Shown here: one piece after another, positions 1-64,000 of the stretch | Position numbering within the stretch: the stretch's first letter is position 1 | Layout of the letters: each line of letters opens with the position of its first letter | Source: Prevotella sp. | GTDB taxonomy: Bacteria > Bacteroidota > Bacteroidia > Bacteroidales > Bacteroidaceae | Direction of reading: 5' to 3' | Assembly (NCBI GenBank): GCA_017443345.1 | Contig: JAFSNR010000097.1 | Location: 1 to 64,000, forward strand | DNA length: 64,000 nucleotides | Translations under genes and position numbers: made by a program | The notes under the pieces: generated by a model | Told to the model about the DNA's origin: nothing | Seen by the model: only the letters and a program-made list of their open reading frames with translations | The model's database searches: none

Positions 1-182
1 CCAAGTGTTGCTACAACAGCATACCAGTTGGCACCCAGGAATTCGCAAATCATGTTGTAACCCTCTTCCGAGAATAGCGCTACCATGTTCATGCAACCGT
101 GGAAGGTCAGGAACAGAATCAGCGCAACGCCCGTTACAGACATTACAACTTTTCTACCAATTGATGAATTGATTAACCACAT
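1..182 (-). CDS. Fumarate reductase / succinate dehydrogenase cytochrome b subunit (5' part, cut by window edge)
   Basis: The leftward reading frame from ATG at 182 begins MWLINSSIGRKVVMSVTGVA and continues for 60 codons to the window edge. The start, the hydrophobic first helix with a His (FLTFHGCMNM) and the stretch EFLGANWYA match the Bacteroidales membrane anchor that carries heme b in the quinol:fumarate reductase/succinate dehydrogenase complex. That complex is the terminal step of anaerobic fumarate respiration in this group. The flavoprotein and iron-sulfur genes would be expected further left, outside the window. A TATCTTTG promoter element lies upstream at 256-263. The frame is open and shorter than 61 codons only because of the edge. 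Whether the complex works mainly as reductase or dehydrogenase cannot be told from this part. Confidence 0.85.
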   Translation of the reverse strand, partial: MWLINSSIGRKVVMSVTGVALILFLTFHGCMNMVALFSEEGYNMICEFLGANWYAVVATL

Positions 183-255
183 AAGTTGTTGAATTTAAAT
201 GAATTATAGAATAATTAATACTTACATTTAGGTATACGTAGACACGTTTAGGGGA

Positions 256-263
256 CAAAGATA
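256..263 (-). promoter_or_regulatory. -7 promoter element for the cytochrome b gene
   Basis: Leftward TATCTTTG, a perfect match to the Bacteroidetes -7 consensus TAnnTTTG, about 75 bases before the start codon at 182. The untranslated leader would be roughly 70 bases. The stretch 183-313 otherwise holds no gene. Confidence 0.6.
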
Positions 264-313
264 ATGAAAATTTATGAAATCTGCAAGCGTTTGCGAAAAA
301 AAATACGCATTTT

Positions 314-1702
314 TTACAAAATATGTATTTGTATCCGTCGATAGGAAACGAGATGGAAGGGTCCGTCATCGTGTACTTCGCAGATGATATGGATCGTCTC
401 TTTACTTGTTTCAACTGGAATCTTTATCGTGATAACGGACTCCTCTGGTTGCGCGATCGTAACCTTCGTTTTCCCTATTTCTGGCTGTTGCCACCAAAGG
501 AAAGATAGTTTGCCACCATCAGGATCCATAGTCTTTGAAGCATCGAGACGGATCATGTCTCCAGCTTTGGCTTCGATAGAGAGAGATTGTAATCCTTCGC
601 TATCATTGATGACCACCTGAGGATTGCGATTGCCCTGACCTTCATCAGCCCATTGCATACGAGCCATAAAATCGTTGATTTCATCGGGATAGAAACGCTT
701 CTTATATCCCACGCTGATACCAAGCACAGGCTCCTGCCAACTGGTCCAAGCTGTAGTGAGCGAATCGGCACAAAGTCCACGTTCGTGGTAACCAGCCCAG
801 CCTGCCTGATGAGGGTCCTCTGGGTCGTTTAAGCCGTTGGGAATCACATAGAGGAAGCTGGGTGTGTCGCCTTCAACTCCCCACTTGTAATCAGGATACT
901 CCTTACCTAAGTTGCCCTTACCTTGAATATGTTCTTTGTGAAGCTGCCAGTTACGCTTACCTAGGTCGCATTGTTCCTGCCAGGTGCCTTCGTCCCAGAT
1001 AAACTGAAGATCGTCTTTGAACTCCTTCCTGAGCCACATGTGGGAACTATAGGCACGATCCATTCGCATGTTAAACTGCATATCCTGATCAGTAATCGTA
1101 TAGAGACGGAACTTACGAACGAATCGCTTTAACTCTTCTGCTGAACGCGCCTGTTTCACATGCCAGATAGCCTGCGCCAACGTGTTTGCCCCACCCCATG
1201 CAGCTACGTAGATTGGACGAGGATCATCTTCATCAGCCAACCTGATCAGCAACTCACTGCCAGGCGAATCATTACCCTCACCGATCACCTTGATGCCTCC
1301 TCGTTCGCTACCCATCACGGCACGACTCTTCATGTAATCTGCACTCGGCCAATATCCGATGAATTGGCTCTTTTCCTCTTCACTAATCGGTAAAAACGTC
1401 GTTTGCCCGGAACGCTTCATCAACTTTGGAACATCCTTCCGATAAGCCTCTATGACACGCTGAAGATACTCAGCCCACTCTTTCGGATATGGATCACAGT
1501 TCCAACCAACGGAGGTTATCAGCGCCTCCACCTCAAAGAGGTCTGCATAGGCCATCAGACGCACCATCGACTCCATATCATCAGGCTCTACGTCAGCAGG
1601 TGCAATATCAGTACATACAACAAGTCGTGGCTTCAACGTCTGTTCAGCTGCCCAGCCCATCATGGGCAATGCCAACAGCAGTAACAATGCTATTTTCTTC
1701 AT
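314..1702 (-). CDS. Secreted DUF1593 (Sde182-type, nucleoside hydrolase-like) protein
   Basis: 462 residues with a signal peptide (MKKIALLLLLALPMMGWA, cleavage probably after Ala-Ala). The mature N-terminus KPRLVVCTDIAPADVEPDDMESMVR has the aspartate-rich DxxxxxxDD pattern of the DUF1593/nucleoside hydrolase fold, followed by PIYVAAWGGANTLAQAI. The last about 90 residues (VVINDSEGLQSL onward, with LDASKTMDPDGG) look like the Ig-like C-terminal domain of the family. Members are found in polysaccharide-degrading bacteria; the substrate is not known to me. It follows the LUD-domain gene by 17 bases in the same direction and probably shares its transcript. Function is inferred from family only. 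Confidence 0.8.
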   Translation of the reverse strand: MKKIALLLLLALPMMGWAAEQTLKPRLVVCTDIAPADVEPDDMESMVRLMAYADLFEVEALITSVGWNCDPYPKEWAEYLQRVIEAYRKDVPKLMKRSGQTTFLPISEEEKSQFIGYWPSADYMKSRAVMGSERGGIKVIGEGNDSPGSELLIRLADEDDPRPIYVAAWGGANTLAQAIWHVKQARSAEELKRFVRKFRLYTITDQDMQFNMRMDRAYSSHMWLRKEFKDDLQFIWDEGTWQEQCDLGKRNWQLHKEHIQGKGNLGKEYPDYKWGVEGDTPSFLYVIPNGLNDPEDPHQAGWAGYHERGLCADSLTTAWTSWQEPVLGISVGYKKRFYPDEINDFMARMQWADEGQGNRNPQVVINDSEGLQSLSIEAKAGDMIRLDASKTMDPDGGKLSFLWWQQPEIGKTKVTIAQPEESVITIKIPVETSKETIHIICEVHDDGPFHLVSYRRIQIHIL

Positions 1703-1719
1703 AGATTGATGGATTTGGA

Positions 1720-2355
1720 TTAATAGCCCAGGTCTTCACCTACAAGTATGACCGTATGTTTTCCTCGAGGCGAATTGCGCAGGAAGTGAACATAGTTACA
1801 GATGCTCTCTGGGGAGTTACAGTTGTGGCAGACCCCATCCACCTGACAAGGTGTCTTGATTTCAAAACGAGCAGCATTAGTAGGTGAGGCTGTAGAACGA
1901 GCTCTTTGCAAAGCAGCCTCTACCGTCTGTGCCACCTTATTCACACCTATTATAAATATAACCTTCTTTGGTCCCCAGGTAATCGCAGCCACACGATTGC
2001 CGTTTCCATCGATATTCACGATGACTCCGTCCTCACTGATGGCATTAGCACTTGAAAGGTAGACATCAGCTGTAAAAGCACGCTCATAGATCTTGACCAC
2101 TTCCTCACGATCAGAGACCTCGTCGCGATCGAGCACTTCGAGTGTCCCACGATCCTTTAAAGCCTGAGGGATACCCATATCACGGATGGTCATTGAACCA
2201 CCCCAGGTCACACTGCTCCCATCAGCTATGAGTTCCGATACCTTCTTCACTGCTTCTGTTGCCGTAGGGCAATAGAAAGCTTCCATGTTGCGTCGCTTGA
2301 GATTCTTGATCATCCGATCAGCCAATCGCTCATTTCTAAGTTCTTTTGGTGTCAT
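1720..2355 (-). CDS. LUD-domain (LutC/YkgG-type, DUF162) lactate utilisation-like protein
   Basis: 211 residues. The N-terminal helix, the segment SSVTWGGSMTIRDMGIPQAL and the central VYLSSANAISEDGVIVNIDGNGNRVAAITWGPKKVIFIIGVNK are characteristic of the LUD fold shared by LutC and the C-terminal half of LutB. A C-terminal cluster CQVDGVCHNCNSPESIC could bind a metal or an Fe-S cluster. The usual lutA and lutB partners are absent here, so a role in lactate oxidation is not supported by context; these stand-alone proteins are common in Bacteroidales with unknown substrate. It is transcribed away from mnmG from a divergent promoter pair at 2380-2407 and is followed by the DUF1593 gene. Confidence 0.8.
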   Translation of the reverse strand: MTPKELRNERLADRMIKNLKRRNMEAFYCPTATEAVKKVSELIADGSSVTWGGSMTIRDMGIPQALKDRGTLEVLDRDEVSDREEVVKIYERAFTADVYLSSANAISEDGVIVNIDGNGNRVAAITWGPKKVIFIIGVNKVAQTVEAALQRARSTASPTNAARFEIKTPCQVDGVCHNCNSPESICNYVHFLRNSPRGKHTVILVGEDLGY

Positions 2356-2379
2356 ACTACATTTTTGGAATTAATGGTG

Positions 2380-2407
2380 CAAATATACAAAAATATTCGT
2401 ATCTTTG
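2380..2407. promoter_or_regulatory. Divergent promoter pair for LUD protein (-) and mnmG (+)
   Basis: Leftward TATATTTG occupies 2380-2387 and rightward TATCTTTG occupies 2400-2407, both perfect TAnnTTTG -7 elements only 12 bases apart. The rightward element overlaps the first possible TTG start of the mnmG frame at 2405, so translation must begin later, at ATG 2447. The two promoters cannot easily be occupied at the same time. Confidence 0.65.
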
Positions 2408-2446
2408 CAACCAGAATATCAAAAAAAGAAAAAAGTTTTAGAAACA

Positions 2447-4369
2447 ATGGTTCTGAAGTATGATGTCATCGTCATCGGAGGTGGTCATGCAGGTTGTGAA
2501 GCAGCCTGTGCTTCTGCCAATATGGGTGCCAAGACCTGTCTGGTGACTATGGACATGAACAAGATTGCGCAGATGTCGTGCAACCCAGCTATTGGTGGTA
2601 TTGCCAAAGGCCAGATTGTACGCGAGATTGATGCATTAGGAGGTCAGATGGGTCTGGTGACAGACGCGACCTCCATACAATTCCGTATGCTTAATGTTGG
2701 CAAGGGTCCAGCCATGTGGAGTCCAAGAGCCCAATGCGATCGAGGAAAATTCATTTGGGAATGGCGCAAACATCTCGATGAAACGGAGAATTTGGATATC
2801 TGGCAGGACCAGGCTGATGAACTCTTGGTAGAGGATCAGACAGCTTCTGATACTGGCAATTCTGTCGTTAGTGCCATCGGTATTCGCACCATCTGGGGAG
2901 CAGAACTCTATGCCAAATGTATCATCATCACAGCAGGTACCTTCCTGAACGGACTGATGCACATTGGTCGCAAGATGGTACCAGGTGGTCGCATCGCAGA
3001 ACCCGCAGTGCCCCATTTCACCGAAAGCATCGTTCGTCATGGAGTTACCTCAGCCCGCATGAAGACTGGTACCCCAGTAAGAATTGACAAGCGTTCTGTT
3101 CATTTCGATGAAATGGAGATTCAGCCAGGAGAAAACAGACCTTATCAGTTCAGCTACATGAACCAGACAGGTGCGCTGAAACAGTTGCCTTGTTGGACTG
3201 TGAATACCAACGCAGCTGTTCATGAAGTACTTCGTAGTGGACTGGCAGACTCCCCACTCTACAATGGACAGATACAATCGATTGGTCCTCGTTACTGTCC
3301 TTCGATTGAAACCAAACTGGTCACCTTCCCTGATCGAGACAAACATCCTCTCTTCCTAGAGCCCGAGGGAGAAGATACCAACGAGATGTATCTAAATGGC
3401 TTTTCGTCTTCACTTCCCATGAATGTTCAGATAGAGGCACTGAAAAAAATGCCTGCTTTCAGGGATATGAAAGTGTATCGTCCTGGCTATGCCATCGAAT
3501 ACGATTTCTTCGATCCTACCCAACTCTATCATTCGTTGGAATCGAAGATTATTGCCAATCTCTTCATGGCAGGACAAGTGAATGGTACAACAGGTTATGA
3601 GGAAGCTGGAGGTCAGGGCACCATTGCTGGTATCAACGCTGCTATCAAGGCTGGAGCTGTTGCCAGCGATGCGAAAACATCAGAACCATTCATCCTCCAT
3701 CGCGATGAAGCTTATATAGGTGTGTTAATAGATGACTTGGTTACGAAGGGTGTCGACGAACCTTATCGCATGTTTACCTCTCGAGCCGAATATCGCATCC
3801 TACTCAGACAAGATGATGCTGATGCCCGTTTGACGGAGAAGGCATACGAACTGGGATTAGCCAAAAGAGATCGTTATGACTGGTGGTTGGAGAAAAAACA
3901 GCATATCGAAGAAATCGAAACTTTCTGCCAGAACTTTGCGATTAAACCGCGACTGATTAATTCTGCTTTGGAAGCACTTGGCACTACCCCACTCCAGTTT
4001 GGTTGCAAACTCATCGATCTAGTAAACCGTCCTCAACTGAATCTGACGAATCTCTCTGAGATCATCCCATCATTAAAAGAAGTACTAAATCGTCCGAATA
4101 ATCGAAAGGAGGAAATTGCAGAGGCTGCAGAGATCAGGATGAAATATAAAGGATACATCGAACGCGAACGCGTGATTGCTGATAAAATGCATCGTCTGGA
4201 GAACATCAAGATTCGTGGGCATTTTAACTACGAAGAACTGCAAGGCTTATCTACCGAGTGCAGACAGAAACTGATGAAGATCCAGCCCGAAACTTTGGCG
4301 CAAGCCAGTCGTATCCCAGGGGTGTCTCCCAGCGACATCAATGTCCTGCTAGTATTGATGGGCAGATGA
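2447..4369 (+). CDS. mnmG: tRNA uridine-5-carboxymethylaminomethyl modification enzyme MnmG (GidA)
   Basis: 640 residues from ATG 2447. MnmG works with MnmE to place the carboxymethylaminomethyl group at C5 of wobble uridine in several tRNAs, using FAD, NADH and methylenetetrahydrofolate. The start YDVIVIGGGHAGCEAA is the dinucleotide-binding motif; CNPAIGGIAKGQIVREIDALGG, the FAD-binding GQVNGTTGYEEAGGQG and the C-terminal helical domain (RIPGVSPSDINVLLVLMGR) are all present. The frame stays open upstream to a TTG at 2405, but that codon lies inside the -7 promoter element, so ATG 2447 is the likely start. A parS-like site follows the stop by one base, then apt. Length and motifs are normal. 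Confidence 0.97.
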   Translation: MVLKYDVIVIGGGHAGCEAACASANMGAKTCLVTMDMNKIAQMSCNPAIGGIAKGQIVREIDALGGQMGLVTDATSIQFRMLNVGKGPAMWSPRAQCDRGKFIWEWRKHLDETENLDIWQDQADELLVEDQTASDTGNSVVSAIGIRTIWGAELYAKCIIITAGTFLNGLMHIGRKMVPGGRIAEPAVPHFTESIVRHGVTSARMKTGTPVRIDKRSVHFDEMEIQPGENRPYQFSYMNQTGALKQLPCWTVNTNAAVHEVLRSGLADSPLYNGQIQSIGPRYCPSIETKLVTFPDRDKHPLFLEPEGEDTNEMYLNGFSSSLPMNVQIEALKKMPAFRDMKVYRPGYAIEYDFFDPTQLYHSLESKIIANLFMAGQVNGTTGYEEAGGQGTIAGINAAIKAGAVASDAKTSEPFILHRDEAYIGVLIDDLVTKGVDEPYRMFTSRAEYRILLRQDDADARLTEKAYELGLAKRDRYDWWLEKKQHIEEIETFCQNFAIKPRLINSALEALGTTPLQFGCKLIDLVNRPQLNLTNLSEIIPSLKEVLNRPNNRKEEIAEAAEIRMKYKGYIERERVIADKMHRLENIKIRGHFNYEELQGLSTECRQKLMKIQPETLAQASRIPGVSPSDINVLLVLMGR

Positions 4370-4385
4370 CGTTCCACGTGAAACA
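4370..4385. other. parS-like ParB-binding site 1
   Basis: CGTTCCACGTGAAACA matches the broadly conserved chromosomal parS sequence TGTTYCACGTGAAACA at 15 of 16 positions. It sits directly after the mnmG stop codon in the gap before apt. An identical 16-mer occurs at 4950-4965. Such sites normally load ParB near the replication origin. Confidence 0.75.
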
Positions 4386-4418
4386 AATAGAGAACAATGA
4401 CATTATAACTCACTGATT

Positions 4419-4946
4419 ATGAACAACAAAACTTTGATTGACAATCTGCGTTGCATACCAGATTTCCCTAAAAAGGGTATTAACTTCAGAGACGTAACAA
4501 CCCTGTACAAGAATGCAGAATGTGTTCAGATTATGCTCGACGAACTCGTAGAACTCTACAAAGACAAGGGTCTCACTAAGATCGTTGGAATCGAGAGTCG
4601 TGGATTTATCATGGCGTCTGCATTGGCTGGACGTCTGGGTTGTGGAATCGTCATGGCTCGTAAACCTGGTAAGCTGCCGGCTACAGTTATCAAGGAATCA
4701 TTCTCAAAGGAATATGGTGTCGATACCATCGAGATGCATATCGACTCGATCAATGAAAACGATGTGGTTCTCATCCATGATGATCTACTTGCAACTGGTG
4801 GTACAGCGATGGCAGCCTACAAACTCGTACAGCACTTCCATCCTAAGAAAACATACATGAACTTCATCATCGAAATCAAAGACGAGGGCTTGCACGGACG
4901 CGATCTGTTTGAAGGCATCGACCTGACGACACTCGTAACAATTTAA
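4419..4946 (+). CDS. apt: Adenine phosphoribosyltransferase
   Basis: 175 residues, the usual length. It salvages adenine with PRPP to AMP in the cytoplasm. Seen are the N-terminal IPDFPKKGINFRDVTTL, the flexible-loop region, IVGIESRGFIMASALA and the PRPP-binding motif VVLIHDDLLATGGTAMA near residues 113-129. The gene starts 49 bases after mnmG and is followed by a second parS-like site and uvrC, so mnmG, apt and uvrC are likely co-transcribed from the promoter at 2400. Confidence 0.96.
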   Translation: MNNKTLIDNLRCIPDFPKKGINFRDVTTLYKNAECVQIMLDELVELYKDKGLTKIVGIESRGFIMASALAGRLGCGIVMARKPGKLPATVIKESFSKEYGVDTIEMHIDSINENDVVLIHDDLLATGGTAMAAYKLVQHFHPKKTYMNFIIEIKDEGLHGRDLFEGIDLTTLVTI

Positions 4947-4949
4947 GGA

Positions 4950-4965
4950 CGTTCCACGTGAAACA
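4950..4965. other. parS-like ParB-binding site 2
   Basis: A second CGTTCCACGTGAAACA, identical to the site at 4370-4385 and 580 bases from it, placed in the short gap between the apt stop codon and the uvrC start. Two exact 16-base copies, both lying in intergenic gaps, are very unlikely by chance. Confidence 0.75.
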
Positions 4966-4971
4966 TTTAAG

Positions 4972-6816
4972 ATGACAAAGGAAGATAACGAGAAGCGTTT
5001 AGCGTATCTGAAAGGTATCGTCAGCCGATTACCAGAGAAGCCTGGCAGCTACCAGTATTACGACGAGAACCATACTATCATCTATGTGGGTAAGGCGAAG
5101 AACCTCAAGTCGAGAGTCTCATCTTACTTCCACACGGAGGTAGACCGCTTCAAGACCAAAGTGCTGGTCAGCAAGATCCACGATATCAGCTACACCGTCG
5201 TGAATACGGAAGAGGATGCGCTCTTGCTGGAAAACGCTCTCATCAAGAAATACAATCCTCGCTACAATGTGCTGCTGAAAGACGGCAAGACATACCCCAG
5301 CATTTGCGTCACCAACGAATTCTTCCCACGTATCTTCAAGACTCGTAACATCAACAGGAAATGGGGTACCTACTACGGGCCATACTCCCACATCGGGTCG
5401 ATGTACGCCGTCCTCGACATCATCAAGGAACTCTACCACCCTCGCACCTGCAACACCCCACTCACGAAGGAAGGCGTTGACACAGGAAAATACAAGGTAT
5501 GCCTGGACTATCACATCAAGAAGTGTCTGGGACCTTGCACGGGAAAGCAAGCCTACGAGGACTACCAGAAGAACATCATGCAGGCCCGAGAGATCCTGAA
5601 AGGAAACACACGTCAGGTGCTACGAGACATGAAGGAAGAGATGCTCAGACTCTCAGAAGAACTGCGCTTCGAGGAGGCAGAAGAAATCAAGAGGAAATAC
5701 ATAGCGCTGGACGGATTCGTAAGCAAGAGCGAAGTGGTAAGCAACACGATCAACAACGTAGACGTATTCTCTATCACCTCGGACGAGAAAATGGCCTTCA
5801 TCAATTACATACACGTCTCGAACGGCAGCATCAACCAGAGCTTCACCATCGAGTACAAAAAGAAGCTGAACGAGAGCAATGAGGAGCTGCTGCAACTCGG
5901 CATCATCGAACTGCGCCAAAGATTCAAGAGCGACGCCAAGGAGATCATCATACCAACGGAGGTGGATATAGAGTTGGAAAACGTCACTTTCACCATACCC
6001 CAACGAGGTGAAAAGAAGACCCTGCTCGACCTCTCGATCATGAACGGAAAACAATACAAGTTCGACCGCCTGAAGCAGGCCGAGAAACTGAATCCAGAGC
6101 AGAAACAGACACGCCTGATGAAGGAACTGCAAGAGAAGCTGCACCTGCCTACCCTGCCCTACCATATCGAATGCTTCGACAACTCGAACATATCAGGCAC
6201 TGACGCAGTAGCCTCATGCGTGGTATTCAAGGCCATGAAGCCCAGCAAAAAGGAATACAAGCACTTCAACATCAAGACCGTAGTAGGTCCTGATGACTAT
6301 GCCTCGATGAAGGAGGTAGTACACCGCAGATATACTCGTCTGACGAATGAAGAACAGCCCCTACCCGACCTCATCATCGCTGACGGCGGCAAGGGCCAGA
6401 TGGAAGTGATCAGAGAGGTCATCCAGGACGAGCTGAACCTCAATATTCCTATCGCAGGATTAGCCAAAGACGATCGTCACCGCACCAACGAACTGCTCTA
6501 CGGATTCCCGCCCATCCACGTAGCGCTGAAGACCGACTCAGAACTCTTCCACGTGCTGACGCATATCCAGGATGAGGTACACCGCTTCGCCATCGAATTC
6601 CACCGAAACAAGCGTTCTAAGCGCGCTTTGCACTCTGAGCTTGATAACATCCCTGGCATCGGTCCAAAGACGCGTGACGGGCTTCTAAATGCCCTCAAAT
6701 CGGTTAAACGGATTAGGGAGGCCAACCTGGAAACACTCAGCGAGGTGATCGGCCCGGCAAAGGCGAAAATAGTATATGACTATCTGCACCGGGAGGCTGA
6801 TGAGAACGAGAAGTAA
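4972..6816 (+). CDS. uvrC: Excinuclease ABC subunit C
   Basis: 614 residues, normal for UvrC, the dual-incision nuclease of nucleotide excision repair that acts on the UvrB-DNA complex. The GIY-YIG domain is at the N-terminus (PGSYQYYDENHTIIYVGKAKNLKSR), the Cys-containing segment KVCLDYHIKKCLGPCTG lies near residues 177-193, the UVR helical hairpin near 200-240, the RNase H-like nuclease half includes IECFDNSNISGTDAVAS and DLIIADGGKGQ, and the C-terminal helix-hairpin-helix reads NIPGIGPKTRDGLLNALKSV. Start ATG 4972 lies 25 bases after apt. The 3' side runs into a large inverted repeat at 6890-7135. Confidence 0.97.
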   Translation: MTKEDNEKRLAYLKGIVSRLPEKPGSYQYYDENHTIIYVGKAKNLKSRVSSYFHTEVDRFKTKVLVSKIHDISYTVVNTEEDALLLENALIKKYNPRYNVLLKDGKTYPSICVTNEFFPRIFKTRNINRKWGTYYGPYSHIGSMYAVLDIIKELYHPRTCNTPLTKEGVDTGKYKVCLDYHIKKCLGPCTGKQAYEDYQKNIMQAREILKGNTRQVLRDMKEEMLRLSEELRFEEAEEIKRKYIALDGFVSKSEVVSNTINNVDVFSITSDEKMAFINYIHVSNGSINQSFTIEYKKKLNESNEELLQLGIIELRQRFKSDAKEIIIPTEVDIELENVTFTIPQRGEKKTLLDLSIMNGKQYKFDRLKQAEKLNPEQKQTRLMKELQEKLHLPTLPYHIECFDNSNISGTDAVASCVVFKAMKPSKKEYKHFNIKTVVGPDDYASMKEVVHRRYTRLTNEEQPLPDLIIADGGKGQMEVIREVIQDELNLNIPIAGLAKDDRHRTNELLYGFPPIHVALKTDSELFHVLTHIQDEVHRFAIEFHRNKRSKRALHSELDNIPGIGPKTRDGLLNALKSVKRIREANLETLSEVIGPAKAKIVYDYLHREADENEK

Positions 6817-6889
6817 CTTCGTGGCCAACGAAACGTAATACAAGAGGCAGAAAGACGTAACATCGTCTATTCAAGCCATAGGAGGCAAA

Positions 6890-7135
6890 ATGTAACAATG
6901 TAACTTTGTAACATTGTAACATTAAGCACTAACAGAGTGTAGGACTTTGCCATCAACACTCATGACAAATGACAGATGACAGTTATAGAAAAAGAAAGGA
7001 AAAAGAAAAGTTATTATTATATATATTAAAATATATATAATAATAATACTATATACTCTCTCAAAATCAAAAAACTGTCATCTGTCATCTGTCACAGACC
7101 TTAATGTTACAATGTTACATTGTTACAAAGTTACA
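6890..7135. repeat. Nested inverted array of TGTAACnn and ATGACAR units around an AT core
   Basis: This fills most of the 401-base gap between uvrC and dtd. The outer left arm (6890-6925) has four TGTAAC units at 8-base spacing ending in ATTAAG; the outer right arm (7100-7135) is its reverse complement except that two of the two-base spacers are swapped. Inside these, 6963-6984 and 7073-7094 form a second inverted pair built from 7-base ATGACAR units with one mismatch. The centre, about 7010-7050, is a near-perfect AT palindrome (TTATTATTATATATAT and its complement). The whole could form a long hairpin or cruciform. No reading frame of note lies in it. Confidence 0.85.
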
Positions 7136-7167
7136 AAATGCGGAATCAGAGAAATAAGAAGCCAAAA

Positions 7168-7199
7168 TTTGGTCAATTCAGAATAAAGTCGTAACTTTG
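7168..7199 (+). promoter_or_regulatory. Promoter of the dtd-deoC operon
   Basis: TTTG at 7168-7171, 20 bases, then TAACTTTG at 7192-7199, an exact fit to the Bacteroidetes -33/-7 pattern. The predicted transcript starts about 12 bases before dtd. Confidence 0.7.
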
Positions 7200-7217
7200 C
7201 CGAAAAATCAGAAAGAG

Positions 7218-7670
7218 ATGAGAGCAGTCGTACAGAGAGTAAGCCACGCAAGCGTCACTATAGAGGGCACGGTCAGAAGCCAGATAGGAGCAGGCTTCCT
7301 GATTCTGCTGGGCATCTGTAACGAGGATACAAACGAAGACGTAGAGTGGCTGGTTAAAAAGATAGCCAACCTGAGGGTGTTTGATGATGTGGATGGGGTC
7401 ATGAACCGCAGCATCATGGACATCGCCGGCGAGGCCCTCGTAGTGAGCCAGTTCACACTCTATGCCAGCTATAAGAAAGGTAATCGCCCCAGCTGGTTCA
7501 AAGCAGGCTCACATGAGCACTCTATCCCACTCTATGAGGCCTTCTGCACCCAACTTTCAGAGGCCATAGGGAAGCCAGTAGGAACAGGAGAATTTGGGGC
7601 AGACATGAAGGTCGAGATCTTGAATGATGGACCTGTAACAATATGTATGGACACTAAAAATAAAGAATAA
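7218..7670 (+). CDS. dtd: D-aminoacyl-tRNA deacylase
   Basis: 150 residues from ATG 7218 (MRAVVQRVSHASVTIEG). The enzyme removes D-amino acids (and glycine from tRNA-Ala) mischarged on tRNA. The family-defining SQFTLY and the C-terminal NDGPVTI with its cis Gly-Pro are both present, as is GNRPSWF. An upstream in-frame TTG at 7197 is inside the -7 promoter element and is not a start. First gene of a rightward operon with two small membrane proteins, a MazG-like protein and deoC. Confidence 0.95.
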   Translation: MRAVVQRVSHASVTIEGTVRSQIGAGFLILLGICNEDTNEDVEWLVKKIANLRVFDDVDGVMNRSIMDIAGEALVVSQFTLYASYKKGNRPSWFKAGSHEHSIPLYEAFCTQLSEAIGKPVGTGEFGADMKVEILNDGPVTICMDTKNKE

Positions 7671-7693
7671 ATCAACCTAAACACTTACCTATT

Positions 7694-7972
7694 ATGAATA
7701 CGAAAGAGATCTTAAAGCATCCTGCAGCCAAATGGGGATTCTTATTCCTATTTATGTTTGCATTACAGGTACTACCAATCCCTATTAAGAAATGGATTCT
7801 CATCGTGTTTCTGATTCTTTCGCCAATTATTCCAATTTGGGGACTGACAAAATGGAAACAGAACAGCAAACTAATGAATTACGAATGGATCGGACTGCTG
7901 GTTATTATCATCGTAGCCTGGGCATTGCTTTTATACTTTATTGGACCAAACATTATATTTAGCTTCGAATGA
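7694..7972 (+). CDS. Small integral membrane protein, function unknown
   Basis: 92 residues with about three hydrophobic segments: WGFLFLFMFALQVLPI, WILIVFLILSPIIPIW and WIGLLVIIIVAWALLLYFIG. No motif that I recognise. It lies 23 bases after dtd and its stop overlaps the start of the next small membrane gene (ATGA), so translation of the two is probably coupled. The pairing suggests a two-protein membrane unit, but no function can be named. Confidence 0.7.
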   Translation: MNTKEILKHPAAKWGFLFLFMFALQVLPIPIKKWILIVFLILSPIIPIWGLTKWKQNSKLMNYEWIGLLVIIIVAWALLLYFIGPNIIFSFE

Positions 7973-8217
7973 AAAAGTATCTTAGAGAAATAGAATTTGC
8001 AGGGGTGATTCTGGCGTCTACTGGAATCGTCAACTCACTGATTTGGGGTTCGATTTATGGCGGATGGATCTGCGGAATCGGTATCCTGCTGATGCTGATC
8101 GTATTCCTCTATAAAGCCTTTCACTGGAACGAATATGCCCGTGAAAATAAGCAATATATCTGGATTATCCTACTGACGATAGCCCTATTATTCATTCAAA
8201 TGTTAAGAGCAAGATGA
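7969..8217 (+). CDS. Small integral membrane protein, function unknown
   Basis: 82 residues, three likely membrane segments (FAGVILASTGIVNSLIWGSIY, WICGIGILLMLIVFLYKAF, YIWIILLTIALLFIQML). It overlaps the preceding gene by 4 bases and the following MazG-like gene by 4 bases, so it is translationally embedded in the dtd-deoC operon. Not recognised further. Confidence 0.7.
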   Translation: MKKYLREIEFAGVILASTGIVNSLIWGSIYGGWICGIGILLMLIVFLYKAFHWNEYARENKQYIWIILLTIALLFIQMLRAR

Positions 8218-8540
8218 CCATCAAAGAAGCACAAGAAGCAGTGGATCGCTGGATCAAGGAATACGGCGTGAGATACTTTTCGGAACTGACGAATATGGCG
8301 GTTTTAACGGAAGAAGTGGGCGAACTGGCACGTGTGATAGCCCGCAAATATGGTGACCAGAGTTTCAAGGAGGGCGAGAAAGACAATCTGGGCGAAGAGA
8401 TGGCAGATGTGCTTTGGGTACTACTTTGTCTGGCTAATCAGACTGGCGTAGACCTAACAGAAGAGCTCCAGAAATCCATCGAAAAGAAGACACAACGAGA
8501 TTCATTACGACATATTCATAACAAAAAATTATTAGCATAA
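8214..8540 (+). CDS. MazG-like nucleotide pyrophosphohydrolase
   Basis: 108 residues, an all-alpha single-domain NTP pyrophosphohydrolase. The metal-binding pattern EExxE...ExxD is visible as LTEEVGELARVIARKYG near residue 31 and NLGEEMADVLWVLLCLAN near residue 60. These proteins hydrolyse (d)NTPs, often non-canonical ones, to the monophosphate. Its place between dtd and deoC suggests nucleotide and translation-quality housekeeping. The precise substrate cannot be read from sequence. Confidence 0.88.
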   Translation: MTIKEAQEAVDRWIKEYGVRYFSELTNMAVLTEEVGELARVIARKYGDQSFKEGEKDNLGEEMADVLWVLLCLANQTGVDLTEELQKSIEKKTQRDSLRHIHNKKLLA

Positions 8541-8546
8541 TTAATT

Positions 8547-9482
8547 ATGGCAGAACACAATCACGAACATGAGCATCATCACCACCAGGAGATGCCTCAG
8601 AAGAGCCTGATTGAAGAGGCTCTGGGTAAGTATAACCTCGACATCAACGACGAGGAGGTAAAAGAAGCTGTGAAGAAAATCATAGCTGAAAAAGTGCATG
8701 AGAATGACAACCTGGAAACTAAGAAATTCCTGATGGGAAGTGTGGAACTTACCACGTTGAAAACGACAGATTCTGATGAGAGCGTCATGGCATTCACAGA
8801 GCGAGTCAACGAGTTCGACGAGCAGTATCCTGACCTACCCCATGTGGCCACCATCTGTGTCTATCCACGTTTCGCAAAGGTTGTAGCAGAAACCCTTGAG
8901 GTCGACGGTGTAGAAATCGCTTGCGTATCAGGCTCATTTCCAAGCTCTCAGGCCTTAATTGAGGTCAAAACGGTTGAGACATCACTGGCAGTAAAAGACG
9001 GTGCCACAGAGATTGATATGGTACTTTCTGTTGGTGCTTTCCTCAGTGGCGACTATGAGACTGTATGCGATGAAATCCAACAAATGAAGGAGGCATGTGG
9101 CGACAAGAAGATGAAGGTAATTCTTGAAACTGGTTGCCTGAAGACTGCCAGCAACATCAAAACTGCCTCATTATTAGCTATGTATGCCGGTGCTGATTAC
9201 ATCAAGACTTCAACAGGAAAAGAGCAACCTGCTGCAACTCCAGAAGCAGCCTACGTGATGTGTCAGGCCATTAAGGAATACTACGATGAAACGGGCATTC
9301 AGATTGGATTCAAGCCTGCTGGTGGACTGAATTCTGTGATGGATGCATTGATCTACTACACCATCGTCAAAGAGGTTCTTGGAGAGAAATGGCTGACTAA
9401 CCAGTGGTTCCGGATGGGCACTTCTCGTCTGGCTAACCTGCTGCTCAGCGAAGTGATTGGCGAGGAAGTGAAATTCTTCTAA
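8547..9482 (+). CDS. deoC: Deoxyribose-phosphate aldolase
   Basis: 311 residues. DeoC cleaves 2-deoxyribose-5-phosphate to acetaldehyde and glyceraldehyde-3-phosphate in deoxynucleoside breakdown. The catalytic set is visible: GATEIDMVLSVGA (Asp), the Schiff-base Lys in ADYIKTSTGK and the activating Lys in GFKPAGG. The protein is longer than the 220-260 residue norm because of an N-terminal extension that begins with a natural His-rich run (eight His between residues 4 and 14) before the TIM barrel. Last gene of the operon; the terminator at 9516-9539 follows. Confidence 0.94.
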   Translation: MAEHNHEHEHHHHQEMPQKSLIEEALGKYNLDINDEEVKEAVKKIIAEKVHENDNLETKKFLMGSVELTTLKTTDSDESVMAFTERVNEFDEQYPDLPHVATICVYPRFAKVVAETLEVDGVEIACVSGSFPSSQALIEVKTVETSLAVKDGATEIDMVLSVGAFLSGDYETVCDEIQQMKEACGDKKMKVILETGCLKTASNIKTASLLAMYAGADYIKTSTGKEQPAATPEAAYVMCQAIKEYYDETGIQIGFKPAGGLNSVMDALIYYTIVKEVLGEKWLTNQWFRMGTSRLANLLLSEVIGEEVKFF

Positions 9483-9515
9483 AAGCCAAAGAAAATGAAA
9501 TCTTAGAAATAATGA

Positions 9516-9539
9516 ACCCCTCCGAGTTTGGAGGGGTTA
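9516..9539. terminator. Bidirectional terminator between deoC and the polyprenyl synthase gene
   Basis: AACCCCTCC, loop GAGTTT, GGAGGGGTT: a perfect 9-pair stem with T-rich flanks on the right side, placed between two converging genes. Confidence 0.8.
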
Positions 9540-9543
9540 TTTG

Positions 9544-10518
9544 TTACACGTTTCTCTGAATCACATAATCCAGATAAGCCTTGTAGGCTTGTTTAAGCTC
9601 TGGTTTCACGCATTCATCGATATATTTCTGAGCTTCTTTAGCAAACTCTTCCATCTTCTTTTCAGCATATTCAATGCCACCATTTTGCTTCGTAAACTCG
9701 ACCAAAACTGCGATTTCATCGTTGTTGATAGTGCCGTTTTTAACTTTCTTGGCAAGCGTGTGCATCGCCTGCGAATCAGAATGATTCAGCGCATAGATCA
9801 CAGGCAGCGTTAACTTACCTTCAGTCATATCATTACCTGTGGGTTTACCTATTTCCTTGGAATCGTAATAATCGAAAATATCATCGCGAATCTGGAAAAT
9901 CATACCGATATTATGTCCGAACTTTTTGGCCTTCTCGACCTCTTCTGGATCTACGCCTACGGAGATAGCACCAAGGGCTGCACAAGCTTCGAAAAGAACA
10001 GCTGTTTTCTGGTCAATAACCTGATAATAAACATCTTCCGAGATTTCCTGATTGGAAATATTAGAAAGTTGAAGGATTTCACCAGCAGCAAGAGTCCTAC
10101 CAAGTTGAGCAAGTTGCTGTACTATTTCATTATTTTTTGATAGTGCTACTCGAAGCAAAGCAGTAGAGAGGATATAATCACCTACGAGCACAGCCACCTT
10201 ATTATCATAGGTGGCATTAACAGAAGCCTGACCACGTCGCTCATTACTCTCATCAACCACATCGTCATGAACCAAACTGGCCGTATGAAGCAATTCCAAA
10301 CCAAGGGCAGCATTCTGAGTAACCTCTGATACCTCACCATAGTTCTTGGCAGACAAGAGAATCAGCATAGGACGCATCCTCTTTCCACCACGTTTACGGA
10401 TATGTGAAAGGACATGCTCAAGCAATCCATCACCATGAGTCAGACTCTCATTGAACAATACGACGAAATCGTTCATTTCCGTCGCTATAGGTCTTCTAAT
10501 CATAGCTAAGTAATCCAT
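9544..10518 (-). CDS. Polyprenyl (octaprenyl-type) diphosphate synthase
   Basis: 324 residues from ATG 10518; a GTG one codon earlier is the alternative start. Long-chain trans-isoprenyl diphosphate synthase, supplying the side chain of menaquinone. The first aspartate motif is in LLHTASLVHDDVVDESNERRG and the second in FQIRDDIFDYY, with KRMRPML for substrate binding. The residue just before the first DD motif region is small, in keeping with long products, but chain length is not certain from sequence. Stand-alone gene, converging on deoC, diverging from polA. IspB or a similar name would fit. Confidence 0.92.
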   Translation of the reverse strand: MDYLAMIRRPIATEMNDFVVLFNESLTHGDGLLEHVLSHIRKRGGKRMRPMLILLSAKNYGEVSEVTQNAALGLELLHTASLVHDDVVDESNERRGQASVNATYDNKVAVLVGDYILSTALLRVALSKNNEIVQQLAQLGRTLAAGEILQLSNISNQEISEDVYYQVIDQKTAVLFEACAALGAISVGVDPEEVEKAKKFGHNIGMIFQIRDDIFDYYDSKEIGKPTGNDMTEGKLTLPVIYALNHSDSQAMHTLAKKVKNGTINNDEIAVLVEFTKQNGGIEYAEKKMEEFAKEAQKYIDECVKPELKQAYKAYLDYVIQRNV

Positions 10519-10607
10519 CACAAACTAAATTTTTCGATACAAAAATAGTAAAAAAGGTTGGATTTCAAAGAAAATTAAGTAATTTTACACCGAAAATTAA
10601 GAAAGTT

Positions 10608-13373
10608 ATGCAGAAATTGTTCCTTTTAGACGCTTATGCGCTCATTTATCGCAGTTATTATGCGTTCATCAAAAACCCTCGAATCAATTCGAAAGGTCTC
10701 AATACCAGTGCTATTATGGGCTTCCTGAACACGCTCAATGAGGTGCTCACAAAAGAGCAACCTACACATATTGGCGTGGCCTTCGATCCTCATGGCCCAA
10801 CCTTCCGTAGTGAGGCGTTTCCTGAATATAAGGCCCAGCGAGAAGAGACACCAGAGGATATTCGTAAGGCTGTTCCCATCATCAAGGATTTGTTAAAGGC
10901 TTACCGTATCCCAATCCTGCAAGTCGATGGGTACGAGGCAGATGACGTCATTGGAACACTGGCTTCGAAGGCTGGCGCAGCAGGCATAGAGACCTTTATG
11001 CTGACACCAGATAAAGACTATGGACAATTGGTTCGAGATAATGTCTTTATCTTCCGTCCACGACATGGAGGTGGTTACGAGACGATGGGACCTAAGGAGG
11101 TCTGCGAAAAATACGGCATTCCATCGACCAATTCCGTCATCGACCTTCTGGCGCTGATGGGCGACTCAGCAGATAACTTCCCTGGGTGTCCTGGAGTTGG
11201 TGAGAAGACAGCTGTGAAACTTATCAACGAATTTGGGAGCATCGAACAGTTGATCGCTCGTTCATCAGAGATCAAGGGTAAGCTTCGCGAAAAAGTAGAG
11301 GAGCATGTCGATGATATCAAGATGAGTTACTACCTCGCTACCATCAAAACGGATGTGCCCATCGAACTCGATATGGAAAATTTGAAGCTCGTCGAGCCCA
11401 ACGAGGACGAACTTGGCAAATTGCTCCTCGAACTGGAGATGAAGAGCTTCGCAGACCGAGTTCTTAAAAAAAGCCAAAAACCGCAAATTCCCGTTAACGG
11501 ACAACTCGATTTATTTGCAGAATTTCCGTCCGATGGTTCGAATCTTAGCGAAAACTCGAGTTTTGAGAGCCTTAAAACGACCCCTCACGACTACAAACTC
11601 GTTGAAAATGAGGAAGATTTGCTGAAATTACGTGATTATTTCTTGACAAATGAAATTTTCAGTCTAGACACAGAAACGACATCAACCTCTTCCATCGACG
11701 CAGAATTGGTGGGTTTGAGCTTCGCTGTGAAAGAATTCGAAGCGTTTTATGTGCCCATTCCTGCAAAACGTGAAGAAGCGTTGCGAATTGTTAATATCTT
11801 TAAAGAGGTGTACGAGAATGAGAAAATCTTAAAAGTCGGACAGAATCTGAAGTACGACCTCGAGGTGCTTCGTAACTATGGCATCGAATTGAAAGGTAAG
11901 ATGTGGGACACGATGATTGCCCACTACCTCATCCAACCTGAACTTCATCACAACATGGACTACATGGCTGAGATCTATCTCAACTACCAGACTATCCATA
12001 TTGATGAACTCATAGGTCCCAAAGGCAAAAACCAAAAATCGATGCGCTCTCTCCTACCCTCTCAAGTTTATGAGTATGCTGCAGAGGATGCTGACATCAC
12101 CCTGCGTCTGAAGAACAAGTTGGAACCTGAGCTGAAGAAGTTTGAGTGCGAAGACCTCTTTTATAATATAGAGATGCCATTGATGCCTGTTTTAGCTGAG
12201 ATGGAGATGAATGGCGTTTGTCTGGATACTGAATCACTAGCAGAGACGTCAAAACAATTCACCAATCGTATGAACGAGATTGAAGCGCGTATCTACGAAC
12301 TCGCAGGTGAACAGTTTAATATTGCCTCACCAAAACAAGTTGGTGAGATCCTCTTCGACAAACTAAAAATCGTAGAAAAAGCCAAGAAGACCAAGACTGG
12401 TCAATACGTCACTTCTGAGGAGGTTCTCCAACAACTGCGAAACAAACATGAAATCGTTGCAGACATCTTGGAACACAGAGGATTAAAGAAACTCATAGGC
12501 ACCTATGTAGAAGCCCTTCCTAAACTGATTAATCCTCGCACAGGACATATTCATACCTCATTTAATCAGACGATTACTGCCACAGGCCGCTTGTCAAGTA
12601 GCGATCCTAACCTTCAGAATATCCCTATTCGTGGCGAAGATGGTAAAGAAATCCGTAAAGCTTTTGTGCCAGAGCCTGGTTGTCTGTTCTTTTCAGCAGA
12701 CTATTCTCAGATAGAACTTCGTGTGATGGCCCATCTGTCGCAGGATGAAAACATGGTAGAGGTTTTCCGTGAGGGCAAGGATCTCCACGCAGCTACTGCA
12801 GCCAACATCTATAAGAAACCTATTGAAGAGGTGACTCGCGACGAACGTACCAAATCGAAGCGTGCCAACTTTGGTATCATCTATGGTATTACCGTCTTTG
12901 GTTTGGCAGAGCGCTTGGACATCCCTCGCGACGAAGCTAAGATGCTGATAGACGGCTACTTCGCAACCTTCCCACAGGTCCATGATTATATGGAAAAATC
13001 TAAAGAAGTGGCTCGTCAGAAAGGATACGTCACTACCCTATTCGGACGTCGTCGCTATCTGCCAGACATCAATTCGCATAATGCCACTGTTCGAGGCTTT
13101 GCTGAGCGAAATGCCATCAATGCCCCCATTCAGGGCACTGCTGCTGATATCATCAAGGTGGCCATGATTAAGATCTTCAATCGCTTCAAGGCTGAAGGCA
13201 TCAAGAGCAAGATGATTCTCCAGGTGCACGACGAACTCAACTTCTCCGTATACCCAGAAGAAAAGGAGAAGGTAGAGCGCATCGTCATCGAAGAGATGCA
13301 GTCTGCCTTCCCCCTTAGTGTTCCACTGGTTGCTGATTCCGGCTATGGCCAAAACTGGCTCGAAGCCCACTAA
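10608..13373 (+). CDS. polA: DNA polymerase I
   Basis: 921 residues with all three activities. The 5' nuclease domain covers about residues 1-290 (DAYALIYRSYYAF, GYEADDVIGTLA). The 3'-5' exonuclease appears intact: FSLDTETTS near residue 354, GQNLKYDLEVL, and YAAEDADITLRL with the YxxxD motif. Polymerase motifs A (DYSQIELRV), B (RTKSKRANFGIIYG) and C (QVHDELNF) are at their expected places. The start follows a weak TAATTTTA element; the downstream gene converges 6 bases after the stop with no clear terminator. Confidence 0.97.
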   Translation: MQKLFLLDAYALIYRSYYAFIKNPRINSKGLNTSAIMGFLNTLNEVLTKEQPTHIGVAFDPHGPTFRSEAFPEYKAQREETPEDIRKAVPIIKDLLKAYRIPILQVDGYEADDVIGTLASKAGAAGIETFMLTPDKDYGQLVRDNVFIFRPRHGGGYETMGPKEVCEKYGIPSTNSVIDLLALMGDSADNFPGCPGVGEKTAVKLINEFGSIEQLIARSSEIKGKLREKVEEHVDDIKMSYYLATIKTDVPIELDMENLKLVEPNEDELGKLLLELEMKSFADRVLKKSQKPQIPVNGQLDLFAEFPSDGSNLSENSSFESLKTTPHDYKLVENEEDLLKLRDYFLTNEIFSLDTETTSTSSIDAELVGLSFAVKEFEAFYVPIPAKREEALRIVNIFKEVYENEKILKVGQNLKYDLEVLRNYGIELKGKMWDTMIAHYLIQPELHHNMDYMAEIYLNYQTIHIDELIGPKGKNQKSMRSLLPSQVYEYAAEDADITLRLKNKLEPELKKFECEDLFYNIEMPLMPVLAEMEMNGVCLDTESLAETSKQFTNRMNEIEARIYELAGEQFNIASPKQVGEILFDKLKIVEKAKKTKTGQYVTSEEVLQQLRNKHEIVADILEHRGLKKLIGTYVEALPKLINPRTGHIHTSFNQTITATGRLSSSDPNLQNIPIRGEDGKEIRKAFVPEPGCLFFSADYSQIELRVMAHLSQDENMVEVFREGKDLHAATAANIYKKPIEEVTRDERTKSKRANFGIIYGITVFGLAERLDIPRDEAKMLIDGYFATFPQVHDYMEKSKEVARQKGYVTTLFGRRRYLPDINSHNATVRGFAERNAINAPIQGTAADIIKVAMIKIFNRFKAEGIKSKMILQVHDELNFSVYPEEKEKVERIVIEEMQSAFPLSVPLVADSGYGQNWLEAH

Positions 13374-13379
13374 TACAGC

Positions 13380-13898
13380 TTATTTCACACGCCAGATGTT
13401 AAGGACAATGCCTTTGAATTGCTGGGAGAAATCTGGTGCACAAAGGAAGAGCGAATTGTTCAGCCAAGCGTATTTACTATCAGCTGGAGCCTCGAATTGT
13501 GGTGCTGCCTTGAAGTAAAAGGTTGGATTACCATTGGCATCCTTACCACTGTGAATAATTCCACGATTACGAACGTGGATAACAACGCCGTCGTCTGTCT
13601 TGATACAGTAGATGGCCTCGAGTTCTGTGCGATTAATGGCTGTATTGGCAATCTGGTAATCAGCCCCACCATTGATGATGGTTCCCTTGATATTCGGACC
13701 CTCGAAAGTGCCTCCTGTAATAGGGATGATGGTGCGACGTCCATGTTGGGTTTCACCACAAGAATAGGCCTCGTCGAGTGTCACTTTCAGCTGGAATGCA
13801 AACTCCAGTTCTGGGGTATTCTTTGGTTCTTCGATTTGTGCGCTGGCCATCAGATTCAGACCCAGCAACATGATAGCTGATAACAATAACTTTTTCAT
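13380..13898 (-). CDS. Secreted DUF3237 family protein
   Basis: 172 residues with a signal peptide (MKKLLLSAIMLLGLNLMASAQ). The remainder has the DUF3237 hallmarks LEFAFQLKVTLDEAY, GRRTIIPITGGTFEGPNIKGTIINGGADYQ and DDGVVIHVRNRGII. The family is a beta-barrel of unknown function, rarely exported; here it would be periplasmic. Its promoter (13930-13937) is back to back with that of ychF. Confidence 0.8.
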   Translation of the reverse strand: MKKLLLSAIMLLGLNLMASAQIEEPKNTPELEFAFQLKVTLDEAYSCGETQHGRRTIIPITGGTFEGPNIKGTIINGGADYQIANTAINRTELEAIYCIKTDDGVVIHVRNRGIIHSGKDANGNPTFYFKAAPQFEAPADSKYAWLNNSLFLCAPDFSQQFKGIVLNIWRVK

Positions 13899-13929
13899 TC
13901 TTAGTAATCATTTTTGTTGTTCGATGGTG

Positions 13930-13988
13930 CAAAGATAAGCAAAATATCTAAATATATTTTGTTTTTCGCGCTTTTTACACTACCTTTG
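13930..13988. promoter_or_regulatory. Divergent promoters for the DUF3237 gene (-) and ychF (+)
   Basis: Leftward TATCTTTG lies at 13930-13937. Rightward TTTG at 13958-13961 is followed after 19 bases by TACCTTTG at 13981-13988. Both fit the Bacteroidetes consensus. Confidence 0.6.
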
Positions 13989-14016
13989 CAGCCGAAATAA
14001 ACGTTTATAGAAGAAA

Positions 14017-15117
14017 ATGGCATTAAAATGTGGTATTGTGGGACTCCCTAACGTGGGTAAGTCCACATTGTTCAATTGCTTGTCGAGCGCCAAGGCTCAG
14101 GCAGCAAATTTCCCCTTTTGTACAATTGAGCCCAACGTGGGTGTGATTACCGTTCCTGATGAGCGACTGACGAAATTGGCAGAGCTCGTTCATCCTGGAC
14201 GTATCGTGCCTGCTACCTGCGAAATCGTTGATATCGCAGGTCTCGTAAAAGGTGCTTCGAAGGGCGAAGGACTGGGAAATAAGTTCCTTGGGAACATTCG
14301 TGAGACGGATGCGATTATCCATGTGCTCCGTTGCTTTGAGGATGAGAATATCACCCACGTAGATGGCACAATCGACCCCATCCGCGATAAGGAAATCATC
14401 GATACAGAGCTTCAGTTGAAGGACCTCGAGACCATTGAGAGTCGCCTGGCAAAGACTGAGAAGGCTGCTGCTGCAGGCAATAAGGACGCGAAGATTGAAG
14501 TGACAGTTCTCCATGCCTATAAAGAGGTATTGGAGCAGGGTAAGAATGCTCGTATCGTGGAGTTTGAGAGTAAGGACGAACAGGATTGTGCTCGCAACCT
14601 TTTCCTGCTGACTTCCAAGCCTGTGCTCTATGTCTGCAACGTAGGCGAGGCTGATGCCAAAAGTGGCAACGATTTCACCAAGAAAGTCGAGGCGCTCGCC
14701 AAGGAAGAAGGTGCTGAGGCAATGATTATCGCAGCAAAGACTGAGGAGGATATCGCAGAACTCGAGAGCTACGAGGACAAGCAGATGTTCCTCGAGGAGC
14801 TTGGTCTCGAAGAGAGTGGTGTGAATCGCCTCATCAAGAAGGCTTACGCTCTGCTGAACCTTGAGACCTTTATTACAGCTGGTGAGATGGAGGTAAAGGC
14901 CTGGACCTATAAGAAGGGCTGGAAGGCTCCGCAGTGTGCTGGCGTCATCCATACCGACTTCGAAAAGGGCTTTATTCGTGCTGAGGTCATCAAGTACGAG
15001 GATTATATCCAATATGGCTCTGAGGCAGCTGTTCGCGAGGCTGGTAAGATGGGCGTTGAGGGTAAGGATTACGTGGTTCAGGATGGTGATATCATGCACT
15101 TCCGCTTTAATGTCTGA
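14017..15117 (+). CDS. ychF: Redox/ribosome-associated P-loop ATPase YchF (OLA1 family)
   Basis: 366 residues, the normal length. YchF is an Obg-like translation-factor NTPase that prefers ATP. G1 is GLPNVGKST at residues 8-16, switch [16 protein letters not shown]3 [20 protein letters not shown], and the C-terminal TGS domain includes [30 protein letters not shown]. The usual G4 NKxD is replaced by an NVGE-type segment (YVCNVGEAD), as is typical of the family. It is followed 2 bases later by lgt, so the two are co-transcribed. Confidence 0.96.
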
Positions 15118-15119
15118 GT

Positions 15120-15947
15120 ATGATGCATCTGTTGAGCTATATCCTCTGGAACCCTGACTTGGAGGCATTCCATCTGGGTCCTATCACGATACGCTGGTAT
15201 GGTCTGTTGTGGATCATCGGACTGGCTTTGGCCTATCTCATAGTACAGCGTCTTTACAAGGAGCAGAAGATCAAGGACGAGCTCTTCGATCCGCTTTTCT
15301 TCTACTGTTTCGTAGGCATTCTCTTGGGCGCTCGTCTGGGCCATTGCATCTTCTACCAGCCAGACTATTTCCTGACCTCGTGGAAAGGCTTTGTGGAGAT
15401 GTGGCTACCCATTCATTTCACCCCTGATGGAGACTGGAAACTAATAGGTTATGCAGGTCTCGCCTCACATGGAGGTACATTGGGTCTGATGATAGCCCTC
15501 TGGCTCTATGTGAAGCAAACCAAACTGAGCATCTGGACGGTACTCGATAACATCGCCATCGCCACAGGTACAACGGCCTGCTTTATCCGCTTGGGAAACC
15601 TCATGAACTCTGAGATTATAGGCAAGATTACAGACGTTCCCTGGGCATTTATCTTCGAGAAGGTAGACCCTATGCCTCGCCACCCAGGACAGCTTTATGA
15701 AGCCATCGCCTATGCCCTACTCTTCCTGATTATGTGGGTTCTTCATAAGAAGATGCCTGAGAAGATCGGCACTGGCTGGTATTTTGGCTTCTGTCTGACG
15801 TATATCTTCACCTTCCGCTTCTTCATTGAGTACACCAAGGAGATTCAGGAAGCCTTCGAAGCCTCTCTCCCACTCGATATGGGACAGATACTTTCGATAC
15901 CATTTATCATCCTTGGAACCTATTGCATGATAAGAGCCAAGAAATAA
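15120..15947 (+). CDS. lgt: Prolipoprotein diacylglyceryl transferase
   Basis: 275 residues, polytopic inner-membrane enzyme that adds diacylglycerol from phosphatidylglycerol to the lipobox Cys of prolipoproteins. The Lgt signature [12 protein letters not shown] is present near residues 158-169, with [23 protein letters not shown] and HPGQLYEA. Seven or so membrane segments are visible. The start (ATGATG) lies 2 bases after the ychF stop. A strong hairpin follows at 15950. Confidence 0.96.
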
Positions 15948-15949
15948 AA

Positions 15950-15990
15950 AATAAGCGCCATTTAATTTTGAATAAGTGGCGCTTATTTTT
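15950..15990. terminator. Terminator between lgt and mutS, overlapping a dispersed AAGTGSC repeat
   Basis: AATAAGCGCCATTTA and TAAGTGGCGCTTATT form a 15-pair stem with one mismatch, followed by a T run. It ends 14 bases before the mutS stop codon, so it may serve both converging genes. The stem sequence and the adjoining TCAATACTCGGCACTTATT recur in altered arrangement at 19918-19966. Confidence 0.75.
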
Positions 15991-16003
15991 CAATACTCGG
16001 CAC

Positions 16004-18625
16004 TTATTTGCCAGAGACTATTTTCTTGATATCATTCAGCTTATTCAGGGCTTCGAGGGGGGTGAGATTATTCACATCGAGGCCGAGGATTTCATCGCGA
16101 ACCTGACAAAGAACTGGGTCATCGAGCTGGAAGAAGCTCAACTGCATGCCTTCACGAGAGGCAGCTATCTCTGCTGTGGGTTTGCCAACAGCACCTACCT
16201 GCGAATTATCAGCCTCCAACTGTTTCAGAATCACGTTGGCACGCTTCACGATCGATCGCGGCATACCCGCAATCTCTGCCACATGGATACCAAAGGAGTG
16301 CTCACTCCCACCCTTTTCGAGCTTGCGCAGGAAGATCACCTTGCCATCGACCTCCTTCACAGAGACATTATAATTCTTGATGCGTGAGAAGTTCTTCTCC
16401 ATCTCATTGAGCTCGTGATAGTGCGTGGCAAAGAGGGTACGAGGGTGACCTTTGGCATTCTCGTGGAGATATTCCACAATCGCCCAGGCAATAGAGATAC
16501 CATCATAGGTTGAGGTTCCACGACCCAACTCATCGAAGAGCACCAAGGAGCGACTGCTGACGTTATTCAGGATATTCGAAGCCTCTGTCATCTCCACCAT
16601 AAACGTGGATTCCCCCAAGGAAATATTATCTGAGGCCCCTACCCTTGTGAATATCTTATCCACCAAGCCGATTCTCGCAGCCTCTGCTGGCACGAAACAA
16701 CCTATTTGAGCGAGTAGTACTATCAGAGCCGTTTGTCGCAGCAGAGCCGATTTACCAGCCATATTCGGACCAGTAATGATGATGATCTGCTGACGCTCAT
16801 TGTCGAGCAGGATATCATTGGGCACATAGCGTTCGCCTATGGGCAATTCCTGTTCGATAACTGGATGACGACCTTGTTTGATATCTATCACCTCTGAGGA
16901 ATCAATTACAGGACGGATATACTTGTTCTCCTCTGCTGTCTTCGCAAAACTCAGCAGACAGTCGAGGCGAGCAATGATATTCGCATTGATCTGAATCTGT
17001 GGGATAAACTCCTGCATTGAGAGCACCAAGTCATTGAAGAGCTTGGCTTCAAGGCTCAGAATCTTGTCTTCAGCACCAAGGATCTTCTCTTCGTACTCCT
17101 TGAGTTCCTGCGTGATATAGCGCTCTGCTTGGGCCAGAGTCTGCTTGCGCACCCATTCTGCTGGCACCATATCCTTGTAGGTATTGCGCACCTCGAGATA
17201 GTAGCCAAAGACGTTGTTATAGCCTATCTTCAAACTCGAAATGCCTGTCGCTGTTGCCTCGCGCTCCTGAATCTTCAGAAGATAATCCTTGCCTGAATAG
17301 GCGATGCTCCTTAATTCATCGAGTTCAGCATTCACTCCGTCTTTAATCACGCCTCCCTTAGCTACCAACTGTGGAGGATCGTTCTGTATCTCCTTCTCGA
17401 TTCTGTCACGTAGACTCTCGCAGAGATTCAACTGCTCTCCCACTCGATTCAGCGCCTCGTTCTTGGCATAAAGACAGGCAGTCTTGATGGGTTGAATCGC
17501 TTGCAAAGCTGTCTTCAACTGAACGACCTCGCGAGGCGATACTCGCCCAACAGCAGCCTTGGAGATAATGCGCTCCAAGTCGCCTATACGATGCAACTGA
17601 TCGTCAATGCACTCCCTGAACTCAGGCTCGCGATAGTAATACTCCACGATGTCGAGACGCGAGTTGATGGGCTTTTCGTCCTTCAGAGGAAACACCAGCC
17701 AGCGACGCAGCAATCGCCCTCCCATAGGGCTCACCGTCTTGTCGATGACATCAAGTAGCGACTTGCCGTCATCCTGCATGGGATGAACCAACTCCAGGCT
17801 GCGAATGGTGAACTTATCCAGACGCACATATCTGTCTTCCTCGATGCGAGAGATCGAAGTGATATGCCCTATCTGTGTATGCTGAGTCTGTTCGAGATAT
17901 TGCAGGATGGCACCTGCTGCGATAACGCCTGATTGCAGATGGTCCACACCAAAACCCTTCAGGTTCTTCACATTAAAGTGGCGCAACAGCTTCTGCTTCG
18001 AAGTCTGCTCCGTAAACACCCAGTCGTCGAGCTGGAAGGTAAAGTATTTCGAACCAAAATGGCGCTCAAACTCCTGCTTCTTCGAACGATCATGAAGGAT
18101 CTCCTTGGGCGAGAAGTTGCCCAACAGCTTTTCCACGTAATCGGCTGTGCCTTCGCCAGTTAGGAATTCGCCTGTGGAAATATCGAGGAAGGCTACTCCA
18201 AAACTCGACTTGCCAAAGTGCACAGCTGCGAGAAAGTTGTTCTCCTTGTAGTTCAGCACGTTGTCTGACAAGGCCACACCAGGAGTCACCAACTCCGTAA
18301 TACCTCTTTTTACGAGTTTCTTTGTGAGTTTGGGATCCTCGAGCTGGTCGCAGATAGCCACACGCTTACCAGCACGAATCAGTTTGGGCAGATAGGTATC
18401 GAGGGCGTGATGGGGAAATCCTGCCATCTCGTCGCCCTTGTTGTAACCATTGTTACGATGGGTGAGGGTAATGCCCAGAATCTTCGAGGCAGTAATGGCA
18501 TCTTCGCAATAGGTCTCATAGAAATCGCCACACCTGAACAGCATGACTGCATCAGGATGTTTCGCCTTCAAATCGAAGAACTGTTTCATCATCGGGGTCA
18601 GTTCCTTGCCCTCTTTCTTTGCCAT
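16004..18625 (-). CDS. mutS: DNA mismatch repair protein MutS
   Basis: 873 residues. The mismatch-recognition motif GDFYET (Phe-x-Glu) is at about residues 33-38; the connector, lever and clamp domains follow, and the ATPase has Walker A GPNMAGKS, the ST(x)-type [13 protein letters not shown], Walker [20 protein letters not shown] and the ABC-type helix at the end. The C-terminus stops soon after the helix-turn-helix ([20 protein letters not shown]), as is usual. The start shares one base with the lactonase stop (TAATG), and a dedicated promoter lies inside the tail of that gene at 18651-18681. Confidence 0.97.
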
Positions 18626-19803
18626 TACGTCTGTCTTTTAGTTTGAGATGCAAAGATACTTCTTTTTTCGGAACTGGCAAAATTTTCACTTGAAATAATT
18701 GTTTTTCCTGATATTGACAGCTGTACACAGACAACCTTGCTGACGGGTATGTCCTGATGCGTATCCGTGAGCAATCCAGTCTCAGGATGGCGTAGGAACA
18801 CCTGAATCTTGTTGCTGTCGCGACAGGTGCAGAGCAGGAATCGGCCATTGGGCGTGATGTTGAAATGACGGGGATGAATGCCTGTCGGCTGATAGCCAAC
18901 CTTAGTGAGCAATCCCGTTGCTGCATCAACTTTGAAGATGGCGATACCGTCTGCTTTCAGTCGATTGCTGGAATAAAGGAACTTTCCGTCTGGACTCAGA
19001 TGAATGTCAGCGCCGCCACGAGCACCTACACTGTCAGAGACCATCGTCTGCAACAGCTCCAGTTTACCGTCTGAGTAACTGAACACGCTGACTTTGCCAG
19101 AGAGTTCACTCATCAGATAGGCAAAGCGGCCATCGTTGCTGAATATCAGATGTCGAGGTCCGTCATCAGGCCTGACATAACAGGCTACACCATTGGCGCT
19201 GACAGTTGTGCCATCTCTCTTAAACGACAAGATACGATCTGCGCTGAAGTCCGTAGCCAGGATATAGTGCCCGTCAGGCGTCAAGCGGGCACAGTGTACA
19301 TGAGGTGCTTCCTGACGACTGAGGTCAGGCCCACCTGTAGCGCCTTTGAAAAGGGAAGTGAGAGTTGCAGACGAGCCATCTTGATTCAGGCTGAACACAC
19401 TCATGGAACCACCAGAATAGTTGGCCGTCAACACCAGCTGATCGTCAGCCTCCACATAGCAGGGGTCTTCGCCTTGTGTAGGAGTGCTTCCCAGAAGTGT
19501 CAGTCTGCCATTCTCTGGTTGATAGCTAATGCAGTTCAGCGAGGCATTCTGATCGTTAGTCTCGCTGACAGCATAGACGTGGTGCTTATCTGGCGCAATC
19601 GTCAGGAATGACGGATTCCGCATGGGCAGAGAGTCGAGCAAGGCCACAACCCTACCCGTCGCCTGATCGAACCGATATGAGTAGATGCCACAACTGCTGC
19701 CGTCAGTATAAGTACCCACGAGCATATTAATAGTCTGTTGTGCCTTCACACTTCCCGCCAGCACCATGATGGCCAGCACCAAGATACAAGTCTTCTTATC
19801 CAT
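18625..19803 (-). CDS. Secreted lactonase-family seven-bladed beta-propeller (6-phosphogluconolactonase-like)
   Basis: 392 residues with a signal peptide (ending near VKAQQ). Repeated blades show the Pgl pattern: [94 protein letters not shown] and [18 protein letters not shown]. Cytoplasmic YbhE hydrolyses 6-phosphogluconolactone; exported Bacteroidales members have an unknown substrate. The natural end of the fold is near VSKVVCVQL; the last about 29 residues ([13 protein letters not shown] onward) run through the mutS promoter and look like read-through into formerly non-coding DNA. Confidence 0.85.
18651..18681 (-). promoter_or_regulatory. mutS promoter inside the lactonase 3' end
   Basis: Reading leftward: TTTG (complement of 18678-18681), 19 bases, TATCTTTG (complement of 18651-18658). 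A perfect consensus 26 bases before the mutS start. Confidence 0.65.
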
Positions 19804-19829
19804 ATTACACTTAGTTATTCTTTTCGCTG

Positions 19830-19837
19830 CAAAGGTA
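19830..19837 (-). promoter_or_regulatory. -7 element for the lactonase gene
   Basis: Leftward TACCTTTG ending about 27 bases before the lactonase start at 19803. Confidence 0.6.
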
Positions 19838-19891
19838 GCAAAATATTTTGGAAAAACAATGGGTCAAATGCCTCGTTTATTGAAAAAAGTA

Positions 19892-20101
19892 AACTCATGG
19901 TGACAGGTCCCGTGAGTCGTAAGTGGCGCTTGTTGAGTAATAAGTGCCGAGTATTGGAAAATAAGATAGGCTTATCTGAAAGGCGACGAGGTCGGCTACG
20001 ATTGGCGATCAGCTTACGGTAAGCTGGCAGCTTGCTACGACTAAGCAGTATTCTCGCGTTGGGATTGCAGTATTCTCGTGTTGAGATTGCAGTATTCTTC
20101 G
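19892..20101. repeat. Mosaic of small dispersed and tandem repeats
   Basis: Within the gene-free stretch 19838-20734. CTCATGGTGACAGGTCCCGTGAGTC (19894-19918) resembles units at 20674-20736. Segments at 19918-19966 carry AAGTGGCGCTT and AAGTGCCGAGTATTG, the same modules found inverted beside the mutS stop at 15970-16010. From 20045 a 22-base unit starting GCAGTATTCTCGYGTTG is repeated 2.6 times in tandem (20045-20066, 20067-20088, 20089-20101). No credible gene. Confidence 0.7.
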
Positions 20102-20161
20102 AAAAACGTGTAAAAGTGCCCCATCCCTCCCATGAATCTCCTGAAATGCCTTTAAACAAAG

Positions 20162-20575
20162 GAGATCTTATTATTTCATCCCTCCCGTCATCCCTCCCAT
20201 ATCTCTCCCGTCACCCTCACATATCTCTCCCGTCACCCTCCCATCTCTCTCACATGACCTCTCATATCATTGTTTTCATATCTTTTGAGTTTTTTTGTAC
20301 AAAATGGCATCTGGTCAAAAGAGGCCGTTTTTGCTACTATACTATGAAAAAATTGCGGGATAGTTAGGAAAAAAGTTTTTGATAGTATAGTAGCAAAAAC
20401 CGGGTAGTAACCCCGTTTCCGAAAAACAATGACAAAATTTGATTTGATGGGAAAAAGTGTCTGAAAAAGCACGCTTTGAAAATCGAGACCATATTAGAGG
20501 TTATCCCGTAATCGGAGTGCTTGATGTGAGAGGTCATGGGAGGGATGACGGGAGAGATTTGGGAGGGATTTAAGC
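20162..20575. repeat. Inverted array of CCCTCCCGTCAT-like units
   Basis: The left arm, about 20176-20268, is a run of 11-12 base units of the type YCTCYCRTC (CCCTCCCGTCAT, CTCTCCCGTCAC, CCCTCACATAT and so on), ending ATGACCTCTCATATC. The right arm, 20523-20570, is the inverse: GATGTGAGAGGTCATG, then GGAGGGATGACGGGAGAGA. A further inverted fragment lies at 20575-20588 and 20625-20638. Between the arms is AT-richer DNA containing a separate hairpin element (20327-20400). Confidence 0.8.
20327..20400 (+). repeat. 74-base hairpin element, copy 1
   Basis: A perfect 19-base inverted repeat (GTTTTTGCTACTATACTAT at 20327-20345 and its complement at 20382-20400) encloses GAAAAAATTGCGGGATAGTT and flanking bases. 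A second copy in the opposite orientation lies at 21806-21877, with the internal sequence also conserved, so the whole element and not only the stem is repeated. Confidence 0.8.
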
Positions 20576-20734
20576 CATCCCTCCCGTCCTGAAACCCAAG
20601 TCTGCAAAGGCTTTTCCGAAGAAAATGGGAGGGATGGGGCTATTTCTACACAACCATACAAAAAGCTTTATAACTCATAGGGACAGATGTCCCGTGAGTT
20701 AACCCGCCGGACCTGTCCCCCGTGGGTTCGTCGC

Positions 20735-21190
20735 ATGCTTCAAGGCGATTTGCCAACCTATCGTATTGCGCCTCATCCACTGAATATCGAGGGTAGGGGA
20801 GAAGGCATCATCGTGGGAGGCAACCTCTCTGTCTACAATGATCTCGCTGGTTCTGACTTCAATCCGCTGTTGCTGCCAGACATCATCCTCTTTATGGAGG
20901 ATACAGGCGAGGGCATGAGTAAGGTGGATCGTATGCTCCACAATATGGAGATGAGAGGACTTATCTCGCACGTTCGAGGCATTATCGTGGGACAGTTCAA
21001 CAAATACAAACACCCAGAGAACGGCTTCGACGATATGTACGCGATGCTCCACGAATATATGAAGCACTACAACATCCCCGTCTGCTTCGACTTCCCCGTA
21101 GGCCACGCTCACCTTCGCAACTTCCCATTATTAACAGGCGCCAAGGCCACCCTCGAAGTTTCTTCTGAAGGTGTTGTACTAAGATATTAG
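20735..21190 (+). pseudogene. LD-carboxypeptidase (peptidase family S66), N-terminal half missing
   Basis: About 151 residues from MLQGDLPTYRIAPHPLNIEGRGEGIIVGGNLSVYNDL to the natural stop match the C-terminal half of S66 muramoyl-tetrapeptide carboxypeptidases, which trim the terminal D-Ala of peptidoglycan tetrapeptides in recycling. The catalytic Glu region (IEGRGEG) and His (PVGHAHLRN) are present, but the about 150-residue N-terminal half with the nucleophile Ser is absent. Upstream the frame runs into repeat DNA (SRELTRRTCPPWVRR) of no relation. The remaining half is uninterrupted, so the loss may be recent or the fragment may be retained. No promoter is evident. Confidence 0.8.
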
Positions 21191-21219
21191 AAAATAAGTC
21201 AACCATATTTACAATCTGA

Positions 21220-21290
21220 CGCTCAAAACTCGCGTGTTACTCACCAATTGATAAGTGGGCTTCAAATACGCAAGTTTTGGGCGTTTTTGT
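21220..21290 (+). terminator. Probable terminator after the LD-carboxypeptidase remnant
   Basis: CGCTCAAAACTCGCGT (near 21221) pairs imperfectly with ACGCAAGTTTTGGGCG (near 21269-21284) and is followed by TTTTTG. The loop is long, about 33 bases. Further right, TTTACCGTAAGCAAACC and TTTACCGTAACTAAACC at about 21407-21446 form a direct repeat. Confidence 0.45.
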
Positions 21291-21608
21291 AAGCGTTTGA
21301 CTATCTGATGATTAGAAAATTTGCCCTTCAAAAGTGCTCGAAAAATGACCTGAAAAGTGCCATTTATCTAGGTTTTTTCTTAAGTTTTAGTGCCTTTATT
21401 CTTACCTTTTACCGTAAGCAAACCTATAGTTTACCGTAACTAAACCCCTGGTCAGCTTCCCAACGACTCCCCATCAGCTTCCCTTAAACTCAGATTTCGC
21501 CTGTTTCAACCCTCCTCTCAACCTAGTTTGCACAAATCCAGTGAGCAATTTTCAGGCAAAGAAGTTTTACATTTGGCAATAAATTCCTTTCTTTCCTCTA
21601 TATAAAAA

Positions 21609-21681
21609 GCCGATAAAAACTTGCCGATATCGGCAAAAAAGTGTATATTTGCACCAGAAATCGGCATACAAACTTGCCGAT
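21609..21681 (+). promoter_or_regulatory. Orphan promoter with four TGCCGAT half-sites
   Basis: The palindrome TTGCCGATATCGGCAA (21621-21636) lies 7 bases before a TATATTTG -7 element (21644-21651); ATCGGCA and TGCCGAT flank an 8-base spacer downstream (21660-21681), and GCCGAT occurs at 21609. This looks like a tightly repressed promoter. The ATG that follows at 21690 opens only 24 codons (MEYISVMVFSQIPASPP), and a neighbouring frame gives SNGFLTDTCLTAQDLYKDIL and a stop at about 21789, suggesting a frameshifted or deleted gene. Confidence 0.55.
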
Positions 21682-21805
21682 AGAGGAAATGATGGAATAT
21701 ATTTCAGTAATGGTTTTCTCACAGATACCTGCCTCACCGCCCAGGATCTTTATAAGGATATTCTGAAGCATTTCCAAATAGATGTATAAAGTTTTCGCAA
21801 ACAGC

Positions 21806-21877
21806 TTTTTGCGGCTATACTAGAAAAAACGTTTTTCCTAACTATCGCGCAAATTTTTCATAGTATAGTAGCAAAAT
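21806..21877 (-). repeat. 72-base hairpin element, copy 2 (inverted relative to copy 1)
   Basis: Read on the reverse strand, this begins TTTTGCTACTATACTATG and continues AAAAATTTGCGCGATAGTTA, matching copy 1 at 20327-20400 closely. Its second arm has two or three changes, so the stem is imperfect. The two copies bracket the LD-carboxypeptidase remnant and the orphan promoter. Confidence 0.75.
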
Positions 21878-21939
21878 CGCCTAAGTTGTGATGTAAAGAT
21901 TTATTAAAGTTAGCATTGCCGATGTTGCGTAAGCAGAAT

Positions 21940-22117
21940 CGATGACAGCGATGACGATGACACGATGACAGGGGGGTAATTTATTTTTTTGAGGTAGGAA
22001 TCTTTTATTATTCTATTTATCATAATACTTATAATAATAGATATAATATCCCCTCTTTTCCGTAGCGATGACAAAAATATCCCCCTGTCATCGGTGTCAT
22101 CGGTGTCATCGTCAGCG
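21940..22117. repeat. Inverted array of CGATGACA units around an AT-rich core
   Basis: Left arm 21940-21977: CGATGACAG, CGATGA, CGATGACA, CGATGACAGGGGGG. Right arm 22079-22117 is the inverse: CCCCCTGTCATCGGTGTCATCG, then GTGTCATCGTCAGCG. The about 100-base core is AT-rich with TTATTATTCTATTTATCATAATAC-like palindromic runs. Same architecture as 6890-7135 but with a different unit. It lies in the gap 21191-22158, which holds no gene. Confidence 0.8.
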
Positions 22118-22158
22118 TTCTGGCATCCATACCCAGACGCCTATCCTCATAGCTATTT

Positions 22159-22584
22159 TTATTGTTTTTCCTTTTTTAATCTCTTCCAAATAAAAGACTC
22201 ATCATCATCAGTTATCAATTTGTCATCCTTTATTTCATAAGTTGATACAACTGGCCCATCCTTATCCCAAGAATCCCTCATACTTTCCCACCATATATAG
22301 ATTTTTCCTTTCTCCAATTCAAACCTTCCTTTATCTATATCTCTGTGATTAACATGTTTGTCATCGTATTCCCTATAAATACAGGTATTATCATCATTAT
22401 AAATGATTTCTACATAGACATCTTTTCCAAGACTATATATGATTGTATACCAAGTACCATATAGAGGATTTACTTTCTTAGGACCATAAAGTTCCTCCGA
22501 GGCATTTTTCGTAAAATCGATAACCCCATATATTAATACTATAAAAGGAAGTATGAGTAAAATATTTTTTGTTGTTTTGTTCAT
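22159..22584 (-). CDS. Hypothetical protein with N-terminal membrane anchor
   Basis: 141 residues. The N-terminus NILLILPFIVLIYGVIDF is a single membrane segment or uncleaved signal; the rest is Asp/Tyr-rich and probably beta-structured (NPLYGTWYTIIYSLGKDVYVEIIYNDDN, GRFELEKGKIYIWW), reminiscent of lipocalin-like domains that begin with GxW. No family was recognised with confidence. Codon use is strongly AT-rich, like the three genes to its right, which supports a shared foreign origin. Confidence 0.6.
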   Translation of the reverse strand: MNKTTKNILLILPFIVLIYGVIDFTKNASEELYGPKKVNPLYGTWYTIIYSLGKDVYVEIIYNDDNTCIYREYDDKHVNHRDIDKGRFELEKGKIYIWWESMRDSWDKDGPVVSTYEIKDDKLITDDDESFIWKRLKKEKQ

Positions 22585-22617
22585 TGTTATATCATTATAA
22601 ATACCTTGTATACAAAA

Positions 22618-22734
22618 TCAATGAAAGAATGTACTTTCATTTTCTTCATCATCTTTATAAAAGTGTTCAAGGAAAGAAAATAAAGCGGTAAAAATGCCTA
22701 TCATCAGGCTAATTAATAAAGTTGATTTCTTCAT
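22618..22734 (-). CDS. 38-residue membrane peptide, hypothetical
   Basis: ATG at 22734, stop TGA at 22618-22620. The product is MKKSTLLISLMIGIFTALF plus a short acidic tail (YKDDEENESTFFH). It has one clear membrane segment followed by charged residues. The start lies one base from the stop of the glycosyltransferase gene to its right, which suggests coupled translation. Such a short frame could also be chance; the signal-like N-terminus and tight spacing argue for a real gene. Confidence 0.45.
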   Translation of the reverse strand: MKKSTLLISLMIGIFTALFSFLEHFYKDDEENESTFFH

Positions 22735-22735
22735 C

Positions 22736-23602
22736 TTAATTTTGTTTAATGTAAATTATATTTTTGTCTTTAAATATTCTATCTATAATCTTTCGGATCT
22801 TTGCTGCTGTACTCGAATGATGTATATGAATAGGTATCTTATAAAGATCAGAATCGTTAATAAGTGAAATTTCTTCCTTTATGCTCAAATTTTGCATATA
22901 TGCTTTGGAGATAATATCCATAGCAAATCGTTCCCATTCCTCTTTATTACCCCAATAATGGCCGATACAATTATTTCCTTCTGTTAAGATAGTGTTTTCA
23001 TAAAGAGAAATTGAAAGTGAATATTGTTCAATGACTACACGCTCCACACCCTGTGCTAACATTGAATCACATATCGCCAAAGCTTTAGAAATAACAATAT
23101 CTATTTTCTCTTGAGGGATAGCAACTACGCCAGCGTTGAACATATGATGTTTCATTCCTAATTTTATACCATCATAATATTTATTGGCAATCTGCTTCCA
23201 CATCTTTTTCGACCTGCTCATCATCAGACTAGGATGCCCCTCGTCCTTATGCATAATACCCTCCCCTCGAAGAAGTCGTTCTTTTATGTTTGATAATTGA
23301 CCAAATAGAAAGGTATCTGTATCCAAATATAGCAAATGACCATCAGGATAGTGATTACTCATGTATTCCATAGCCTTTATTTTTACTCGCCAAAAGAAAT
23401 GGTAATCACCTTCCCACTCATGGATAGTATCGTCACTGATAGGTATAACATTCACTCCACCATGTTTATACAATTCTGGCTTGGTTGTCATTACAAATAT
23501 CTTATCTGAGTTATCCAATTGTTTTTGGAATGTTCTGATTGATAGATATGTCTGGATATGGTATATTATATTATCTCCAAATATGACATATATAATATTC
23601 AT
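22736..23602 (-). CDS. Glycosyltransferase-like protein (GT-A fold, GT8-like)
   Basis: 288 residues. The N-terminus MNIIYVIFGDNIIYHIQTYLSI with an early donor-binding strand, and LLYLDTDTFLFGQL near residues 91-104 with a DxD metal-binding motif, indicate a GT-A nucleotide-sugar transferase. HMFNAGVVAIP near 152-162 and the late HIHHSS (histidines that often complete the metal site in GT8) fit. The acceptor is unknown; placed next to a GT2 gene, it probably contributes to a surface glycan. The gene is AT-rich compared with the flanking housekeeping DNA. Confidence 0.65.
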   Translation of the reverse strand: MNIIYVIFGDNIIYHIQTYLSIRTFQKQLDNSDKIFVMTTKPELYKHGGVNVIPISDDTIHEWEGDYHFFWRVKIKAMEYMSNHYPDGHLLYLDTDTFLFGQLSNIKERLLRGEGIMHKDEGHPSLMMSRSKKMWKQIANKYYDGIKLGMKHHMFNAGVVAIPQEKIDIVISKALAICDSMLAQGVERVVIEQYSLSISLYENTILTEGNNCIGHYWGNKEEWERFAMDIISKAYMQNLSIKEEISLINDSDLYKIPIHIHHSSTAAKIRKIIDRIFKDKNIIYIKQN

Positions 23603-23617
23603 AAGCTACTTCTGTTT

Positions 23618-24373
23618 TTATGTTAGTCTTTTCTCAATGTGTTTAGCAACAAGTTCAAACTGATAGACACCTTTTAATCCTGCATAAATCAGTCCACGTA
23701 TACCATCCCGCCAACCGCTTTCTAAGACATAACACTTAAAAAAACGCCAGAATGGGCGATACAACAAAGCTCCCATACCATACTTTTTATTTGCCTTTTT
23801 ATCTACATCATTGTCACTATAACGATTGTCCTTTTCCATAATGGAATGAATACTGTCGTTAGCCAAATGTATCATAGCAAGTTCCATGTTATCTTTTGGG
23901 AGTTTCTCTAGGCGCCCGTTAACTTTGGGGAATGTATGTACGTATGGTGGCCACTCAGTGCCTTCTTTTATAAAGAAACGAAGCTGATAATCTGGATAAG
24001 CGCATTTGAGGTTTTTCTCCATAAATTTGTTCAGTCTAGGAATAAATAGTCCTTGTGCACAATCTCTTTTTTCAATATAATTGTATAGATATTTTCTTAG
24101 ACTTTCTGTTATCAATTCATCTGCATCAACAACTAAAACCCAAGGATTAGAAGCAGATTGAATGGCGAACGTTCTGGCTGGTTCTGCACTTAAATAGCCG
24201 TTATTAGGGAAGATAACAATTTTGCAATTATTCTTCTTTGCAATTGTCAAAGTACTATCTGTACTCTCCATATCGCAAATAAGAATTTCATCGAAACCAT
24301 TTACACTATCCAAAACACGCTGAAGATGCTTCTCTGCGTTATAGGTGTTGATGACTACAGAAATCTTCCCCAT
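23618..24373 (-). CDS. Glycosyltransferase family 2 (WaaE/KdtX-like)
   Basis: 251 residues. ISVVINTYNAEKHLQRVLDSV at the N-terminus, DEILICDMESTDSTLTIAK, and WVLVVDADELITESL with the DxD-type DAD motif are GT2 signatures. The C-terminal YRPFWRFFKCYVLESGWRDGIRGLIYAGLKGVYQFELVAK is the amphipathic tail seen in lipopolysaccharide core glucosyltransferases such as WaaE. It likely adds a sugar to the core or O-glycan at the cytoplasmic face. First gene of the AT-rich leftward unit 24.37-22.16 kb, directly downstream of a structured RNA with its own terminator. Confidence 0.82.
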   Translation of the reverse strand: MGKISVVINTYNAEKHLQRVLDSVNGFDEILICDMESTDSTLTIAKKNNCKIVIFPNNGYLSAEPARTFAIQSASNPWVLVVDADELITESLRKYLYNYIEKRDCAQGLFIPRLNKFMEKNLKCAYPDYQLRFFIKEGTEWPPYVHTFPKVNGRLEKLPKDNMELAMIHLANDSIHSIMEKDNRYSDNDVDKKANKKYGMGALLYRPFWRFFKCYVLESGWRDGIRGLIYAGLKGVYQFELVAKHIEKRLT

Positions 24374-24439
24374 TTATAATGTTTCATACTCCTTCGCACT
24401 CCCTAGAAGGACAATACTACTGATTAAAGGCTAATAAAT

Positions 24440-24708
24440 AAAAAAGCGTGGGAGTCAGATCTGTTACTCGTCCCACGGATAGAGGCTCTGGCATCGCCCA
24501 AACAATCGGTAACGAGCAACGCCGAAGCCCACGCGATATGCAGATACCAAGGTATTACACATCTAATGAGCATCATCCGTTGCTTTGTTTTGACTGTTTG
24601 TCGTTTTGGAACTGCCAGATTCCTATCCGTCAAAGACAAAGCGTTAGATAACGCCTTTCCATAAATTAGCGTCCCACCCCATCAACTTTTCAGCTTCAGA
24701 AGTTAAGA
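24440..24708 (-). ncRNA. Candidate structured non-coding RNA, about 270 nt, class unknown
   Basis: The gap 24374-24780 lacks a credible gene but has a complete transcription unit on the reverse strand: TATCTTTG at 24715-24722, and a terminator stem (CGTGGGA pairing with TCCCACG, 24447-24477) followed by a T run. Between them a long-range stem is clear: ACGGATAG...CTGGCA (complement of 24613-24631) pairs with 24475-24493 as two blocks of 8 and 6 pairs. Inside, GGCGTTG can pair with CGATGCC. The size and position would suit a 6S-like or other housekeeping RNA, but it lacks the signatures of tmRNA, RNase P RNA and SRP RNA that I know. Confidence 0.5.
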
Positions 24709-24711
24709 CAG

Positions 24712-24757
24712 GGGCAAAGATAAGGATTATTTTTGAATAAAGCAAGAAAAAGGCAAG
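24712..24757 (-). promoter_or_regulatory. Promoter repeat copy A (drives the candidate RNA)
   Basis: A 46-base block starting GGGCAAAGATA and ending AAAAAGGCAAG, 44 of 46 identical to 25247-25292. Read leftward it contains a TTG-type -33, about 20 bases, and TATCTTTG (complement of 24715-24722). Confidence 0.65.
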
Positions 24758-24780
24758 GATTTTTTGAAATTCCCTGCCAA

Positions 24781-25230
24781 TTAGTCTTTGGTTTCTTGGA
24801 ATAATTGTTCCTTGAAGAAATCTATGGCTTTCTTTAGTGGTTCAAGATCATTGGTTATGATATCAAAGACTGCATCTGGATCAACTTCGAAATAGTGATG
24901 AGCGATATAATCACTAACATCCATTACTCCTTTCCAGTCAATAGAAGGGTAGGTTGGCAAAAGTTTCTTTTCTGTCAGTTTATCGAGTGTCTTAACACTT
25001 TCTCCAAGAGCAATTAAAACCATACATGCAGCGTCGAGCTTTTCCATTCCTATGGGTGATGTCAGATAGTCACTAACATTATGGATTTCCTTGGAGCGTT
25101 CCATCAGTCTATTTATAGCTATTTCAATATTCTTAAGGGTCTCGTAAACTAAAGCGATATTATCAGTAGACTCGTACTCCATACTTTTGGATTTTTTTAA
25201 TTTCTCTATTGTCTGTGTTCTGTCTAACAT
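24781..25230 (-). CDS. HepT-like (DUF86) HEPN-domain protein
   Basis: 149 residues. After an unusual charged leader, ESTDNIALVYETLKNIEIAINRL, MEKLDAACMVLIALGESVKTLDKLT, PSIDWKGVMDVSDYIAHHYFEVDPDAVFDIITNDLEPLKKAI match the HepT/DUF86 fold. Canonical HepT RNases carry RxxxxH (usually RDYIAHHY-like); here the Arg position is Ser (VSDYIAHHY), so ribonuclease activity is doubtful. No MntA-type nucleotidyltransferase antitoxin lies beside it. The gene is flanked on both sides by 46-base direct repeats that each carry a promoter. It may be an adaptor or a former toxin. Confidence 0.8.
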   Translation of the reverse strand: MLDRTQTIEKLKKSKSMEYESTDNIALVYETLKNIEIAINRLMERSKEIHNVSDYLTSPIGMEKLDAACMVLIALGESVKTLDKLTEKKLLPTYPSIDWKGVMDVSDYIAHHYFEVDPDAVFDIITNDLEPLKKAIDFFKEQLFQETKD

Positions 25231-25246
25231 AATAAATATGTTTCGA

Positions 25247-25292
25247 GGGCAAAGATAGGGATTATTTCTGAATAAAGCAAGAAAAAGGCAAG
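25247..25292 (-). promoter_or_regulatory. Promoter repeat copy B (drives the HepT-like gene)
   Basis: Second copy of the 46-base block at 24712-24757, two mismatches. Its TATCTTTG (complement of 25250-25257) lies 20 bases before the HepT-like start. Confidence 0.65.
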
Positions 25293-25298
25293 AAATCT

Positions 25299-26078
25299 TT
25301 AGAAGAACATTGTAGGTAATGAATTCTTGCGCTTTTGGGAGAGTTCAGACTTCATGCGAGAGACAGCTGTCTTGAAAAAGAAGCTGATGAGATGTTCGTC
25401 TGTGCCATCTGTGCGAATCTGCTTGAGAGCAGAGATATAGGCTGAGCGATCTTCGAGGCGGATAATGAGCAAGGGATGATTGGCTCGAAGGAGGATGAAA
25501 TTAGAGAGCAGGCGACCCGTTCTGCCATTGCCATCGCGAAATGGGTGCAGATATTCGTAATATCCATGCCATTTGGCTGCGACAATCATAGGGTGCTGTC
25601 CATCGTCGAGAGCCTTGTGCGTTGAAGCCATCAGATGAGGAACACGGGCTATCAGCGTTTCATGATCTCCAAAGACAGTATCGCCAGCAGCCATATCCTC
25701 AGTGGTATATTCTCCTGCAATGGCCCCTGGGACTCGATAACTGAGTGTGTGCTCTGTCACTAAGCGATTCACCTCTTTTAATAAGGCTTCATCGAAGGGA
25801 TGATTCAAATGGCTGGCCATATAATCAAAAGCACGGAAATGGTCTGCCATTTCTGTACATTCTAATAAAGAACGCCCTACAGGAATCATTGCCATTCCCT
25901 GTTCGCGAAGAATGCGCGTATCATCAACAGTAAAAGAATTTCCCTCAATTGCACAAGAATGCGCAGAGAATAGAATCTCGTTGTATTCCATCCACTGCTG
26001 CTTACCCATCTTCTCAGCTATCTTCTGCTGATACTCCTGACGGATAAGTTCGTATTCTTCTATTTCTTTCTCGAACAT
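25299..26078 (-). CDS. Fic family protein (AMPylation-type, N-terminally auto-inhibited)
   Basis: 259 residues from ATG 26078. The Fic core motif LHPFRDGNGRTGRLLSN (HPFxxGNGRxxR) is intact near residue 170, so transfer of AMP from ATP to a target hydroxyl is expected. The N-terminal SAHSCAIEGNSF contains the inhibitory (S/T)xxxE(G/N) helix motif, which places it in the self-inhibited class. A longer frame continues upstream but crosses the promoter and is not used: TATCTTTG (complement of 26084-26091) ends 6 bases before this ATG, so the message is probably leaderless. Target unknown. Confidence 0.88.
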   Translation of the reverse strand: MFEKEIEEYELIRQEYQQKIAEKMGKQQWMEYNEILFSAHSCAIEGNSFTVDDTRILREQGMAMIPVGRSLLECTEMADHFRAFDYMASHLNHPFDEALLKEVNRLVTEHTLSYRVPGAIAGEYTTEDMAAGDTVFGDHETLIARVPHLMASTHKALDDGQHPMIVAAKWHGYYEYLHPFRDGNGRTGRLLSNFILLRANHPLLIIRLEDRSAYISALKQIRTDGTDEHLISFFFKTAVSRMKSELSQKRKNSLPTMFF

Positions 26079-26083
26079 CGCTG

Positions 26084-26152
26084 CAAAGATAAAAAGAAAA
26101 AACGATATATTCAAATAAAATTTGGTTTTTCGCTTGCTTAATTGTACCTTTG
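26084..26152. promoter_or_regulatory. Divergent perfect promoters for fic (-) and the phosphatase gene (+)
   Basis: Leftward: TTTG (complement of 26112-26115), 20 bases, TATCTTTG (26084-26091). Rightward: TTTG 26121-26124, 20 bases, TACCTTTG 26145-26152. Both start codons follow within 6-9 bases of the -7 element. Confidence 0.7.
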
Positions 26153-26160
26153 CAGGCGAA

Positions 26161-26637
26161 ATGAAAAAGAAGATACTGTTTATCTGTCTGGGTAATATCT
26201 GTCGCTCGCCAGCTGCTGATGGGATTATGAGGCATCTCGTGACAGAGAGGGGACTCGAGGATGAGTTTCTGATTGACTCTGCTGGCATTGGTTCCTGGCA
26301 TGTGGGTCAGTTGCCAGATAGGAGAATGCGAGAGTGTGGACAACGACATGGGTATAACTTCGACCATCGAGCACGCCAGTTCTCATCGAAGGACTTTGAG
26401 CGCTTTGATTATATTGCAGTGATGGATCAGGAGAACTATCACGATGTAGCACGACAAGCTAACGCACCTGATGATCTGAAGAAGATTATCCGCATGAGCG
26501 ACTATCTGCGTCATCATCCTGGGCAGAAGACAGTTCCAGACCCCTATTATGGTTCCACTCGTGACTTCGAGTTTGCCCTTGAACTGCTCGAAGATGCCTG
26601 CGAGGGTCTGCTTATTTCCTTAAATACTGCAAAATAA
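26161..26637 (+). CDS. Low-molecular-weight protein tyrosine phosphatase
   Basis: 158 residues from ATG 26161. The P-loop CLGNICRSP (CX5R) follows ILFI at residues 5-17, and the general-acid loop VPDPYYGSTRDFE contains the catalytic DPYY. LIDSAGIGSWHVGQLPD is also typical. It removes phosphate from tyrosine residues; in bacteria such enzymes often counter BY-kinases of polysaccharide export, but no such kinase is nearby. The start is 9 bases after the -7 element, so the leader is only a few bases. The 3' end overlaps the converging kinase-like gene by 26 bases. Confidence 0.93.
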   Translation: MKKKILFICLGNICRSPAADGIMRHLVTERGLEDEFLIDSAGIGSWHVGQLPDRRMRECGQRHGYNFDHRARQFSSKDFERFDYIAVMDQENYHDVARQANAPDDLKKIIRMSDYLRHHPGQKTVPDPYYGSTRDFEFALELLEDACEGLLISLNTAK

Positions 26638-27253
26638 GTTCTACGATCTCGTCTTCGTTATGATTGTCGACATTGAAGACCAGGTCGTAGTTTCTGGTGT
26701 CGTAGCGCGAGGTGCCTGTATACTTCTTCACGTAGTTCTCGCGACCAGTATCCACCTCGTCGATAATCTTCTTGGCCTCCTTCTCCGTGATGCCACGCTT
26801 TTCAACCAGTCGACGGATACGATGCTCCAAACGAGCCTGAATGAGGATGCTCAGATGGTTGGGATGATCGCGAAGTATGTAAAATCCACTACGACCAGCG
26901 ATGACACACGACTCATCAGCTGCGATACCCTTCAGGATCTCAGTCTCTGACAGGAAAATATCATCTGTAATCAGGAAGTCAGGAATGGCTGTCTTTCCTG
27001 AAATCAGTTGAGGCGCAGCATAGCTTGGCATCATTTTCAGACTGCGCTTGAAATCAGCCCACCAGTTGTGCTGCTGACCTTTCAGTCGCTCAATCTCCTC
27101 CGTCGTCAACTCGTATTTCTCCTGAAGACCTTGAATCAGAGCCTTGTCGTAAAAGGGCACACCAAGTTTTTCAGCCAGTTTCTTACCAATAGTCCTGCCA
27201 CCTGAACCCAGTTCGCGGTTGATGGTTATCACAAATTGCTCATTCAGTTTCAT
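26612..27253 (-). CDS. Cytidylate kinase-like family protein
   Basis: 213 residues from ATG 27253 (MKLNEQFVITINRELGSGGRTIGKKLAEKLGVPFYDK). The P-loop is degenerate, RELGSGGRTIG, as in the cytidylate-kinase-2 family of unknown substrate that is widespread in gut Bacteroidales. SCVIAGRSGFYILRDHPNHLSILIQA and the C-terminal YDLVFNVDNH...DEIVELILQYL also match. A true cmk is not in this window. Promoter TACCTTTG is at 27276-27283 (complement). The last 26 bases overlap the phosphatase gene. Confidence 0.85.
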   Translation of the reverse strand: MKLNEQFVITINRELGSGGRTIGKKLAEKLGVPFYDKALIQGLQEKYELTTEEIERLKGQQHNWWADFKRSLKMMPSYAAPQLISGKTAIPDFLITDDIFLSETEILKGIAADESCVIAGRSGFYILRDHPNHLSILIQARLEHRIRRLVEKRGITEKEAKKIIDEVDTGRENYVKKYTGTSRYDTRNYDLVFNVDNHNEDEIVELILQYLRK

Positions 27254-27345
27254 ATCCTTAGTTTGATGGTCTCTGCAAAGGTACACATTAATTCTGAATC
27301 CACAAAACTTTCCTCCAAAAATTTGGTTTTCTTCTCACTTATTCG

Positions 27346-27353
27346 TACCTTTG
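27346..27353 (+). promoter_or_regulatory. Promoter of the AlbA-type gene, abutting the start codon
   Basis: TTTG 27322-27325, 20 bases, TACCTTTG 27346-27353; the ATG begins at 27359. CTCACTTATTCGTA before the -7 box is also found at the leuS promoter (28621-28634). Confidence 0.65.
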
Positions 27354-27358
27354 CACTG

Positions 27359-28012
27359 ATGGACGACAAACGTTATCTCTTAGGACTGATTCGCGAAGGC
27401 GAGCACCAGCAGCAGGATTTCAAGTATCGCGTAGCTGATGCCTGCAAGCTGGCCAAGTCGGTATCTGCCTTTGCCAATACTGACGGAGGTAGACTGCTGA
27501 TAGGTGTGAGAGACGATGGCCATCTCTCTGGCGTTCGTTCTGAGGAAGAAATCTACATGATGCATCAGGCTGCCTATAAGTATTGCAAACCTGAGGCCAG
27601 CATCAAGTTCGATACTTACCATGTAGACGGGCGAACCATCGTCGTTGCCACTGTGCCTCCTTCTGATCGCAAACCAGTCTGTGCCATCAATGAGGCAGGG
27701 GAGGAGAGGGCTTATATCCGTATCGCTGATGAGAATATCGTGGCCTCGCCTGTACACTTGGCCATCTGGCGAGATCAACAGGCTGAGAATGGTGCTATGA
27801 TGACGTATACGGATACGGTGAAGAAGTTACTTAGCTCGATGGCATCAGATCGCCCTGACACTCAGCCTCAACCATTTACGCTCAATCAGATTGTGCGTCG
27901 TTCGCGTATCTCACGATTTAAGGTGATTCATCTGCTGGCTCGTCTGATCCGCTTTGGAATCGTTCGCTGCGAACATCGCGACCAGCAGTTCTTTTTCAGT
28001 ATTCTTCAATGA
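27359..28012 (+). CDS. AlbA_2-domain (ATP-binding/Schlafen-like) protein
   Basis: 217 residues from ATG 27359. EGEHQQQDFKYRVADACKLAKSVSAFANTDGGRLLIGVRDDG is the AlbA_2 (formerly AAA_4) pattern with the conserved FKxR, AFANTxGG and GVxDDG. After a beta-rich segment (FDTYHVDGRTIVVATVPPS) comes a helical C-terminus with a likely winged helix (FTLNQIVRRSRISRFKVIHLLARLIRFGIVR). Probably a nucleic-acid-binding regulator. The start follows the -7 element by 6 bases, so translation is likely leaderless. Its end overlaps the converging neighbour by 17 bases. Confidence 0.8.
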   Translation: MDDKRYLLGLIREGEHQQQDFKYRVADACKLAKSVSAFANTDGGRLLIGVRDDGHLSGVRSEEEIYMMHQAAYKYCKPEASIKFDTYHVDGRTIVVATVPPSDRKPVCAINEAGEERAYIRIADENIVASPVHLAIWRDQQAENGAMMTYTDTVKKLLSSMASDRPDTQPQPFTLNQIVRRSRISRFKVIHLLARLIRFGIVRCEHRDQQFFFSILQ

Positions 28013-28499
28013 TTTTCTGAAGGCGCTTGCGACGTTCTTCCTTGGAGTTTTTACGCCATTTCTTAGGAATGATATTACCAATGAGCGATAACAGATTACC
28101 TCCACTACTGGGATCGATAGCTGCCAGTTGTGCTTCTTTCTTGTCGATTTTCATTTGTCGTTTCAAGGCTTCAGGAAGCTCATCGTGTTTACCATGTCCA
28201 AAGACGACAACCTCCTTGATATTCAGCAACTTGGAAATCAAGAAGACAGTATCGCGCACCTCTTTCAGATTCACCAGACGGCTTTCATAATTGACATGCG
28301 AGAAAGAGAGCGACTTGCAACTGTCAGATACGCTGAAGAATCCCAATGAATCAGTTGTCAGGTTTCCATCCTTACTGATAACGTTGGCACCAACAACAGG
28401 CATCAGTGTCTCCACATCGACAACCACCAGTCGTCTTTGCGCCAAACCCTGAAGTGTTCCTGCCAACAATAGCAGCAAAAGAAGTCGCATCTGCTTCAT
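27996..28499 (-). CDS. Exported protein with carboxypeptidase-like regulatory domain
   Basis: 167 residues from ATG 28499 with a signal peptide (MKQMRLLLLLLLAGTLQGLAQ). RRLVVVDVETLMPVVGANVISKDGNLTTDSLGFFSVSDSCKSLSFSHVNYESRLVNLKEV is a CarboxypepD_reg (CNA-B-like) beta-sandwich, as at the front of TonB-dependent receptors, but the receptor barrel is absent. The C-terminal third is basic and coiled. Periplasmic or outer-membrane associated, function unknown. No promoter element of the consensus type is obvious before it. Confidence 0.75.
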   Translation of the reverse strand: MKQMRLLLLLLLAGTLQGLAQRRLVVVDVETLMPVVGANVISKDGNLTTDSLGFFSVSDSCKSLSFSHVNYESRLVNLKEVRDTVFLISKLLNIKEVVVFGHGKHDELPEALKRQMKIDKKEAQLAAIDPSSGGNLLSLIGNIIPKKWRKNSKEERRKRLQKIIEEY

Positions 28500-28607
28500 C
28501 GTGTGCAAAATTAGCGATTAGCCTCGTTCCCTCCAAAAGTTTTCAGACTATTTAGTGATTATTCAGACAACTAAAGATAGGCTGTTTCTCAAAAATTTCC
28601 TTTTTCT

Positions 28608-28639
28608 TTTGGCATTCTGCTCACTTATTCGTATCTTTG
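28608..28639 (+). promoter_or_regulatory. leuS operon promoter
   Basis: TTTG 28608-28611, 20 bases, TATCTTTG 28632-28639. The leader to the leuS start is about 40 bases. Confidence 0.7.
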
Positions 28640-28683
28640 CACCCTCAATAATAATGTACGGAAACAATTAAAACGAAGATACA

Positions 28684-31503
28684 ATGGACTACAATTTCAG
28701 AGAAATCGAACAGAAATGGCAGAAGCGATGGGTAGAGAATGGCACTTATCGCGTAGTGGAGGACAAGAACAAGAAGAAGTTCTATGTGCTGAACATGTTC
28801 CCTTATCCTAGTGGAGCAGGCTTGCACGTGGGTCATCCCCTTGGCTACATCGCCAGTGATATCTATGCTCGCTACAAGCGTCAGCAAGGCTTCAACGTGC
28901 TGAATCCCATGGGATACGATGCTTACGGACTGCCTGCTGAGCAGTATGCCATCCAGACAGGTCAGCACCCAGAGAAGACTACGTTTGAGAACATCGATCG
29001 TTATCGCTCTCAGTTGGATAAGATTGGATTCTCTTTCGACTGGGAGCGCGAGGTCCGTACTTGCGATCCTATCTACTATAAGTGGACACAATGGGCCTTC
29101 CAGCGCATGTTCAAGAGCTACTATAGCACCTCATCGCACAAGGCTCAGCCAACGATCAAACTGATTGAGCACTTCGAACTGATGGGTACTGAGAACTGTA
29201 ACGCTCTGGGTACTGAGGAACTGCACTTTACAGCTTCTGACTGGGCTGGTTTCTCAGAGAAGAAAAAGCAGGAGGTGCTGATGAACTATCGTATTGCCTA
29301 TCTGGCTGATACGATGGTGAACTGGTGTCCTAAGCTGGGAACCGTTTTGGCTAACGATGAGGTTGTTGATGGTGTCAGCGTTCGTGGAGGTTATCCTGTT
29401 GTTCAGAAGAAGATGCGCCAGTGGTGTCTGCGTGTTTCTGCTTATGCTCAGCGTTTGCTCGATGGTCTCGAGGAGATCGACTGGACAGACTCTCTGAAGG
29501 AGACGCAACGCAACTGGATTGGTCGCTCTGAGGGTACTGAGGTGGAGTTCAAGGTAGCTGATTCAGACAAGCATTTCACCATCTTCACAACGCGTGCTGA
29601 TACGATGTTTGGTGTTACCTTTATGGTGCTGGCACCTGAAAGTGAGCTCGTCGCAGAACTCACTACTCCTGATCAGAAGGAAGAAGTCGAGAAATACCTC
29701 GACTACGTGAAGAAGCGCACGGAGCGTGATCGTCAGATGGACCACAAGGTAACGGGCGTGTTCTCAGGTAGTTACGCCATCAATCCGTTTACTGACGAAA
29801 AGATCCCCATCTGGATTGCAGAATACGTATTGGCTGGTTATGGTACTGGTGCCATTATGGCTGTGCCTGCTCACGACTCTCGTGACTATGCCTTCGCCAA
29901 GCACTTCAACCTGCCTATCATTCCTCTGATTGAGGGTGCCGATGTCAGCGAGGAGAGCTACGATGCCAAAGAGGGTATCATGTGTAACTCTGCTTCAGCT
30001 AAGTTCAGCCTCAACGGACTGACTGTCAAGGAGGCTATTGCTGCCACAAAGAAATTCGTGACTGAACAAGGGCTTGGACGCGTCAAGGTGAACTATCGTC
30101 TTCGCGATGCCATCTTCTCTCGTCAGCGCTATTGGGGCGAACCGTTCCCTGTTTACTACAAGGACGATATGCCTTATATGATTCCTAAGGAGTGTCTGCC
30201 TCTGGAGCTTCCTGAGATCGACGAATATAAGCCAACGGAGACTGGTGAGCCCCCATTGGGACGTGCTAAGATGTGGGCTTGGGATACGAAGTTCGACAAG
30301 GTAGTGAGCAAAGACGAGATCGACAATAAGAGCGTCTTCCCACTCGAGCTGAACACGATGCCTGGTTTCGCTGGCTCTTCAGCCTACTATCTCCGTTATA
30401 TGGATCCAAAGAACGAGAAGGCTCTTGTCAGTCGTGATGCTGACGAATACTGGCGCAATGTAGACCTCTATGTAGGAGGTACTGAGCACGCTACAGGCCA
30501 CCTGATCTACTCTCGTTTCTGGAATAAGTTCCTCTATGACTCTGGCTATTCTTGCGAGGACGAGCCTTTCAAGAAACTCGTGAACCAGGGTATGATTCAG
30601 GGTCGCTCCAACTTCGTTTATCGTATCGAGGACGAGGGAGCTGACAAGGGTAAGTTCGTCAGCTTTGGCCTGAAGGATAAGTACACCACGACTCCTATCC
30701 ACGTAGACGTCAATATCGTCAGTGCTGATGTGCTCGATATCGATTCTTTCAAGGCTTGGCGCCCAGAGTATGAGAATGCTGAGTTTATCCTCGAAAATGG
30801 ACAGTATAAGTGTGGCTGGGCCATCGAGAAGATGTCTAAGTCAATGTTCAACGTGGTGAATCCGGATATGATCGTCGAGAAGTATGGTGCTGATACCCTT
30901 CGTCTCTACGAGATGTTCCTGGGTCCTGTTGAGCAGTCGAAGCCTTGGGACACCAATGGTATCGATGGCTGCCACAGATTCCTGCGTAAGTTCTGGAACC
31001 TCTATCAGAACGGATTCGATGAGGGCGAGGCAACTGCAGAGAATCTGAAAAGCGTTCATAAGCTCATCAAGAAAGTATCTGGCGACATCGAGACCTTCAG
31101 TTATAACACTTCTATCTCTGCCTTCATGATCTGCGTGAACGAACTCTCTCAGCAAAAGTGCAAGAACAAGGAACTGCTGAAGACCCTCGTGATCCTCATC
31201 GCTCCATTTGCACCTCATATCGCTGAGGAGCTTTGGGAGGCTTTAGGCGAGCAGGGAAGTGTTTGCGACTCTCAGTGGCCTACATGGAATGAGGAGTATC
31301 TCGTAGAGAGCCAGGTGAAACTGGGTATCGCCTTCAATGGTAAGAACCGCTTCGAGATGGAGTTTGCTGCTGATGCTGACAATCAGACTATTCAGGACGC
31401 TGTATTGGCAGATGAGCGCTCTCAGAAGTATCTCGAAGGTTTCCAGGTAGCAAAGGTTATCATCGTCCCTAAGCGTATGGTGAACATTGTGCTGAAGAAA
31501 TAA
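28684..31503 (+). CDS. leuS: Leucyl-tRNA synthetase
   Basis: 939 residues. Class I synthetase charging tRNA-Leu. The HIGH motif is [16 protein letters not shown] near residues 40-55, the CP1 editing domain includes the threonine-rich [17 protein letters not shown], and KMSKS is intact in [16 protein letters not shown] near residue 717. An insertion of about 70 residues between the editing domain and the KMSKS region ([24 protein letters not shown]) is common in Bacteroidales LeuRS. First gene of leuS-yitT-rdgB-porZ, all with zero or negative spacing. Confidence 0.97.
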
Positions 31504-32469
31504 ATGACAATTAATCACAAATTGATTTGGAACGAGGTCAAAGACTATCTTTTCATAGCCTTTGGCCTGTTGCTTTACACCATCGCGTTCACAGTGTTCC
31601 TGATGCCTTATCAGATTGTAGCTGGTGGTGTGACTGGTCTTTCAGCTATCATCTACTACGCAACAGGCTTCCACTTGGAGAATACCTATATCATCATCAA
31701 CGGTATCCTCTTGTTAGTGGCCTTGAAGATCTTGGGTGTCAAATTCCTGATGAAGACCATCTTTGCCATCTTCACGCTCTATTTCATGCTGATGTTTGCG
31801 CAGGAGATTATTCCCAAGCAGGAAAACGGACTTCCCTTCAAACTGATGGGCGAGGGTCAGGACTTCATGTCGATGATTATTGGTTGTGTACTGACTGGTA
31901 TCGCCTTGGCTACTGTATTTACGCATAATGGCTCTACAGGTGGAACAGATATCATCGCTGCCTCAGTGAACAAGTTCCATCCAAACGTGTCGCTGGGCAA
32001 TGTACTGATTACAGCAGACTTCTGTATCATTGGCTCCTGTATGTTCTTTCCACAATTCGGAACCTATCTCGAAAGAGCCCATAAGGTGATGTTTGGTTTC
32101 TGCGTGATGGCGATGGAGAACTATACGCTCGACTATGTGATGAATGCACGTCGCCAGTCTGTGCAGTTCCTGATCTTCACTCGCAAATGGCAGGAGATTG
32201 CCAACGCCATTGGTACAGAGATGAATCATGGTGTGACGATTCTCGACGGACATGGCTGGTATACAGGTAAGGAGATGAAAGTGCTCTGTATCCTCGCCAG
32301 AAAGAACGAGAGCATCAATATCTTCCGTCTGATTAAGATTATCGATCCTAATGCGTTCGTATCGCAGTCGAGTGTTATTGGTGTCTATGGCGAAGGCTTT
32401 GATGAGATGAAAGTCAAGGTGAAGATAGAGGAAGACAAAATAAGACAGAAGAAGATAGAAGAATCATGA
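31504..32469 (+). CDS. YitT family (DUF161/DUF2179) membrane protein
   Basis: 321 residues beginning directly after the leuS stop. Five to six membrane segments occupy residues 15-190 ([33 protein letters not shown] with the family's AGGVTG, and [14 protein letters not shown]). The C-terminal soluble DUF2179 domain covers about residues 220-305 ([27 protein letters not shown]). The transported substance is not known. Overlaps rdgB by 4 bases. Confidence 0.9.
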
Positions 32470-33119
32470 AAATAGTATTCGCAACCAACAACCAACATAA
32501 GCTCTCCGAGATTCGTTCGATTCTCGGAGAGTCTATTGAAGTACTGTCATTAAAGGATATCAACTGCGACGTAGATATTCCTGAGACAGGCACTACACTC
32601 GAGGAAAACGCCCTTCAGAAGGCACAGTATGTCTATGATCATTACCACATCAGTTGCTTTGCTGACGATACTGGCTTGGAGGTCGATGCGCTCGATGGAG
32701 CGCCTGGTGTCTATTCTGCTAGGTATGCAAGTATGGCTAGTAATTCTAGTCAGACTAGTTCGACTAGTATCTCTAGCCCTGCCAGCCACGATTCTGAGGC
32801 GAATATGACGCGATTACTGAAGGAATTAGGAAATAATAACAATCGCAAAGCAAGATTCCGTACTGTTATTGCGTTAATATTAAAAAAGGATGTATGCCCC
32901 TGTGGCTGCACGTCGATCAAGGAAGTCCATCAGTTCGAGGGAATCGTCAATGGCGAGATTATCCGAGAGCGTAGGGGAGGGGAGGGCTTTGGCTACGATC
33001 CCATCTTCCAGCCTGATGGCTACGACCAGACATTCGCTGAACTGGGAATGGAAATCAAGAACCAAATCAGCCATCGAGCACGTGCCACCCAGAAACTGGC
33101 AGAATTCTTAAAGAAGTGA
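32466..33119 (+). CDS. rdgB: RdgB/HAM1 non-canonical purine NTP pyrophosphatase with Ser-rich insertion
   Basis: 217 residues versus about 195 for relatives. It cleans (d)ITP and XTP from the nucleotide pool. [38 protein letters not shown], and [34 protein letters not shown] are the family motifs. The extra length is about 19 residues ([19 protein letters not shown]) inserted between ARYA and HDSEANM, in a surface loop near the active-site lid. The insert is encoded by a tandem 9-base repeat with CTAG in register (32737, 32746, 32755, 32764, 32773). The reading frame is kept. Overlaps yitT by 4 bases and porZ's region follows. Confidence 0.93.
32719..32781 (+). repeat. In-frame 9-base CTAG tandem array inside rdgB
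   Basis: CTAG occurs at 32737, 32746, 32755, 32764 and 32773, exactly every 9 bases, and also at 32719 in the same phase. Each unit has the form CTAGTnnnn and encodes Ser plus two further polar residues. CTAG is normally rare in bacterial DNA. Confidence 0.8.
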
Positions 33120-33220
33120 AAAGTTTAGAAGTGAAAAGTGAAAAGTATAGGATGAAGAGCGATTGGTGGCAAAGATTCTTGTCACTACTTTTCACCTTTC
33201 ACCTTTCACTTTTAACTTTC
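33113..33220. repeat. Inverted array of GTGAAAR units spanning the porZ start
   Basis: Left arm 33113-33147 (GAAGTGAAAAGTTTAGAAGT and on, units GTGAAAAGT) and right arm 33186-33220 (CTTTTCACCTTTCACCTTTC and on) are inverse arrays with a 38-base centre. The left arm covers the rdgB stop codon; the right arm lies inside the porZ coding sequence and encodes the hydrophobic core of its signal peptide. Confidence 0.75.
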
Positions 33221-35071
33221 TCTCAGGTTGGTACTTGGCGAAACTATCTTGCCTATCACCAAGTGCAGAGTATCTGTAAGGCAGTCGATGAACTATTCGT
33301 GCTGGCTTCGAATGATCTCTATCAGTATAACATGAATGACCAGAGTATTACCACTTACGACAAAATCAATGGCCTCAGCGATACCCACATCACCCATATC
33401 GCCTGGAGCCAGCAGGCTAAGCGACTGATAGCCGTTTATCAGAATGCCAATATCGATATCGTAGAGACAGATGGCGACATCATCAATATCGCTGCGCTCT
33501 ACAATAAATCGATGACAGAGGACAAGACTGTCGACAGCATCTCGATAGAGGGTATCTACGCTTATCTGCATTGTGGCTTTGGCATCGTGAAGGTGAATCT
33601 GCAAAGGGCAGAAATATCAGAGACCTATACGCCCAATATGCCTGATTATCCGCAAGGCCTGACTGCCTATCAGGATAACTACGATGAATATATCAATACT
33701 GTAGCTAGCCTGAATCCTGGAGGACCTGCCTATAATCACTTCTACGAGGCAAAATTCCTAAATGGCAATCTCTATACCACTGGAGGCTATTTCCTACCTA
33801 GTATTCCTGATAATCAGCTGCCTGGCATCATCCAGACCTTTGATGGAAATAACTGGACACTCTATGAAGAAGGAATTAGCGAAAAGACGGGTTATAAATA
33901 TGAGGATAACTGCTGTATCGATGTCGATCCTACAAATGCAGACCATGTCTTCGTAGGAGGAAAATGCGGACTCTATGAGTTTCTGAACAATCAACTGGTT
34001 GCCTATTATAACAAGGATAATAGTCCTTTGAAGGGTGCCAACGACAGAGGGACTGAATTAGGCAATGACTTTGTGCTGATTCTTGGCATAAAATTCGATG
34101 CTCAGGGAAATCTTTGGGTTCTGAACAGTATGGCAAAAGGTGTGAGTCTATTAAAACTCTCACCAAATCATGAATGGACGGATCTTCATCAGCCATTACT
34201 CACTGACGAAGCTGGAAACACTTTGGCAGGACTCAGAGATATGACGATCGACAGTCGAGGACTGCTCTGGTTCGTGAATAATAACTGGCAGGATCCATCG
34301 CTCTTCTGTTATGATATGGAGAACGATAAACTCATCAAATACAACAACTTTACGAACCAGGATGGTGTGAAATACGATATCACCTGGGCCTATTGTGTCG
34401 CTGAAGACAGAGATGGAAATATCTGGGTAGGTACAAACTCAGGACCATTCTTGATTCAGAAGCAGGAAATAGGGCAGGAGAGTGTGACCTTCAATCAGGT
34501 GAAAGTGCCTCGTAACGATGGTACAAACTATGCTGACTATCTGCTCTCAGGCGTCAGTATCAGCAGTATCGCCATCGATGGTGGTAATCGTAAGTGGTTT
34601 GGTTCGAATGGAGCAGGTGCTTTCCTGATCAGTGCTGACAATCTGGAACAAGTCCATAACTTCACGACAGACAATTCCAAGCTGATCACCAACAATATCT
34701 CTTCCATTGCCATCAATCAGAAGTCAGGCGAAGTATTCTTCCTCTCAGATGATGGTCTGTGCTCCTATATGAGCAACGCCATCGAACCTGAAGAGGAGAT
34801 GACAAAAGACAATATCTGGGCTTATCCTAACCCAGTGACGCCTGACTATACAGGACTGATTACTATTACTGGTCTCAGCTATGATGCAGATGTGAAAATC
34901 GTAGCCTCAAATGGTGCTCTGATAGCTGAAGGACGCAGTAATGGAGGTATGTTTACATGGGATGGTTGCGACCAAAAAGGGCGTCGCGTAATAAGTGGCA
35001 TTTATTTCGTAGTAAGTGCCACTTCCGAGGGCAGAAGTGGCACTTGTTGCAAAATAGCAGTTATCCGTTGA
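33152..35071 (+). CDS. porZ: PorZ-like type IX secretion-associated beta-propeller protein
   Basis: 639 residues from ATG 33152; a GTG at 33116 is possible but lies in the repeat arm. A signal peptide (LSLLFTFHLSLLTFSQ) precedes QVGTWRNYLAYHQVQSICKAVDELFVLASNDLYQYNMNDQS, the conserved opening of PorZ. Two-component-regulator-type propeller blades follow (IWVGTNSGPFLI, RKWFGSNGAGAFL), and residues about 555-639 form a C-terminal sandwich (NIWAYPNPVTPDYTGLITITGLSYDADVKI...GRRVISGIYFVVSA) like the type A sorting domain. PorZ is a surface member of the attachment complex that links T9SS cargo to A-LPS. Last gene of the leuS unit. Confidence 0.78.
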   Translation: MKSDWWQRFLSLLFTFHLSLLTFSQVGTWRNYLAYHQVQSICKAVDELFVLASNDLYQYNMNDQSITTYDKINGLSDTHITHIAWSQQAKRLIAVYQNANIDIVETDGDIINIAALYNKSMTEDKTVDSISIEGIYAYLHCGFGIVKVNLQRAEISETYTPNMPDYPQGLTAYQDNYDEYINTVASLNPGGPAYNHFYEAKFLNGNLYTTGGYFLPSIPDNQLPGIIQTFDGNNWTLYEEGISEKTGYKYEDNCCIDVDPTNADHVFVGGKCGLYEFLNNQLVAYYNKDNSPLKGANDRGTELGNDFVLILGIKFDAQGNLWVLNSMAKGVSLLKLSPNHEWTDLHQPLLTDEAGNTLAGLRDMTIDSRGLLWFVNNNWQDPSLFCYDMENDKLIKYNNFTNQDGVKYDITWAYCVAEDRDGNIWVGTNSGPFLIQKQEIGQESVTFNQVKVPRNDGTNYADYLLSGVSISSIAIDGGNRKWFGSNGAGAFLISADNLEQVHNFTTDNSKLITNNISSIAINQKSGEVFFLSDDGLCSYMSNAIEPEEEMTKDNIWAYPNPVTPDYTGLITITGLSYDADVKIVASNGALIAEGRSNGGMFTWDGCDQKGRRVISGIYFVVSATSEGRSGTCCKIAVIR

Positions 35072-35077
35072 AAATAC

Positions 35078-35710
35078 TCAAAACTTATAGCCAAGAGTAA
35101 CCGTAAATACCTTGTTACGGATACCATTGTCTGTATTTGAAATCAGCTTCGTCAAACCAAAGTTATAGCGCACATCTGCAGTAATACCAATAAATTCATA
35201 AGAAAGACCCACAGGTATTGACAAATCAAATGTATTCAGTTTATTACCTTCACCTGCAAACAACATGTCAATCATCTTATCTACGTCTAACTTATTGCCA
35301 CCTTGTTCAATGTTGGCTTTTACACGAAATGCGGGCTGAACACCTGCCTTCAAGGCAAGTCCTGGCAGTACATAAAAGTTAGCCATGATAGGAATATTAC
35401 CATAATAGATGTTGAGCTTAGTCATTTCATTCGATGAAGACCTGTTAGTAGATTTATCCATATCATAAATAATATCATATTTACAACCTTGATTAGTAAA
35501 CATAATACCTAATGACACACTGAACTGATCAGCAAAGAACCGCTCGAAGTCCACACCATAAGTCAAATTCAGTTTTGACTTGTCACCATCCGTAATGTTC
35601 GAGACCGTAAAACCTACTCTGGGTTGAATCGTAAAGTCACCTTCTTCATGCTGTGCCTGTGCAGAAAGAGTTAATGCCATCAAGGCTACTAATGCAAATA
35701 GTTTTTTCAT
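35078..35710 (-). CDS. Outer-membrane beta-barrel protein
   Basis: 210 residues with a signal peptide (MKKLFALVALMALTLSAQAQ). Alternating hydrophobic strands (FTIQPRVGFTVSNIT, LNLTYGVDFERFFADQFSVSLGIMF, LSIPVGLSYEFIGITADVRYNFGL) and a C-terminal strand ending in aromatic Phe (VFTVTLGYKF) mark an eight- to ten-stranded barrel of the PF13568 type common in Bacteroidetes. Role unknown. It converges on porZ with a 6-base gap and follows the trmH-like gene by 12 bases, probably in the same transcript. Confidence 0.83.
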   Translation of the reverse strand: MKKLFALVALMALTLSAQAQHEEGDFTIQPRVGFTVSNITDGDKSKLNLTYGVDFERFFADQFSVSLGIMFTNQGCKYDIIYDMDKSTNRSSSNEMTKLNIYYGNIPIMANFYVLPGLALKAGVQPAFRVKANIEQGGNKLDVDKMIDMLFAGEGNKLNTFDLSIPVGLSYEFIGITADVRYNFGLTKLISNTDNGIRNKVFTVTLGYKF

Positions 35711-35722
35711 ACCTTATTATAT

Positions 35723-36256
35723 TTATATATTAAACTTCGTTTGAGCAAAATGCCAGATGACGATACCTGCAGTCACTGATACATTCATGGAATGCTTGGT
35801 ACCAAACTGGGGAATCTCCAAACAACCATCAGAAGCATCAATTACTTCCTGATGAACACCTTTGACTTCATTACCCAGGATGACTGCATATTTCTTCTGA
35901 TGAACAGGTGTGAACTCATGTAACTTCGTAGAACCATGAGCCTGTTCGATAGAATAAACCTCATAGCCATCAGCCTTCAAGGCCTCAAGTGTTTCTAAAG
36001 CCGATTTAAAATAGCGCCAACTGACACTATCCTCTGCTCCCAAGGCAGTTTTATGAATCTCAGCGCTTGGAGGTGTGGAAGTGATACCACAGAGATAAAC
36101 AGCCTCGATACGGAAAGCATCGCCAGTACGAAACACACTACCCACATTATGCATGGAGCGCACATCATCGAGTACTACCACCAAAGACAGTTTCTCAGCC
36201 TCACGGAATTCTTCTATCGTGAGTCTTTGCATTTCTATTGTACGAAGCTTTTTCAC
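35723..36256 (-). CDS. TrmH/SpoU-family RNA 2'-O-methyltransferase
   Basis: 177 residues from GTG 36256, the start that aligns with relatives (KKLRTIEMQRLTIEEFREAEK). SPOUT motifs are all seen: motif 1 VVVLDDVRSMHNVGSVFRTGDAF, motif 2 YAVILGNEVKGV, motif 3 CLEIPQFGTKHSMNVSVTAGIVIW, forming the SAM-binding trefoil knot. It lacks the N-terminal substrate-binding domain of longer members. tRNA or rRNA target not known. Promoter TATCTTTG lies at 36281-36288 (complement). Confidence 0.92.
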   Translation of the reverse strand: MKKLRTIEMQRLTIEEFREAEKLSLVVVLDDVRSMHNVGSVFRTGDAFRIEAVYLCGITSTPPSAEIHKTALGAEDSVSWRYFKSALETLEALKADGYEVYSIEQAHGSTKLHEFTPVHQKKYAVILGNEVKGVHQEVIDASDGCLEIPQFGTKHSMNVSVTAGIVIWHFAQTKFNI

Positions 36257-36334
36257 ACCTTATATATTATTAAATTGCTGCAAAGATACAACTTCGCTGA
36301 CAAATGACAAAACATTTAATGTCTTTTTTAAAAG

Positions 36335-36525
36335 AAAAGAGCACCACCCGCCAGAATCGGGTAGTGCTGAAAACCTTCCTGTGTCGCTCATGGAACCATA
36401 CAAATTCTATGCTTACAGATTCATTATTACTCTCTCAAATTTGTCAGATATGGAGCTATATAATATAAAAAACAACATTCTCACTTGACGTTTCTATCTA
36501 TATAACCGGAAATCGTAAAAACCTT
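36335..36525 (-). ncRNA. Candidate small RNA with intrinsic terminator
   Basis: On the reverse strand, AGCACTACCCG, loop ATTCTGG, CGGGTGGTGCT (36340-36368) is an 11-pair stem with one mismatch followed by CTTTTCTTTT, a good terminator. No gene to its right points this way; nadA is on the other strand. About 160 bases upstream a near-consensus AATCTTTGC (complement of about 36526-36534) could serve as promoter. There is no reading frame of note between. It may be a small RNA, or the hairpin may belong to the origin region beside it. Confidence 0.35.
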
Positions 36526-36539
36526 GCAAAGATTTCCAT

Positions 36540-36954
36540 GAATTTATAATTCATTAACTTTTCTCTATATTTCTTCAGAAAAAAGAGTGTTGATAAACCT
36601 GTTGATAACTATGTGGATAAATAGTTGATTTCTGCACAAAACGAGATTGAAAGGCGAGAATATGTGGATATTAACATAGTTATTATAGGGAATTAGTTCA
36701 TTTTTCAACAGATTTTTGCTGAAAAAAGATATAAACTTATTAAATTTGCACCAAAAATGGAAATTGTGGATAAAGTGCGTGAAGTATTCATTATCAGAGA
36801 ATAAGAATTCACAGAAGGTGTGAATAAGACAACTTTATACGTGGATATCTTACTACGCAAGAAAAAGGCCTGAAAGTTATCAAGATTTCAACGGCACATC
36901 ATCCTATTCATTTTATTTTTAAAGAAAGAAAAAAGAAAGAATAAAAATAATGAG
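36540..36954. other. Candidate chromosomal replication origin (DnaA-box cluster in AT-rich gap)
   Basis: The 698-base gap between the trmH-like gene and nadA has no gene and carries a same-orientation cluster of DnaA-box-like 9-mers. TGTGGATAA (complement TTATCCACA, perfect) is at 36612-36620 and 36765-36773. TGTGAATAA, which fits TTWTNCACA, is at 36819-36827. TGTTGATAA is at 36588-36596 and 36600-36608, and TGTGGATAT at 36663-36671. CGTGGATAT is at 36840-36848. Very AT-rich stretches flank it (36541-36600 and 36900-36945). The parS-like sites lie 32 kb to the left. dnaA is not in the window. Confidence 0.5.
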
Positions 36955-37899
36955 ATGTTGAAAACTGAAGATCTAAAAGCGGAAATCCGCAGAATGTGTG
37001 AAGAGAAGGATGCCATCATCCTCGCACACTATTATACGATTGGCGATATTCAGGATATTGCTGACTTCGTAGGTGATTCATTGGCTTTAGCCCGTAAGGC
37101 TGCAGAGACAGATGCCAAGATTATGGTCATGTGTGGTGTTCATTTTATGGCTGAGACTTGTAAGCTGCTCTCACCAGACAAGATGGTGCTTTGTCCTGAT
37201 TTGGAAGCAGGCTGTTCTTTGGCTGATTCATGTAAGGCTGAGGATTTGAAGAAATTCAAAGATGAGCATCCTGGCTACCAAGTTATCTCTTATGTAAATA
37301 CGACAGCTGCCGTAAAGGCTTTGACTGATGTAGTTGTTACTTCAGGTAATGCCAAGAAGGTGGTAGATCAGTTGCCTAAGGATGCCAAACTTATTTTTGG
37401 TCCTGACTATAACTTAGGCAGCTATATTAATGAGGTGACAGGTCGTGATATGCTGCTCTGGAATGGTGGTTGTCATGTACATGAGCGTTTCTCTGTCGAA
37501 AAGATTATCGAACTGAAGAAACAATATCCTGATGCAGTGGTGATGGCTCATTTGGAGTGTAAGGCTCCTGTCTTGGCTGCTGCTGAGGTAAAAGGATCTA
37601 CTGCTACGATGCTGAATTATGCACAGCAGAGTGATAAGAAACAGTTTATCGTCGCCACAGAGGCTGGAATCCTTCATGAGATGCAGCGAACTTGTCCTGA
37701 TAAGGAATTTATCCCTGTGCCCCCTGAAATCAGCGAGAGCGGGCTGGAATGCAGCTGTAACGAGTGCCAGTATATGAAGATGAATACGCTGGAGAAAGTT
37801 TATAATTGCTTGAAGAATGAAAATCCTCAGATTGAAATCGATCCCGAGATAGCAAAAGAGGCTGTGAAACCTATTGAAAGAATGTTGGAATTGAGTTAA
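36955..37899 (+). CDS. nadA: Quinolinate synthase A
   Basis: 314 residues. NadA condenses iminoaspartate with dihydroxyacetone phosphate to quinolinate for NAD synthesis. KDAIILAHYYTIGDIQDIADFVGDSLALAR opens the protein; the three Cys ligands of the oxygen-sensitive 4Fe-4S cluster are expected in MVMCGVHFMAETCK or DLEAGCSLADSC, GGCHVHERF and ECSCNECQYMKMN; NTTAAVKAL is also typical. nadB and nadC are not next to it here. It is the first gene to the right of the putative origin. Confidence 0.96.
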   Translation: MLKTEDLKAEIRRMCEEKDAIILAHYYTIGDIQDIADFVGDSLALARKAAETDAKIMVMCGVHFMAETCKLLSPDKMVLCPDLEAGCSLADSCKAEDLKKFKDEHPGYQVISYVNTTAAVKALTDVVVTSGNAKKVVDQLPKDAKLIFGPDYNLGSYINEVTGRDMLLWNGGCHVHERFSVEKIIELKKQYPDAVVMAHLECKAPVLAAAEVKGSTATMLNYAQQSDKKQFIVATEAGILHEMQRTCPDKEFIPVPPEISESGLECSCNECQYMKMNTLEKVYNCLKNENPQIEIDPEIAKEAVKPIERMLELS

Positions 37900-37913
37900 C
37901 TTATCGACAGATA

Positions 37914-38657
37914 ATGATGAAAAAATTATTTTTTCTATTAAGTATCATATTGTCAATCACTTTATTGTCAAGTTGTATCAAGGATGATATAAGCGATGAT
38001 TTACAGGGTGAATGGAGGCTTTTAGGTTGGGAAGTCGATGGTGTTTATCATGAGGTTGATTCTTTCAAGGTAGAGCATCATAAGTTTTCCGTTGATTTCT
38101 CTGGTAATTATGTGAAAGCCTATTCCTTGGGTAATGTCACTGATTTTGGCAAAGTAAGAAGTAAGGATAATACTTTGATTAAAGAAACAGTAATTCAGAC
38201 TCAAGTATTGATTTTAGATGATGAATCTTTATTTTTTGATCAATATATAGGTAAAATATTCCGCTATGAGAATAGTGGCAATAAGCTAAAACTTTATTTC
38301 ACGGACAATAATTATTTTCTTTTTACCAATCAGTTTACTGATAAAGTCAAGCCCAGTTGTAACTGTGAACAGGATATTATCATAACAGTCAACAATCAGC
38401 AAGGTACTATCCATAAGGATAAGTATCTTAGGAAATGGTATATTGCCTGTGAACAATATGGTAATACAGATAGCGTCATCAGGTACTATCCCCAATCATT
38501 TCCTGATATCGACTTTCTGCAGGAGAATCTGAAAGTCATCTTCTCGGGTGATGTCTATTCTATGAAAGTCAATTGGGGTGACTATCAGTCTGAGCAAACA
38601 GATGGAACATACTATTATTGTTTTGATCTGATGAAAATCGAGATACAGGACAAATAG
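37914..38657 (+). CDS. Putative lipoprotein with lipocalin-like domain
   Basis: 247 residues with a lipobox (SITLLSSC, modified Cys at about residue 21) after a hydrophobic signal. ISDDLQGEWRLLGWEVDGVYH and the following strands look like the lipocalin-like fold frequent in Bacteroidales lipoproteins. Two further Cys (CNCEQD) sit mid-protein. Function unknown. It follows nadA by 14 bases and may share its transcript; the hairpin at 38681 ends the unit. Confidence 0.7.
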   Translation: MMKKLFFLLSIILSITLLSSCIKDDISDDLQGEWRLLGWEVDGVYHEVDSFKVEHHKFSVDFSGNYVKAYSLGNVTDFGKVRSKDNTLIKETVIQTQVLILDDESLFFDQYIGKIFRYENSGNKLKLYFTDNNYFLFTNQFTDKVKPSCNCEQDIIITVNNQQGTIHKDKYLRKWYIACEQYGNTDSVIRYYPQSFPDIDFLQENLKVIFSGDVYSMKVNWGDYQSEQTDGTYYYCFDLMKIEIQDK

Positions 38658-38680
38658 ATTTTTTGTTTAAAATAATAAAT

Positions 38681-38706
38681 AAGGTGGCAACGTTAATTGC
38701 CACCTT
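38681..38706. terminator. Bidirectional terminator between the lipoprotein and rubredoxin genes
   Basis: AAGGTGGCAA, 6-base loop, TTGCCACCTT: perfect 10-pair stem, T run on the right and T-rich on the reverse strand. Confidence 0.85.
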
Positions 38707-38714
38707 CATTTTTT

Positions 38715-38870
38715 TTACTCAGGCTTGAAATCTTCCTTGCCTACGCCACAGATGGGGCATACCCAGTCGTTAGGGATATCCTCAAAAGCTGTTCCTGGCT
38801 CAATGCCACTGTCAGGATCACCAACTACGGGGTCATAGACATAACCGCAAACTTCACAAATGTACTTCAT
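38715..38870 (-). CDS. Rubredoxin
   Basis: 51 residues, ATG at 38870 and stop TAA at 38715-38717. [20 protein letters not shown] with CxxCGY, and [14 protein letters not shown] with CPxCG, give the four Cys that hold one Fe. [10 protein letters not shown] is the usual linker. A small electron carrier, in anaerobes often serving peroxide or oxygen reduction or other redox partners. It precedes no redox enzyme gene here; the glycosyltransferase gene at its right ends 13 bases upstream and may be co-transcribed. Confidence 0.95.
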
Positions 38871-38882
38871 AATCAAAGCGTT

Positions 38883-39938
38883 TTAGTTATTAATAAGGGT
38901 TGTTATTCTCTCAACAATCCGTTCTGGTGGAATGTTTTGTAGACAAGCATAGTCGCCTCGCTGACAAGGCTTATTACCATAGATACTGCAAGGCCTGCAT
39001 TCGAGGTCGAGCTGAATCACATTATTGGCATTCTGATTGAATCCCAGGAATCCAGCCATCGGATGAGTGGCTCCCCAGACACTGACAACAGGAATTCCAG
39101 TCAGTGAGGCCAGATGCATATTGGCAGAGTCCATTGAGAGCATCACGTCAAGATGGCTCATCAAGATCAGTTCCTGATAAAGATTATTCTCACAGTGTTT
39201 GCTTACCATCAGACACTGACGATACTGAGCGCACCACATCTGCAGATATTTATCTTCCATCTCACCTTTACCAAAAAGGAAGATACGACCCTTTGGATAT
39301 TTCTTAATCAGATGGAAAATGACCTGTTCCATCAGTCTTGGAGGATATACTTTCCCATCATGTGCTGCGAAGGGTGCAATACCTATCCACTGCTCAAAAC
39401 TCTTTTTCGGTCCTATCTCCTTTGGAAGCAGGTTCAAGTTACCACCTTCTTCAGGGAAGATGGAATGGAATTGACTGATATCAACAGGATAGCCTAAGCG
39501 TTCGAAAACTTCAGCATAGTTTTCAAATGAACTGGGCAATTGACTCTTTACCTTATTATTATATGAAGTCAGTTTTTTGCGTAAGCGACGATGCTTGTTC
39601 ACATGCTCCACACGATAGTGACCCAGGTTGAAGCGAAATCTCAGATATTCTGAGCGCAAGACATTGTGCAAGTCAGCCACCTTGGTAAACTGTTTAGCTA
39701 CAAGTCTGCGATAAAGCGCATTCAATCCTTTCACCCCATGATATTCTTTCGAGACATCTGCCTCCATGAAATTCACGTTAGGTGCCAGATCATAGAAGAG
39801 AGGGCGTGCAAATTTCTTGCTCAGTACAGTGATACGAATATCAGGATACTGAGTAGCCAATGCCCAAATCACTGGTACTGTCATAGCCACATCGCCCAGC
39901 GCAGAGAATCGGATGACAAGAATATGCTCTTTCTTCAT
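38883..39938 (-). CDS. Glycosyltransferase family 9 (heptosyltransferase-like)
   Basis: 351 residues. ILVIRFSALGDVAMTVPVIWAL at the N-terminus is the GT9 glycine-rich acceptor motif, and the C-terminal half has SHLDVMLSMDSANMHLASLTGIPVVSVWGATHPMAGFLG, the donor-binding D(S/T)xxxHLA and GxTHP signatures. A Cys cluster near the end (CRPCSIYGNKPCQRGDYACL) is usual. It transfers a sugar to the lipid A-core. It shares one base with the DUF4254 gene stop (TAATG), a pairing widely conserved in Bacteroidales. Confidence 0.92.
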   Translation of the reverse strand: MKKEHILVIRFSALGDVAMTVPVIWALATQYPDIRITVLSKKFARPLFYDLAPNVNFMEADVSKEYHGVKGLNALYRRLVAKQFTKVADLHNVLRSEYLRFRFNLGHYRVEHVNKHRRLRKKLTSYNNKVKSQLPSSFENYAEVFERLGYPVDISQFHSIFPEEGGNLNLLPKEIGPKKSFEQWIGIAPFAAHDGKVYPPRLMEQVIFHLIKKYPKGRIFLFGKGEMEDKYLQMWCAQYRQCLMVSKHCENNLYQELILMSHLDVMLSMDSANMHLASLTGIPVVSVWGATHPMAGFLGFNQNANNVIQLDLECRPCSIYGNKPCQRGDYACLQNIPPERIVERITTLINN

Positions 39939-40540
39939 TATTTCTTATATAGTATCGGGTTTGTAGATGGATCGTTGTACATTTTCATCTGTCTGTAGAC
40001 TTTCATATACTTACGTCCAGCCTCGATATCTTCCAATAACTGGTCAATAGCCAGCGAGAGATCTTTCTGCTGTTCCAGCAGCACGTCCAACTTTGCCTGA
40101 CACTTGGCAATATGCTCAGGCTCAGCATCTGTGCGCTCCACTTGCTCCTGCATGTGATAGATTTTCAGGGCAAGGATACTCAGACGGTCTACGGCCCAGG
40201 CAGGACTCTCTGTATTCAGACGGGCATCAGCCAAGGGTTTTATCTCGCTATAGTAATGACGGAAATAAGAGTCAATCTCTTCCACCAAATCTGTACGATC
40301 CTGATTACTGCGATCAATACGACGCTTCAAGGTAAGTGCCTCTACAGGATCAATATGAGGATCGCGGATAATATCCTCAAAATGCCACTGAACGGTATCG
40401 ATCCAGCATTTCAAATAAAGCATAGACTCGATACTGTCTTTTTCGTATGGATTTTTAATCAGCGTATTAACATCATCTGTCAGATGATAGTCACTGATGG
40501 CACGATTGAAAATTTGGTTTGCTTTTTCTGTAAATGACAT
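39938..40540 (-). CDS. DUF4254 protein
   Basis: 200 residues, mostly helical with coiled-coil character (NTESPAWAVDRLSILALKIYHMQEQVER). The family is almost always next to a GT9 glycosyltransferase in Bacteroidetes, as it is here with overlapping stop/start, so a role in lipopolysaccharide assembly is a reasonable guess. No catalytic motif is visible. Confidence 0.82.
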   Translation of the reverse strand: MSFTEKANQIFNRAISDYHLTDDVNTLIKNPYEKDSIESMLYLKCWIDTVQWHFEDIIRDPHIDPVEALTLKRRIDRSNQDRTDLVEEIDSYFRHYYSEIKPLADARLNTESPAWAVDRLSILALKIYHMQEQVERTDAEPEHIAKCQAKLDVLLEQQKDLSLAIDQLLEDIEAGRKYMKVYRQMKMYNDPSTNPILYKK

Positions 40541-40711
40541 CTTTAATTGTTTTATTCCGCAAAACTACAGAAACTTTTTCAATTAGCCAACTAATTCGAA
40601 GATTTTCTTCAAATTTTGGCAATTTAAGATGTAACAGATGTAAAAAAAAGGCTATTTTATGCACAAATACCCCCCTTTTGTGCAAAAGAAAGTCAGTTTT
40701 TCTTAAAAAAA

Positions 40712-40743
40712 TTTGCGTAAGTGAAAGAAAATGTGTTACTTTG
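40712..40743 (+). promoter_or_regulatory. acpP-fabF-rnc promoter
   Basis: TTTG 40712-40715, 20 bases, then TTACTTTG 40736-40743, one change from TAnnTTTG. The leader to acpP is about 70 bases, AT-rich. The remainder of 40541-40700 shows no gene. Confidence 0.6.
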
Positions 40744-40817
40744 CACCCGATTTCAGCAAAAGGCTGATAATTTTCAAGATAGCAAATTCATTATTAACAT
40801 TTTAAAGTATTACAATT

Positions 40818-41054
40818 ATGTCAGAAATTGAAAGCAAAGTAAAGGCAATTATCGTAGACAAACTCGGTGTAGATGAGGCTGAAGTAAAGGCAGAGGCTAG
40901 CTTCACAAATGATCTGGGCGCAGATTCACTGGATACCGTAGAGCTGATTATGGAGTTCGAGAAGGAATTTGGTATTTCTATTCCCGATGACAAGGCTGAG
41001 AAGATCGGTACAGTAGGTGACGCTATCGCTTACATCGAGGAGAACGCAAAATAA
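40818..41054 (+). CDS. acpP: Acyl carrier protein
   Basis: 78 residues, acidic. The phosphopantetheine site is [15 protein letters not shown] (Ser of DSL near residue 38). It carries acyl chains in fatty-acid synthesis and is followed by fabF, the usual partner. A hairpin between the two genes probably lowers read-through, consistent with the need for much more ACP than FabF. Confidence 0.97.
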
Positions 41055-41067
41055 ATTTAGTTTATGA

Positions 41068-41106
41068 CATAATGGTTGCTTCGGATATTACGAGGCAACC
41101 ATTATG
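41068..41106 (+). terminator. Attenuator hairpin between acpP and fabF
   Basis: CATAATGGTTGC at 41068-41079 is complementary to 41095-41106 over 12 pairs, followed by a weak T run (CTTTAATATT). It starts 13 bases after the acpP stop and ends 15 before fabF. Confidence 0.7.
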
Positions 41107-41121
41107 CTTTAATATTAGCTT

Positions 41122-42384
41122 ATGGAATTAAAAAGAGTAGTTGTAACAGGTCTTGGCGCAGTGACGCCAGTGGGCAACACTCCTGAGGAAACATGGAAAA
41201 ACCTTATTGCAGGAGTTAGTGGTGCTGCACCTATTACACATTTCGATACAACTTTATTCAAGACAAAGTTTGCCTGTGAGGTTAAGAACCTCGACGTAAA
41301 CGAATATCTCGATCGTAAGGAGGCCCGTAAGATGGACCGCTATACCCAGCTGGCTATGATTGCTGCTAAGCAGGCTGTTGAGGATAGCCAGATGGATTTG
41401 GAAACCGAAGACAAGGACCGCATCGGTGTTGTCTATGGCGTCGGTATTGGTGGAATTAAGACTTTCGAGGATGAGGTAGGTTACTATGGTGCTCATCGTG
41501 AGGATGGTCCTAAGTTCAACCCCTTCTTCATTCCTAAAATGATTGCTGATATCGCTGCTGGTCAGATTTCGATTATGTATGGTTTCCATGGCCCCAACTA
41601 TATCACAGCTTCTGCTTGTGCTTCTTCATCGAATGCACTGGCTGATGCTTTCAACCTGATTCGTCTGGGTAAAGCTAACATCATCGTTGCTGGTGGTGCT
41701 GAGGCTGCTATCTGCGAGACAGGTGTTGGTGGTTTCAATGCCATGAAAGCATTGTCTACCCGCAATGATGAGCCAGAGAAGGCCAGTCGTCCGTTTAGCG
41801 CCAGTCGTGATGGTTTCATCATGGGCGAGGGTGCAGGCTGTCTGATTCTTGAGGAGCTTGAGCACGCTAAGGCTCGTGGTGCCAAGATCTATGCTGAGAT
41901 GGTAGGTGCAGGTATGAGTGCTGACGCTCACCACATCACTGCTTCTCACCCCGAGGGACTCGGAGCTAAGCTCGTGATGCAGAACGCACTCGAGGATGCT
42001 GGCATGAACCCTGATGAGATCGACTATATCAATGTTCATGGTACTTCTACCCACGTAGGTGATATCTCTGAGGCTAAGGCCATCAAAGAGGTATTCGGCG
42101 ATGCAGCTTACAAACTCAACATCTCTTCTACGAAGTCAATGACAGGTCACCTGCTTGGTGCTGCTGGTGCTGTTGAGTCAATGGCTACCGTTCTTGCTGT
42201 TAAGAACGATATCATTCCTCCCACCATCAATCACGAAGAGGGCGATGAGGATCCTGAGATTGACTATAATCTGAATTTCACATTCAACAAGGCTCAGAAG
42301 CGCGTGGTTCGTGCTGGTCTCAGCAACACCTTCGGCTTCGGTGGCCATAATGCATGTGTGGTATTCAAGAAGTATGAGGCTTAA
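41122..42384 (+). CDS. fabF: Beta-ketoacyl-ACP synthase II
   Basis: 420 residues. Chain-elongating condensing enzyme of type II fatty-acid synthesis. The nucleophile Cys is in ITASACASSSNALADAF near residue 165, the two catalytic His are in INVHGTSTHVGD and KSMTGHLLGAAGAVE, and the C-terminal NTFGFGGHNACVVFK is the gatekeeping loop. Overlaps rnc by 11 bases. Confidence 0.97.
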   Translation: MELKRVVVTGLGAVTPVGNTPEETWKNLIAGVSGAAPITHFDTTLFKTKFACEVKNLDVNEYLDRKEARKMDRYTQLAMIAAKQAVEDSQMDLETEDKDRIGVVYGVGIGGIKTFEDEVGYYGAHREDGPKFNPFFIPKMIADIAAGQISIMYGFHGPNYITASACASSSNALADAFNLIRLGKANIIVAGGAEAAICETGVGGFNAMKALSTRNDEPEKASRPFSASRDGFIMGEGAGCLILEELEHAKARGAKIYAEMVGAGMSADAHHITASHPEGLGAKLVMQNALEDAGMNPDEIDYINVHGTSTHVGDISEAKAIKEVFGDAAYKLNISSTKSMTGHLLGAAGAVESMATVLAVKNDIIPPTINHEEGDEDPEIDYNLNFTFNKAQKRVVRAGLSNTFGFGGHNACVVFKKYEA

Positions 42385-43366
42385 GGATATTATTGATATT
42401 ATCAAGCTCCCTTTCCGCGAGGAGAAGGAGCTTTTTTCTTCTCTTTACCCCATACTGGGATTTTATCCTCGTAACATCGAGTATTACAAGATGGCGCTGA
42501 TGCATAAGAGCATCCGCAAGCGCAACGACAAGGGCAAGCCACTGAATAATGAGCGGCTGGAGTTCTTGGGTGATGCCATACTCGATGCTGCGGTGGGTTA
42601 TATTGTTTATCGCCATTATGAAGGTAAGCGAGAGGGATTCTTGACTAATACACGTTCCAAACTTGTTTCCAGGGAGACTTTAGGCAAGATAGCCAATGAG
42701 ATGGGTTTGGGCAATCTGCTCCTTTCTGCTGGACATTCTAATTCTCACAACAGCTATGTAGAGGGTAATGCACTTGAGGCTTTAGTGGGTGCTATCTATC
42801 TTGATCGTGGCTACGAGGCCTGTCTCGAGTTTTTCGAGAAGCAGATTTTAGGTAAATATGTCGATATCGACAAGGTGGCTTTTAAGGAAGTCAACTTTAA
42901 GTCGAAGTTGTTAGAGTGGAGTCAGAAGAACCGTGTGCGCCTTGAATTCCGCATGTTAAAGCAGCAGACAGACGAGAATGGCAGTCCTGTGTTCTGCTTT
43001 CAGGTGATGCTTGAAGGTATTGAAGGTGAGCGAGGAACGGGCTTCTCCAAGAAAGAGTCGCAGCAGTTGGCCTCAGAGGCCACTCTGAAGCGCCTGAAGC
43101 GCGAGCCACAGTTCGTTGATACCATTTTTGCTGCCAAGACCAATCGCACGAAGATGGAGGAAGAGCCCGCAATGGCTGTTCCAGATACTGATCAGGAACA
43201 GAATTTCTTGCGTCCTAATAATAATATTAATAAGGTACCTGAGAAGTCTGTTTCTGAAGCATCGTTCGACGACAGCGATTTCGATCTCTCCGACATTTCC
43301 CACAAGGAGAAATCACGCGAGGATATTATTGCTGAGGCTGAAGCTGCTGCTTTTGCAGAAGCCTAA
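42374..43366 (+). CDS. rnc: Ribonuclease III with long acidic tail
   Basis: 330 residues from ATG 42374, which lies inside the end of fabF. The RNase III signature NNERLEFLGDAILDAAVGYIVY and the second acidic site EALVGAIYLDRGYEA (residues about 142-156) are intact; the dsRNA-binding domain runs from NFKSKLLEWSQKNRVRLEF to about residue 245 with the terminal helix KKESQQLASEATLKRL. After that about 85 residues of low-complexity, acidic sequence (DSDFDLSDISHKEKSREDIIAEAEAAAFAEA) extend well beyond the 220-250 residue norm. It processes rRNA and other double-stranded RNA. The terminator at 43383 follows. Confidence 0.95.
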   Translation: MRLKDIIDIIKLPFREEKELFSSLYPILGFYPRNIEYYKMALMHKSIRKRNDKGKPLNNERLEFLGDAILDAAVGYIVYRHYEGKREGFLTNTRSKLVSRETLGKIANEMGLGNLLLSAGHSNSHNSYVEGNALEALVGAIYLDRGYEACLEFFEKQILGKYVDIDKVAFKEVNFKSKLLEWSQKNRVRLEFRMLKQQTDENGSPVFCFQVMLEGIEGERGTGFSKKESQQLASEATLKRLKREPQFVDTIFAAKTNRTKMEEEPAMAVPDTDQEQNFLRPNNNINKVPEKSVSEASFDDSDFDLSDISHKEKSREDIIAEAEAAAFAEA

Positions 43367-43382
43367 GTTAAATAAGACAAAA

Positions 43383-43411
43383 AAGAATCCCCGATGGAAC
43401 TCAATTTCCAT
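43383..43411. terminator. Bidirectional terminator between rnc and aspA
   Basis: AGAATCCCCGATGGA and TCCATCGGGGTTCT pair with one bulge around an ACTCAATT loop; T run to the right, and the reverse strand also ends T-rich. Confidence 0.8.
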
Positions 43412-43447
43412 CGGGGTTCTTTATAATAATAGTTTTCCCTTCGCAGT

Positions 43448-44860
43448 TTACTTGATAAACTTATGGCTGACGAGCATGTTCCTCGGGTCGAGTGCTTCGT
43501 CGAGCTTCTCCTGCGTCATCAGACCCTTCTCGAGCACAATGTCGTAGACACTGCGGTTGGTCTCAAGAGCCTCCTTGGCAACCTTTGTTGAGGTCTTGTA
43601 GCCGATGTAAGGATTCAGGGCTGTAACAATACCAATAGAGTTCTTTACCATCTCGAGACAGCGCTCCTTGTTGACTGTAATGCCCAGTACGCACTCCTCT
43701 GTGAGAGTCTCGATAGCGTTCTTCAGCCAGATGAGGCTTTCGAAGAGCGACTCGGTGATAACAGGCTCCATCACGTTGAGCTGCAGCTGACCAGCCTCAG
43801 CAGCGAATGATACGGTTGTATCGTTACCAATCACCTTGAAGCAAACCTGGTTCACTACTTCAGGAATAACGGGGTTCACCTTACCTGGCATGATGGAAGA
43901 TCCAGGAGCCTTAGGCGGCAGGTTAATCTCATTGAGACCGCAACGAGGACCAGAAGCCATCAGACGGAAGTCGTTACAGATCTTAGAGAGTTTCACAGCC
44001 AGACGCTTCAAGGCTGAAGAGTAGCTGACGTAAGCACCTGTATCAGGTGTAGCTTCTACGAGGTCGGTAGCTGACACGAATGCCTCGCCTGTAAGCTTAG
44101 CCAGATTGGCAGCGCAAAGCTTGGCAAAGCCAGGAACAGCGTTCAGACCTGTACCGATAGCAGTACCACCCATATTAATTTCATGGAGCAGCTTCACGTT
44201 GCGCTCGAGGTTCAGGATTTCTTCCTCGAGGTTGTTAGCGTAGGCGTTGAACTCCTGTCCTGAAGTCATAGGAACGGCATCCTGTAGCTGAGTACGACCC
44301 ATCTTGATGACATCCTTGAACTCGTCACCCTTATAACGGAGGGCGCTGATAAGGCCTGTGAGGGCTGCAATCAGGCTCTTGTTCATACGGATAAGGGCCA
44401 GACGGATGGTGGTAGGATATACGTCGTTGGTAGACTGACCGCAGTTACAGTGGTCGTTAGGATAGCAGTACTGGTAGTCACCCTTCTCATGACCCATGAT
44501 CTCGAGGGCACGATTGGCAATCACCTCGTTGGCATTCATGTTGACAGAAGTACCTGCACCACCCTGCATCATGTCGATGGGGAAGTTGTCATGGAACTTA
44601 CCGTCGATGAGCTCGCGACAAGCCTGGGCAATAGCGCCTGAAATCTCATCATTGATTACACCGAGGGTGTGGTTGGTCTCCACAGCAGCCAGCTTTACGT
44701 AAGCGATGGCAATGATGAAGTCGGGATACATCGACATCGTCTTGCGTGAGATGTGATAGTTGTTGATACCACGCTGTGTCTGTACGCCGTAGAGGGCGTC
44801 TGCTGGAACTTTGAGTTCGCCTAAGAGGTCGGACTCTACTCTGAATTTTTCGTTTGCCAT
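43448..44860 (-). CDS. aspA: Aspartate ammonia-lyase
   Basis: 470 residues. It deaminates L-aspartate to fumarate. The fumarase/aspartase signature GSSIMPGKVNPVIPEVV is near residue 315, with the N-terminal LGELKVPADALYGVQTQRG and TQLQDAVPMTSGQEF. Last gene of the dcuB-ansB-porin-aspA leftward cluster: asparagine is hydrolysed by AnsB, aspartate is turned to fumarate here, and fumarate can be reduced by the membrane complex whose gene begins the window while DcuB exchanges C4 acids. Confidence 0.95.
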   Translation of the reverse strand: MANEKFRVESDLLGELKVPADALYGVQTQRGINNYHISRKTMSMYPDFIIAIAYVKLAAVETNHTLGVINDEISGAIAQACRELIDGKFHDNFPIDMMQGGAGTSVNMNANEVIANRALEIMGHEKGDYQYCYPNDHCNCGQSTNDVYPTTIRLALIRMNKSLIAALTGLISALRYKGDEFKDVIKMGRTQLQDAVPMTSGQEFNAYANNLEEEILNLERNVKLLHEINMGGTAIGTGLNAVPGFAKLCAANLAKLTGEAFVSATDLVEATPDTGAYVSYSSALKRLAVKLSKICNDFRLMASGPRCGLNEINLPPKAPGSSIMPGKVNPVIPEVVNQVCFKVIGNDTTVSFAAEAGQLQLNVMEPVITESLFESLIWLKNAIETLTEECVLGITVNKERCLEMVKNSIGIVTALNPYIGYKTSTKVAKEALETNRSVYDIVLEKGLMTQEKLDEALDPRNMLVSHKFIK

Positions 44861-44912
44861 AATAATTACAAGTTTGTTTCTTTTAATTCTAAATTCTTAA
44901 ATCTTAATTCTC

Positions 44913-46079
44913 TTAGAACATCGGCAGCTGCCAGATGTAACCCAGTGAAATGCGGTTGGTGCTGTAGTTGTCGGCACCATATGCCTTTGCACGGTCTGTG
45001 TAGCTGTAGTGACGGCCCACATAGGTGAGGAAGAAGTGCAGGTTACTGTTATTCAGCGGGTAGAACTCGAGACCTGCGAGATAACCATAGGCTGTGCGAT
45101 ACTTGCCTTTCTCTATGACACCGTTGGCCTTGGAGAGTCCTTCGTTCTCAAGCATTCCCTTGACGAAGACATTCCATTTAGGCGAGAAACGATACTGGGC
45201 CTTCAATACAAACGAGAGATACTCGGCGTCGTTTAGATGACCACCCTGTGGATTGTTGCCTACAATACCTGAGACGATGCCTTCACGATCGATACCTTCA
45301 CGCATGTACATGACGTCGAAGAAAGCATTGAACTTGTCGAGATTCAGCTCGTTACCCAAGGCAATGTAGTGGCTCTGATGGCTCTTGGCCTGACTCATGA
45401 TAGAGTAACTCCAGCGGGTATTGAACACACCACCGAAACTACCATTCCAGTTCACGGTGTAAAGCAGGGGCACCTTCGACTGCTCATAGCCCTGGCCATA
45501 CATATCCTCCATGCTGGCACTACGGCTGTCGAGCACCTGCAACTGCAGCTGATGATTGGGATGAAGCTGGAACTGGAAGTTGGCACCAGTGAGGAAGTTA
45601 CTCATATAATCCACCATGTCGGAGTATTCGTAGATCTCAATGGGGTTGAGGTCGAACTCAATACCACCATAGGCTGCACATTGCTTACCGAGGAACATAG
45701 AGAATACATCGCTGGTCCTTACACCGATACCTGCCACGTCGATAGACGATGAGGGCATATTGTCGATACCGTCAGGAGCAGGTGAGTTGTTACGGTTCAA
45801 ACGCTGACGCCAGCGGAATGAGAAGGTCTTGTTGAAGTTTCCCTTTGCCTCAATACGGATCTGGCGCATGTTGAATTTGGCATTCTGGAATTCACCGTTG
45901 CCCTGATTTACATCGAAACTGTTGTTGAGGTTCAATAAGAAGTGGAAATTATCCTGTTTCTTCTCTATCTTGGTGATCTTCTCGAACAATGACTCCTCAC
46001 CAGCAGAAGCGTCCTTATCCTGCTGTGCCATGATGGTTGTTGGCACGAAAAGCAGAGCAAATAATAAAATCTTCTTCAT
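44913..46079 (-). CDS. Outer-membrane porin (phosphate-selective porin O/P-like)
   Basis: 388 residues with a signal peptide (MKKILLFALLFVPTTIMAQ), a short coiled coil (ESLFEKITKIEKKQD), then a 16-stranded-type barrel: FNMRQIRIEAKGNFNKTFSFRWRQRLNR, GGIEFDLNPIEIYEY, KFNAFFDVMYMREG, ending in aromatic ISLGYIWQLPMF. The coiled-coil start plus barrel is the OprP/OprO layout. Between ansB and aspA, it is likely the outer-membrane entry for asparagine, aspartate or C4-dicarboxylates; this is inferred from position only. Confidence 0.85.
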   Translation of the reverse strand: MKKILLFALLFVPTTIMAQQDKDASAGEESLFEKITKIEKKQDNFHFLLNLNNSFDVNQGNGEFQNAKFNMRQIRIEAKGNFNKTFSFRWRQRLNRNNSPAPDGIDNMPSSSIDVAGIGVRTSDVFSMFLGKQCAAYGGIEFDLNPIEIYEYSDMVDYMSNFLTGANFQFQLHPNHQLQLQVLDSRSASMEDMYGQGYEQSKVPLLYTVNWNGSFGGVFNTRWSYSIMSQAKSHQSHYIALGNELNLDKFNAFFDVMYMREGIDREGIVSGIVGNNPQGGHLNDAEYLSFVLKAQYRFSPKWNVFVKGMLENEGLSKANGVIEKGKYRTAYGYLAGLEFYPLNNSNLHFFLTYVGRHYSYTDRAKAYGADNYSTNRISLGYIWQLPMF

Positions 46080-46115
46080 ATACTTTTCATTTTACACCTT
46101 TCATTTTTCACTTCT

Positions 46116-47165
46116 TTAGTACTTCTTGAAGTATTCCTGAATCTGCTTCCAATCCTTTGTCTTGGTCAGAGCCAGCATCAAGAGAACACGAGACTTCTGT
46201 GGGTTCAGTGCCAGAGAGGCCACAAACTCGTACTTATCATCGTCTACCTCGCCATTCAGACAGGTAGGACCTGTCGGGCAACGGCTTGAACGAACCACGA
46301 TGATACCCTTCTCACGAGCCTTTACAGCCACGTCGAAAACATCGGTATAAAAATTACCGTCGCCTACACCAGCCAATACAACACCGTCGAACTTAGCGTC
46401 AATAAATGCTTGGAAGGGCAGCGGAGAACAGTTGGCATAGCCATAGACGATACCTACCTGTGGGAGTTTCTCCAAACCTGTCACATCGAACTCACTCTTT
46501 GTGGTATGGAGGTTATCAATGCTGCGGTTGTAGATGGCCTCACCATTGTAAACATAACCAACCTTGCCGTAGTTAGCAGCCTGGAAGGTAGCTACATCGG
46601 TAGTGTGCATTTTGATGATGTCCTTGGCGTCGAGCAGCATATTATTCATGCAACACATCACGCCACGTCCCTTTGAGGCAGGACTTGCAGCAGCAGCTAC
46701 ACCAGCATAGAGGTTACCTGGACCATCAGCACTGATGGCTGTAGAAGAACGCATAGAACCAACCAGGATGACGGGTTTGTCGCTCTTCACCGTGAGGTTG
46801 AGGAAGTAGGCGGTCTCTTCCATTGTGTCAGTTCCGTGAGTGATGACTACACCGTCGTAGCCTTCCTCGTTGAGCAGTTGATTGATGCGCTGGGCAAGCT
46901 TCAGCCATACTTGGTCGTTCATGTCCTGAGAACCAATGTTCACGAGCTGCTCACCAGAGATGTCAGCGAGATAGAGCATCTGAGGAACGGCATCAATCAG
47001 TGTCTGCACACCCACCTGTCCTGCTGTATAAGCTGAAGATGTAGATGAAGAGCTAACACCAGCGATGGTACCACCAGTAGCGATGATACGGATTTTAGGT
47101 TTAGCTACGATGTTAACTGAAACCAACAATGCCAAAAGCATTAAGACATTACGCATAGTTTTCAT
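46116..47165 (-). CDS. ansB: Periplasmic L-asparaginase (type II)
   Basis: 349 residues with a signal peptide (MKTMRNVLMLLALLVSVNIVA). Both threonine motifs are present: RIIATGGTIAGVS near residue 28 and GVVITHGTDTMEETAYFL near residue 105, with the catalytic Thr, Asp and Lys set. Asparagine is hydrolysed to aspartate in the periplasm, and DcuB can then take up aspartate in exchange for succinate. Second gene of the cluster after dcuB. Confidence 0.94.
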   Translation of the reverse strand: MKTMRNVLMLLALLVSVNIVAKPKIRIIATGGTIAGVSSSSTSSAYTAGQVGVQTLIDAVPQMLYLADISGEQLVNIGSQDMNDQVWLKLAQRINQLLNEEGYDGVVITHGTDTMEETAYFLNLTVKSDKPVILVGSMRSSTAISADGPGNLYAGVAAAASPASKGRGVMCCMNNMLLDAKDIIKMHTTDVATFQAANYGKVGYVYNGEAIYNRSIDNLHTTKSEFDVTGLEKLPQVGIVYGYANCSPLPFQAFIDAKFDGVVLAGVGDGNFYTDVFDVAVKAREKGIIVVRSSRCPTGPTCLNGEVDDDKYEFVASLALNPQKSRVLLMLALTKTKDWKQIQEYFKKY

Positions 47166-47202
47166 AATTGTTTGAGTTTTAATTGTGAGTAATAGTTGTT
47201 AA

Positions 47203-48549
47203 TTAATAAAGAAATGTAATTATCAAGTAGCCAATGCCAATGCTGACAAAGGTTGTGATAAATCCAGAGAGTTGGAACGAGTGATTAAGCACATACTTGC
47301 CGATGCGCGTTGTTCCAGTAGTGTCAAAGTTAATAGCTGCTACCTCCGTCGGATAGTTAGGGATGAAGAAGTAACCATTGACGGCAGGGAACATAGCCAC
47401 GAGAGCCAGTGGCGAGATACCTAGTCCGATACCCAATGGGAAGAGGGTACGCACGGTAGCTGCCTGCGAGAAGAGCATGATACTCATGATAAACAGGGCT
47501 ACACTGAAGAGGAAGGGATACTGCGTCACGATTTCAGCGATATGGCTCTTGAAGAACTCAATGTTGCCATTAAAGAACGTGTCGCCCATCCATGCGATAC
47601 CGAAGATACTGATCATGGCATTCATACCAGCACTGAAGATATTACCACTGACGGCATCCTTCACGTTAGCCTTACCAACCAGCAGGATGAGGGCTGCCAT
47701 CGACATCATAAGGATCTCAATCGTCTCAGGCATGGAGAGCTGACGCACGGCTCCATCGATCTCGAATGTAGGACGTAGGGCAGGCACACTACCAAAGACC
47801 ACCACGAGAACAACGCCTAACAGGAAGGCTAATACGGCACGCTTCGCATGTGGAGCAGGCTTTGAAGTCATCTGTTCCATAGCCATAGCTTCAGCTTTAG
47901 GATCAAGCAAACCCTCGCGGACTCGACGCTGATACTCAGGATCGTCCTCCAACTCCTTGCCCACGCGATTCTGAACAAATGCAGCCACAAGAATGGCAAT
48001 CAGTGAGGCAGGGATACAGACGAGCAGGATATCCTTCAGCTCGATGCCTTGACCACCTAAGAGGTCGGTACTGATAACAGCAGCAGTAGCAGCCGACATC
48101 GGCGAACCCGTGATACCCAATGAAGCAGCAATCGTAGCCACTGTCATCGGGCGCTCTGGACGAATCTTCGAGTTCTTGGCGATCTCAGAGATAATCGGCA
48201 GTAGCGAGTAAGAAGTATGGGCCGTACCAGCAACGAGGCAGAAAAGCCAAGTGGTCAGCGGACCATAATAAGTAATGTGAGTGGGGTGCTTACGCAGGAA
48301 CTTTGCTGCCAAGCCTACCAGGTAGTCCAAGCCACCAGCAGCCTGCAGCGCAGCCGTTGCAGTAATCACTGACGCAATGATCAGCATCACATCGATGGGC
48401 ACCTTGCCTGGATGCATGCCGAAGATGAACACGAGAATGAAGACACCTACCATACCGTAGATACCAAGTCCGATGCCTCCAACTCTGGCACCAATAAAAA
48501 TCAGGGCCAATACAATAAATAGTTGGAAAAGAACCAAGAATGTTACCAT
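47203..48549 (-). CDS. dcuB: Anaerobic C4-dicarboxylate transporter
   Basis: 448 residues from ATG 48549; an upstream in-frame TTG at 48600 lies in the -7 promoter and is not used. About 10-12 membrane helices. GTAHTSYSLLPIISEIA, ASLGITGSPMSAATAAVIST and LGISPLALVAMFPAVNGYFFIPNYPTEVAAI are DcuA/DcuB signatures. It exchanges fumarate, malate or aspartate for succinate. First gene of the cluster, with TATCTTTG at 48598-48605 (complement). Confidence 0.94.
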   Translation of the reverse strand: MVTFLVLFQLFIVLALIFIGARVGGIGLGIYGMVGVFILVFIFGMHPGKVPIDVMLIIASVITATAALQAAGGLDYLVGLAAKFLRKHPTHITYYGPLTTWLFCLVAGTAHTSYSLLPIISEIAKNSKIRPERPMTVATIAASLGITGSPMSAATAAVISTDLLGGQGIELKDILLVCIPASLIAILVAAFVQNRVGKELEDDPEYQRRVREGLLDPKAEAMAMEQMTSKPAPHAKRAVLAFLLGVVLVVVFGSVPALRPTFEIDGAVRQLSMPETIEILMMSMAALILLVGKANVKDAVSGNIFSAGMNAMISIFGIAWMGDTFFNGNIEFFKSHIAEIVTQYPFLFSVALFIMSIMLFSQAATVRTLFPLGIGLGISPLALVAMFPAVNGYFFIPNYPTEVAAINFDTTGTTRIGKYVLNHSFQLSGFITTFVSIGIGYLIITFLY

Positions 48550-48597
48550 AGATTGTTCGTTTATAATAAGTTTTAATTTCGAGTTATCTTCCGGCTG

Positions 48598-48605
48598 CAA
48601 AGATA
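48598..48605 (-). promoter_or_regulatory. -7 element for the dcuB cluster
   Basis: Leftward TATCTTTG, about 49 bases before the dcuB start. A clear -33 TTTG at the usual distance is not seen, so the promoter may need an activator; the AraC-type regulator gene ends 54 bases to the right. Confidence 0.55.
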
Positions 48606-48658
48606 GGAAGTATTTCTCAAACTATATTTATAAAAAACAATCCAATTTTTGTAAAATT

Positions 48659-49552
48659 CTAACCTTTGCTTTTTTTGCTCTTTCTGTAAGCTAGTGGACT
48701 GACGCCTGATTTCGCGCGGAAGAAGTTGGTGAGCGCACTCTGATCAGAGAAATTCAGGTCGTCAGCAATCTCGCTGATAGTCTTGTCTGTCGTCTTCAAC
48801 TGAATACAAATCTCATTATAGAGAAAGTTCATCAGATAGCTCAACACGGTGTTACCCGTCAACTCCTTAATGGTACGTGAGAGATAGGTGGTTGATATGT
48901 TCAGACGGTCAGCATAGAATTGTACCTGTCTTTCGCGCTTGAAGTTCTTGGAGGCTAAATGGAGGAAAATCTTCAGGATATTATCCTTGTGTTTCAGGTC
49001 GTGGGTATTGACGTCATTTCCAGAAATCAATTCAGCCAATAGGAATAGGCAGATGTTCAGCTGATATTTAATCATCTCGTTTTTATAGAGATGGGGGTTG
49101 ACGATGGTTTTTTGTATGTTGTACATTATCTGATAAAACGAGGCAGCCTGTACCTCGCCTAGGTGAATCACGGGTATGGAACTGAAAACCTCTATCGGGT
49201 TCTGACCCTGGAAGTGCTCGTTTTGAGCAATCATACTGTCGAAGTAGTTCTTTTCCACAAGCAGGTGAATGGACGACACCTCGTCTGAACAGGCTTCAAT
49301 GGCAATGTTGTCGTATGGCTGTTTCACGAATAAGTCATGCATTTCCAAGTGTATTTGGTGGTTGTTAATCTGATAGTCCTCCCAGCCATCCACAATCAGG
49401 TTAATGGAGTAGAAGCTGCCGATACCAGGATGAATCACTTGACGTAGGAAGTCACGATCAGCTGTAAAGCATACCAGAGCCGAGCCGTATAGATGTTCAA
49501 GATGGTTCTGCTCTGTGAACTCTTCTAAATTATATAAATAGGTACGCGACAT
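48659..49552 (-). CDS. AraC-family transcriptional regulator
   Basis: 297 residues. The last about 100 form the two helix-turn-helix units: QVQFYADRLNISTTYLSRTIKELTGNTVLSYLMNFLYNEICIQL and TISEIADDLNFSDQSALTNFFRAKSGVSPLAYRKS. The N-terminal about 190 residues are a cupin-like sensing domain (IHPGIGSFYSINLIVDGWEDYQI). It sits between the cobalamin genes, 3 bases after cbiB, and the dcuB cluster it might control. The effector is unknown. Confidence 0.9.
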   Translation of the reverse strand: MSRTYLYNLEEFTEQNHLEHLYGSALVCFTADRDFLRQVIHPGIGSFYSINLIVDGWEDYQINNHQIHLEMHDLFVKQPYDNIAIEACSDEVSSIHLLVEKNYFDSMIAQNEHFQGQNPIEVFSSIPVIHLGEVQAASFYQIMYNIQKTIVNPHLYKNEMIKYQLNICLFLLAELISGNDVNTHDLKHKDNILKIFLHLASKNFKRERQVQFYADRLNISTTYLSRTIKELTGNTVLSYLMNFLYNEICIQLKTTDKTISEIADDLNFSDQSALTNFFRAKSGVSPLAYRKSKKSKG

Positions 49553-49555
49553 AAG

Positions 49556-50521
49556 TTAGTAATAATAGGTAAAGATGGAAATGATAGCGACGATAGCGAC
49601 CATGATGATTTCAGCAGTCCGATTGATGCAGACGGCCTTTTTCATATCGGCCGTAGAGAGCTCCCGTGGGTTGGAGCCGATATAGGGCTTGTCGAAGAGC
49701 TCACCAAAATAATAGTGAGGCCCTCCGAAACGACAATCGAGAATGGCTGCCAAGGCAGATTCTGGATAGCCACTGTTAGGAGATGCATGGTTGCGTCCGT
49801 ATTTACGGACAAATCCCAAGAGTTTCAGACGACCGGAAGACAAAACCATGAGCAGAGCCGTTAAGCGGGCAGGGATATAGTTGGCTACATCGTCGATACG
49901 GGCAGCCACACAGCCGAATTCGAGATAACGTTCCGTATGGTAGCCGATCATCGAGTCGAGCGTGTTCACCATCTTATAGGCCAGCATGCCAGGCGTACCA
50001 AGTAGCAAAAGCCAGAAAAGGGGAGCGATAACACCATCACTGAGATTCTCAGCGAGAGTTTCAAGGGCTGCTGTGCGCACTTCCTGGGCTGAGAGTTGGG
50101 AGGTATCGCGCCCAACGATACGGGCAACCTGTTGGCGACCTTCTTCCAAGGAACGGTCGAGGGCAAAGAACACCTGACGAACCTCACGGATAAGCGTAGT
50201 GCCTGCCAGACAGAAGAAAATGGCGAGAATATCGAAGAGATACATCAGCAACGGAATCTGATGGATGGTAGTACCATCGTAGAAGATCAGGGCAAAGATG
50301 CCCAGTAGGGTTCTGATGAGCCAGGCCAGGTCGAAAACCAATAGGATGAGACCTATGGCTAAAAGCGCTCCTTTAAGACGGCGGTGGGGGTTGCGATTAA
50401 GACGATGCTCGCCTGCAGCGATGAGACGACCGAACCAGACCACAGGGTGAGGTAGGCGTGCAGGGTCGCCAAAGATGAGGTCGAGCACCCAGCCTATGAG
50501 GAGTGTTACTGCACTGACCAT
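49556..50521 (-). CDS. cbiB: Adenosylcobinamide-phosphate synthase
   Basis: 321 residues, membrane protein. It attaches aminopropanol (phosphate) to adenosylcobyric acid. LIGWVLDLIFGDPARLPHPVVWFGRLI is the family opening (DxxxGDPxxxPHPV), followed by AALETLAENLSDGVIAPLFW, MVNTLDSMIGY and HASPNSGYPESALAAIL. Overlaps cobS by 16 bases. CobU, CobT and CobC are not encoded in the window. Confidence 0.95.
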   Translation of the reverse strand: MVSAVTLLIGWVLDLIFGDPARLPHPVVWFGRLIAAGEHRLNRNPHRRLKGALLAIGLILLVFDLAWLIRTLLGIFALIFYDGTTIHQIPLLMYLFDILAIFFCLAGTTLIREVRQVFFALDRSLEEGRQQVARIVGRDTSQLSAQEVRTAALETLAENLSDGVIAPLFWLLLLGTPGMLAYKMVNTLDSMIGYHTERYLEFGCVAARIDDVANYIPARLTALLMVLSSGRLKLLGFVRKYGRNHASPNSGYPESALAAILDCRFGGPHYYFGELFDKPYIGSNPRELSTADMKKAVCINRTAEIIMVAIVAIISIFTYYY

Positions 50522-51297
50522 ACGGCAACGAGCGTGAGATAGAAAGTGAGTTCAACGAGCAGACAGACTGCCCCACAGCAATCGCCGGTATAGCCATGGA
50601 GTTTGCGCCAAATGAGCAGGTAGAGGGCATACATCGTGAGGGCAGGGATAAAGACGAGTGTCTCCCAGGAAGCACCTGTGAGCCAGATGAAAAGTGCCAG
50701 GGGCAACAACCCTTGAAAAGCAAGACTGACCCCACGGAGAGCCGTAATCTTACGATAGACGACTTTGGCCTTAGCCTCTTCTTCGCGACGGGCATAAGGC
50801 ATCATGATGATGAGTTGGCTGGTGACCATCTTTGCATAAGGGTCTGCAGCGAAGACGGCAAGGGCAGCCATCCAGGGCGTCAGTGCACTGAGACAACAGA
50901 AAAGCAGCAACATATAGAGACCGAGTCCCAAGACACCGTAAGTGCCGATATGGGAATCTTTCATGATGTCGAGGATTCGCTGACGGTCAGAGCCTCCACC
51001 TCCGAAACCATCAAAGAAGTCAGCCAGTCCGTCTTCGTGGAGGGCACCTGTGAGCAGCAGTCTGGCCACAATGGCTACACAGACAGTAACAGTCCAAGGC
51101 ATCACCATACTGCCAAACCACAATACAGCAGCCATCATTCCACCAGTCAGCCATCCAACTAAGGGCCAGTGTTCAACGACTGTGGAGTAACACTCCTTAG
51201 GTGGCTGATGGAGGCGCCAGAAGGGCAGACGGGTAAAGAAGATCAGAGCTGCCCAAATGCGGTCGTACCAGTGGGTTTGGTCTATGTTGATTTCCAT
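50506..51297 (-). CDS. cobS: Adenosylcobinamide-GDP ribazoletransferase (cobalamin synthase)
   Basis: 263 residues, 5-6 membrane helices. It joins adenosylcobinamide-GDP and alpha-ribazole. AALIFFTRLPFW, LLLTGALHEDGLADFFDGFGGGGSDRQRILDIMKDSHIGTYGVLGL (the metal-binding acidic HEDGLADxxDG region) and GDCCGAVCLLVELTFYL are diagnostic. Overlaps cbiB and follows cobD by 9 bases. Confidence 0.95.
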   Translation of the reverse strand: MEINIDQTHWYDRIWAALIFFTRLPFWRLHQPPKECYSTVVEHWPLVGWLTGGMMAAVLWFGSMVMPWTVTVCVAIVARLLLTGALHEDGLADFFDGFGGGGSDRQRILDIMKDSHIGTYGVLGLGLYMLLLFCCLSALTPWMAALAVFAADPYAKMVTSQLIIMMPYARREEEAKAKVVYRKITALRGVSLAFQGLLPLALFIWLTGASWETLVFIPALTMYALYLLIWRKLHGYTGDCCGAVCLLVELTFYLTLVAVWSVQ

Positions 51298-51306
51298 CTC
51301 AGAAGT

Positions 51307-52338
51307 TTAAGCTTGTTCTTTTTTCCACGCCAGGTATTCTTTGAGGGCTTCAACCAGCGCGTCGTTCTCCTCAGTGGTCTGTGAGGTGATGCGGAAGCAG
51401 TGGTTGTCGAGTCCACGGAAGTTCGAGGCATCGCGGATCAGAATGCCGTAGTTTTCGATGAGCCATTTCTTCAACTCTTGCGTGTTGCCAGTATCGATGT
51501 TGACGAGCATGAAGTTGGTATCAGTCTTCATGACCATCAGTCCCTCGATAGCCGAGAGTGTCTCGTGCAGCCGTTGGGCTTCTGCGAGGTAGGCGTTGAG
51601 GTCGGTAATCATCTTCGGATCACGTTTAATCAGGAATTTACCAGCCTCAATGGCCATAGCGTTAATAGTCCAGGGCTGACGGATATGTTTCAGACGGTCG
51701 ATGATGATGGGCGAAGCCACGATGTAGCCAAGACGCAGACCAGGGATGCAGTACTTCTTCGAGAGTGAGAAGAGCAGCATGAGGTTGAAGCAGTCGGCCA
51801 TCTCCTTGGGCTGGAGCATCGGACAGAGGGTGTAATCGGCATACGACTGATCGACGACATAGAGGTAACGGGGATTTTTACGGACGATATGATTGACAAG
51901 ACTCTTTACGAGCACGTTACCTGTAGGATTGTTGGGGTTACAAAGCCAGTAGATGCGGTCGTCTGGCAGCACCTCGAGTTCATCGGCAGTGTCGTAGGAG
52001 ATGAGATGTCCGAAGGCCTTGCAGGCATCTTCGTATTCTGTGAACGTGGGTTGGGGGATAATCGATGCCCAGCCCTTATACAGTTGCGCAATGAGGTAGA
52101 TGGCCTCATTGGCACCGCTGGTTACCATCACCGTGTTCTCTGGCACCTCAAGCTTTTCTGCCAACATGCTCTCCAGTGAATGGGCATCAGGCTCAGGGTA
52201 GTGACTGACGACCTCAAAGTGGTCCATCAGATACTCCTTGAGCTCTGTGTAGTCAGCCCGACTGTAGACGTTCGAGCTGAAGTTCATCTTGATCTTGTCG
52301 CCGTAGCGGAAGATATCGTCTCCATGTCCGTATATCAT
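51307..52338 (-). CDS. cobD: Threonine-phosphate decarboxylase (PLP enzyme)
   Basis: 343 residues, fold type I. MIYGHGDDIFRYGDKIKMNFSSNVY is the family start; IYWLCNPNNPTGN, VVDQSYADY and the Schiff-base Lys in LLFSLSKKYCIPGLRLGYIV are visible. It makes (R)-1-amino-2-propanol phosphate, the linker of the cobalamin lower ligand, for CbiB, which lies two genes downstream. The related histidinol-phosphate aminotransferase is the main alternative, but the cob neighbours make the decarboxylase likely. Confidence 0.88.
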   Translation of the reverse strand: MIYGHGDDIFRYGDKIKMNFSSNVYSRADYTELKEYLMDHFEVVSHYPEPDAHSLESMLAEKLEVPENTVMVTSGANEAIYLIAQLYKGWASIIPQPTFTEYEDACKAFGHLISYDTADELEVLPDDRIYWLCNPNNPTGNVLVKSLVNHIVRKNPRYLYVVDQSYADYTLCPMLQPKEMADCFNLMLLFSLSKKYCIPGLRLGYIVASPIIIDRLKHIRQPWTINAMAIEAGKFLIKRDPKMITDLNAYLAEAQRLHETLSAIEGLMVMKTDTNFMLVNIDTGNTQELKKWLIENYGILIRDASNFRGLDNHCFRITSQTTEENDALVEALKEYLAWKKEQA

Positions 52339-52359
52339 AGTTTTCGTCGATTGTTGTCG

Positions 52360-53142
52360 TTAGTTGTCTTTTCTGACTCTGATAGCCAGGGTCTCTGGAT
52401 CGAAGGTGGTGCCTTCGCGCTCGATAAACCTGGCGAGAGCCCCCTCACGAGCCAGCTGCTGGGGAGAGCCTATCGTGACACCATCCTCACGGGTCATCAG
52501 CCAGACGGTATCAGCCAGTTGCAGCGCCAGCTCCACATCGTGGGTAGAGAGGAAGACGGTCTTATTCGCCTCTGAACAGATGCGCCTGAGCAGTTGCAGA
52601 ACCTCCACCTTACTGGGGTAGTCGAGGAAGGCTGTGGGTTCATCGAGATAGATGACGGGCGTCTGCTGAGCCAGGGCTTTGGCAATCATCACCTTCTGGC
52701 GCTCACCGTCGCTCAGTGTCTGGATGGGTCGACGGCTTAAGTTCTCGATGCCTACCTGGCGGATAGACTCGTCTACAATCTGCAGGTCTTCTTTCGAGTA
52801 GTTACCCCAGAAGTCGGTATAGGGCGAGCGTCCCAGACTGACAAGTTCGCGCACCGTCATGTTCCTGATGTCGGGTTTCTCTGTGAGCACCACGCCGATC
52901 AGTCTGCTCAGCTCCTTATCTGTGTAGTCCGAGAGGTCGCGCCCCTGGATAAGCACCTCGCCTCCGATTTTGGATTGAAAGGCCGAGAGGGTACGCAGGA
53001 GGGTGGATTTGCCCACACCGTTGGCGCCTAACAGACAGGTGAGTTCACCACTGCGGATGGCACCGCTGATGTCCTCTGCCACTACCCTCACACCGCGTTT
53101 GGAGGGATAGCCGATGCTGAGCTGTCTGAGTTGTATCGTCAT
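52360..53142 (-). CDS. ABC transporter ATPase, iron-siderophore/B12 type (BtuD/FecE-like)
   Basis: 260 residues. Walker A GANGVGKST near residues 39-47, signature TLSDGERQKVMIAKAL (LSDGE in place of LSGGQ), Walker B PVIYLDEPTAFLD and H-loop STHDVE are intact. The class couples with FecCD-type permeases and a binding protein; neither is encoded nearby. With cobD, cobS and cbiB downstream, corrinoid import is the likely role. It overlaps the upstream GT2 gene by 4 bases. Confidence 0.88.
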   Translation of the reverse strand: MTIQLRQLSIGYPSKRGVRVVAEDISGAIRSGELTCLLGANGVGKSTLLRTLSAFQSKIGGEVLIQGRDLSDYTDKELSRLIGVVLTEKPDIRNMTVRELVSLGRSPYTDFWGNYSKEDLQIVDESIRQVGIENLSRRPIQTLSDGERQKVMIAKALAQQTPVIYLDEPTAFLDYPSKVEVLQLLRRICSEANKTVFLSTHDVELALQLADTVWLMTREDGVTIGSPQQLAREGALARFIEREGTTFDPETLAIRVRKDN

Positions 53143-54095
53143 ACGATTTCCTCTATATGGTAGCGTGGTCGATGTTTGACCTCTATATAGATTTTACCTA
53201 CATACTGTCCGATGACGCCCAGTGAAGTAATCATCACACCACCGATCAGCCAGAGCGAGAGCAACAGAGAGGTCCAACCAGGAACCACCATGTCGTTGAG
53301 GTAAGAGTAGAGACCCCAGACAAGCAGACACAGTCCAACGATGAAACAGCCGATACCTGTCAGGAAGATAATGGTGATGGGCTTGATGCTGAACGAGGTG
53401 ATGCCGTCAATGGCGAAGGCAAGCATTTTGCGCAGGGGGTACTTGCTCTCACCAGCAAAACGTTCGGCACGGTCGTAATAGACATTCTTCGTGGCAAAGC
53501 CCAACAGAGGTACCAGACCGCGCAGGAACAGGTTGCGCTCAGGATATTGGCAGAGAGCTTCTACAGCCCTGTGGCTCATCAGACGATAGTCTGCATGATT
53601 ATAAACAGTGTCAGTTCCCATGATGGCCATCAGCTTATAGAACGCCAAAGCAGTCGTACGCTTGAAGAAGGTATCTGTTGTACGCTCCTTTCTGACACCG
53701 TAGATGATATCTGAGCCGTTGAGGTATTCGTCGACCATAGCTGCGATGGCATTCACGTCGTCTTGCAGGTCGGCATCGATGGTGACCATCGCGTCGGCTT
53801 CGTCCTTGAAGGACTCTAATCCTGCCATCAGCGCATTCTGATGGCCTGCATTATGCGCCAGCTTCACCCCTCTGACATGGGTATTCTTCTGCTGCAGCTG
53901 ACAGATAAGCTGCCACGTCTGGTCTTTGGAACCGTCGTTGACATAGACGATGAAGCTATCTGCCTTGATTTTCGTCCTGCTGATAAGTTCCTGGAGCAGG
54001 TTGGTCAGACGGGTGTTGGTCTCTGTCAGTACCGCTTCTTCATTGTAGCAAGGTACGACGATGGCCAGACGGGGTGGGGTAATTACTGACTGCAT
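53139..54095 (-). CDS. Polyprenyl-phosphate glycosyltransferase, GT2 (GtrB/DPM1-like)
   Basis: 318 residues. AIVVPCYNEEAVLTETNTRL, FIVYVNDGSKDQTWQLI and ADAMVTIDADLQDDVNAIAAMV (DxD) are GT2 motifs, and two C-terminal membrane helices (PITIIFLTGIGCFIVGLCLLVWGLYSYL and WTSLLLSLWLIGGVMITSLGVIGQYVG) with KIYIEVKHRPRYHIEE are the GtrB/ArnC layout. It charges an undecaprenyl carrier with a sugar at the cytoplasmic side. The membrane protein gene upstream is a probable flip-side acceptor enzyme. Confidence 0.9.
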   Translation of the reverse strand: MQSVITPPRLAIVVPCYNEEAVLTETNTRLTNLLQELISRTKIKADSFIVYVNDGSKDQTWQLICQLQQKNTHVRGVKLAHNAGHQNALMAGLESFKDEADAMVTIDADLQDDVNAIAAMVDEYLNGSDIIYGVRKERTTDTFFKRTTALAFYKLMAIMGTDTVYNHADYRLMSHRAVEALCQYPERNLFLRGLVPLLGFATKNVYYDRAERFAGESKYPLRKMLAFAIDGITSFSIKPITIIFLTGIGCFIVGLCLLVWGLYSYLNDMVVPGWTSLLLSLWLIGGVMITSLGVIGQYVGKIYIEVKHRPRYHIEEIV

Positions 54096-54105
54096 AGCAT
54101 CATTC

Positions 54106-55746
54106 TTATTTGATGATTTGGTATAATCGTTCTGCCTTTTTCTTCAGTTTGCCTGTCTGAGCAATCTCATCGAGGAAATGTGAGGTACCATAGTGGTTGG
54201 AGGCAGCGATGATATATTGTTCGCCTTCTGGGTAGTTGGCTGGAACAGTTTCGATATAGTCGGCAATCTCGTCACGATCCCTCACACCAGCGGGTAGGAT
54301 CACTCGCCAGAAGCGCAGTTCGTGCTGGGGGTTGGAAATCGTGAAACGATACTCCTCAGGCATGTTTTCCTCCAGACGGAAATGGTTGTCCTCCGTCATC
54401 AACATGAACGAGACGGGGGCTGAGGCACCCCACTCAAAGGTCAGGATGTTCGACGTAGGCACTTGGTCGAGTACAGCCTTTTGCTGCTCGCGCCAGTCAC
54501 GAATCACCTGTTTCAGAGAGTGGATATACCAGGGATAGAAGATGTGTCCTGTCAGGAGCATACACTCGTCGTTGGTAATCAGCTGATAGCCGGCTCCCAA
54601 ACCTACGGTATATTCGGAATGGCCGCTCTGAAGCGAGAAGAAAGGTGTCACCATACCAATCTGATGGAGAGGATTCTCCTGTAACCAAGGCATATCCAGA
54701 TTACGCTTACGAACGGAAATGGTCATAAAGAGCAGAACCAGCACATAGACGGCCCATTTCAATATGGGTCGCGTGCTCAGCTTATCCTTCAGCCATGTCA
54801 GGGCATGTATACCTAAGATGATGACGAAAGGTGCGTTATAGAGGAAATGCTTCGAGGCATTGCCGAAGAGCACGTAGATACTATGCAACAGGATAATTGG
54901 CAGCATGATGAGGAACAGCTCCCGCCAGTCTTTCTTTTTAATGACCACATAGAGTCCGAGAGGCGCTAGCACCACATAGGCCAAGGAGTAGAAGCCCAGG
55001 ATGCAGAGCACGCGCTCCTGTGTGGTGATGATGAAGTTCCACTTCTGATAACTGTTATAGGTAGGCAGGAATTCTGCTCCCGTCATCCAGAACATGAAGA
55101 CGGCAGCTGCCACGAATCCCAAACCCATGATGATCGAAAGTGTCAGGGAGCGCTTGATGGACTTCCCCATGTAGATGAACATGGCCAGAACCGTGGGCAG
55201 TACAATGGTGATGTCGAGGCGCAGGATGATAGCCAGGGCAAAGAGACCACCCGATAGCCAGTAGCGCTCACGACTCATGAGTATCAGACCCCAAAGGAAA
55301 CAAGCGGCCGAAGGAATAGCTGAGTTGGGATACATGGCGATGGCATACATCTCGGGCAGGAGCATCGCGGCAATAAGGATCTTCGTCTTGCTGGCACCTG
55401 TGACATATTCAGCGAAACGGATACAGCCAATCAGGAAGATGAGGCTCGACACAACCGTCATGATGCTGTAGATCTGTTCACAGGTGAGGAAAGGCATCAG
55501 GTGCTTCAGGCTCACGATCAGAATGGTGATCAGCGGTTGCATGCGATACTCATAGGAGTAGATGGGTGGAAACGACCATCCTTCGCGATACATCACGTCA
55601 CAGCCAAGGATGATTTCATAACCGTCGGTCTCGTAACTCTGAAGGGGAAAAATGCCGATGCACGTCCATAAGACGAACAGCGTCAAAAGAATGGGGTAGG
55701 TATACTTATTGACGAACTGACAAATTGTCGATTGTGAATTGCTCAT
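54106..55746 (-). CDS. Polytopic membrane protein, probable GT-C glycosyltransferase
   Basis: 546 residues with about 10-11 membrane helices in the first 345 and a soluble C-terminal domain. The first external loop LQSYETDGYEIILGCDVMYREGWSFPP, with acidic residues followed by a later RMQP, resembles GT-C enzymes that use polyprenyl-phosphate sugars, though no exact family was recognised. Being paired with the GtrB-like gene 10 bases downstream supports this. The first codons (SNSQSTICQ) are encoded by AATTCACAATCGACAATTTG, resembling the short tandem units seen elsewhere in this window. Promoter TATCTTTG is at 55771-55778 (complement). Confidence 0.65.
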   Translation of the reverse strand: MSNSQSTICQFVNKYTYPILLTLFVLWTCIGIFPLQSYETDGYEIILGCDVMYREGWSFPPIYSYEYRMQPLITILIVSLKHLMPFLTCEQIYSIMTVVSSLIFLIGCIRFAEYVTGASKTKILIAAMLLPEMYAIAMYPNSAIPSAACFLWGLILMSRERYWLSGGLFALAIILRLDITIVLPTVLAMFIYMGKSIKRSLTLSIIMGLGFVAAAVFMFWMTGAEFLPTYNSYQKWNFIITTQERVLCILGFYSLAYVVLAPLGLYVVIKKKDWRELFLIMLPIILLHSIYVLFGNASKHFLYNAPFVIILGIHALTWLKDKLSTRPILKWAVYVLVLLFMTISVRKRNLDMPWLQENPLHQIGMVTPFFSLQSGHSEYTVGLGAGYQLITNDECMLLTGHIFYPWYIHSLKQVIRDWREQQKAVLDQVPTSNILTFEWGASAPVSFMLMTEDNHFRLEENMPEEYRFTISNPQHELRFWRVILPAGVRDRDEIADYIETVPANYPEGEQYIIAASNHYGTSHFLDEIAQTGKLKKKAERLYQIIK

Positions 55747-55828
55747 AATTCTTTTTCACGATTTCGATTGCAAAGATAATGAATTTTTTCCTTTTGCCAT
55801 CTATCTGACACAGTTTTTTTACAAAAAA

Positions 55829-56395
55829 CTATGCGAACAGGTGGGAAACGAGAATCTTCACACCAATCAGGATAAGAATGACACCTCCCAGAAGCTCTGG
55901 CTTCAGGCGATGGGCGATGGCCTTGCCGAAACGCGTACCGAGCCTGTTGCCAATGATGCTGAAAAGGAAAGAGACCACCCCGATAATGACCAGTGGCAGC
56001 ACCAGCTGCGAGAGCTGCTGATAACCTGTACAGGCGAAAGAAATGCCCACGGCGAGAGCGTCGATACTCGTGGCAATGGCCAGTAGCAGCTGGGTGCGTA
56101 GCAGGTTGGGATTGAAATGCTGATGTTCTTCCTCTTCTGAACTGAAGGCCTCACGGATCATGTTGCAGCCGATCATCAACAGCAGACTGAAGGCTATCCA
56201 GTGGTCGTAGGCTTCGAGTTGTGTACTGAAGTAGCTGATACCCAACCACCCCAGCAATGGCATCATCGCCTGGAAGAAGCCGAAGAAAAAAGCCATGCGC
56301 AGCACACCTCCACCCAACACCCCACTGACGATGGATACCGCAAAGCAGTCCATAGCCAGCGCAATGGCTAAGAAGATAATATCCAGGAGGTTCAT
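55829..56395 (-). CDS. mntP: Manganese efflux pump MntP
   Basis: 188 residues from ATG 56395, six membrane helices. The two conserved acidic helices LAIALAMDCFAVSIVSG and LLLAIATSIDALAVGISFACTG carry the metal-transport Asp residues. SSEEEEHQHFNPN forms an acidic central loop. It exports Mn(II). No yybP-ykoY riboswitch fits between the promoter (TAACTTTG, complement of 56432-56439) and the start, so regulation must be other. Confidence 0.93.
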   Translation of the reverse strand: MNLLDIIFLAIALAMDCFAVSIVSGVLGGGVLRMAFFFGFFQAMMPLLGWLGISYFSTQLEAYDHWIAFSLLLMIGCNMIREAFSSEEEEHQHFNPNLLRTQLLLAIATSIDALAVGISFACTGYQQLSQLVLPLVIIGVVSFLFSIIGNRLGTRFGKAIAHRLKPELLGGVILILIGVKILVSHLFA

Positions 56396-56431
56396 ATAGT
56401 ATTTGTTTGTCTGATGATTACATTTTGACTG

Positions 56432-56490
56432 CAAAGTTACAAAATAATTTAGAATTTAGAATGATGAATTAAGAGTTTTTTGTATCTTTG
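56432..56490. promoter_or_regulatory. Divergent promoters for mntP (-) and the alpha-galactosidase (+)
   Basis: Leftward TAACTTTG at 56432-56439 and rightward TATCTTTG at 56483-56490. The 43 bases between contain two AATTTAGA-type units in tandem. Confidence 0.6.
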
Positions 56491-56526
56491 CACTCAGAAA
56501 CTAAAATCAATAACTAGCATTCTCAT

Positions 56527-58713
56527 ATGAAGAAATTTCTGTTTTTTGCATTACTGCTCACTTTGGCTCAGGGAGTCAAGGCAGAGACGGTCGTTCTCCA
56601 GACCAAGAACACAACGATGGTTCTGAACGTGGATGAGGGGAAACAGCCCCAGTATGTGTATTATGGTGCCAAACTGAGCGACTACGATCTGCAGCATCTG
56701 CAGAAGCCTCGTGGTGGCCGCATGGATGCCTATCCTGCCTATGGCATGAACTGTCCTGCTGAGGCAGCACTCGCCATGACCCATGCCGATGGCAATCTCT
56801 CATCTGATATCGTGGCTACAGGCGACATCAAGAAAGAAGGCACCACCACCCGTATCCGTTTGAAGGATACCATCTATCCCGTGACTGTAGACCTTTGCTA
56901 TAAGGTTTATGCTGATGAGGACATGATCGAGACTTGGACGGAAATCCAGAATGGTGAGGCCAAGCCCGTTACGCTGACGCAGTTTGCCTCTTGCTCGCTG
57001 CCCATCCGTCGTGGTAACGTTTGGCTGAGTTCGTTCTACGGCTCTTGGGGTAATGAGGCTATTCTCTGTGAGGAACCTCTGACACCAGGTGAGAAGATTA
57101 TCAGAAACAAGGATGGTGTGCGCAATGCCCATACATCGCACGGTGAGGTGATGTTCTCACTCGACGGCAAAGGTCAGGAGAACTGTGGTGATGTCATCGG
57201 AGCTGCCGTTGTCTATAGCGGCAACTACCAACTGAAGGTGGAGACAGATGACACAGACTACCACTACTTCTTCGCAGGTATCAACCCCGACAATTCTGCC
57301 TATCACCTGAAGAAGGGTGAAACCTTTGCTACGCCTGCCATTGCCTTGAGCTTCTCAAAAGAAGGACTCTCTGGCGTGAGCCGTAACTTCCACAAGTGGG
57401 GACGTAACTATAAGCTGGCTCATGGCAACAAGGAGCGCAAGATTCTGCTGAACTCTTGGGAAGGTGTCTATTTCGACATCAATCAGGAGGGTATGGACCA
57501 GATGATGGGCGACATTGCCTCAATGGGTGGTGAACTCTTCGTGATGGACGATGGCTGGTTTGGCGTGAAGTATCCACGTAAGACGGACAACTGCGCCCTT
57601 GGCGATTGGGAAGTAGACAAGAACAAGTTGCCTGAAGGTATCGAGGGTCTGCTGCGCGATGCCAAGAAGCATGGTATCAAGTTCGGTATCTGGATTGAGC
57701 CAGAGATGTCGAACACGGTTTCTGAGCTCTATGATGCTCATCCCGACTGGATCATCAAGGCCCCCAAGCGTGAGCCAGTCTTGGGTCGTGGAGGTACGCA
57801 GGTGGTGCTCGATATGGCGAATCCCAAGGTACAGGACTTCGTGTTCTCCATCGTCGACAACCTCATGACGAAATATCCTGAGATCGACTATATCAAGTGG
57901 GATGCCAACATGTCGATCATGAATCATGGTTCGCAGTATCTGACAATGAACGACCAGAGCCATCTCTATATCGAGTATCATCGTGGTTTCCAGAAGACCT
58001 GCGAGCGCATCCGTGCCAAGTATCCTGACCTGACGATTCAGGCTTGTGCCTCTGGTGGTGGACGTGCTAACTGGGGTGTGCTGCCTTATTTCGACGAGTT
58101 CTGGGTGAGCGACAATACCGATGCCCTGCAGCGCATCTATATGCAGTGGGGAACCTCTTACTTCTTCCCTGCTATCGCTCAGGCCTGCCATATCTCTGCA
58201 ACCCCCAATCATACCGTTCATCGCACCACCTCCCTCAAGTATCGTATCGATGTGGCTATGAGTGGACGTCTGGGTATGGAGATCCAGCCCAAGCACATGA
58301 CGGATGCGGAGAAGGATATCTGTCGCAAGGCCATCAAGGAGTATAAGGAGATTCGTCCTGTCGTACAGTTTGGCGATATCTACCGCCTTGTTTCCCCATA
58401 CGATAAGAAGGGTCTCGCCTCACTGATGTATGTGAACGAAGCCAAGACGAAGAGCGTCTTCTTCTGGTGGAAGACGGAGTCATTCCAGAATGAGCATCTG
58501 CCACGCGTGAAGATGGCCGGCCTCGATGCCAAGAAGATGTATAAGATACACGAGCTGAACAGCATCGACGTGAAGCCGATGGACATAGAGGGCAAGATCT
58601 TCAGTGGCGAGTATCTGATGAACAACGGCCTGGAGATTCCTCGCAGCAACAATCCAGAGTGGAACATGCGCAGCGACTGGAGCAGCCGCGTCCTCTCCCT
58701 CGAGGCTCAGTAA
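56527..58713 (+). CDS. Secreted GH36 alpha-galactosidase
   Basis: 728 residues with a signal peptide (MKKFLFFALLLTLAQGVKA). The N-terminal beta-supersandwich is followed by the catalytic barrel: ILLNSWEGVYFDI, FVMDDGWFG, FGIWIEPEMSN, nucleophile Asp in YIKWDANMSI near residue 459, CASGGGRANWGVLPYFDEFWVSDNTDAL with the acid/base Asp near 529. It removes terminal alpha-galactose from raffinose-family oligosaccharides or galactomannan. A C-terminal beta domain completes the protein. No SusCD pair adjoins it. A strong terminator follows at 58737. Confidence 0.95.
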   Translation: MKKFLFFALLLTLAQGVKAETVVLQTKNTTMVLNVDEGKQPQYVYYGAKLSDYDLQHLQKPRGGRMDAYPAYGMNCPAEAALAMTHADGNLSSDIVATGDIKKEGTTTRIRLKDTIYPVTVDLCYKVYADEDMIETWTEIQNGEAKPVTLTQFASCSLPIRRGNVWLSSFYGSWGNEAILCEEPLTPGEKIIRNKDGVRNAHTSHGEVMFSLDGKGQENCGDVIGAAVVYSGNYQLKVETDDTDYHYFFAGINPDNSAYHLKKGETFATPAIALSFSKEGLSGVSRNFHKWGRNYKLAHGNKERKILLNSWEGVYFDINQEGMDQMMGDIASMGGELFVMDDGWFGVKYPRKTDNCALGDWEVDKNKLPEGIEGLLRDAKKHGIKFGIWIEPEMSNTVSELYDAHPDWIIKAPKREPVLGRGGTQVVLDMANPKVQDFVFSIVDNLMTKYPEIDYIKWDANMSIMNHGSQYLTMNDQSHLYIEYHRGFQKTCERIRAKYPDLTIQACASGGGRANWGVLPYFDEFWVSDNTDALQRIYMQWGTSYFFPAIAQACHISATPNHTVHRTTSLKYRIDVAMSGRLGMEIQPKHMTDAEKDICRKAIKEYKEIRPVVQFGDIYRLVSPYDKKGLASLMYVNEAKTKSVFFWWKTESFQNEHLPRVKMAGLDAKKMYKIHELNSIDVKPMDIEGKIFSGEYLMNNGLEIPRSNNPEWNMRSDWSSRVLSLEAQ

Positions 58714-58736
58714 GGAAATATGTTTCTATATTCAAC

Positions 58737-58779
58737 GAAATACCCCCTTTACCTACATAGTTGGCAAAGGGGGTATTTC
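58737..58779 (+). terminator. Terminator after the alpha-galactosidase gene
   Basis: GAAATACCCCCTTT and AAAGGGGGTATTTC form a perfect 14-pair stem with a 15-base loop, followed by TTT. Confidence 0.85.
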
Positions 58780-58782
58780 TTT

Positions 58783-58907
58783 ACCATGCCTGTGGCTGGA
58801 TCCCATGCCAATGAACCAACCATCTGACCCCATAACTTTACGTCAACAATCAAATCTTCCATCGCCTCTGCACTGATAGAACAGCGTGTAACGCGATTTT
58901 GAAAGTC
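58783..58907 (-). pseudogene. HipA N-terminal fragment (relic)
   Basis: On the reverse strand MEDLIVDVKLWGQMVGSLAWDPATG (ATG at 58862) resembles the start of HipA-type kinases (VxLWGxxVGxLxxD). The resemblance ends at about 58783 where the frame enters the alpha-galactosidase terminator and stops at 58749. Nothing of the kinase domain remains, and no HipB-like gene is near. The rest of 58714-59101 is AT-rich with no gene apart from the promoter at 59076. Confidence 0.4.
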
Positions 58908-59075
58908 TTTTCTTATCCATATCTATAGTTTCATTTTAGCTTTCGCACCAAATAATTCATATTCGCCTACAAAGATACACATTTTTTAGAACTAATATAG
59001 TTACATGGGGGAAAAAATTCAAAAAACAAGACAACTTTTTTGAACTATATACTTGCATATCTGGAAAAAAATGAT

Positions 59076-59083
59076 TACCTTTG
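59076..59083 (+). promoter_or_regulatory. -7 element for the HU-like gene
   Basis: TACCTTTG, 18 bases before the ATG at 59102. Confidence 0.6.
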
Positions 59084-59101
59084 TAGGAAAAAAGGGAAGT
59101 T

Positions 59102-59725
59102 ATGCCGAGAAAGAACAGTGGAATGTGGTATGAGGTTCATCCGACACCGGTGAAGGGCGAGGACGGGAAGAACCTGGTGTATGTGCGTCCGAAGAGTGGA
59201 ATGAAGCTGACGATGAGGCAGCTGGAAGAATACTGCGAGCGCACTTACAACCTGAGATATAGTGAGATGAGTCGAGCCTTCGATGTCTTCATCCGTGCGG
59301 CAGGAAGGTTCTTGGCTGAGGGCTACCGCATCGATACGCCCATCGGCTCGTTTGCCCCCAAGCTGTCGCTGACGAAGCAAGTGACTGATTCCGACTTGGT
59401 GAAGGATCGCGACGTGAGGCTCGACGGCGTGGAATACAACCCAGGCAAGTTCTGGAATGAGGAGATGAAGAAATGGCACGACGGCTTCCGTCGCTATCAG
59501 AATCCTGACACGCAGGAGATACTGGCCGACAAGGAGAAACTGGAGCAGATGATGCGTGAATGCATTCAGAAATATCATGGTTACATCACGGCTGGTCTGT
59601 TCGCCCGCTATACAGGATTGACCCTCTACTCGGCCCGCAAGCAGCTGAACGAGTGGACCAAGGGCGATAATCCCAAACTGCTGAAAACGCCTCGTGGCAA
59701 AGAGCATATTTACACGGAGATATAA
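59102..59725 (+). CDS. HU-related DNA-binding protein with C-terminal helical domain
   Basis: 207 residues. The first about 125 residues (MWYEVHPTPVKGEDGKNLVYVRPKSGMKLTMRQLEEYCERTYNLRYSEMSRAFDVFIRAAGRFLAEGYRIDTPIGSFAPKLSL) match the Bacteroidales HU-like family, in which the IHF/HU fold is kept but the DNA-binding arm differs. Residues about 145-207 (LEQMMRECIQKYHGYITAGLFARYTGLTLYSARKQLNEWTKGDNPKLLKTPRGKEHIYT) look like a winged helix. It may organise DNA or regulate the neighbouring genes. It precedes a repeat-rich gap and the unknown/primase-like pair. Confidence 0.82.
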   Translation: MPRKNSGMWYEVHPTPVKGEDGKNLVYVRPKSGMKLTMRQLEEYCERTYNLRYSEMSRAFDVFIRAAGRFLAEGYRIDTPIGSFAPKLSLTKQVTDSDLVKDRDVRLDGVEYNPGKFWNEEMKKWHDGFRRYQNPDTQEILADKEKLEQMMRECIQKYHGYITAGLFARYTGLTLYSARKQLNEWTKGDNPKLLKTPRGKEHIYTEI

Positions 59726-59766
59726 GTTGGACATTAATATTTTTTGCGTTTGAAATCGGGTATAGT

Positions 59767-59802
59767 CACACGACCGTTTGCGTATAGGCGAACGGTCGTG
59801 TG
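59767..59802. repeat. Hairpin after the HU-like gene with repeated GCGTATAGG
   Basis: CACACGACCGTT (59767-59778) and AACGGTCGTGTG (59791-59802) form a perfect 12-pair stem; GCGTATAGGC is in the loop and again right after it. The T-tract of a terminator is missing. Confidence 0.65.
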
Positions 59803-59927
59803 CGTATAGGCAAGCGATGGAAAGGTACGGACTTTCTCCCTGTTACCCTTAACCCTTTCCCCTGCAAGCCTTAATCCGCGTACCTTTTAGCTTTAGTATT
59901 CTATCTTCACTGAAAATGGTTACGGTT

Positions 59928-60071
59928 ACAGCTGTAACCATGTAACCGCTAAGAGGAGAAAACAAGGATTAAGACATCTTAATCTATTCATTTACAGATA
60001 TTTATGCGGTTATTATATCTTGCTCGTAGAGGTATTGGTTACATGGTTACAGCTGTAACCATGTAACCGTT
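59928..60071. repeat. Paired palindromes of GGTTACAT units
   Basis: GGTTACGGTTACAGCTGTAACCATGTAACC (about 59928-59957, itself a palindrome centred on AGCT) recurs as GGTTACATGGTTACAGCTGTAACCATGTAACC at about 60038-60068. The 80 bases between are AT-rich (TTATTATATCTTG and so on). Same architecture as the other inverted arrays. It lies in the gap 59726-60141, which otherwise has only the promoter at 60094. Confidence 0.8.
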
Positions 60072-60093
60072 TGCTGTGAAAATGCCGGAATTA

Positions 60094-60125
60094 TTTGGTC
60101 ATCCCCTCAACTTTTCGTAACTTTG
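60094..60125 (+). promoter_or_regulatory. Promoter of the unknown/primase-like gene pair
   Basis: TTTG 60094-60097, 20 bases, TAACTTTG 60118-60125. Perfect consensus, 16 bases before the first start codon. Confidence 0.7.
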
Positions 60126-60141
60126 CACGTCGAAACTGAAA

Positions 60142-61620
60142 ATGCTAACAATCAATATGACAACAGAAGAAATCAAGAAGATCGTTGATGACGAGCGCGC
60201 TGAGCAGCTGACTGCCCGCCTGTGCCGTCATTGGGAGGTGGCTACAGAGCGACTCGAGGCACTGGTTCAGGATATCGAAGCCGAGATGGACACCTGCGTC
60301 GAGGCAGAGATCTATGCTGCCGTGATGAGGATGCAGAGCAGCATGATGGCACTGATGGAGTTGAACAAGATACCCACAGCCTTCCTGTTTGCTGAGTATC
60401 TCGACCGCGTGGCCCAAACTGTCGCGAACACCAGCATGCGCCAATCAGTGATGACGTTGGCACAGCGTCTGCTGAGTGGGATGCCCTCCAAGCAAAAGGA
60501 CTCTTTCTTCGAACTCGTGACCCAGATGCTGAAACAGCACCTGACCCTGCCCAAGGAGCAACAGAAAGCCATCGAGCAGAAAGTGTTGCCCACGCAGCAT
60601 GTCTTCGCTGTCTGCGCACAGTATCTGAATCCTGACGACCTGATGATGGTGGCCTCGATTATTCAGAATGTGAACACAGAAAACGACAATCCAGAAGAGG
60701 TTATAGGCCATCTGAAGACGATGCGCCAGGCGATGGAGGAACTCGCCACCAAGATGAGCGAGAGCCTACAGATGATGCTGATCTGGCTGGTAATCCTCAT
60801 GATGCTGCCTGGACTGATGGTGAAGATGATGCAGCAAAGCCGGACAAAGAGTCAGGCAATGGCCCTGCTATTAGAAAAGGTACTCACACGTGTGCGTAAG
60901 AGCAAGGCGTGGGACCTCTATTGGGAGGATCATCGCAAGACACTCCGAGTGGTGAACGACAAGCTTTCGTGGAACGACATCATGACGACTGAACGCACCA
61001 GGGAGCGCGAGGAACTGGGCAAAGTGCCAGGAGGTCTGTTTGCCAAGTGGACGACTGACCGCGAGGCCTTCTTCGAGGAGTTCCTCGATGCCCACCTCAG
61101 CGACGACGACCTGCGATACTTCGTCTTCCACCTCGCTGCACTCTATGAGATTGCCCGAGAGTTGGATCCCACCACGAAGTTTGGCGAAGAGCAACTGGTG
61201 TATGACGACTTGCAGCGTATTGGCGAGGCCGTCTTGGAGGCAGCCAGCAAACTCAACGACCTGGTGGCTGAGGCTTGGTTCCCCCACTATGAAGCCATGT
61301 GGAAGGAGCTGATTGAGAACGAAACGATCTTCGCCCACCTGAAAGTGACGCGTAAGAGTCCGCACAACAACCTCTTCACTGCCCGTTTCTTCTGCCACTT
61401 GGTGGGAGAAATGAAAAAGAGTGCAGTCTTCGGTGCCCATTCCGACCATAATCTGGCTGAAAAACTCACAGATCCATATCATGTGGACACTTATCGTAAG
61501 AATATCCAGGAAGGTATGGGTAAAGAAACAGTAAAAATACAACGAATTTTTAAATCTATCTACCTAAAGTACAACGACTTAGCGCATCCAAACAGCAGTT
61601 GCACCAAAAAGGGAAAATAA
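60142..61620 (+). CDS. Unknown helical protein with one membrane-like segment
   Basis: 492 residues (an alternative ATG is five codons later). No family was recognised. Nearly all helical, rich in Met, Leu, Glu and Gln; residues about 207-226 (MMLIWLVILMMLPGLMVKMM) are strongly hydrophobic and may span or touch the membrane. Basic and acidic stretches alternate (RTKSQAMALLLEKVLTRVRKSK, TTERTREREELG). The C-terminus (YRKNIQEGMGKETVKIQRIFKSIYLKYNDLAHPNS) is reminiscent of small DNA-binding tails. It precedes the primase-like gene by 65 bases and probably shares its promoter, so a joint function is likely. Confidence 0.6.
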   Translation: MLTINMTTEEIKKIVDDERAEQLTARLCRHWEVATERLEALVQDIEAEMDTCVEAEIYAAVMRMQSSMMALMELNKIPTAFLFAEYLDRVAQTVANTSMRQSVMTLAQRLLSGMPSKQKDSFFELVTQMLKQHLTLPKEQQKAIEQKVLPTQHVFAVCAQYLNPDDLMMVASIIQNVNTENDNPEEVIGHLKTMRQAMEELATKMSESLQMMLIWLVILMMLPGLMVKMMQQSRTKSQAMALLLEKVLTRVRKSKAWDLYWEDHRKTLRVVNDKLSWNDIMTTERTREREELGKVPGGLFAKWTTDREAFFEEFLDAHLSDDDLRYFVFHLAALYEIARELDPTTKFGEEQLVYDDLQRIGEAVLEAASKLNDLVAEAWFPHYEAMWKELIENETIFAHLKVTRKSPHNNLFTARFFCHLVGEMKKSAVFGAHSDHNLAEKLTDPYHVDTYRKNIQEGMGKETVKIQRIFKSIYLKYNDLAHPNSSCTKKGK

Positions 61621-61685
61621 TCCCACTTTTATAGTGCAATTCCCCTTGCGAAATTTGCCGCCGTAATCAATCGAAAGGAAAGATT

Positions 61686-63848
61686 ATGGTACAAATGAGC
61701 AATTCATTTAGCGGCAAGCCTCGCCAGGCGAGCATGGCTGCTTACCGCCAACTGCTGGCGGAGAATCACGTGGAGGAAATCCTCCAGGATGTGAAGCAGA
61801 ACAAAAATTTGGATCGCAAGAAGGAATTGCCTGTATGGCTGCCTCTTGCAGAGTGTTTTAGTAATGGTACGCGTAAGGCCGAAGACGCTCAGCCCTCAGG
61901 ACTCTACTTCCTCGATATCGACGAGAAAGGCCTGACAGAGCAGCTTTGGAATAAGGTACGCGAGGAGAACCTCATTGAGGAATTCCGAATCGTGTACTTT
62001 GCCGAGAGTGCTGGAGGTGGAACCCACATCTGGGCTTGGCGCACACCAGGACTATCTATCGAGGAGGACATCCAGAAGCTGGCGAGTCGGCTGGGTGTCA
62101 GTTACGACTCGCATGTAACAGATCTGGCCCGTTGCTGTTTCATGGTTTCTGAGCAGTATGTGAAGCTGTTGGATCCTGTGGTCTTTGAGCCTCTGAGTGA
62201 GGAGCTGCGTGAACTCTATGCCACACCTATTATTAATAAGGTGGAGCCGACGGAGACGAAGAATTCTCAATTGTCAATTATCAATTCTCAATTGTCAATG
62301 AATTACAAGGGCATTCCTTACGAAAAGATTGTTCAGGCCTTGCTCTGGAAGTTGGGTTACGGCGATGCTCCTGCCGAGGGTGAGCGCAATACGGCCCTCT
62401 ACACCATGAGCCGTTATCTGCGATTCATCTGCGATTTCGACGAACAGAAGCTCTTCCAGATTCTGCCCCATTGGGGATTGGCTGACCACGAGGTGCTCTC
62501 CACCATCAAGAGTGCTGTGGGCAGTGTCCGTCCCACAGAGATGCCTTCGCAGATGAAAGATGTTCTCGCATTCTTGGGTGCGGCTGGGGAAGATGGGACC
62601 GAGGAATCGGATGAATCTCTCGCTACACCCGTCAATCAAGAGTTGCCTGGTATTCTTCAGGATCTGGCCGATCATGCTCCAGAGGAGTTCAAGGAGGCGA
62701 CGCTGATCGCTGCGATGCCCATGCTAGGCACATTGGCAACAAGTGTTCGAGCCAAGTATCGCGATGGAAAGTTGAACTCTCCGAGTTTCATCGTCGATAT
62801 CGAGGCACCTCAGGCCACAGGTAAGTCGTTCGTCGACAATGAGTTCGAGCTGCTGATGGACCCCATCATCAAGCAGGACGAGGTGGAATGGCAGAAGGAG
62901 ATTGAGTACTCGTTGGCCAAGAAGGATGGTCAGGAGGTGGAAAATCCCTGCTCCAACATCCGCATCATCGAGCCCAACATTGGTGTATCGGCCTTCTTGG
63001 AGCGAGCCCTCTATGCCAAAGGCAAGCATCTCTTCACCTATGCCCCTGAGATTGAGACGGTGCTGAAGAACAACAAGGGTGGTGCATGGACGGAGAAGAA
63101 CGATCTGTTCCGACTCGCCTACGATAACAAACCTTGGGGTCAGCATCGCATCTCGAAGGACTCGTTCTCTGGTAAGGTTACCTTGTTTTATAACATGGTG
63201 ATGTGTGGAACGCCCAACAAGTGCCGGGCCTTCTTTGCGGATGCCGAGAGTGGTTTGGTGAGCCGAGTAACACCTGTACAGTTGCCCGACATGATTGGTG
63301 CCAAGATGCCAGAGTTCAAGGTCTGGACCAAGGAGGAAGAAGAGAAGGTGAAGCGTCTGTGTCTCTGCTTGATGGACGAGGAGGGCGAGGTGGATCTGCC
63401 TCTCATCAACCAGGCCATCGAGGAGTGGGACGAGTCGAAGCGTCAGGAGTATCTGCAAACGCTACGACCTTCGATTGATGTGCTTCGTCGTCGAGCTGCC
63501 CTCAACGGTTTCCGAGCAGGTTTGGTTGCCTATCTGCTGGAAGGTCGTCAGGAGACGGAGCGTGCCATCAAGTTTGCCCTCTGGTATGCTGAGCGTTGTT
63601 TCTACTACCAGTTGCTGATCTATGGCGACAAGATAGACGCCCTGCACAACGGCCAACTGAGTCTACAGGCCTCGAAGGGCAATATCCGCTATCTGGATAT
63701 CCTGCCCAAGGAGTTCACCAAGGAGGATCTAGTGAGCCTGCGCCTCTCCAACAACGAGTCGCCCGTGGTGAAAACCATCATCTGTCGCTGGGTCAAAGAG
63801 AAGATGGTCGAGAAAATCGGTACCAACCTCTGGCGAAAGTGCTCTTAA
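61686..63848 (+). CDS. BT4734-like N-terminal (VirE_N) plus DUF3987 protein, primase-helicase type
   Basis: 720 residues. Residues about 1-180 (SGLYFLDIDEKGLTEQLW, RIVYFAESAGGGTHIWAWR, DSHVTDLARCCFMVSE) match the BT4734-like domain, related to archaeo-eukaryotic primase cores with a D-x-D and a His. Residues about 190-260 are the VirE-type linker (GEGERNTALYTMSRYLR-like: AEGERNTALYTMSRYLRFIC). From about 325 the DUF3987 ATPase follows: SPSFIVDIEAPQATGKSFVDNEFELL (P-loop-like), HLFTYAPEIETVL, LFYNMVMCGTPNKCRAFFA. Such proteins occur in mobile elements and as chromosomal copies in Bacteroides and Prevotella; replication or defence roles are possible. An in-frame 21-base repeat encodes NSQLSII NSQLSMN at 62262-62303. 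Confidence 0.82.
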   Translation: MVQMSNSFSGKPRQASMAAYRQLLAENHVEEILQDVKQNKNLDRKKELPVWLPLAECFSNGTRKAEDAQPSGLYFLDIDEKGLTEQLWNKVREENLIEEFRIVYFAESAGGGTHIWAWRTPGLSIEEDIQKLASRLGVSYDSHVTDLARCCFMVSEQYVKLLDPVVFEPLSEELRELYATPIINKVEPTETKNSQLSIINSQLSMNYKGIPYEKIVQALLWKLGYGDAPAEGERNTALYTMSRYLRFICDFDEQKLFQILPHWGLADHEVLSTIKSAVGSVRPTEMPSQMKDVLAFLGAAGEDGTEESDESLATPVNQELPGILQDLADHAPEEFKEATLIAAMPMLGTLATSVRAKYRDGKLNSPSFIVDIEAPQATGKSFVDNEFELLMDPIIKQDEVEWQKEIEYSLAKKDGQEVENPCSNIRIIEPNIGVSAFLERALYAKGKHLFTYAPEIETVLKNNKGGAWTEKNDLFRLAYDNKPWGQHRISKDSFSGKVTLFYNMVMCGTPNKCRAFFADAESGLVSRVTPVQLPDMIGAKMPEFKVWTKEEEEKVKRLCLCLMDEEGEVDLPLINQAIEEWDESKRQEYLQTLRPSIDVLRRRAALNGFRAGLVAYLLEGRQETERAIKFALWYAERCFYYQLLIYGDKIDALHNGQLSLQASKGNIRYLDILPKEFTKEDLVSLRLSNNESPVVKTIICRWVKEKMVEKIGTNLWRKCS
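62262..62303 (+). repeat. In-frame 21-base tandem repeat in the primase-like gene
   Basis: AATTCTCAATTGTCAATTATC is followed directly by AATTCTCAATTGTCAATGAAT. Two units, in frame, between the BT4734-like and VirE-type parts, so probably in a linker. Confidence 0.8.
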
Positions 63849-63859
63849 ACAAAAGGTGA

Positions 63860-63890
63860 AGCCGGATGCGATTTGCATCCGGCTTTTTTT
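63860..63890 (+). terminator. Terminator after the primase-like gene
   Basis: AGCCGGATGC, loop GATTT, GCATCCGGCT, then seven T. Perfect 10-pair intrinsic terminator. Confidence 0.9.
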
Positions 63891-63895
63891 ATTCT

Positions 63896-64000
63896 TTACA
63901 TAAAACGTTGCCTGAACCAAAGAGAGAAAACAGGGTCTGTAATATAGAGTTGACGCATTTCTGAATAGATAAGATCACGCTCGATAAGGGCATCACGTAG
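63896..64000 (-). CDS. C-terminal end of an ATPase-like protein (cut by window edge)
   Basis: The leftward frame enters at 64000 and ends at TAA 63896-63898, giving LRDALIERDLIYSEMRQLYITDPVFSLWFRQRFM. The pattern L-x-x-LIExDLIY...YxxxDPVFxLWxR is the C-terminal winged-helix end of AAA ATPases of the archaeal-ATPase/DUF4143-like group that are frequent in Bacteroidales. Too little is visible for more. Confidence 0.55.
   Translation of the reverse strand, partial: LRDALIERDLIYSEMRQLYITDPVFSLWFRQRFM

Follow-up and report, generated by a model that had tools for sequence, protein, structure and literature searches.

In Prevotella-like gut bacteria, different species carry short tandem arrays as mirror-image pairs in the same places on the chromosome, with a repeated word that differs between species. 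The arrays have a marked period, stand as inverted pairs at particular sites, hold units that vary between species at a given site, and within a species their two arms match each other. Xanthomonas is already known to have inverted heptamer pairs; what is new is that units are exchanged at fixed sites.

Inverted arrays in the window and in the genus

The window analyzed here is a 64,000-nt stretch of a Prevotella sp. contig. A sequence-only reading had proposed five loci with an arm, a core and an inverted arm, and an inverted-repeat search found inverted arms at all five places (6.9, 20.2, 21.9, 33.1, and 59.9 kb). Its description of the arms as tandem units of 6-12 bases held at 6.9, 21.9, and 33.1 kb, which are inverted pairs of tandem arrays with units of 7-9 nt. 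It failed at 20.2 kb, where Tandem Repeats Finder (TRF) gave a unit of 22 nt, and at 59.9 kb, which consists of overlapping GTTAC palindromes. The 6.9-kb locus is a nested double, with outer TGTAACAW and inner ATGACAG arrays around an AT palindrome. For the suggested single-arm relatives, TRF gave a weak 7-nt array at 44.88 kb and 1.9 copies of a 14-nt unit at 46.09 kb, and it returned no array at 56.45 kb at score 40. The features are as follows.

6889-6926, + strand: left outer array, TGTAACAW, four units, end ATTAAG (tandem and inverted-repeat search, strict detector)
6962-6984, + strand: left inner array, ATGACAG (inverted-repeat search)
7011-7046, no strand: AT-rich central palindrome of the 6.9-kb locus (sequence and folding)
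7073-7094, - strand: right inner array, mirroring 6962-6984 (tandem and inverted-repeat search)
7100-7137, - strand: right outer array, mirroring 6889-6926 with the order of two units swapped (tandem and inverted-repeat search)
20176-20270, + strand: left arrays at 20.2 kb, 22-nt unit (tandem and inverted-repeat search)
20327-20400, no strand: palindrome with a 28-nt stem between the 20.2-kb arms (inverted-repeat search and folding)
20522-20569, - strand: right arrays at 20.2 kb (tandem and inverted-repeat search)
21940-21982, + strand: left array at 21.9 kb, unit CGATGACA (tandem and inverted-repeat search, strict detector)
22074-22111, - strand: right array at 21.9 kb, unit TGTCATCGG (tandem and inverted-repeat search, strict detector)
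33107-33147, + strand: left array, GTGAAAA, spanning the end of a Ham1-family gene, 5' of porZ (inverted-repeat search, strict detector)
33186-33226, - strand: right array, translated in frame into the hydrophobic N-terminus of PorZ (inverted-repeat search, strict detector, translation)
44883-44911, no strand: single weak 7-nt array in the gap between two genes, score 44 (TRF)
59918-59948, + strand: left arm of the 59.9-kb locus, built of overlapping GTTAC palindromes (inverted-repeat search and folding)
60037-60068, - strand: right arm at 59.9 kb (inverted-repeat search)
62262-62299, no strand: single heptamer array, in frame within the ORF 61686-63848, absent from the sequence-only reading (TRF)

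The loci were folded as single DNA strands and compared with shuffles, giving z = -13.2 for 6885-7140, -8.5 for 59918-60066, -3.5 for 21965-22095, and -2.8 for 33100-33230 (3 of 200 shuffles equally good); at 20.2 kb the core hairpin 20320-20405 was folded alone (z = -9.3). An Rfam search of the window returned no match at the gathering score, and a known RNA family was rejected for these loci on that ground.

A strict detector, requiring tandem repetition in both arms, reported the 6.9-, 21.9-, and 33.1-kb loci, i.e. three pairs in 64 kb, against none in ten local shuffles of the window. The claimed family-level pattern thus exceeds chance, and its density is not that of randomized sequence. 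Outside the window the same genome yielded 12 strict pairs in 986 kb: none in one set of stretches (207 kb), nine in 389 kb selected for holding GTGAAAAG, and three in a 390-kb set drawn after removal of stretches with known GTGAAAAG matches, which may be array-poor because the GTGAAAAG-bearing stretches were already taken. Twenty congeners gave 13 pairs in 392 kb and congener G004 alone gave 25 in 393 kb. Twenty other families of the order gave two pairs in 318 kb, both in one genome, and E. coli K-12 none in 50 kb.

The arrays belong to a genus-wide class in which periods 7 and 8 predominate. Period 7 was found in 149 and period 8 in 64 of 321 arrays (213 together), and a period of 4-6 in one; shuffled sequence held nearly no such arrays. 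This is the marked 7-nt excess known from heptamer repeats, although two of the five sets behind the 321 arrays were chosen at or around a known 7-nt repeat; in the other three, periods 7 and 8 accounted for 47 and 37 of 161 arrays. Two close arrays of one unit in inverted orientation, the Xanthomonas arrangement, are a property of part of the arrays only: within 400 nt, 63 of 285 had inverted partners only, 21 direct partners only, 11 both, and 190 none. Inversion is therefore not enforced as a rule, contrary to the sequence-only reading. Intergenic period 7-8 arrays in the own-genome stretches lay mainly at co-directional junctions (47/60) and seldom at convergent ones (7/60), compared with 144 and 51 of 274 background junctions. 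Two-way terminators between convergent genes were rejected on this distribution.

Fixed sites with exchanged units

At the uvrC-dtd site, where the arrays lie upstream of the dtd start, arrays flanking an AT-rich core were present in 13 of the 23 loci tested, and nine units occurred among them. The two arms of a locus matched each other with a mean score of 38.4, compared with 16.8 across species (0 of 20,000 permutations; n = 23 loci, for which arm match was no selection criterion). All 13 loci with an AT-rich core scored at least 40 and the other ten at most 25. In a five-species clade of the uvrC-dtd tree (support 99/90) arrays occurred in all five species with four units, and both inner ends were ATTAAG in four of the five. 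Array presence required 7 changes on the tree, against a mean of 12.2 after shuffling (none of 500 shuffles that low), and the unit labels jointly required 13, against a mean of 13.9 (17 of 200 shuffles that low). By this tree, array presence is passed on within lineages and the unit is not. Even the sister species G007 and G135, the latter with an estimated contamination of 7%, have different units; labels at this site and at porZ were given by eye. The eight TGTAAC units of the window all kept the 6-nt core unchanged, with AA, TT or AT as the 2-nt spacer, and a fixed core with a loose spacer was likewise seen in G032, G181, and G223.

Units also vary between species at the start of porZ, with six units among the paired arrays. 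Here the right arm encodes the signal peptide and the start codon sits in the loop. Own-arm match was 28.5 compared with 16.8 across species (0 of 20,000 permutations; n = 30 loci); a permutation on a 16-locus subset was biased because these loci had been retained for arm match, which does not apply to the full set of 30. Independent evolution of the arms, which would have spoken against the sequence-only reading, was thus not what we found, as own arms match best at both sites. On the porZ tree the unit labels showed some clustering, with 16 changes against 20.0 after shuffling (none of 200 shuffles that low); G035, labelled as having none, resembles a decayed array, and the label GGTAAAAA of G020 is weak. 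The five genomes whose porZ carries GTGAAYA held 97, 44, 23, 17, and 5 matches to it, four of them above all 15 other genomes (0-6), which hints at a genome-wide factor. For GTGAAAA and GGTAAAAA no link appeared between porZ unit and genome count. We rejected the idea that the porZ unit is the genome's commonest, as the fifth GTGAAYA genome falls inside the range of the others and the two other units show no such link.

Nine elements of G004 had a common unit and inner end around unrelated loops (of 72 ordered comparisons, one exceeded 60 shuffles). They combine long, tandem-built inverted ends that resemble each other with varied middles, as foldback elements do, and lack the common internal sequence of a MITE. 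A single mobile sequence or cassette was rejected on these loops, in line with the sequence-only reading. The arm-match permutation within this set was biased because the elements were retained for arm match. Some array families do disperse: copies resembling the ATGACAG element and its AT palindrome lie at other loci in G020, G018, and G007 (78-85% identity over about 133-142 nt), and this element does have a common internal sequence. In G018, GGTTACA-armed elements with a similar core, identified by eye, occupied two unrelated loci (L149 and L154). The window and the collinear contig G114:C11 had two paired-array sites in common, with different units. Of the candidates scored for the 6.9-kb and 59.9-kb units (17 of 19 and 19 of 40, respectively), none was a match elsewhere in the window's genome, TGTAAC included, and for these units the process looks local.

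Origin of the matched arms

We tentatively favor, at somewhat short of even confidence, resident inverted array pairs whose arms are likely rebuilt together by slippage in steps of 7-8 nt and template switching across the hairpin. Slippage with copying across hairpins had been suggested by the sequence-only reading, and it fits the data best. Within an arm, the polymerase would slip in a 7-8-nt register and so make and spread unit variants, and a growing strand may copy one arm from the other when a hairpin forms at the replication fork. The AT-palindrome cores would help this copying, and arrays would persist where they are harmless, such as gene junctions, a signal peptide or a loop of RsgA. 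The slippage, the copying and the persistence are inferred. Several observations run against this reading. Invariant 6-nt cores with variable 2-nt spacers, as in the window's eight units at uvrC-dtd, are not expected from plain slippage, and most arrays (190 of 285) are partnerless within 400 nt. The GTGAAYA counts, the dispersal of ATGACAG and the somewhat clustered porZ labels also weigh against it.

Small mobile elements of MITE or foldback type are a doubtful but substantial alternative, in which array-built ends would be moved by transposases acting in trans to favored sites, giving species-specific families per site. The recurrent ATGACAG element, the GGTTACA-armed elements of G018 and the fly foldback transposons with internally repetitive terminal inverted repeats (PMC3573991) all agree with it, but the unrelated G004 loops, the sites common to the window and G114:C11 with other units and the ATTAAG inner ends common to different uvrC-dtd units do not. 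Moreover, PF01797 (Y1 transposase) had no match in 5 of 14 genomes, the window's own included, and four of the five are array-bearing (G000, G020, G032, and G181; completeness 92-97%). We consider it unlikely that the arrays are binding sites of sequence-specific proteins, with selection keeping the cores and shifts in specificity changing them. The invariant core and loose spacer in the window and in three other genomes, and the position upstream of dtd, are what such sites would show, but a TGTAAC unit that gave no other match in its own genome (17 of 19 candidates scored) is odd for a multi-site trans-acting factor, and the differing units of sisters G007 and G135 would need many parallel changes in step. 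Decidedly unlikely, in our judgment, is an undescribed array-exchange process that rewrites both arms at fixed hairpins in step with a new 7-9-nt word. If true, the place would be inherited and the word not. The process would act in trans on many genome sites, something the GTGAAYA counts hint at, and the DNA could come to bear a species-specific mark.

That the arrays are RNA hairpins, i.e. terminators or translation switches whose pairing is kept by selection on the transcript, is very unlikely. Folding is strong and the porZ start codon lies in a loop, but over 29 loci the stem mismatches were of G.U type in 25 cases and of A.C type in 28. This lack of wobble excess points to pairing at the DNA level, and RNA selection was rejected on it; the preponderance of co-directional junctions and the empty Rfam search also disagree with such hairpins. 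Most improbable is a dedicated writer that rewrites the arrays, either a reverse transcriptase working from a template RNA or something similar. It would account for the sharp period, the units changing in both arms and the GTGAAYA counts, but PF00078 (reverse transcriptase), the family that this search covered, had no match in 6 of 14 genomes, several of them incomplete, and the six include array-rich G004 (99% complete). The array-bearing genomes have neither a reverse transcriptase nor a Y1 transposase in common. A RAYT or reverse-transcriptase writer was therefore rejected, and the 'active repeat-writing system' of the sequence-only reading found no positive evidence.

Known repeat systems and implications

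Among the closest known systems are the GGGAATC heptamers of Xanthomonas, 7-nt tandem arrays, many per genome, with 70 and 75 places holding two inverted arrays; single or paired type is mostly kept between two species while sequence and length vary (PMC4692102). That system has one unit, whereas many occur here within a genus, exchanged at the same site with arms matching each other; one G-rich unit across sites and species is not seen at uvrC-dtd or porZ. AT-palindrome cores and nested arms also set these arrays apart from the Xanthomonas heptamers as described there (PMC4692102). The likeness to cyanobacterial repeats drawn by the sequence-only reading is fair for heptamer repeats, but inverted heptamer pairs had already been described in Xanthomonas (PMC4692102). 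Heptamer long simple sequence repeats in general include the TAACTGA repeats of Beggiatoaceae, Cyanobacteria and five Bacteroidetes (PMC4679880; Mrazek 2007 cited therein). They have in common with our arrays the heptamer preference, a proposed polymerase slippage and short arrays near gene starts, but they are direct arrays of one fixed unit, and the genome described has just one inverted case (PMC4679880).

At quasipalindrome hotspots template switching homogenizes inverted-repeat arms by copying one from the other (PMC8604942, PMC8794818, PMC7202029), and arms were alike within lineages at uvrC-dtd and porZ. The available text of those papers describes no tandem arrays, and for the arrays here the mechanism is only proposed. 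The Drosophila foldbacks Galileo and Tetris likewise have long, internally repetitive inverted ends and varied middles, but are eukaryotic mobile elements (PMC3573991, PMC4079207), whereas here the units change at persisting sites, with no known transposase. BrickBuilt, a MITE of the Bacteroidales species Porphyromonas gingivalis, places tandem repeats in an intergenic inverted-repeat element; these are 23-nt direct repeats between small inverted ends (PMC4596501), whereas here the arms are the arrays. REPINs are also short, dispersed inverted structures, but are described as palindromes without tandem units (PMC3116915, PMC3733652), and the Y1 transposase is absent from several array genomes here. 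A literature search, with preprints and most subscription papers outside its scope, found no paper on such arrays in Prevotella.

Bacterial repeats are usually classed by their sequence. At these sites the sequence is exchanged, and what persists is the place and the mirror plan. Nature has thereby recorded how DNA would be reshaped by hairpins and slippage, and how arrays become protein, as in the signal peptides of porZ and a stretch of RsgA, both encoded by arrays. The listed loci make two old questions testable, the dominance of heptamers in bacterial tandem repeats and the upkeep of alike inverted arms.

Inverted structures in the window

The sequence-only reading had placed arm-core-inverted-arm structures at 6.9, 20.2, 21.9, 33.1 and 59.9 kb. 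Reading of the sequence, combined with inverted- and tandem-repeat searches, confirmed an inverted structure at all five places. The description of the arms as 6-12-base units was true of three loci and failed for two, because the 20.2-kb arms are made of 22-nt units and the 59.9-kb arms of overlapping GTTAC palindromes. The 6.9-kb structure is nested, with TGTAACAW arrays outermost, ATGACAG arrays within and a central AT palindrome, and lies between two genes:

uvrC, 4972-6816, on one side
dtd, 7197-7670, on the other side

The 33.1-kb pair runs across the 3' end of a Ham1-family gene into the beginning of porZ; translated in frame, the right arm supplies the hydrophobic stretch of the PorZ N-terminus. 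Folded as single DNA strands, the array stretches beat their shuffles (at 20.2 kb the core hairpin alone was folded).

Several other features were recorded. A palindromic repeat (GCTACTATAC...GTATAGTAGC) was seen by eye in two inverted copies 1.4 kb apart (20327-20400 and 21818-21877), and similar TTGCTACTATTAATGCTAGCAA palindromes occur at uvrC-dtd in the relatives G025 and G112. Between the 20.2- and 21.9-kb pairs, 20687-21190 is probably a gene remnant, since its match to LD-carboxypeptidase (PF17676) is limited to the C-terminal domain. An HU-HIG gene, GTTAC arms and an ORF (61686-63848) with a sub-threshold DUF3987 match are grouped at 59102-63848; the ORF holds an in-frame heptamer array (AATTCTCAATTGTC..., 62262-62299), and two loci of the relative G007 (L138 and L146) have similar GTTAC arms followed by similar gene starts. 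Positions 58729-61641 share 99.2% identity over 2913 nt with a short contig of congener G006, whose Dtd is just 76% identical to that of the window; the near-identity reflects either recent transfer or mixed bins.

Units and arms at fixed sites

The uvrC-dtd site was sampled in 54 loci, the best from two genome sets in which 53 of 60 and 170 of 200 gave a match; uvrC lay upstream in 47.

Array units at the uvrC-dtd site and genomes carrying them (G000, the window's own; the others, relatives)
TGTAAC: G000, G020, G175
GTGAC: G032, G220
TGCCAC: G181
TGTTCA: G223, plus outer TGACAG
TTGCAA: G135
TTGCAG: G075
TGTGAA: G114
TGACAG: G105, G112
GGTCAT: G007
GTTAA: G004 (gap too short for the arm-match test)

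Arm matching was tested in the 23 loci with gaps of at least 240 nt. Arms matched (score at least 40) in all 13 loci whose core was AT-rich (at least 35 of 40), and the 10 loci lacking such a core scored at most 25. A locus's own right arm ranked top in 12 of the 13, the window's own ranking second. Mirroring of the arms, as the sequence-only reading implied, was thus evident (own-arm mean 38.4 vs. 16.8; 0 of 20,000 permutations, 23 loci). In the G007 gap (L007), a run of about six direct repeats of 22 nt (GGAGGAAGCTCGCAGGCCTTGA) directly precedes the left array.

Array presence, unlike the unit, was clustered on the uvrC-dtd tree (47 rows). One clade of five species (support 99/90) carried arrays in all five, with four units, and ATTAAG at both inner ends in four; the sister species G007 and G135 (100/97) had unlike units.

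At porZ, the best 30 loci from 182 genomes with a match were labelled by eye. Paired units were GTGAAAA, GGTAAAAA, GTGAAYA, GATAAAT, AATAAAG and AAATAAA; four loci had a GTCAAT-like array on the right side only, and eight, one of them doubtful, were labelled "none" and had ordinary short signal peptides. Arms were again mirrored (28.5 vs. 16.8; 0 of 20,000 permutations) in 29 of the 30 loci, one incomplete locus being omitted, plus G007. Labels required 16 changes on the porZ tree (31 rows; minimum 7, shuffled mean 20.0), and none of 200 shuffles was as low; there is therefore some inheritance of the unit. The sister species G018 and G160 (100/100) had unlike porZ units.

Among the best 80 of 367 confirmed relatives at frr-rsgA (Prevotella, Xylanibacter ruminicola and kin), 27 had an array in the examined stretch, with many different units, and four of these had inverted pairs. 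The period was 7 throughout (one arm was called as 14), single arrays being allowed periods of 6-10. In the window's own genome (L043:10894-11179) GTTAGNG arrays lie on both sides of the rsgA start, the right-hand one within the gene, contributing LSPLTPHPSPLTPHPSPL to the protein.

Contig G114:C11 of a relative is collinear with window positions 1-43 kb, bar about 18.7-28.6 kb, where the 20.2- and 21.9-kb pairs fall outside the comparison. It has paired arrays at the same two sites with different units; G025 has them at one of the two.

By eye, three G018 loci share a similar core, with GGTTACA arms at L149 and L154 and a lone GGTCACA arm at L139.

Density, pairing and period

A strict detector, requiring tandem repetition in both arms, found 3 pairs in the window and 12 in 986 kb of the remainder of its genome (none in one 207-kb set, 3 in another of 390 kb, and 9 in a 389-kb set selected for holding GTGAAAAG). 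Sequence from 20 congeners (392 kb) gave 13 pairs. Congener G004, sampled further because its first stretch was rich in pairs, gave 25 over 393 kb. Across 20 other families of the order (318 kb) there were 2, both from a single genome, and E. coli K-12 (50 kb) had none. Ten local dinucleotide shuffles per set, E. coli left out, yielded no pairs, save one in the order set, which upholds an excess over chance. The window is therefore richer in pairs than the examined remainder of its genome, and the inverted-array class is concentrated in this genus.

Inversion was favoured, and the proposed "enforced" inversion did not hold: within 400 nt, 63 of 285 arrays had only inverted partners, 21 only direct, 11 both and 190 none. 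In G004, inverted partners accompanied 24 of 32 arrays.

Across five Prevotella-like sets, 321 tandem arrays with periods of 4-24 passed a score cut-off (period 7, 149; period 8, 64; period 4-6, 1). Two of these sets had been centred on a known 7-nt repeat or taken from its surroundings. The remaining three sets held 161 (period 7, 47; period 8, 37), the order set 9, and shuffles (three per set) nearly none.

Origin of the arrays

Slippage with hairpin template switching would yield mirrored, local arrays with changing units, a special enzyme being unnecessary; arm homogenisation by template switching is described in PMC7202029, PMC8604942 and PMC8794818. Stem mismatches over 29 loci (G.U 25, A.C 28) had no wobble excess, so pairing is probably maintained at the DNA level. 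Movement of whole cassettes in G004 was rejected because same-unit elements there have unrelated loops. Several array-bearing genomes gave no match to Y1 transposases or reverse transcriptases. Slippage and template switching leave unexplained the invariant cores with varied spacers and the GTGAAYA counts; arrays serving as protein binding sites and a trans-acting process behind them are therefore live alternatives.

Inverted pairs of heptamer arrays, as in these Prevotella-like genomes, are already known from Xanthomonas (PMC4692102), and heptamer preference is widely known (PMC4679880). Our literature search, with subscription papers mostly outside it, found no account of such arrays in Prevotella, nor any of units being exchanged at a fixed site where the arms mirror each other.
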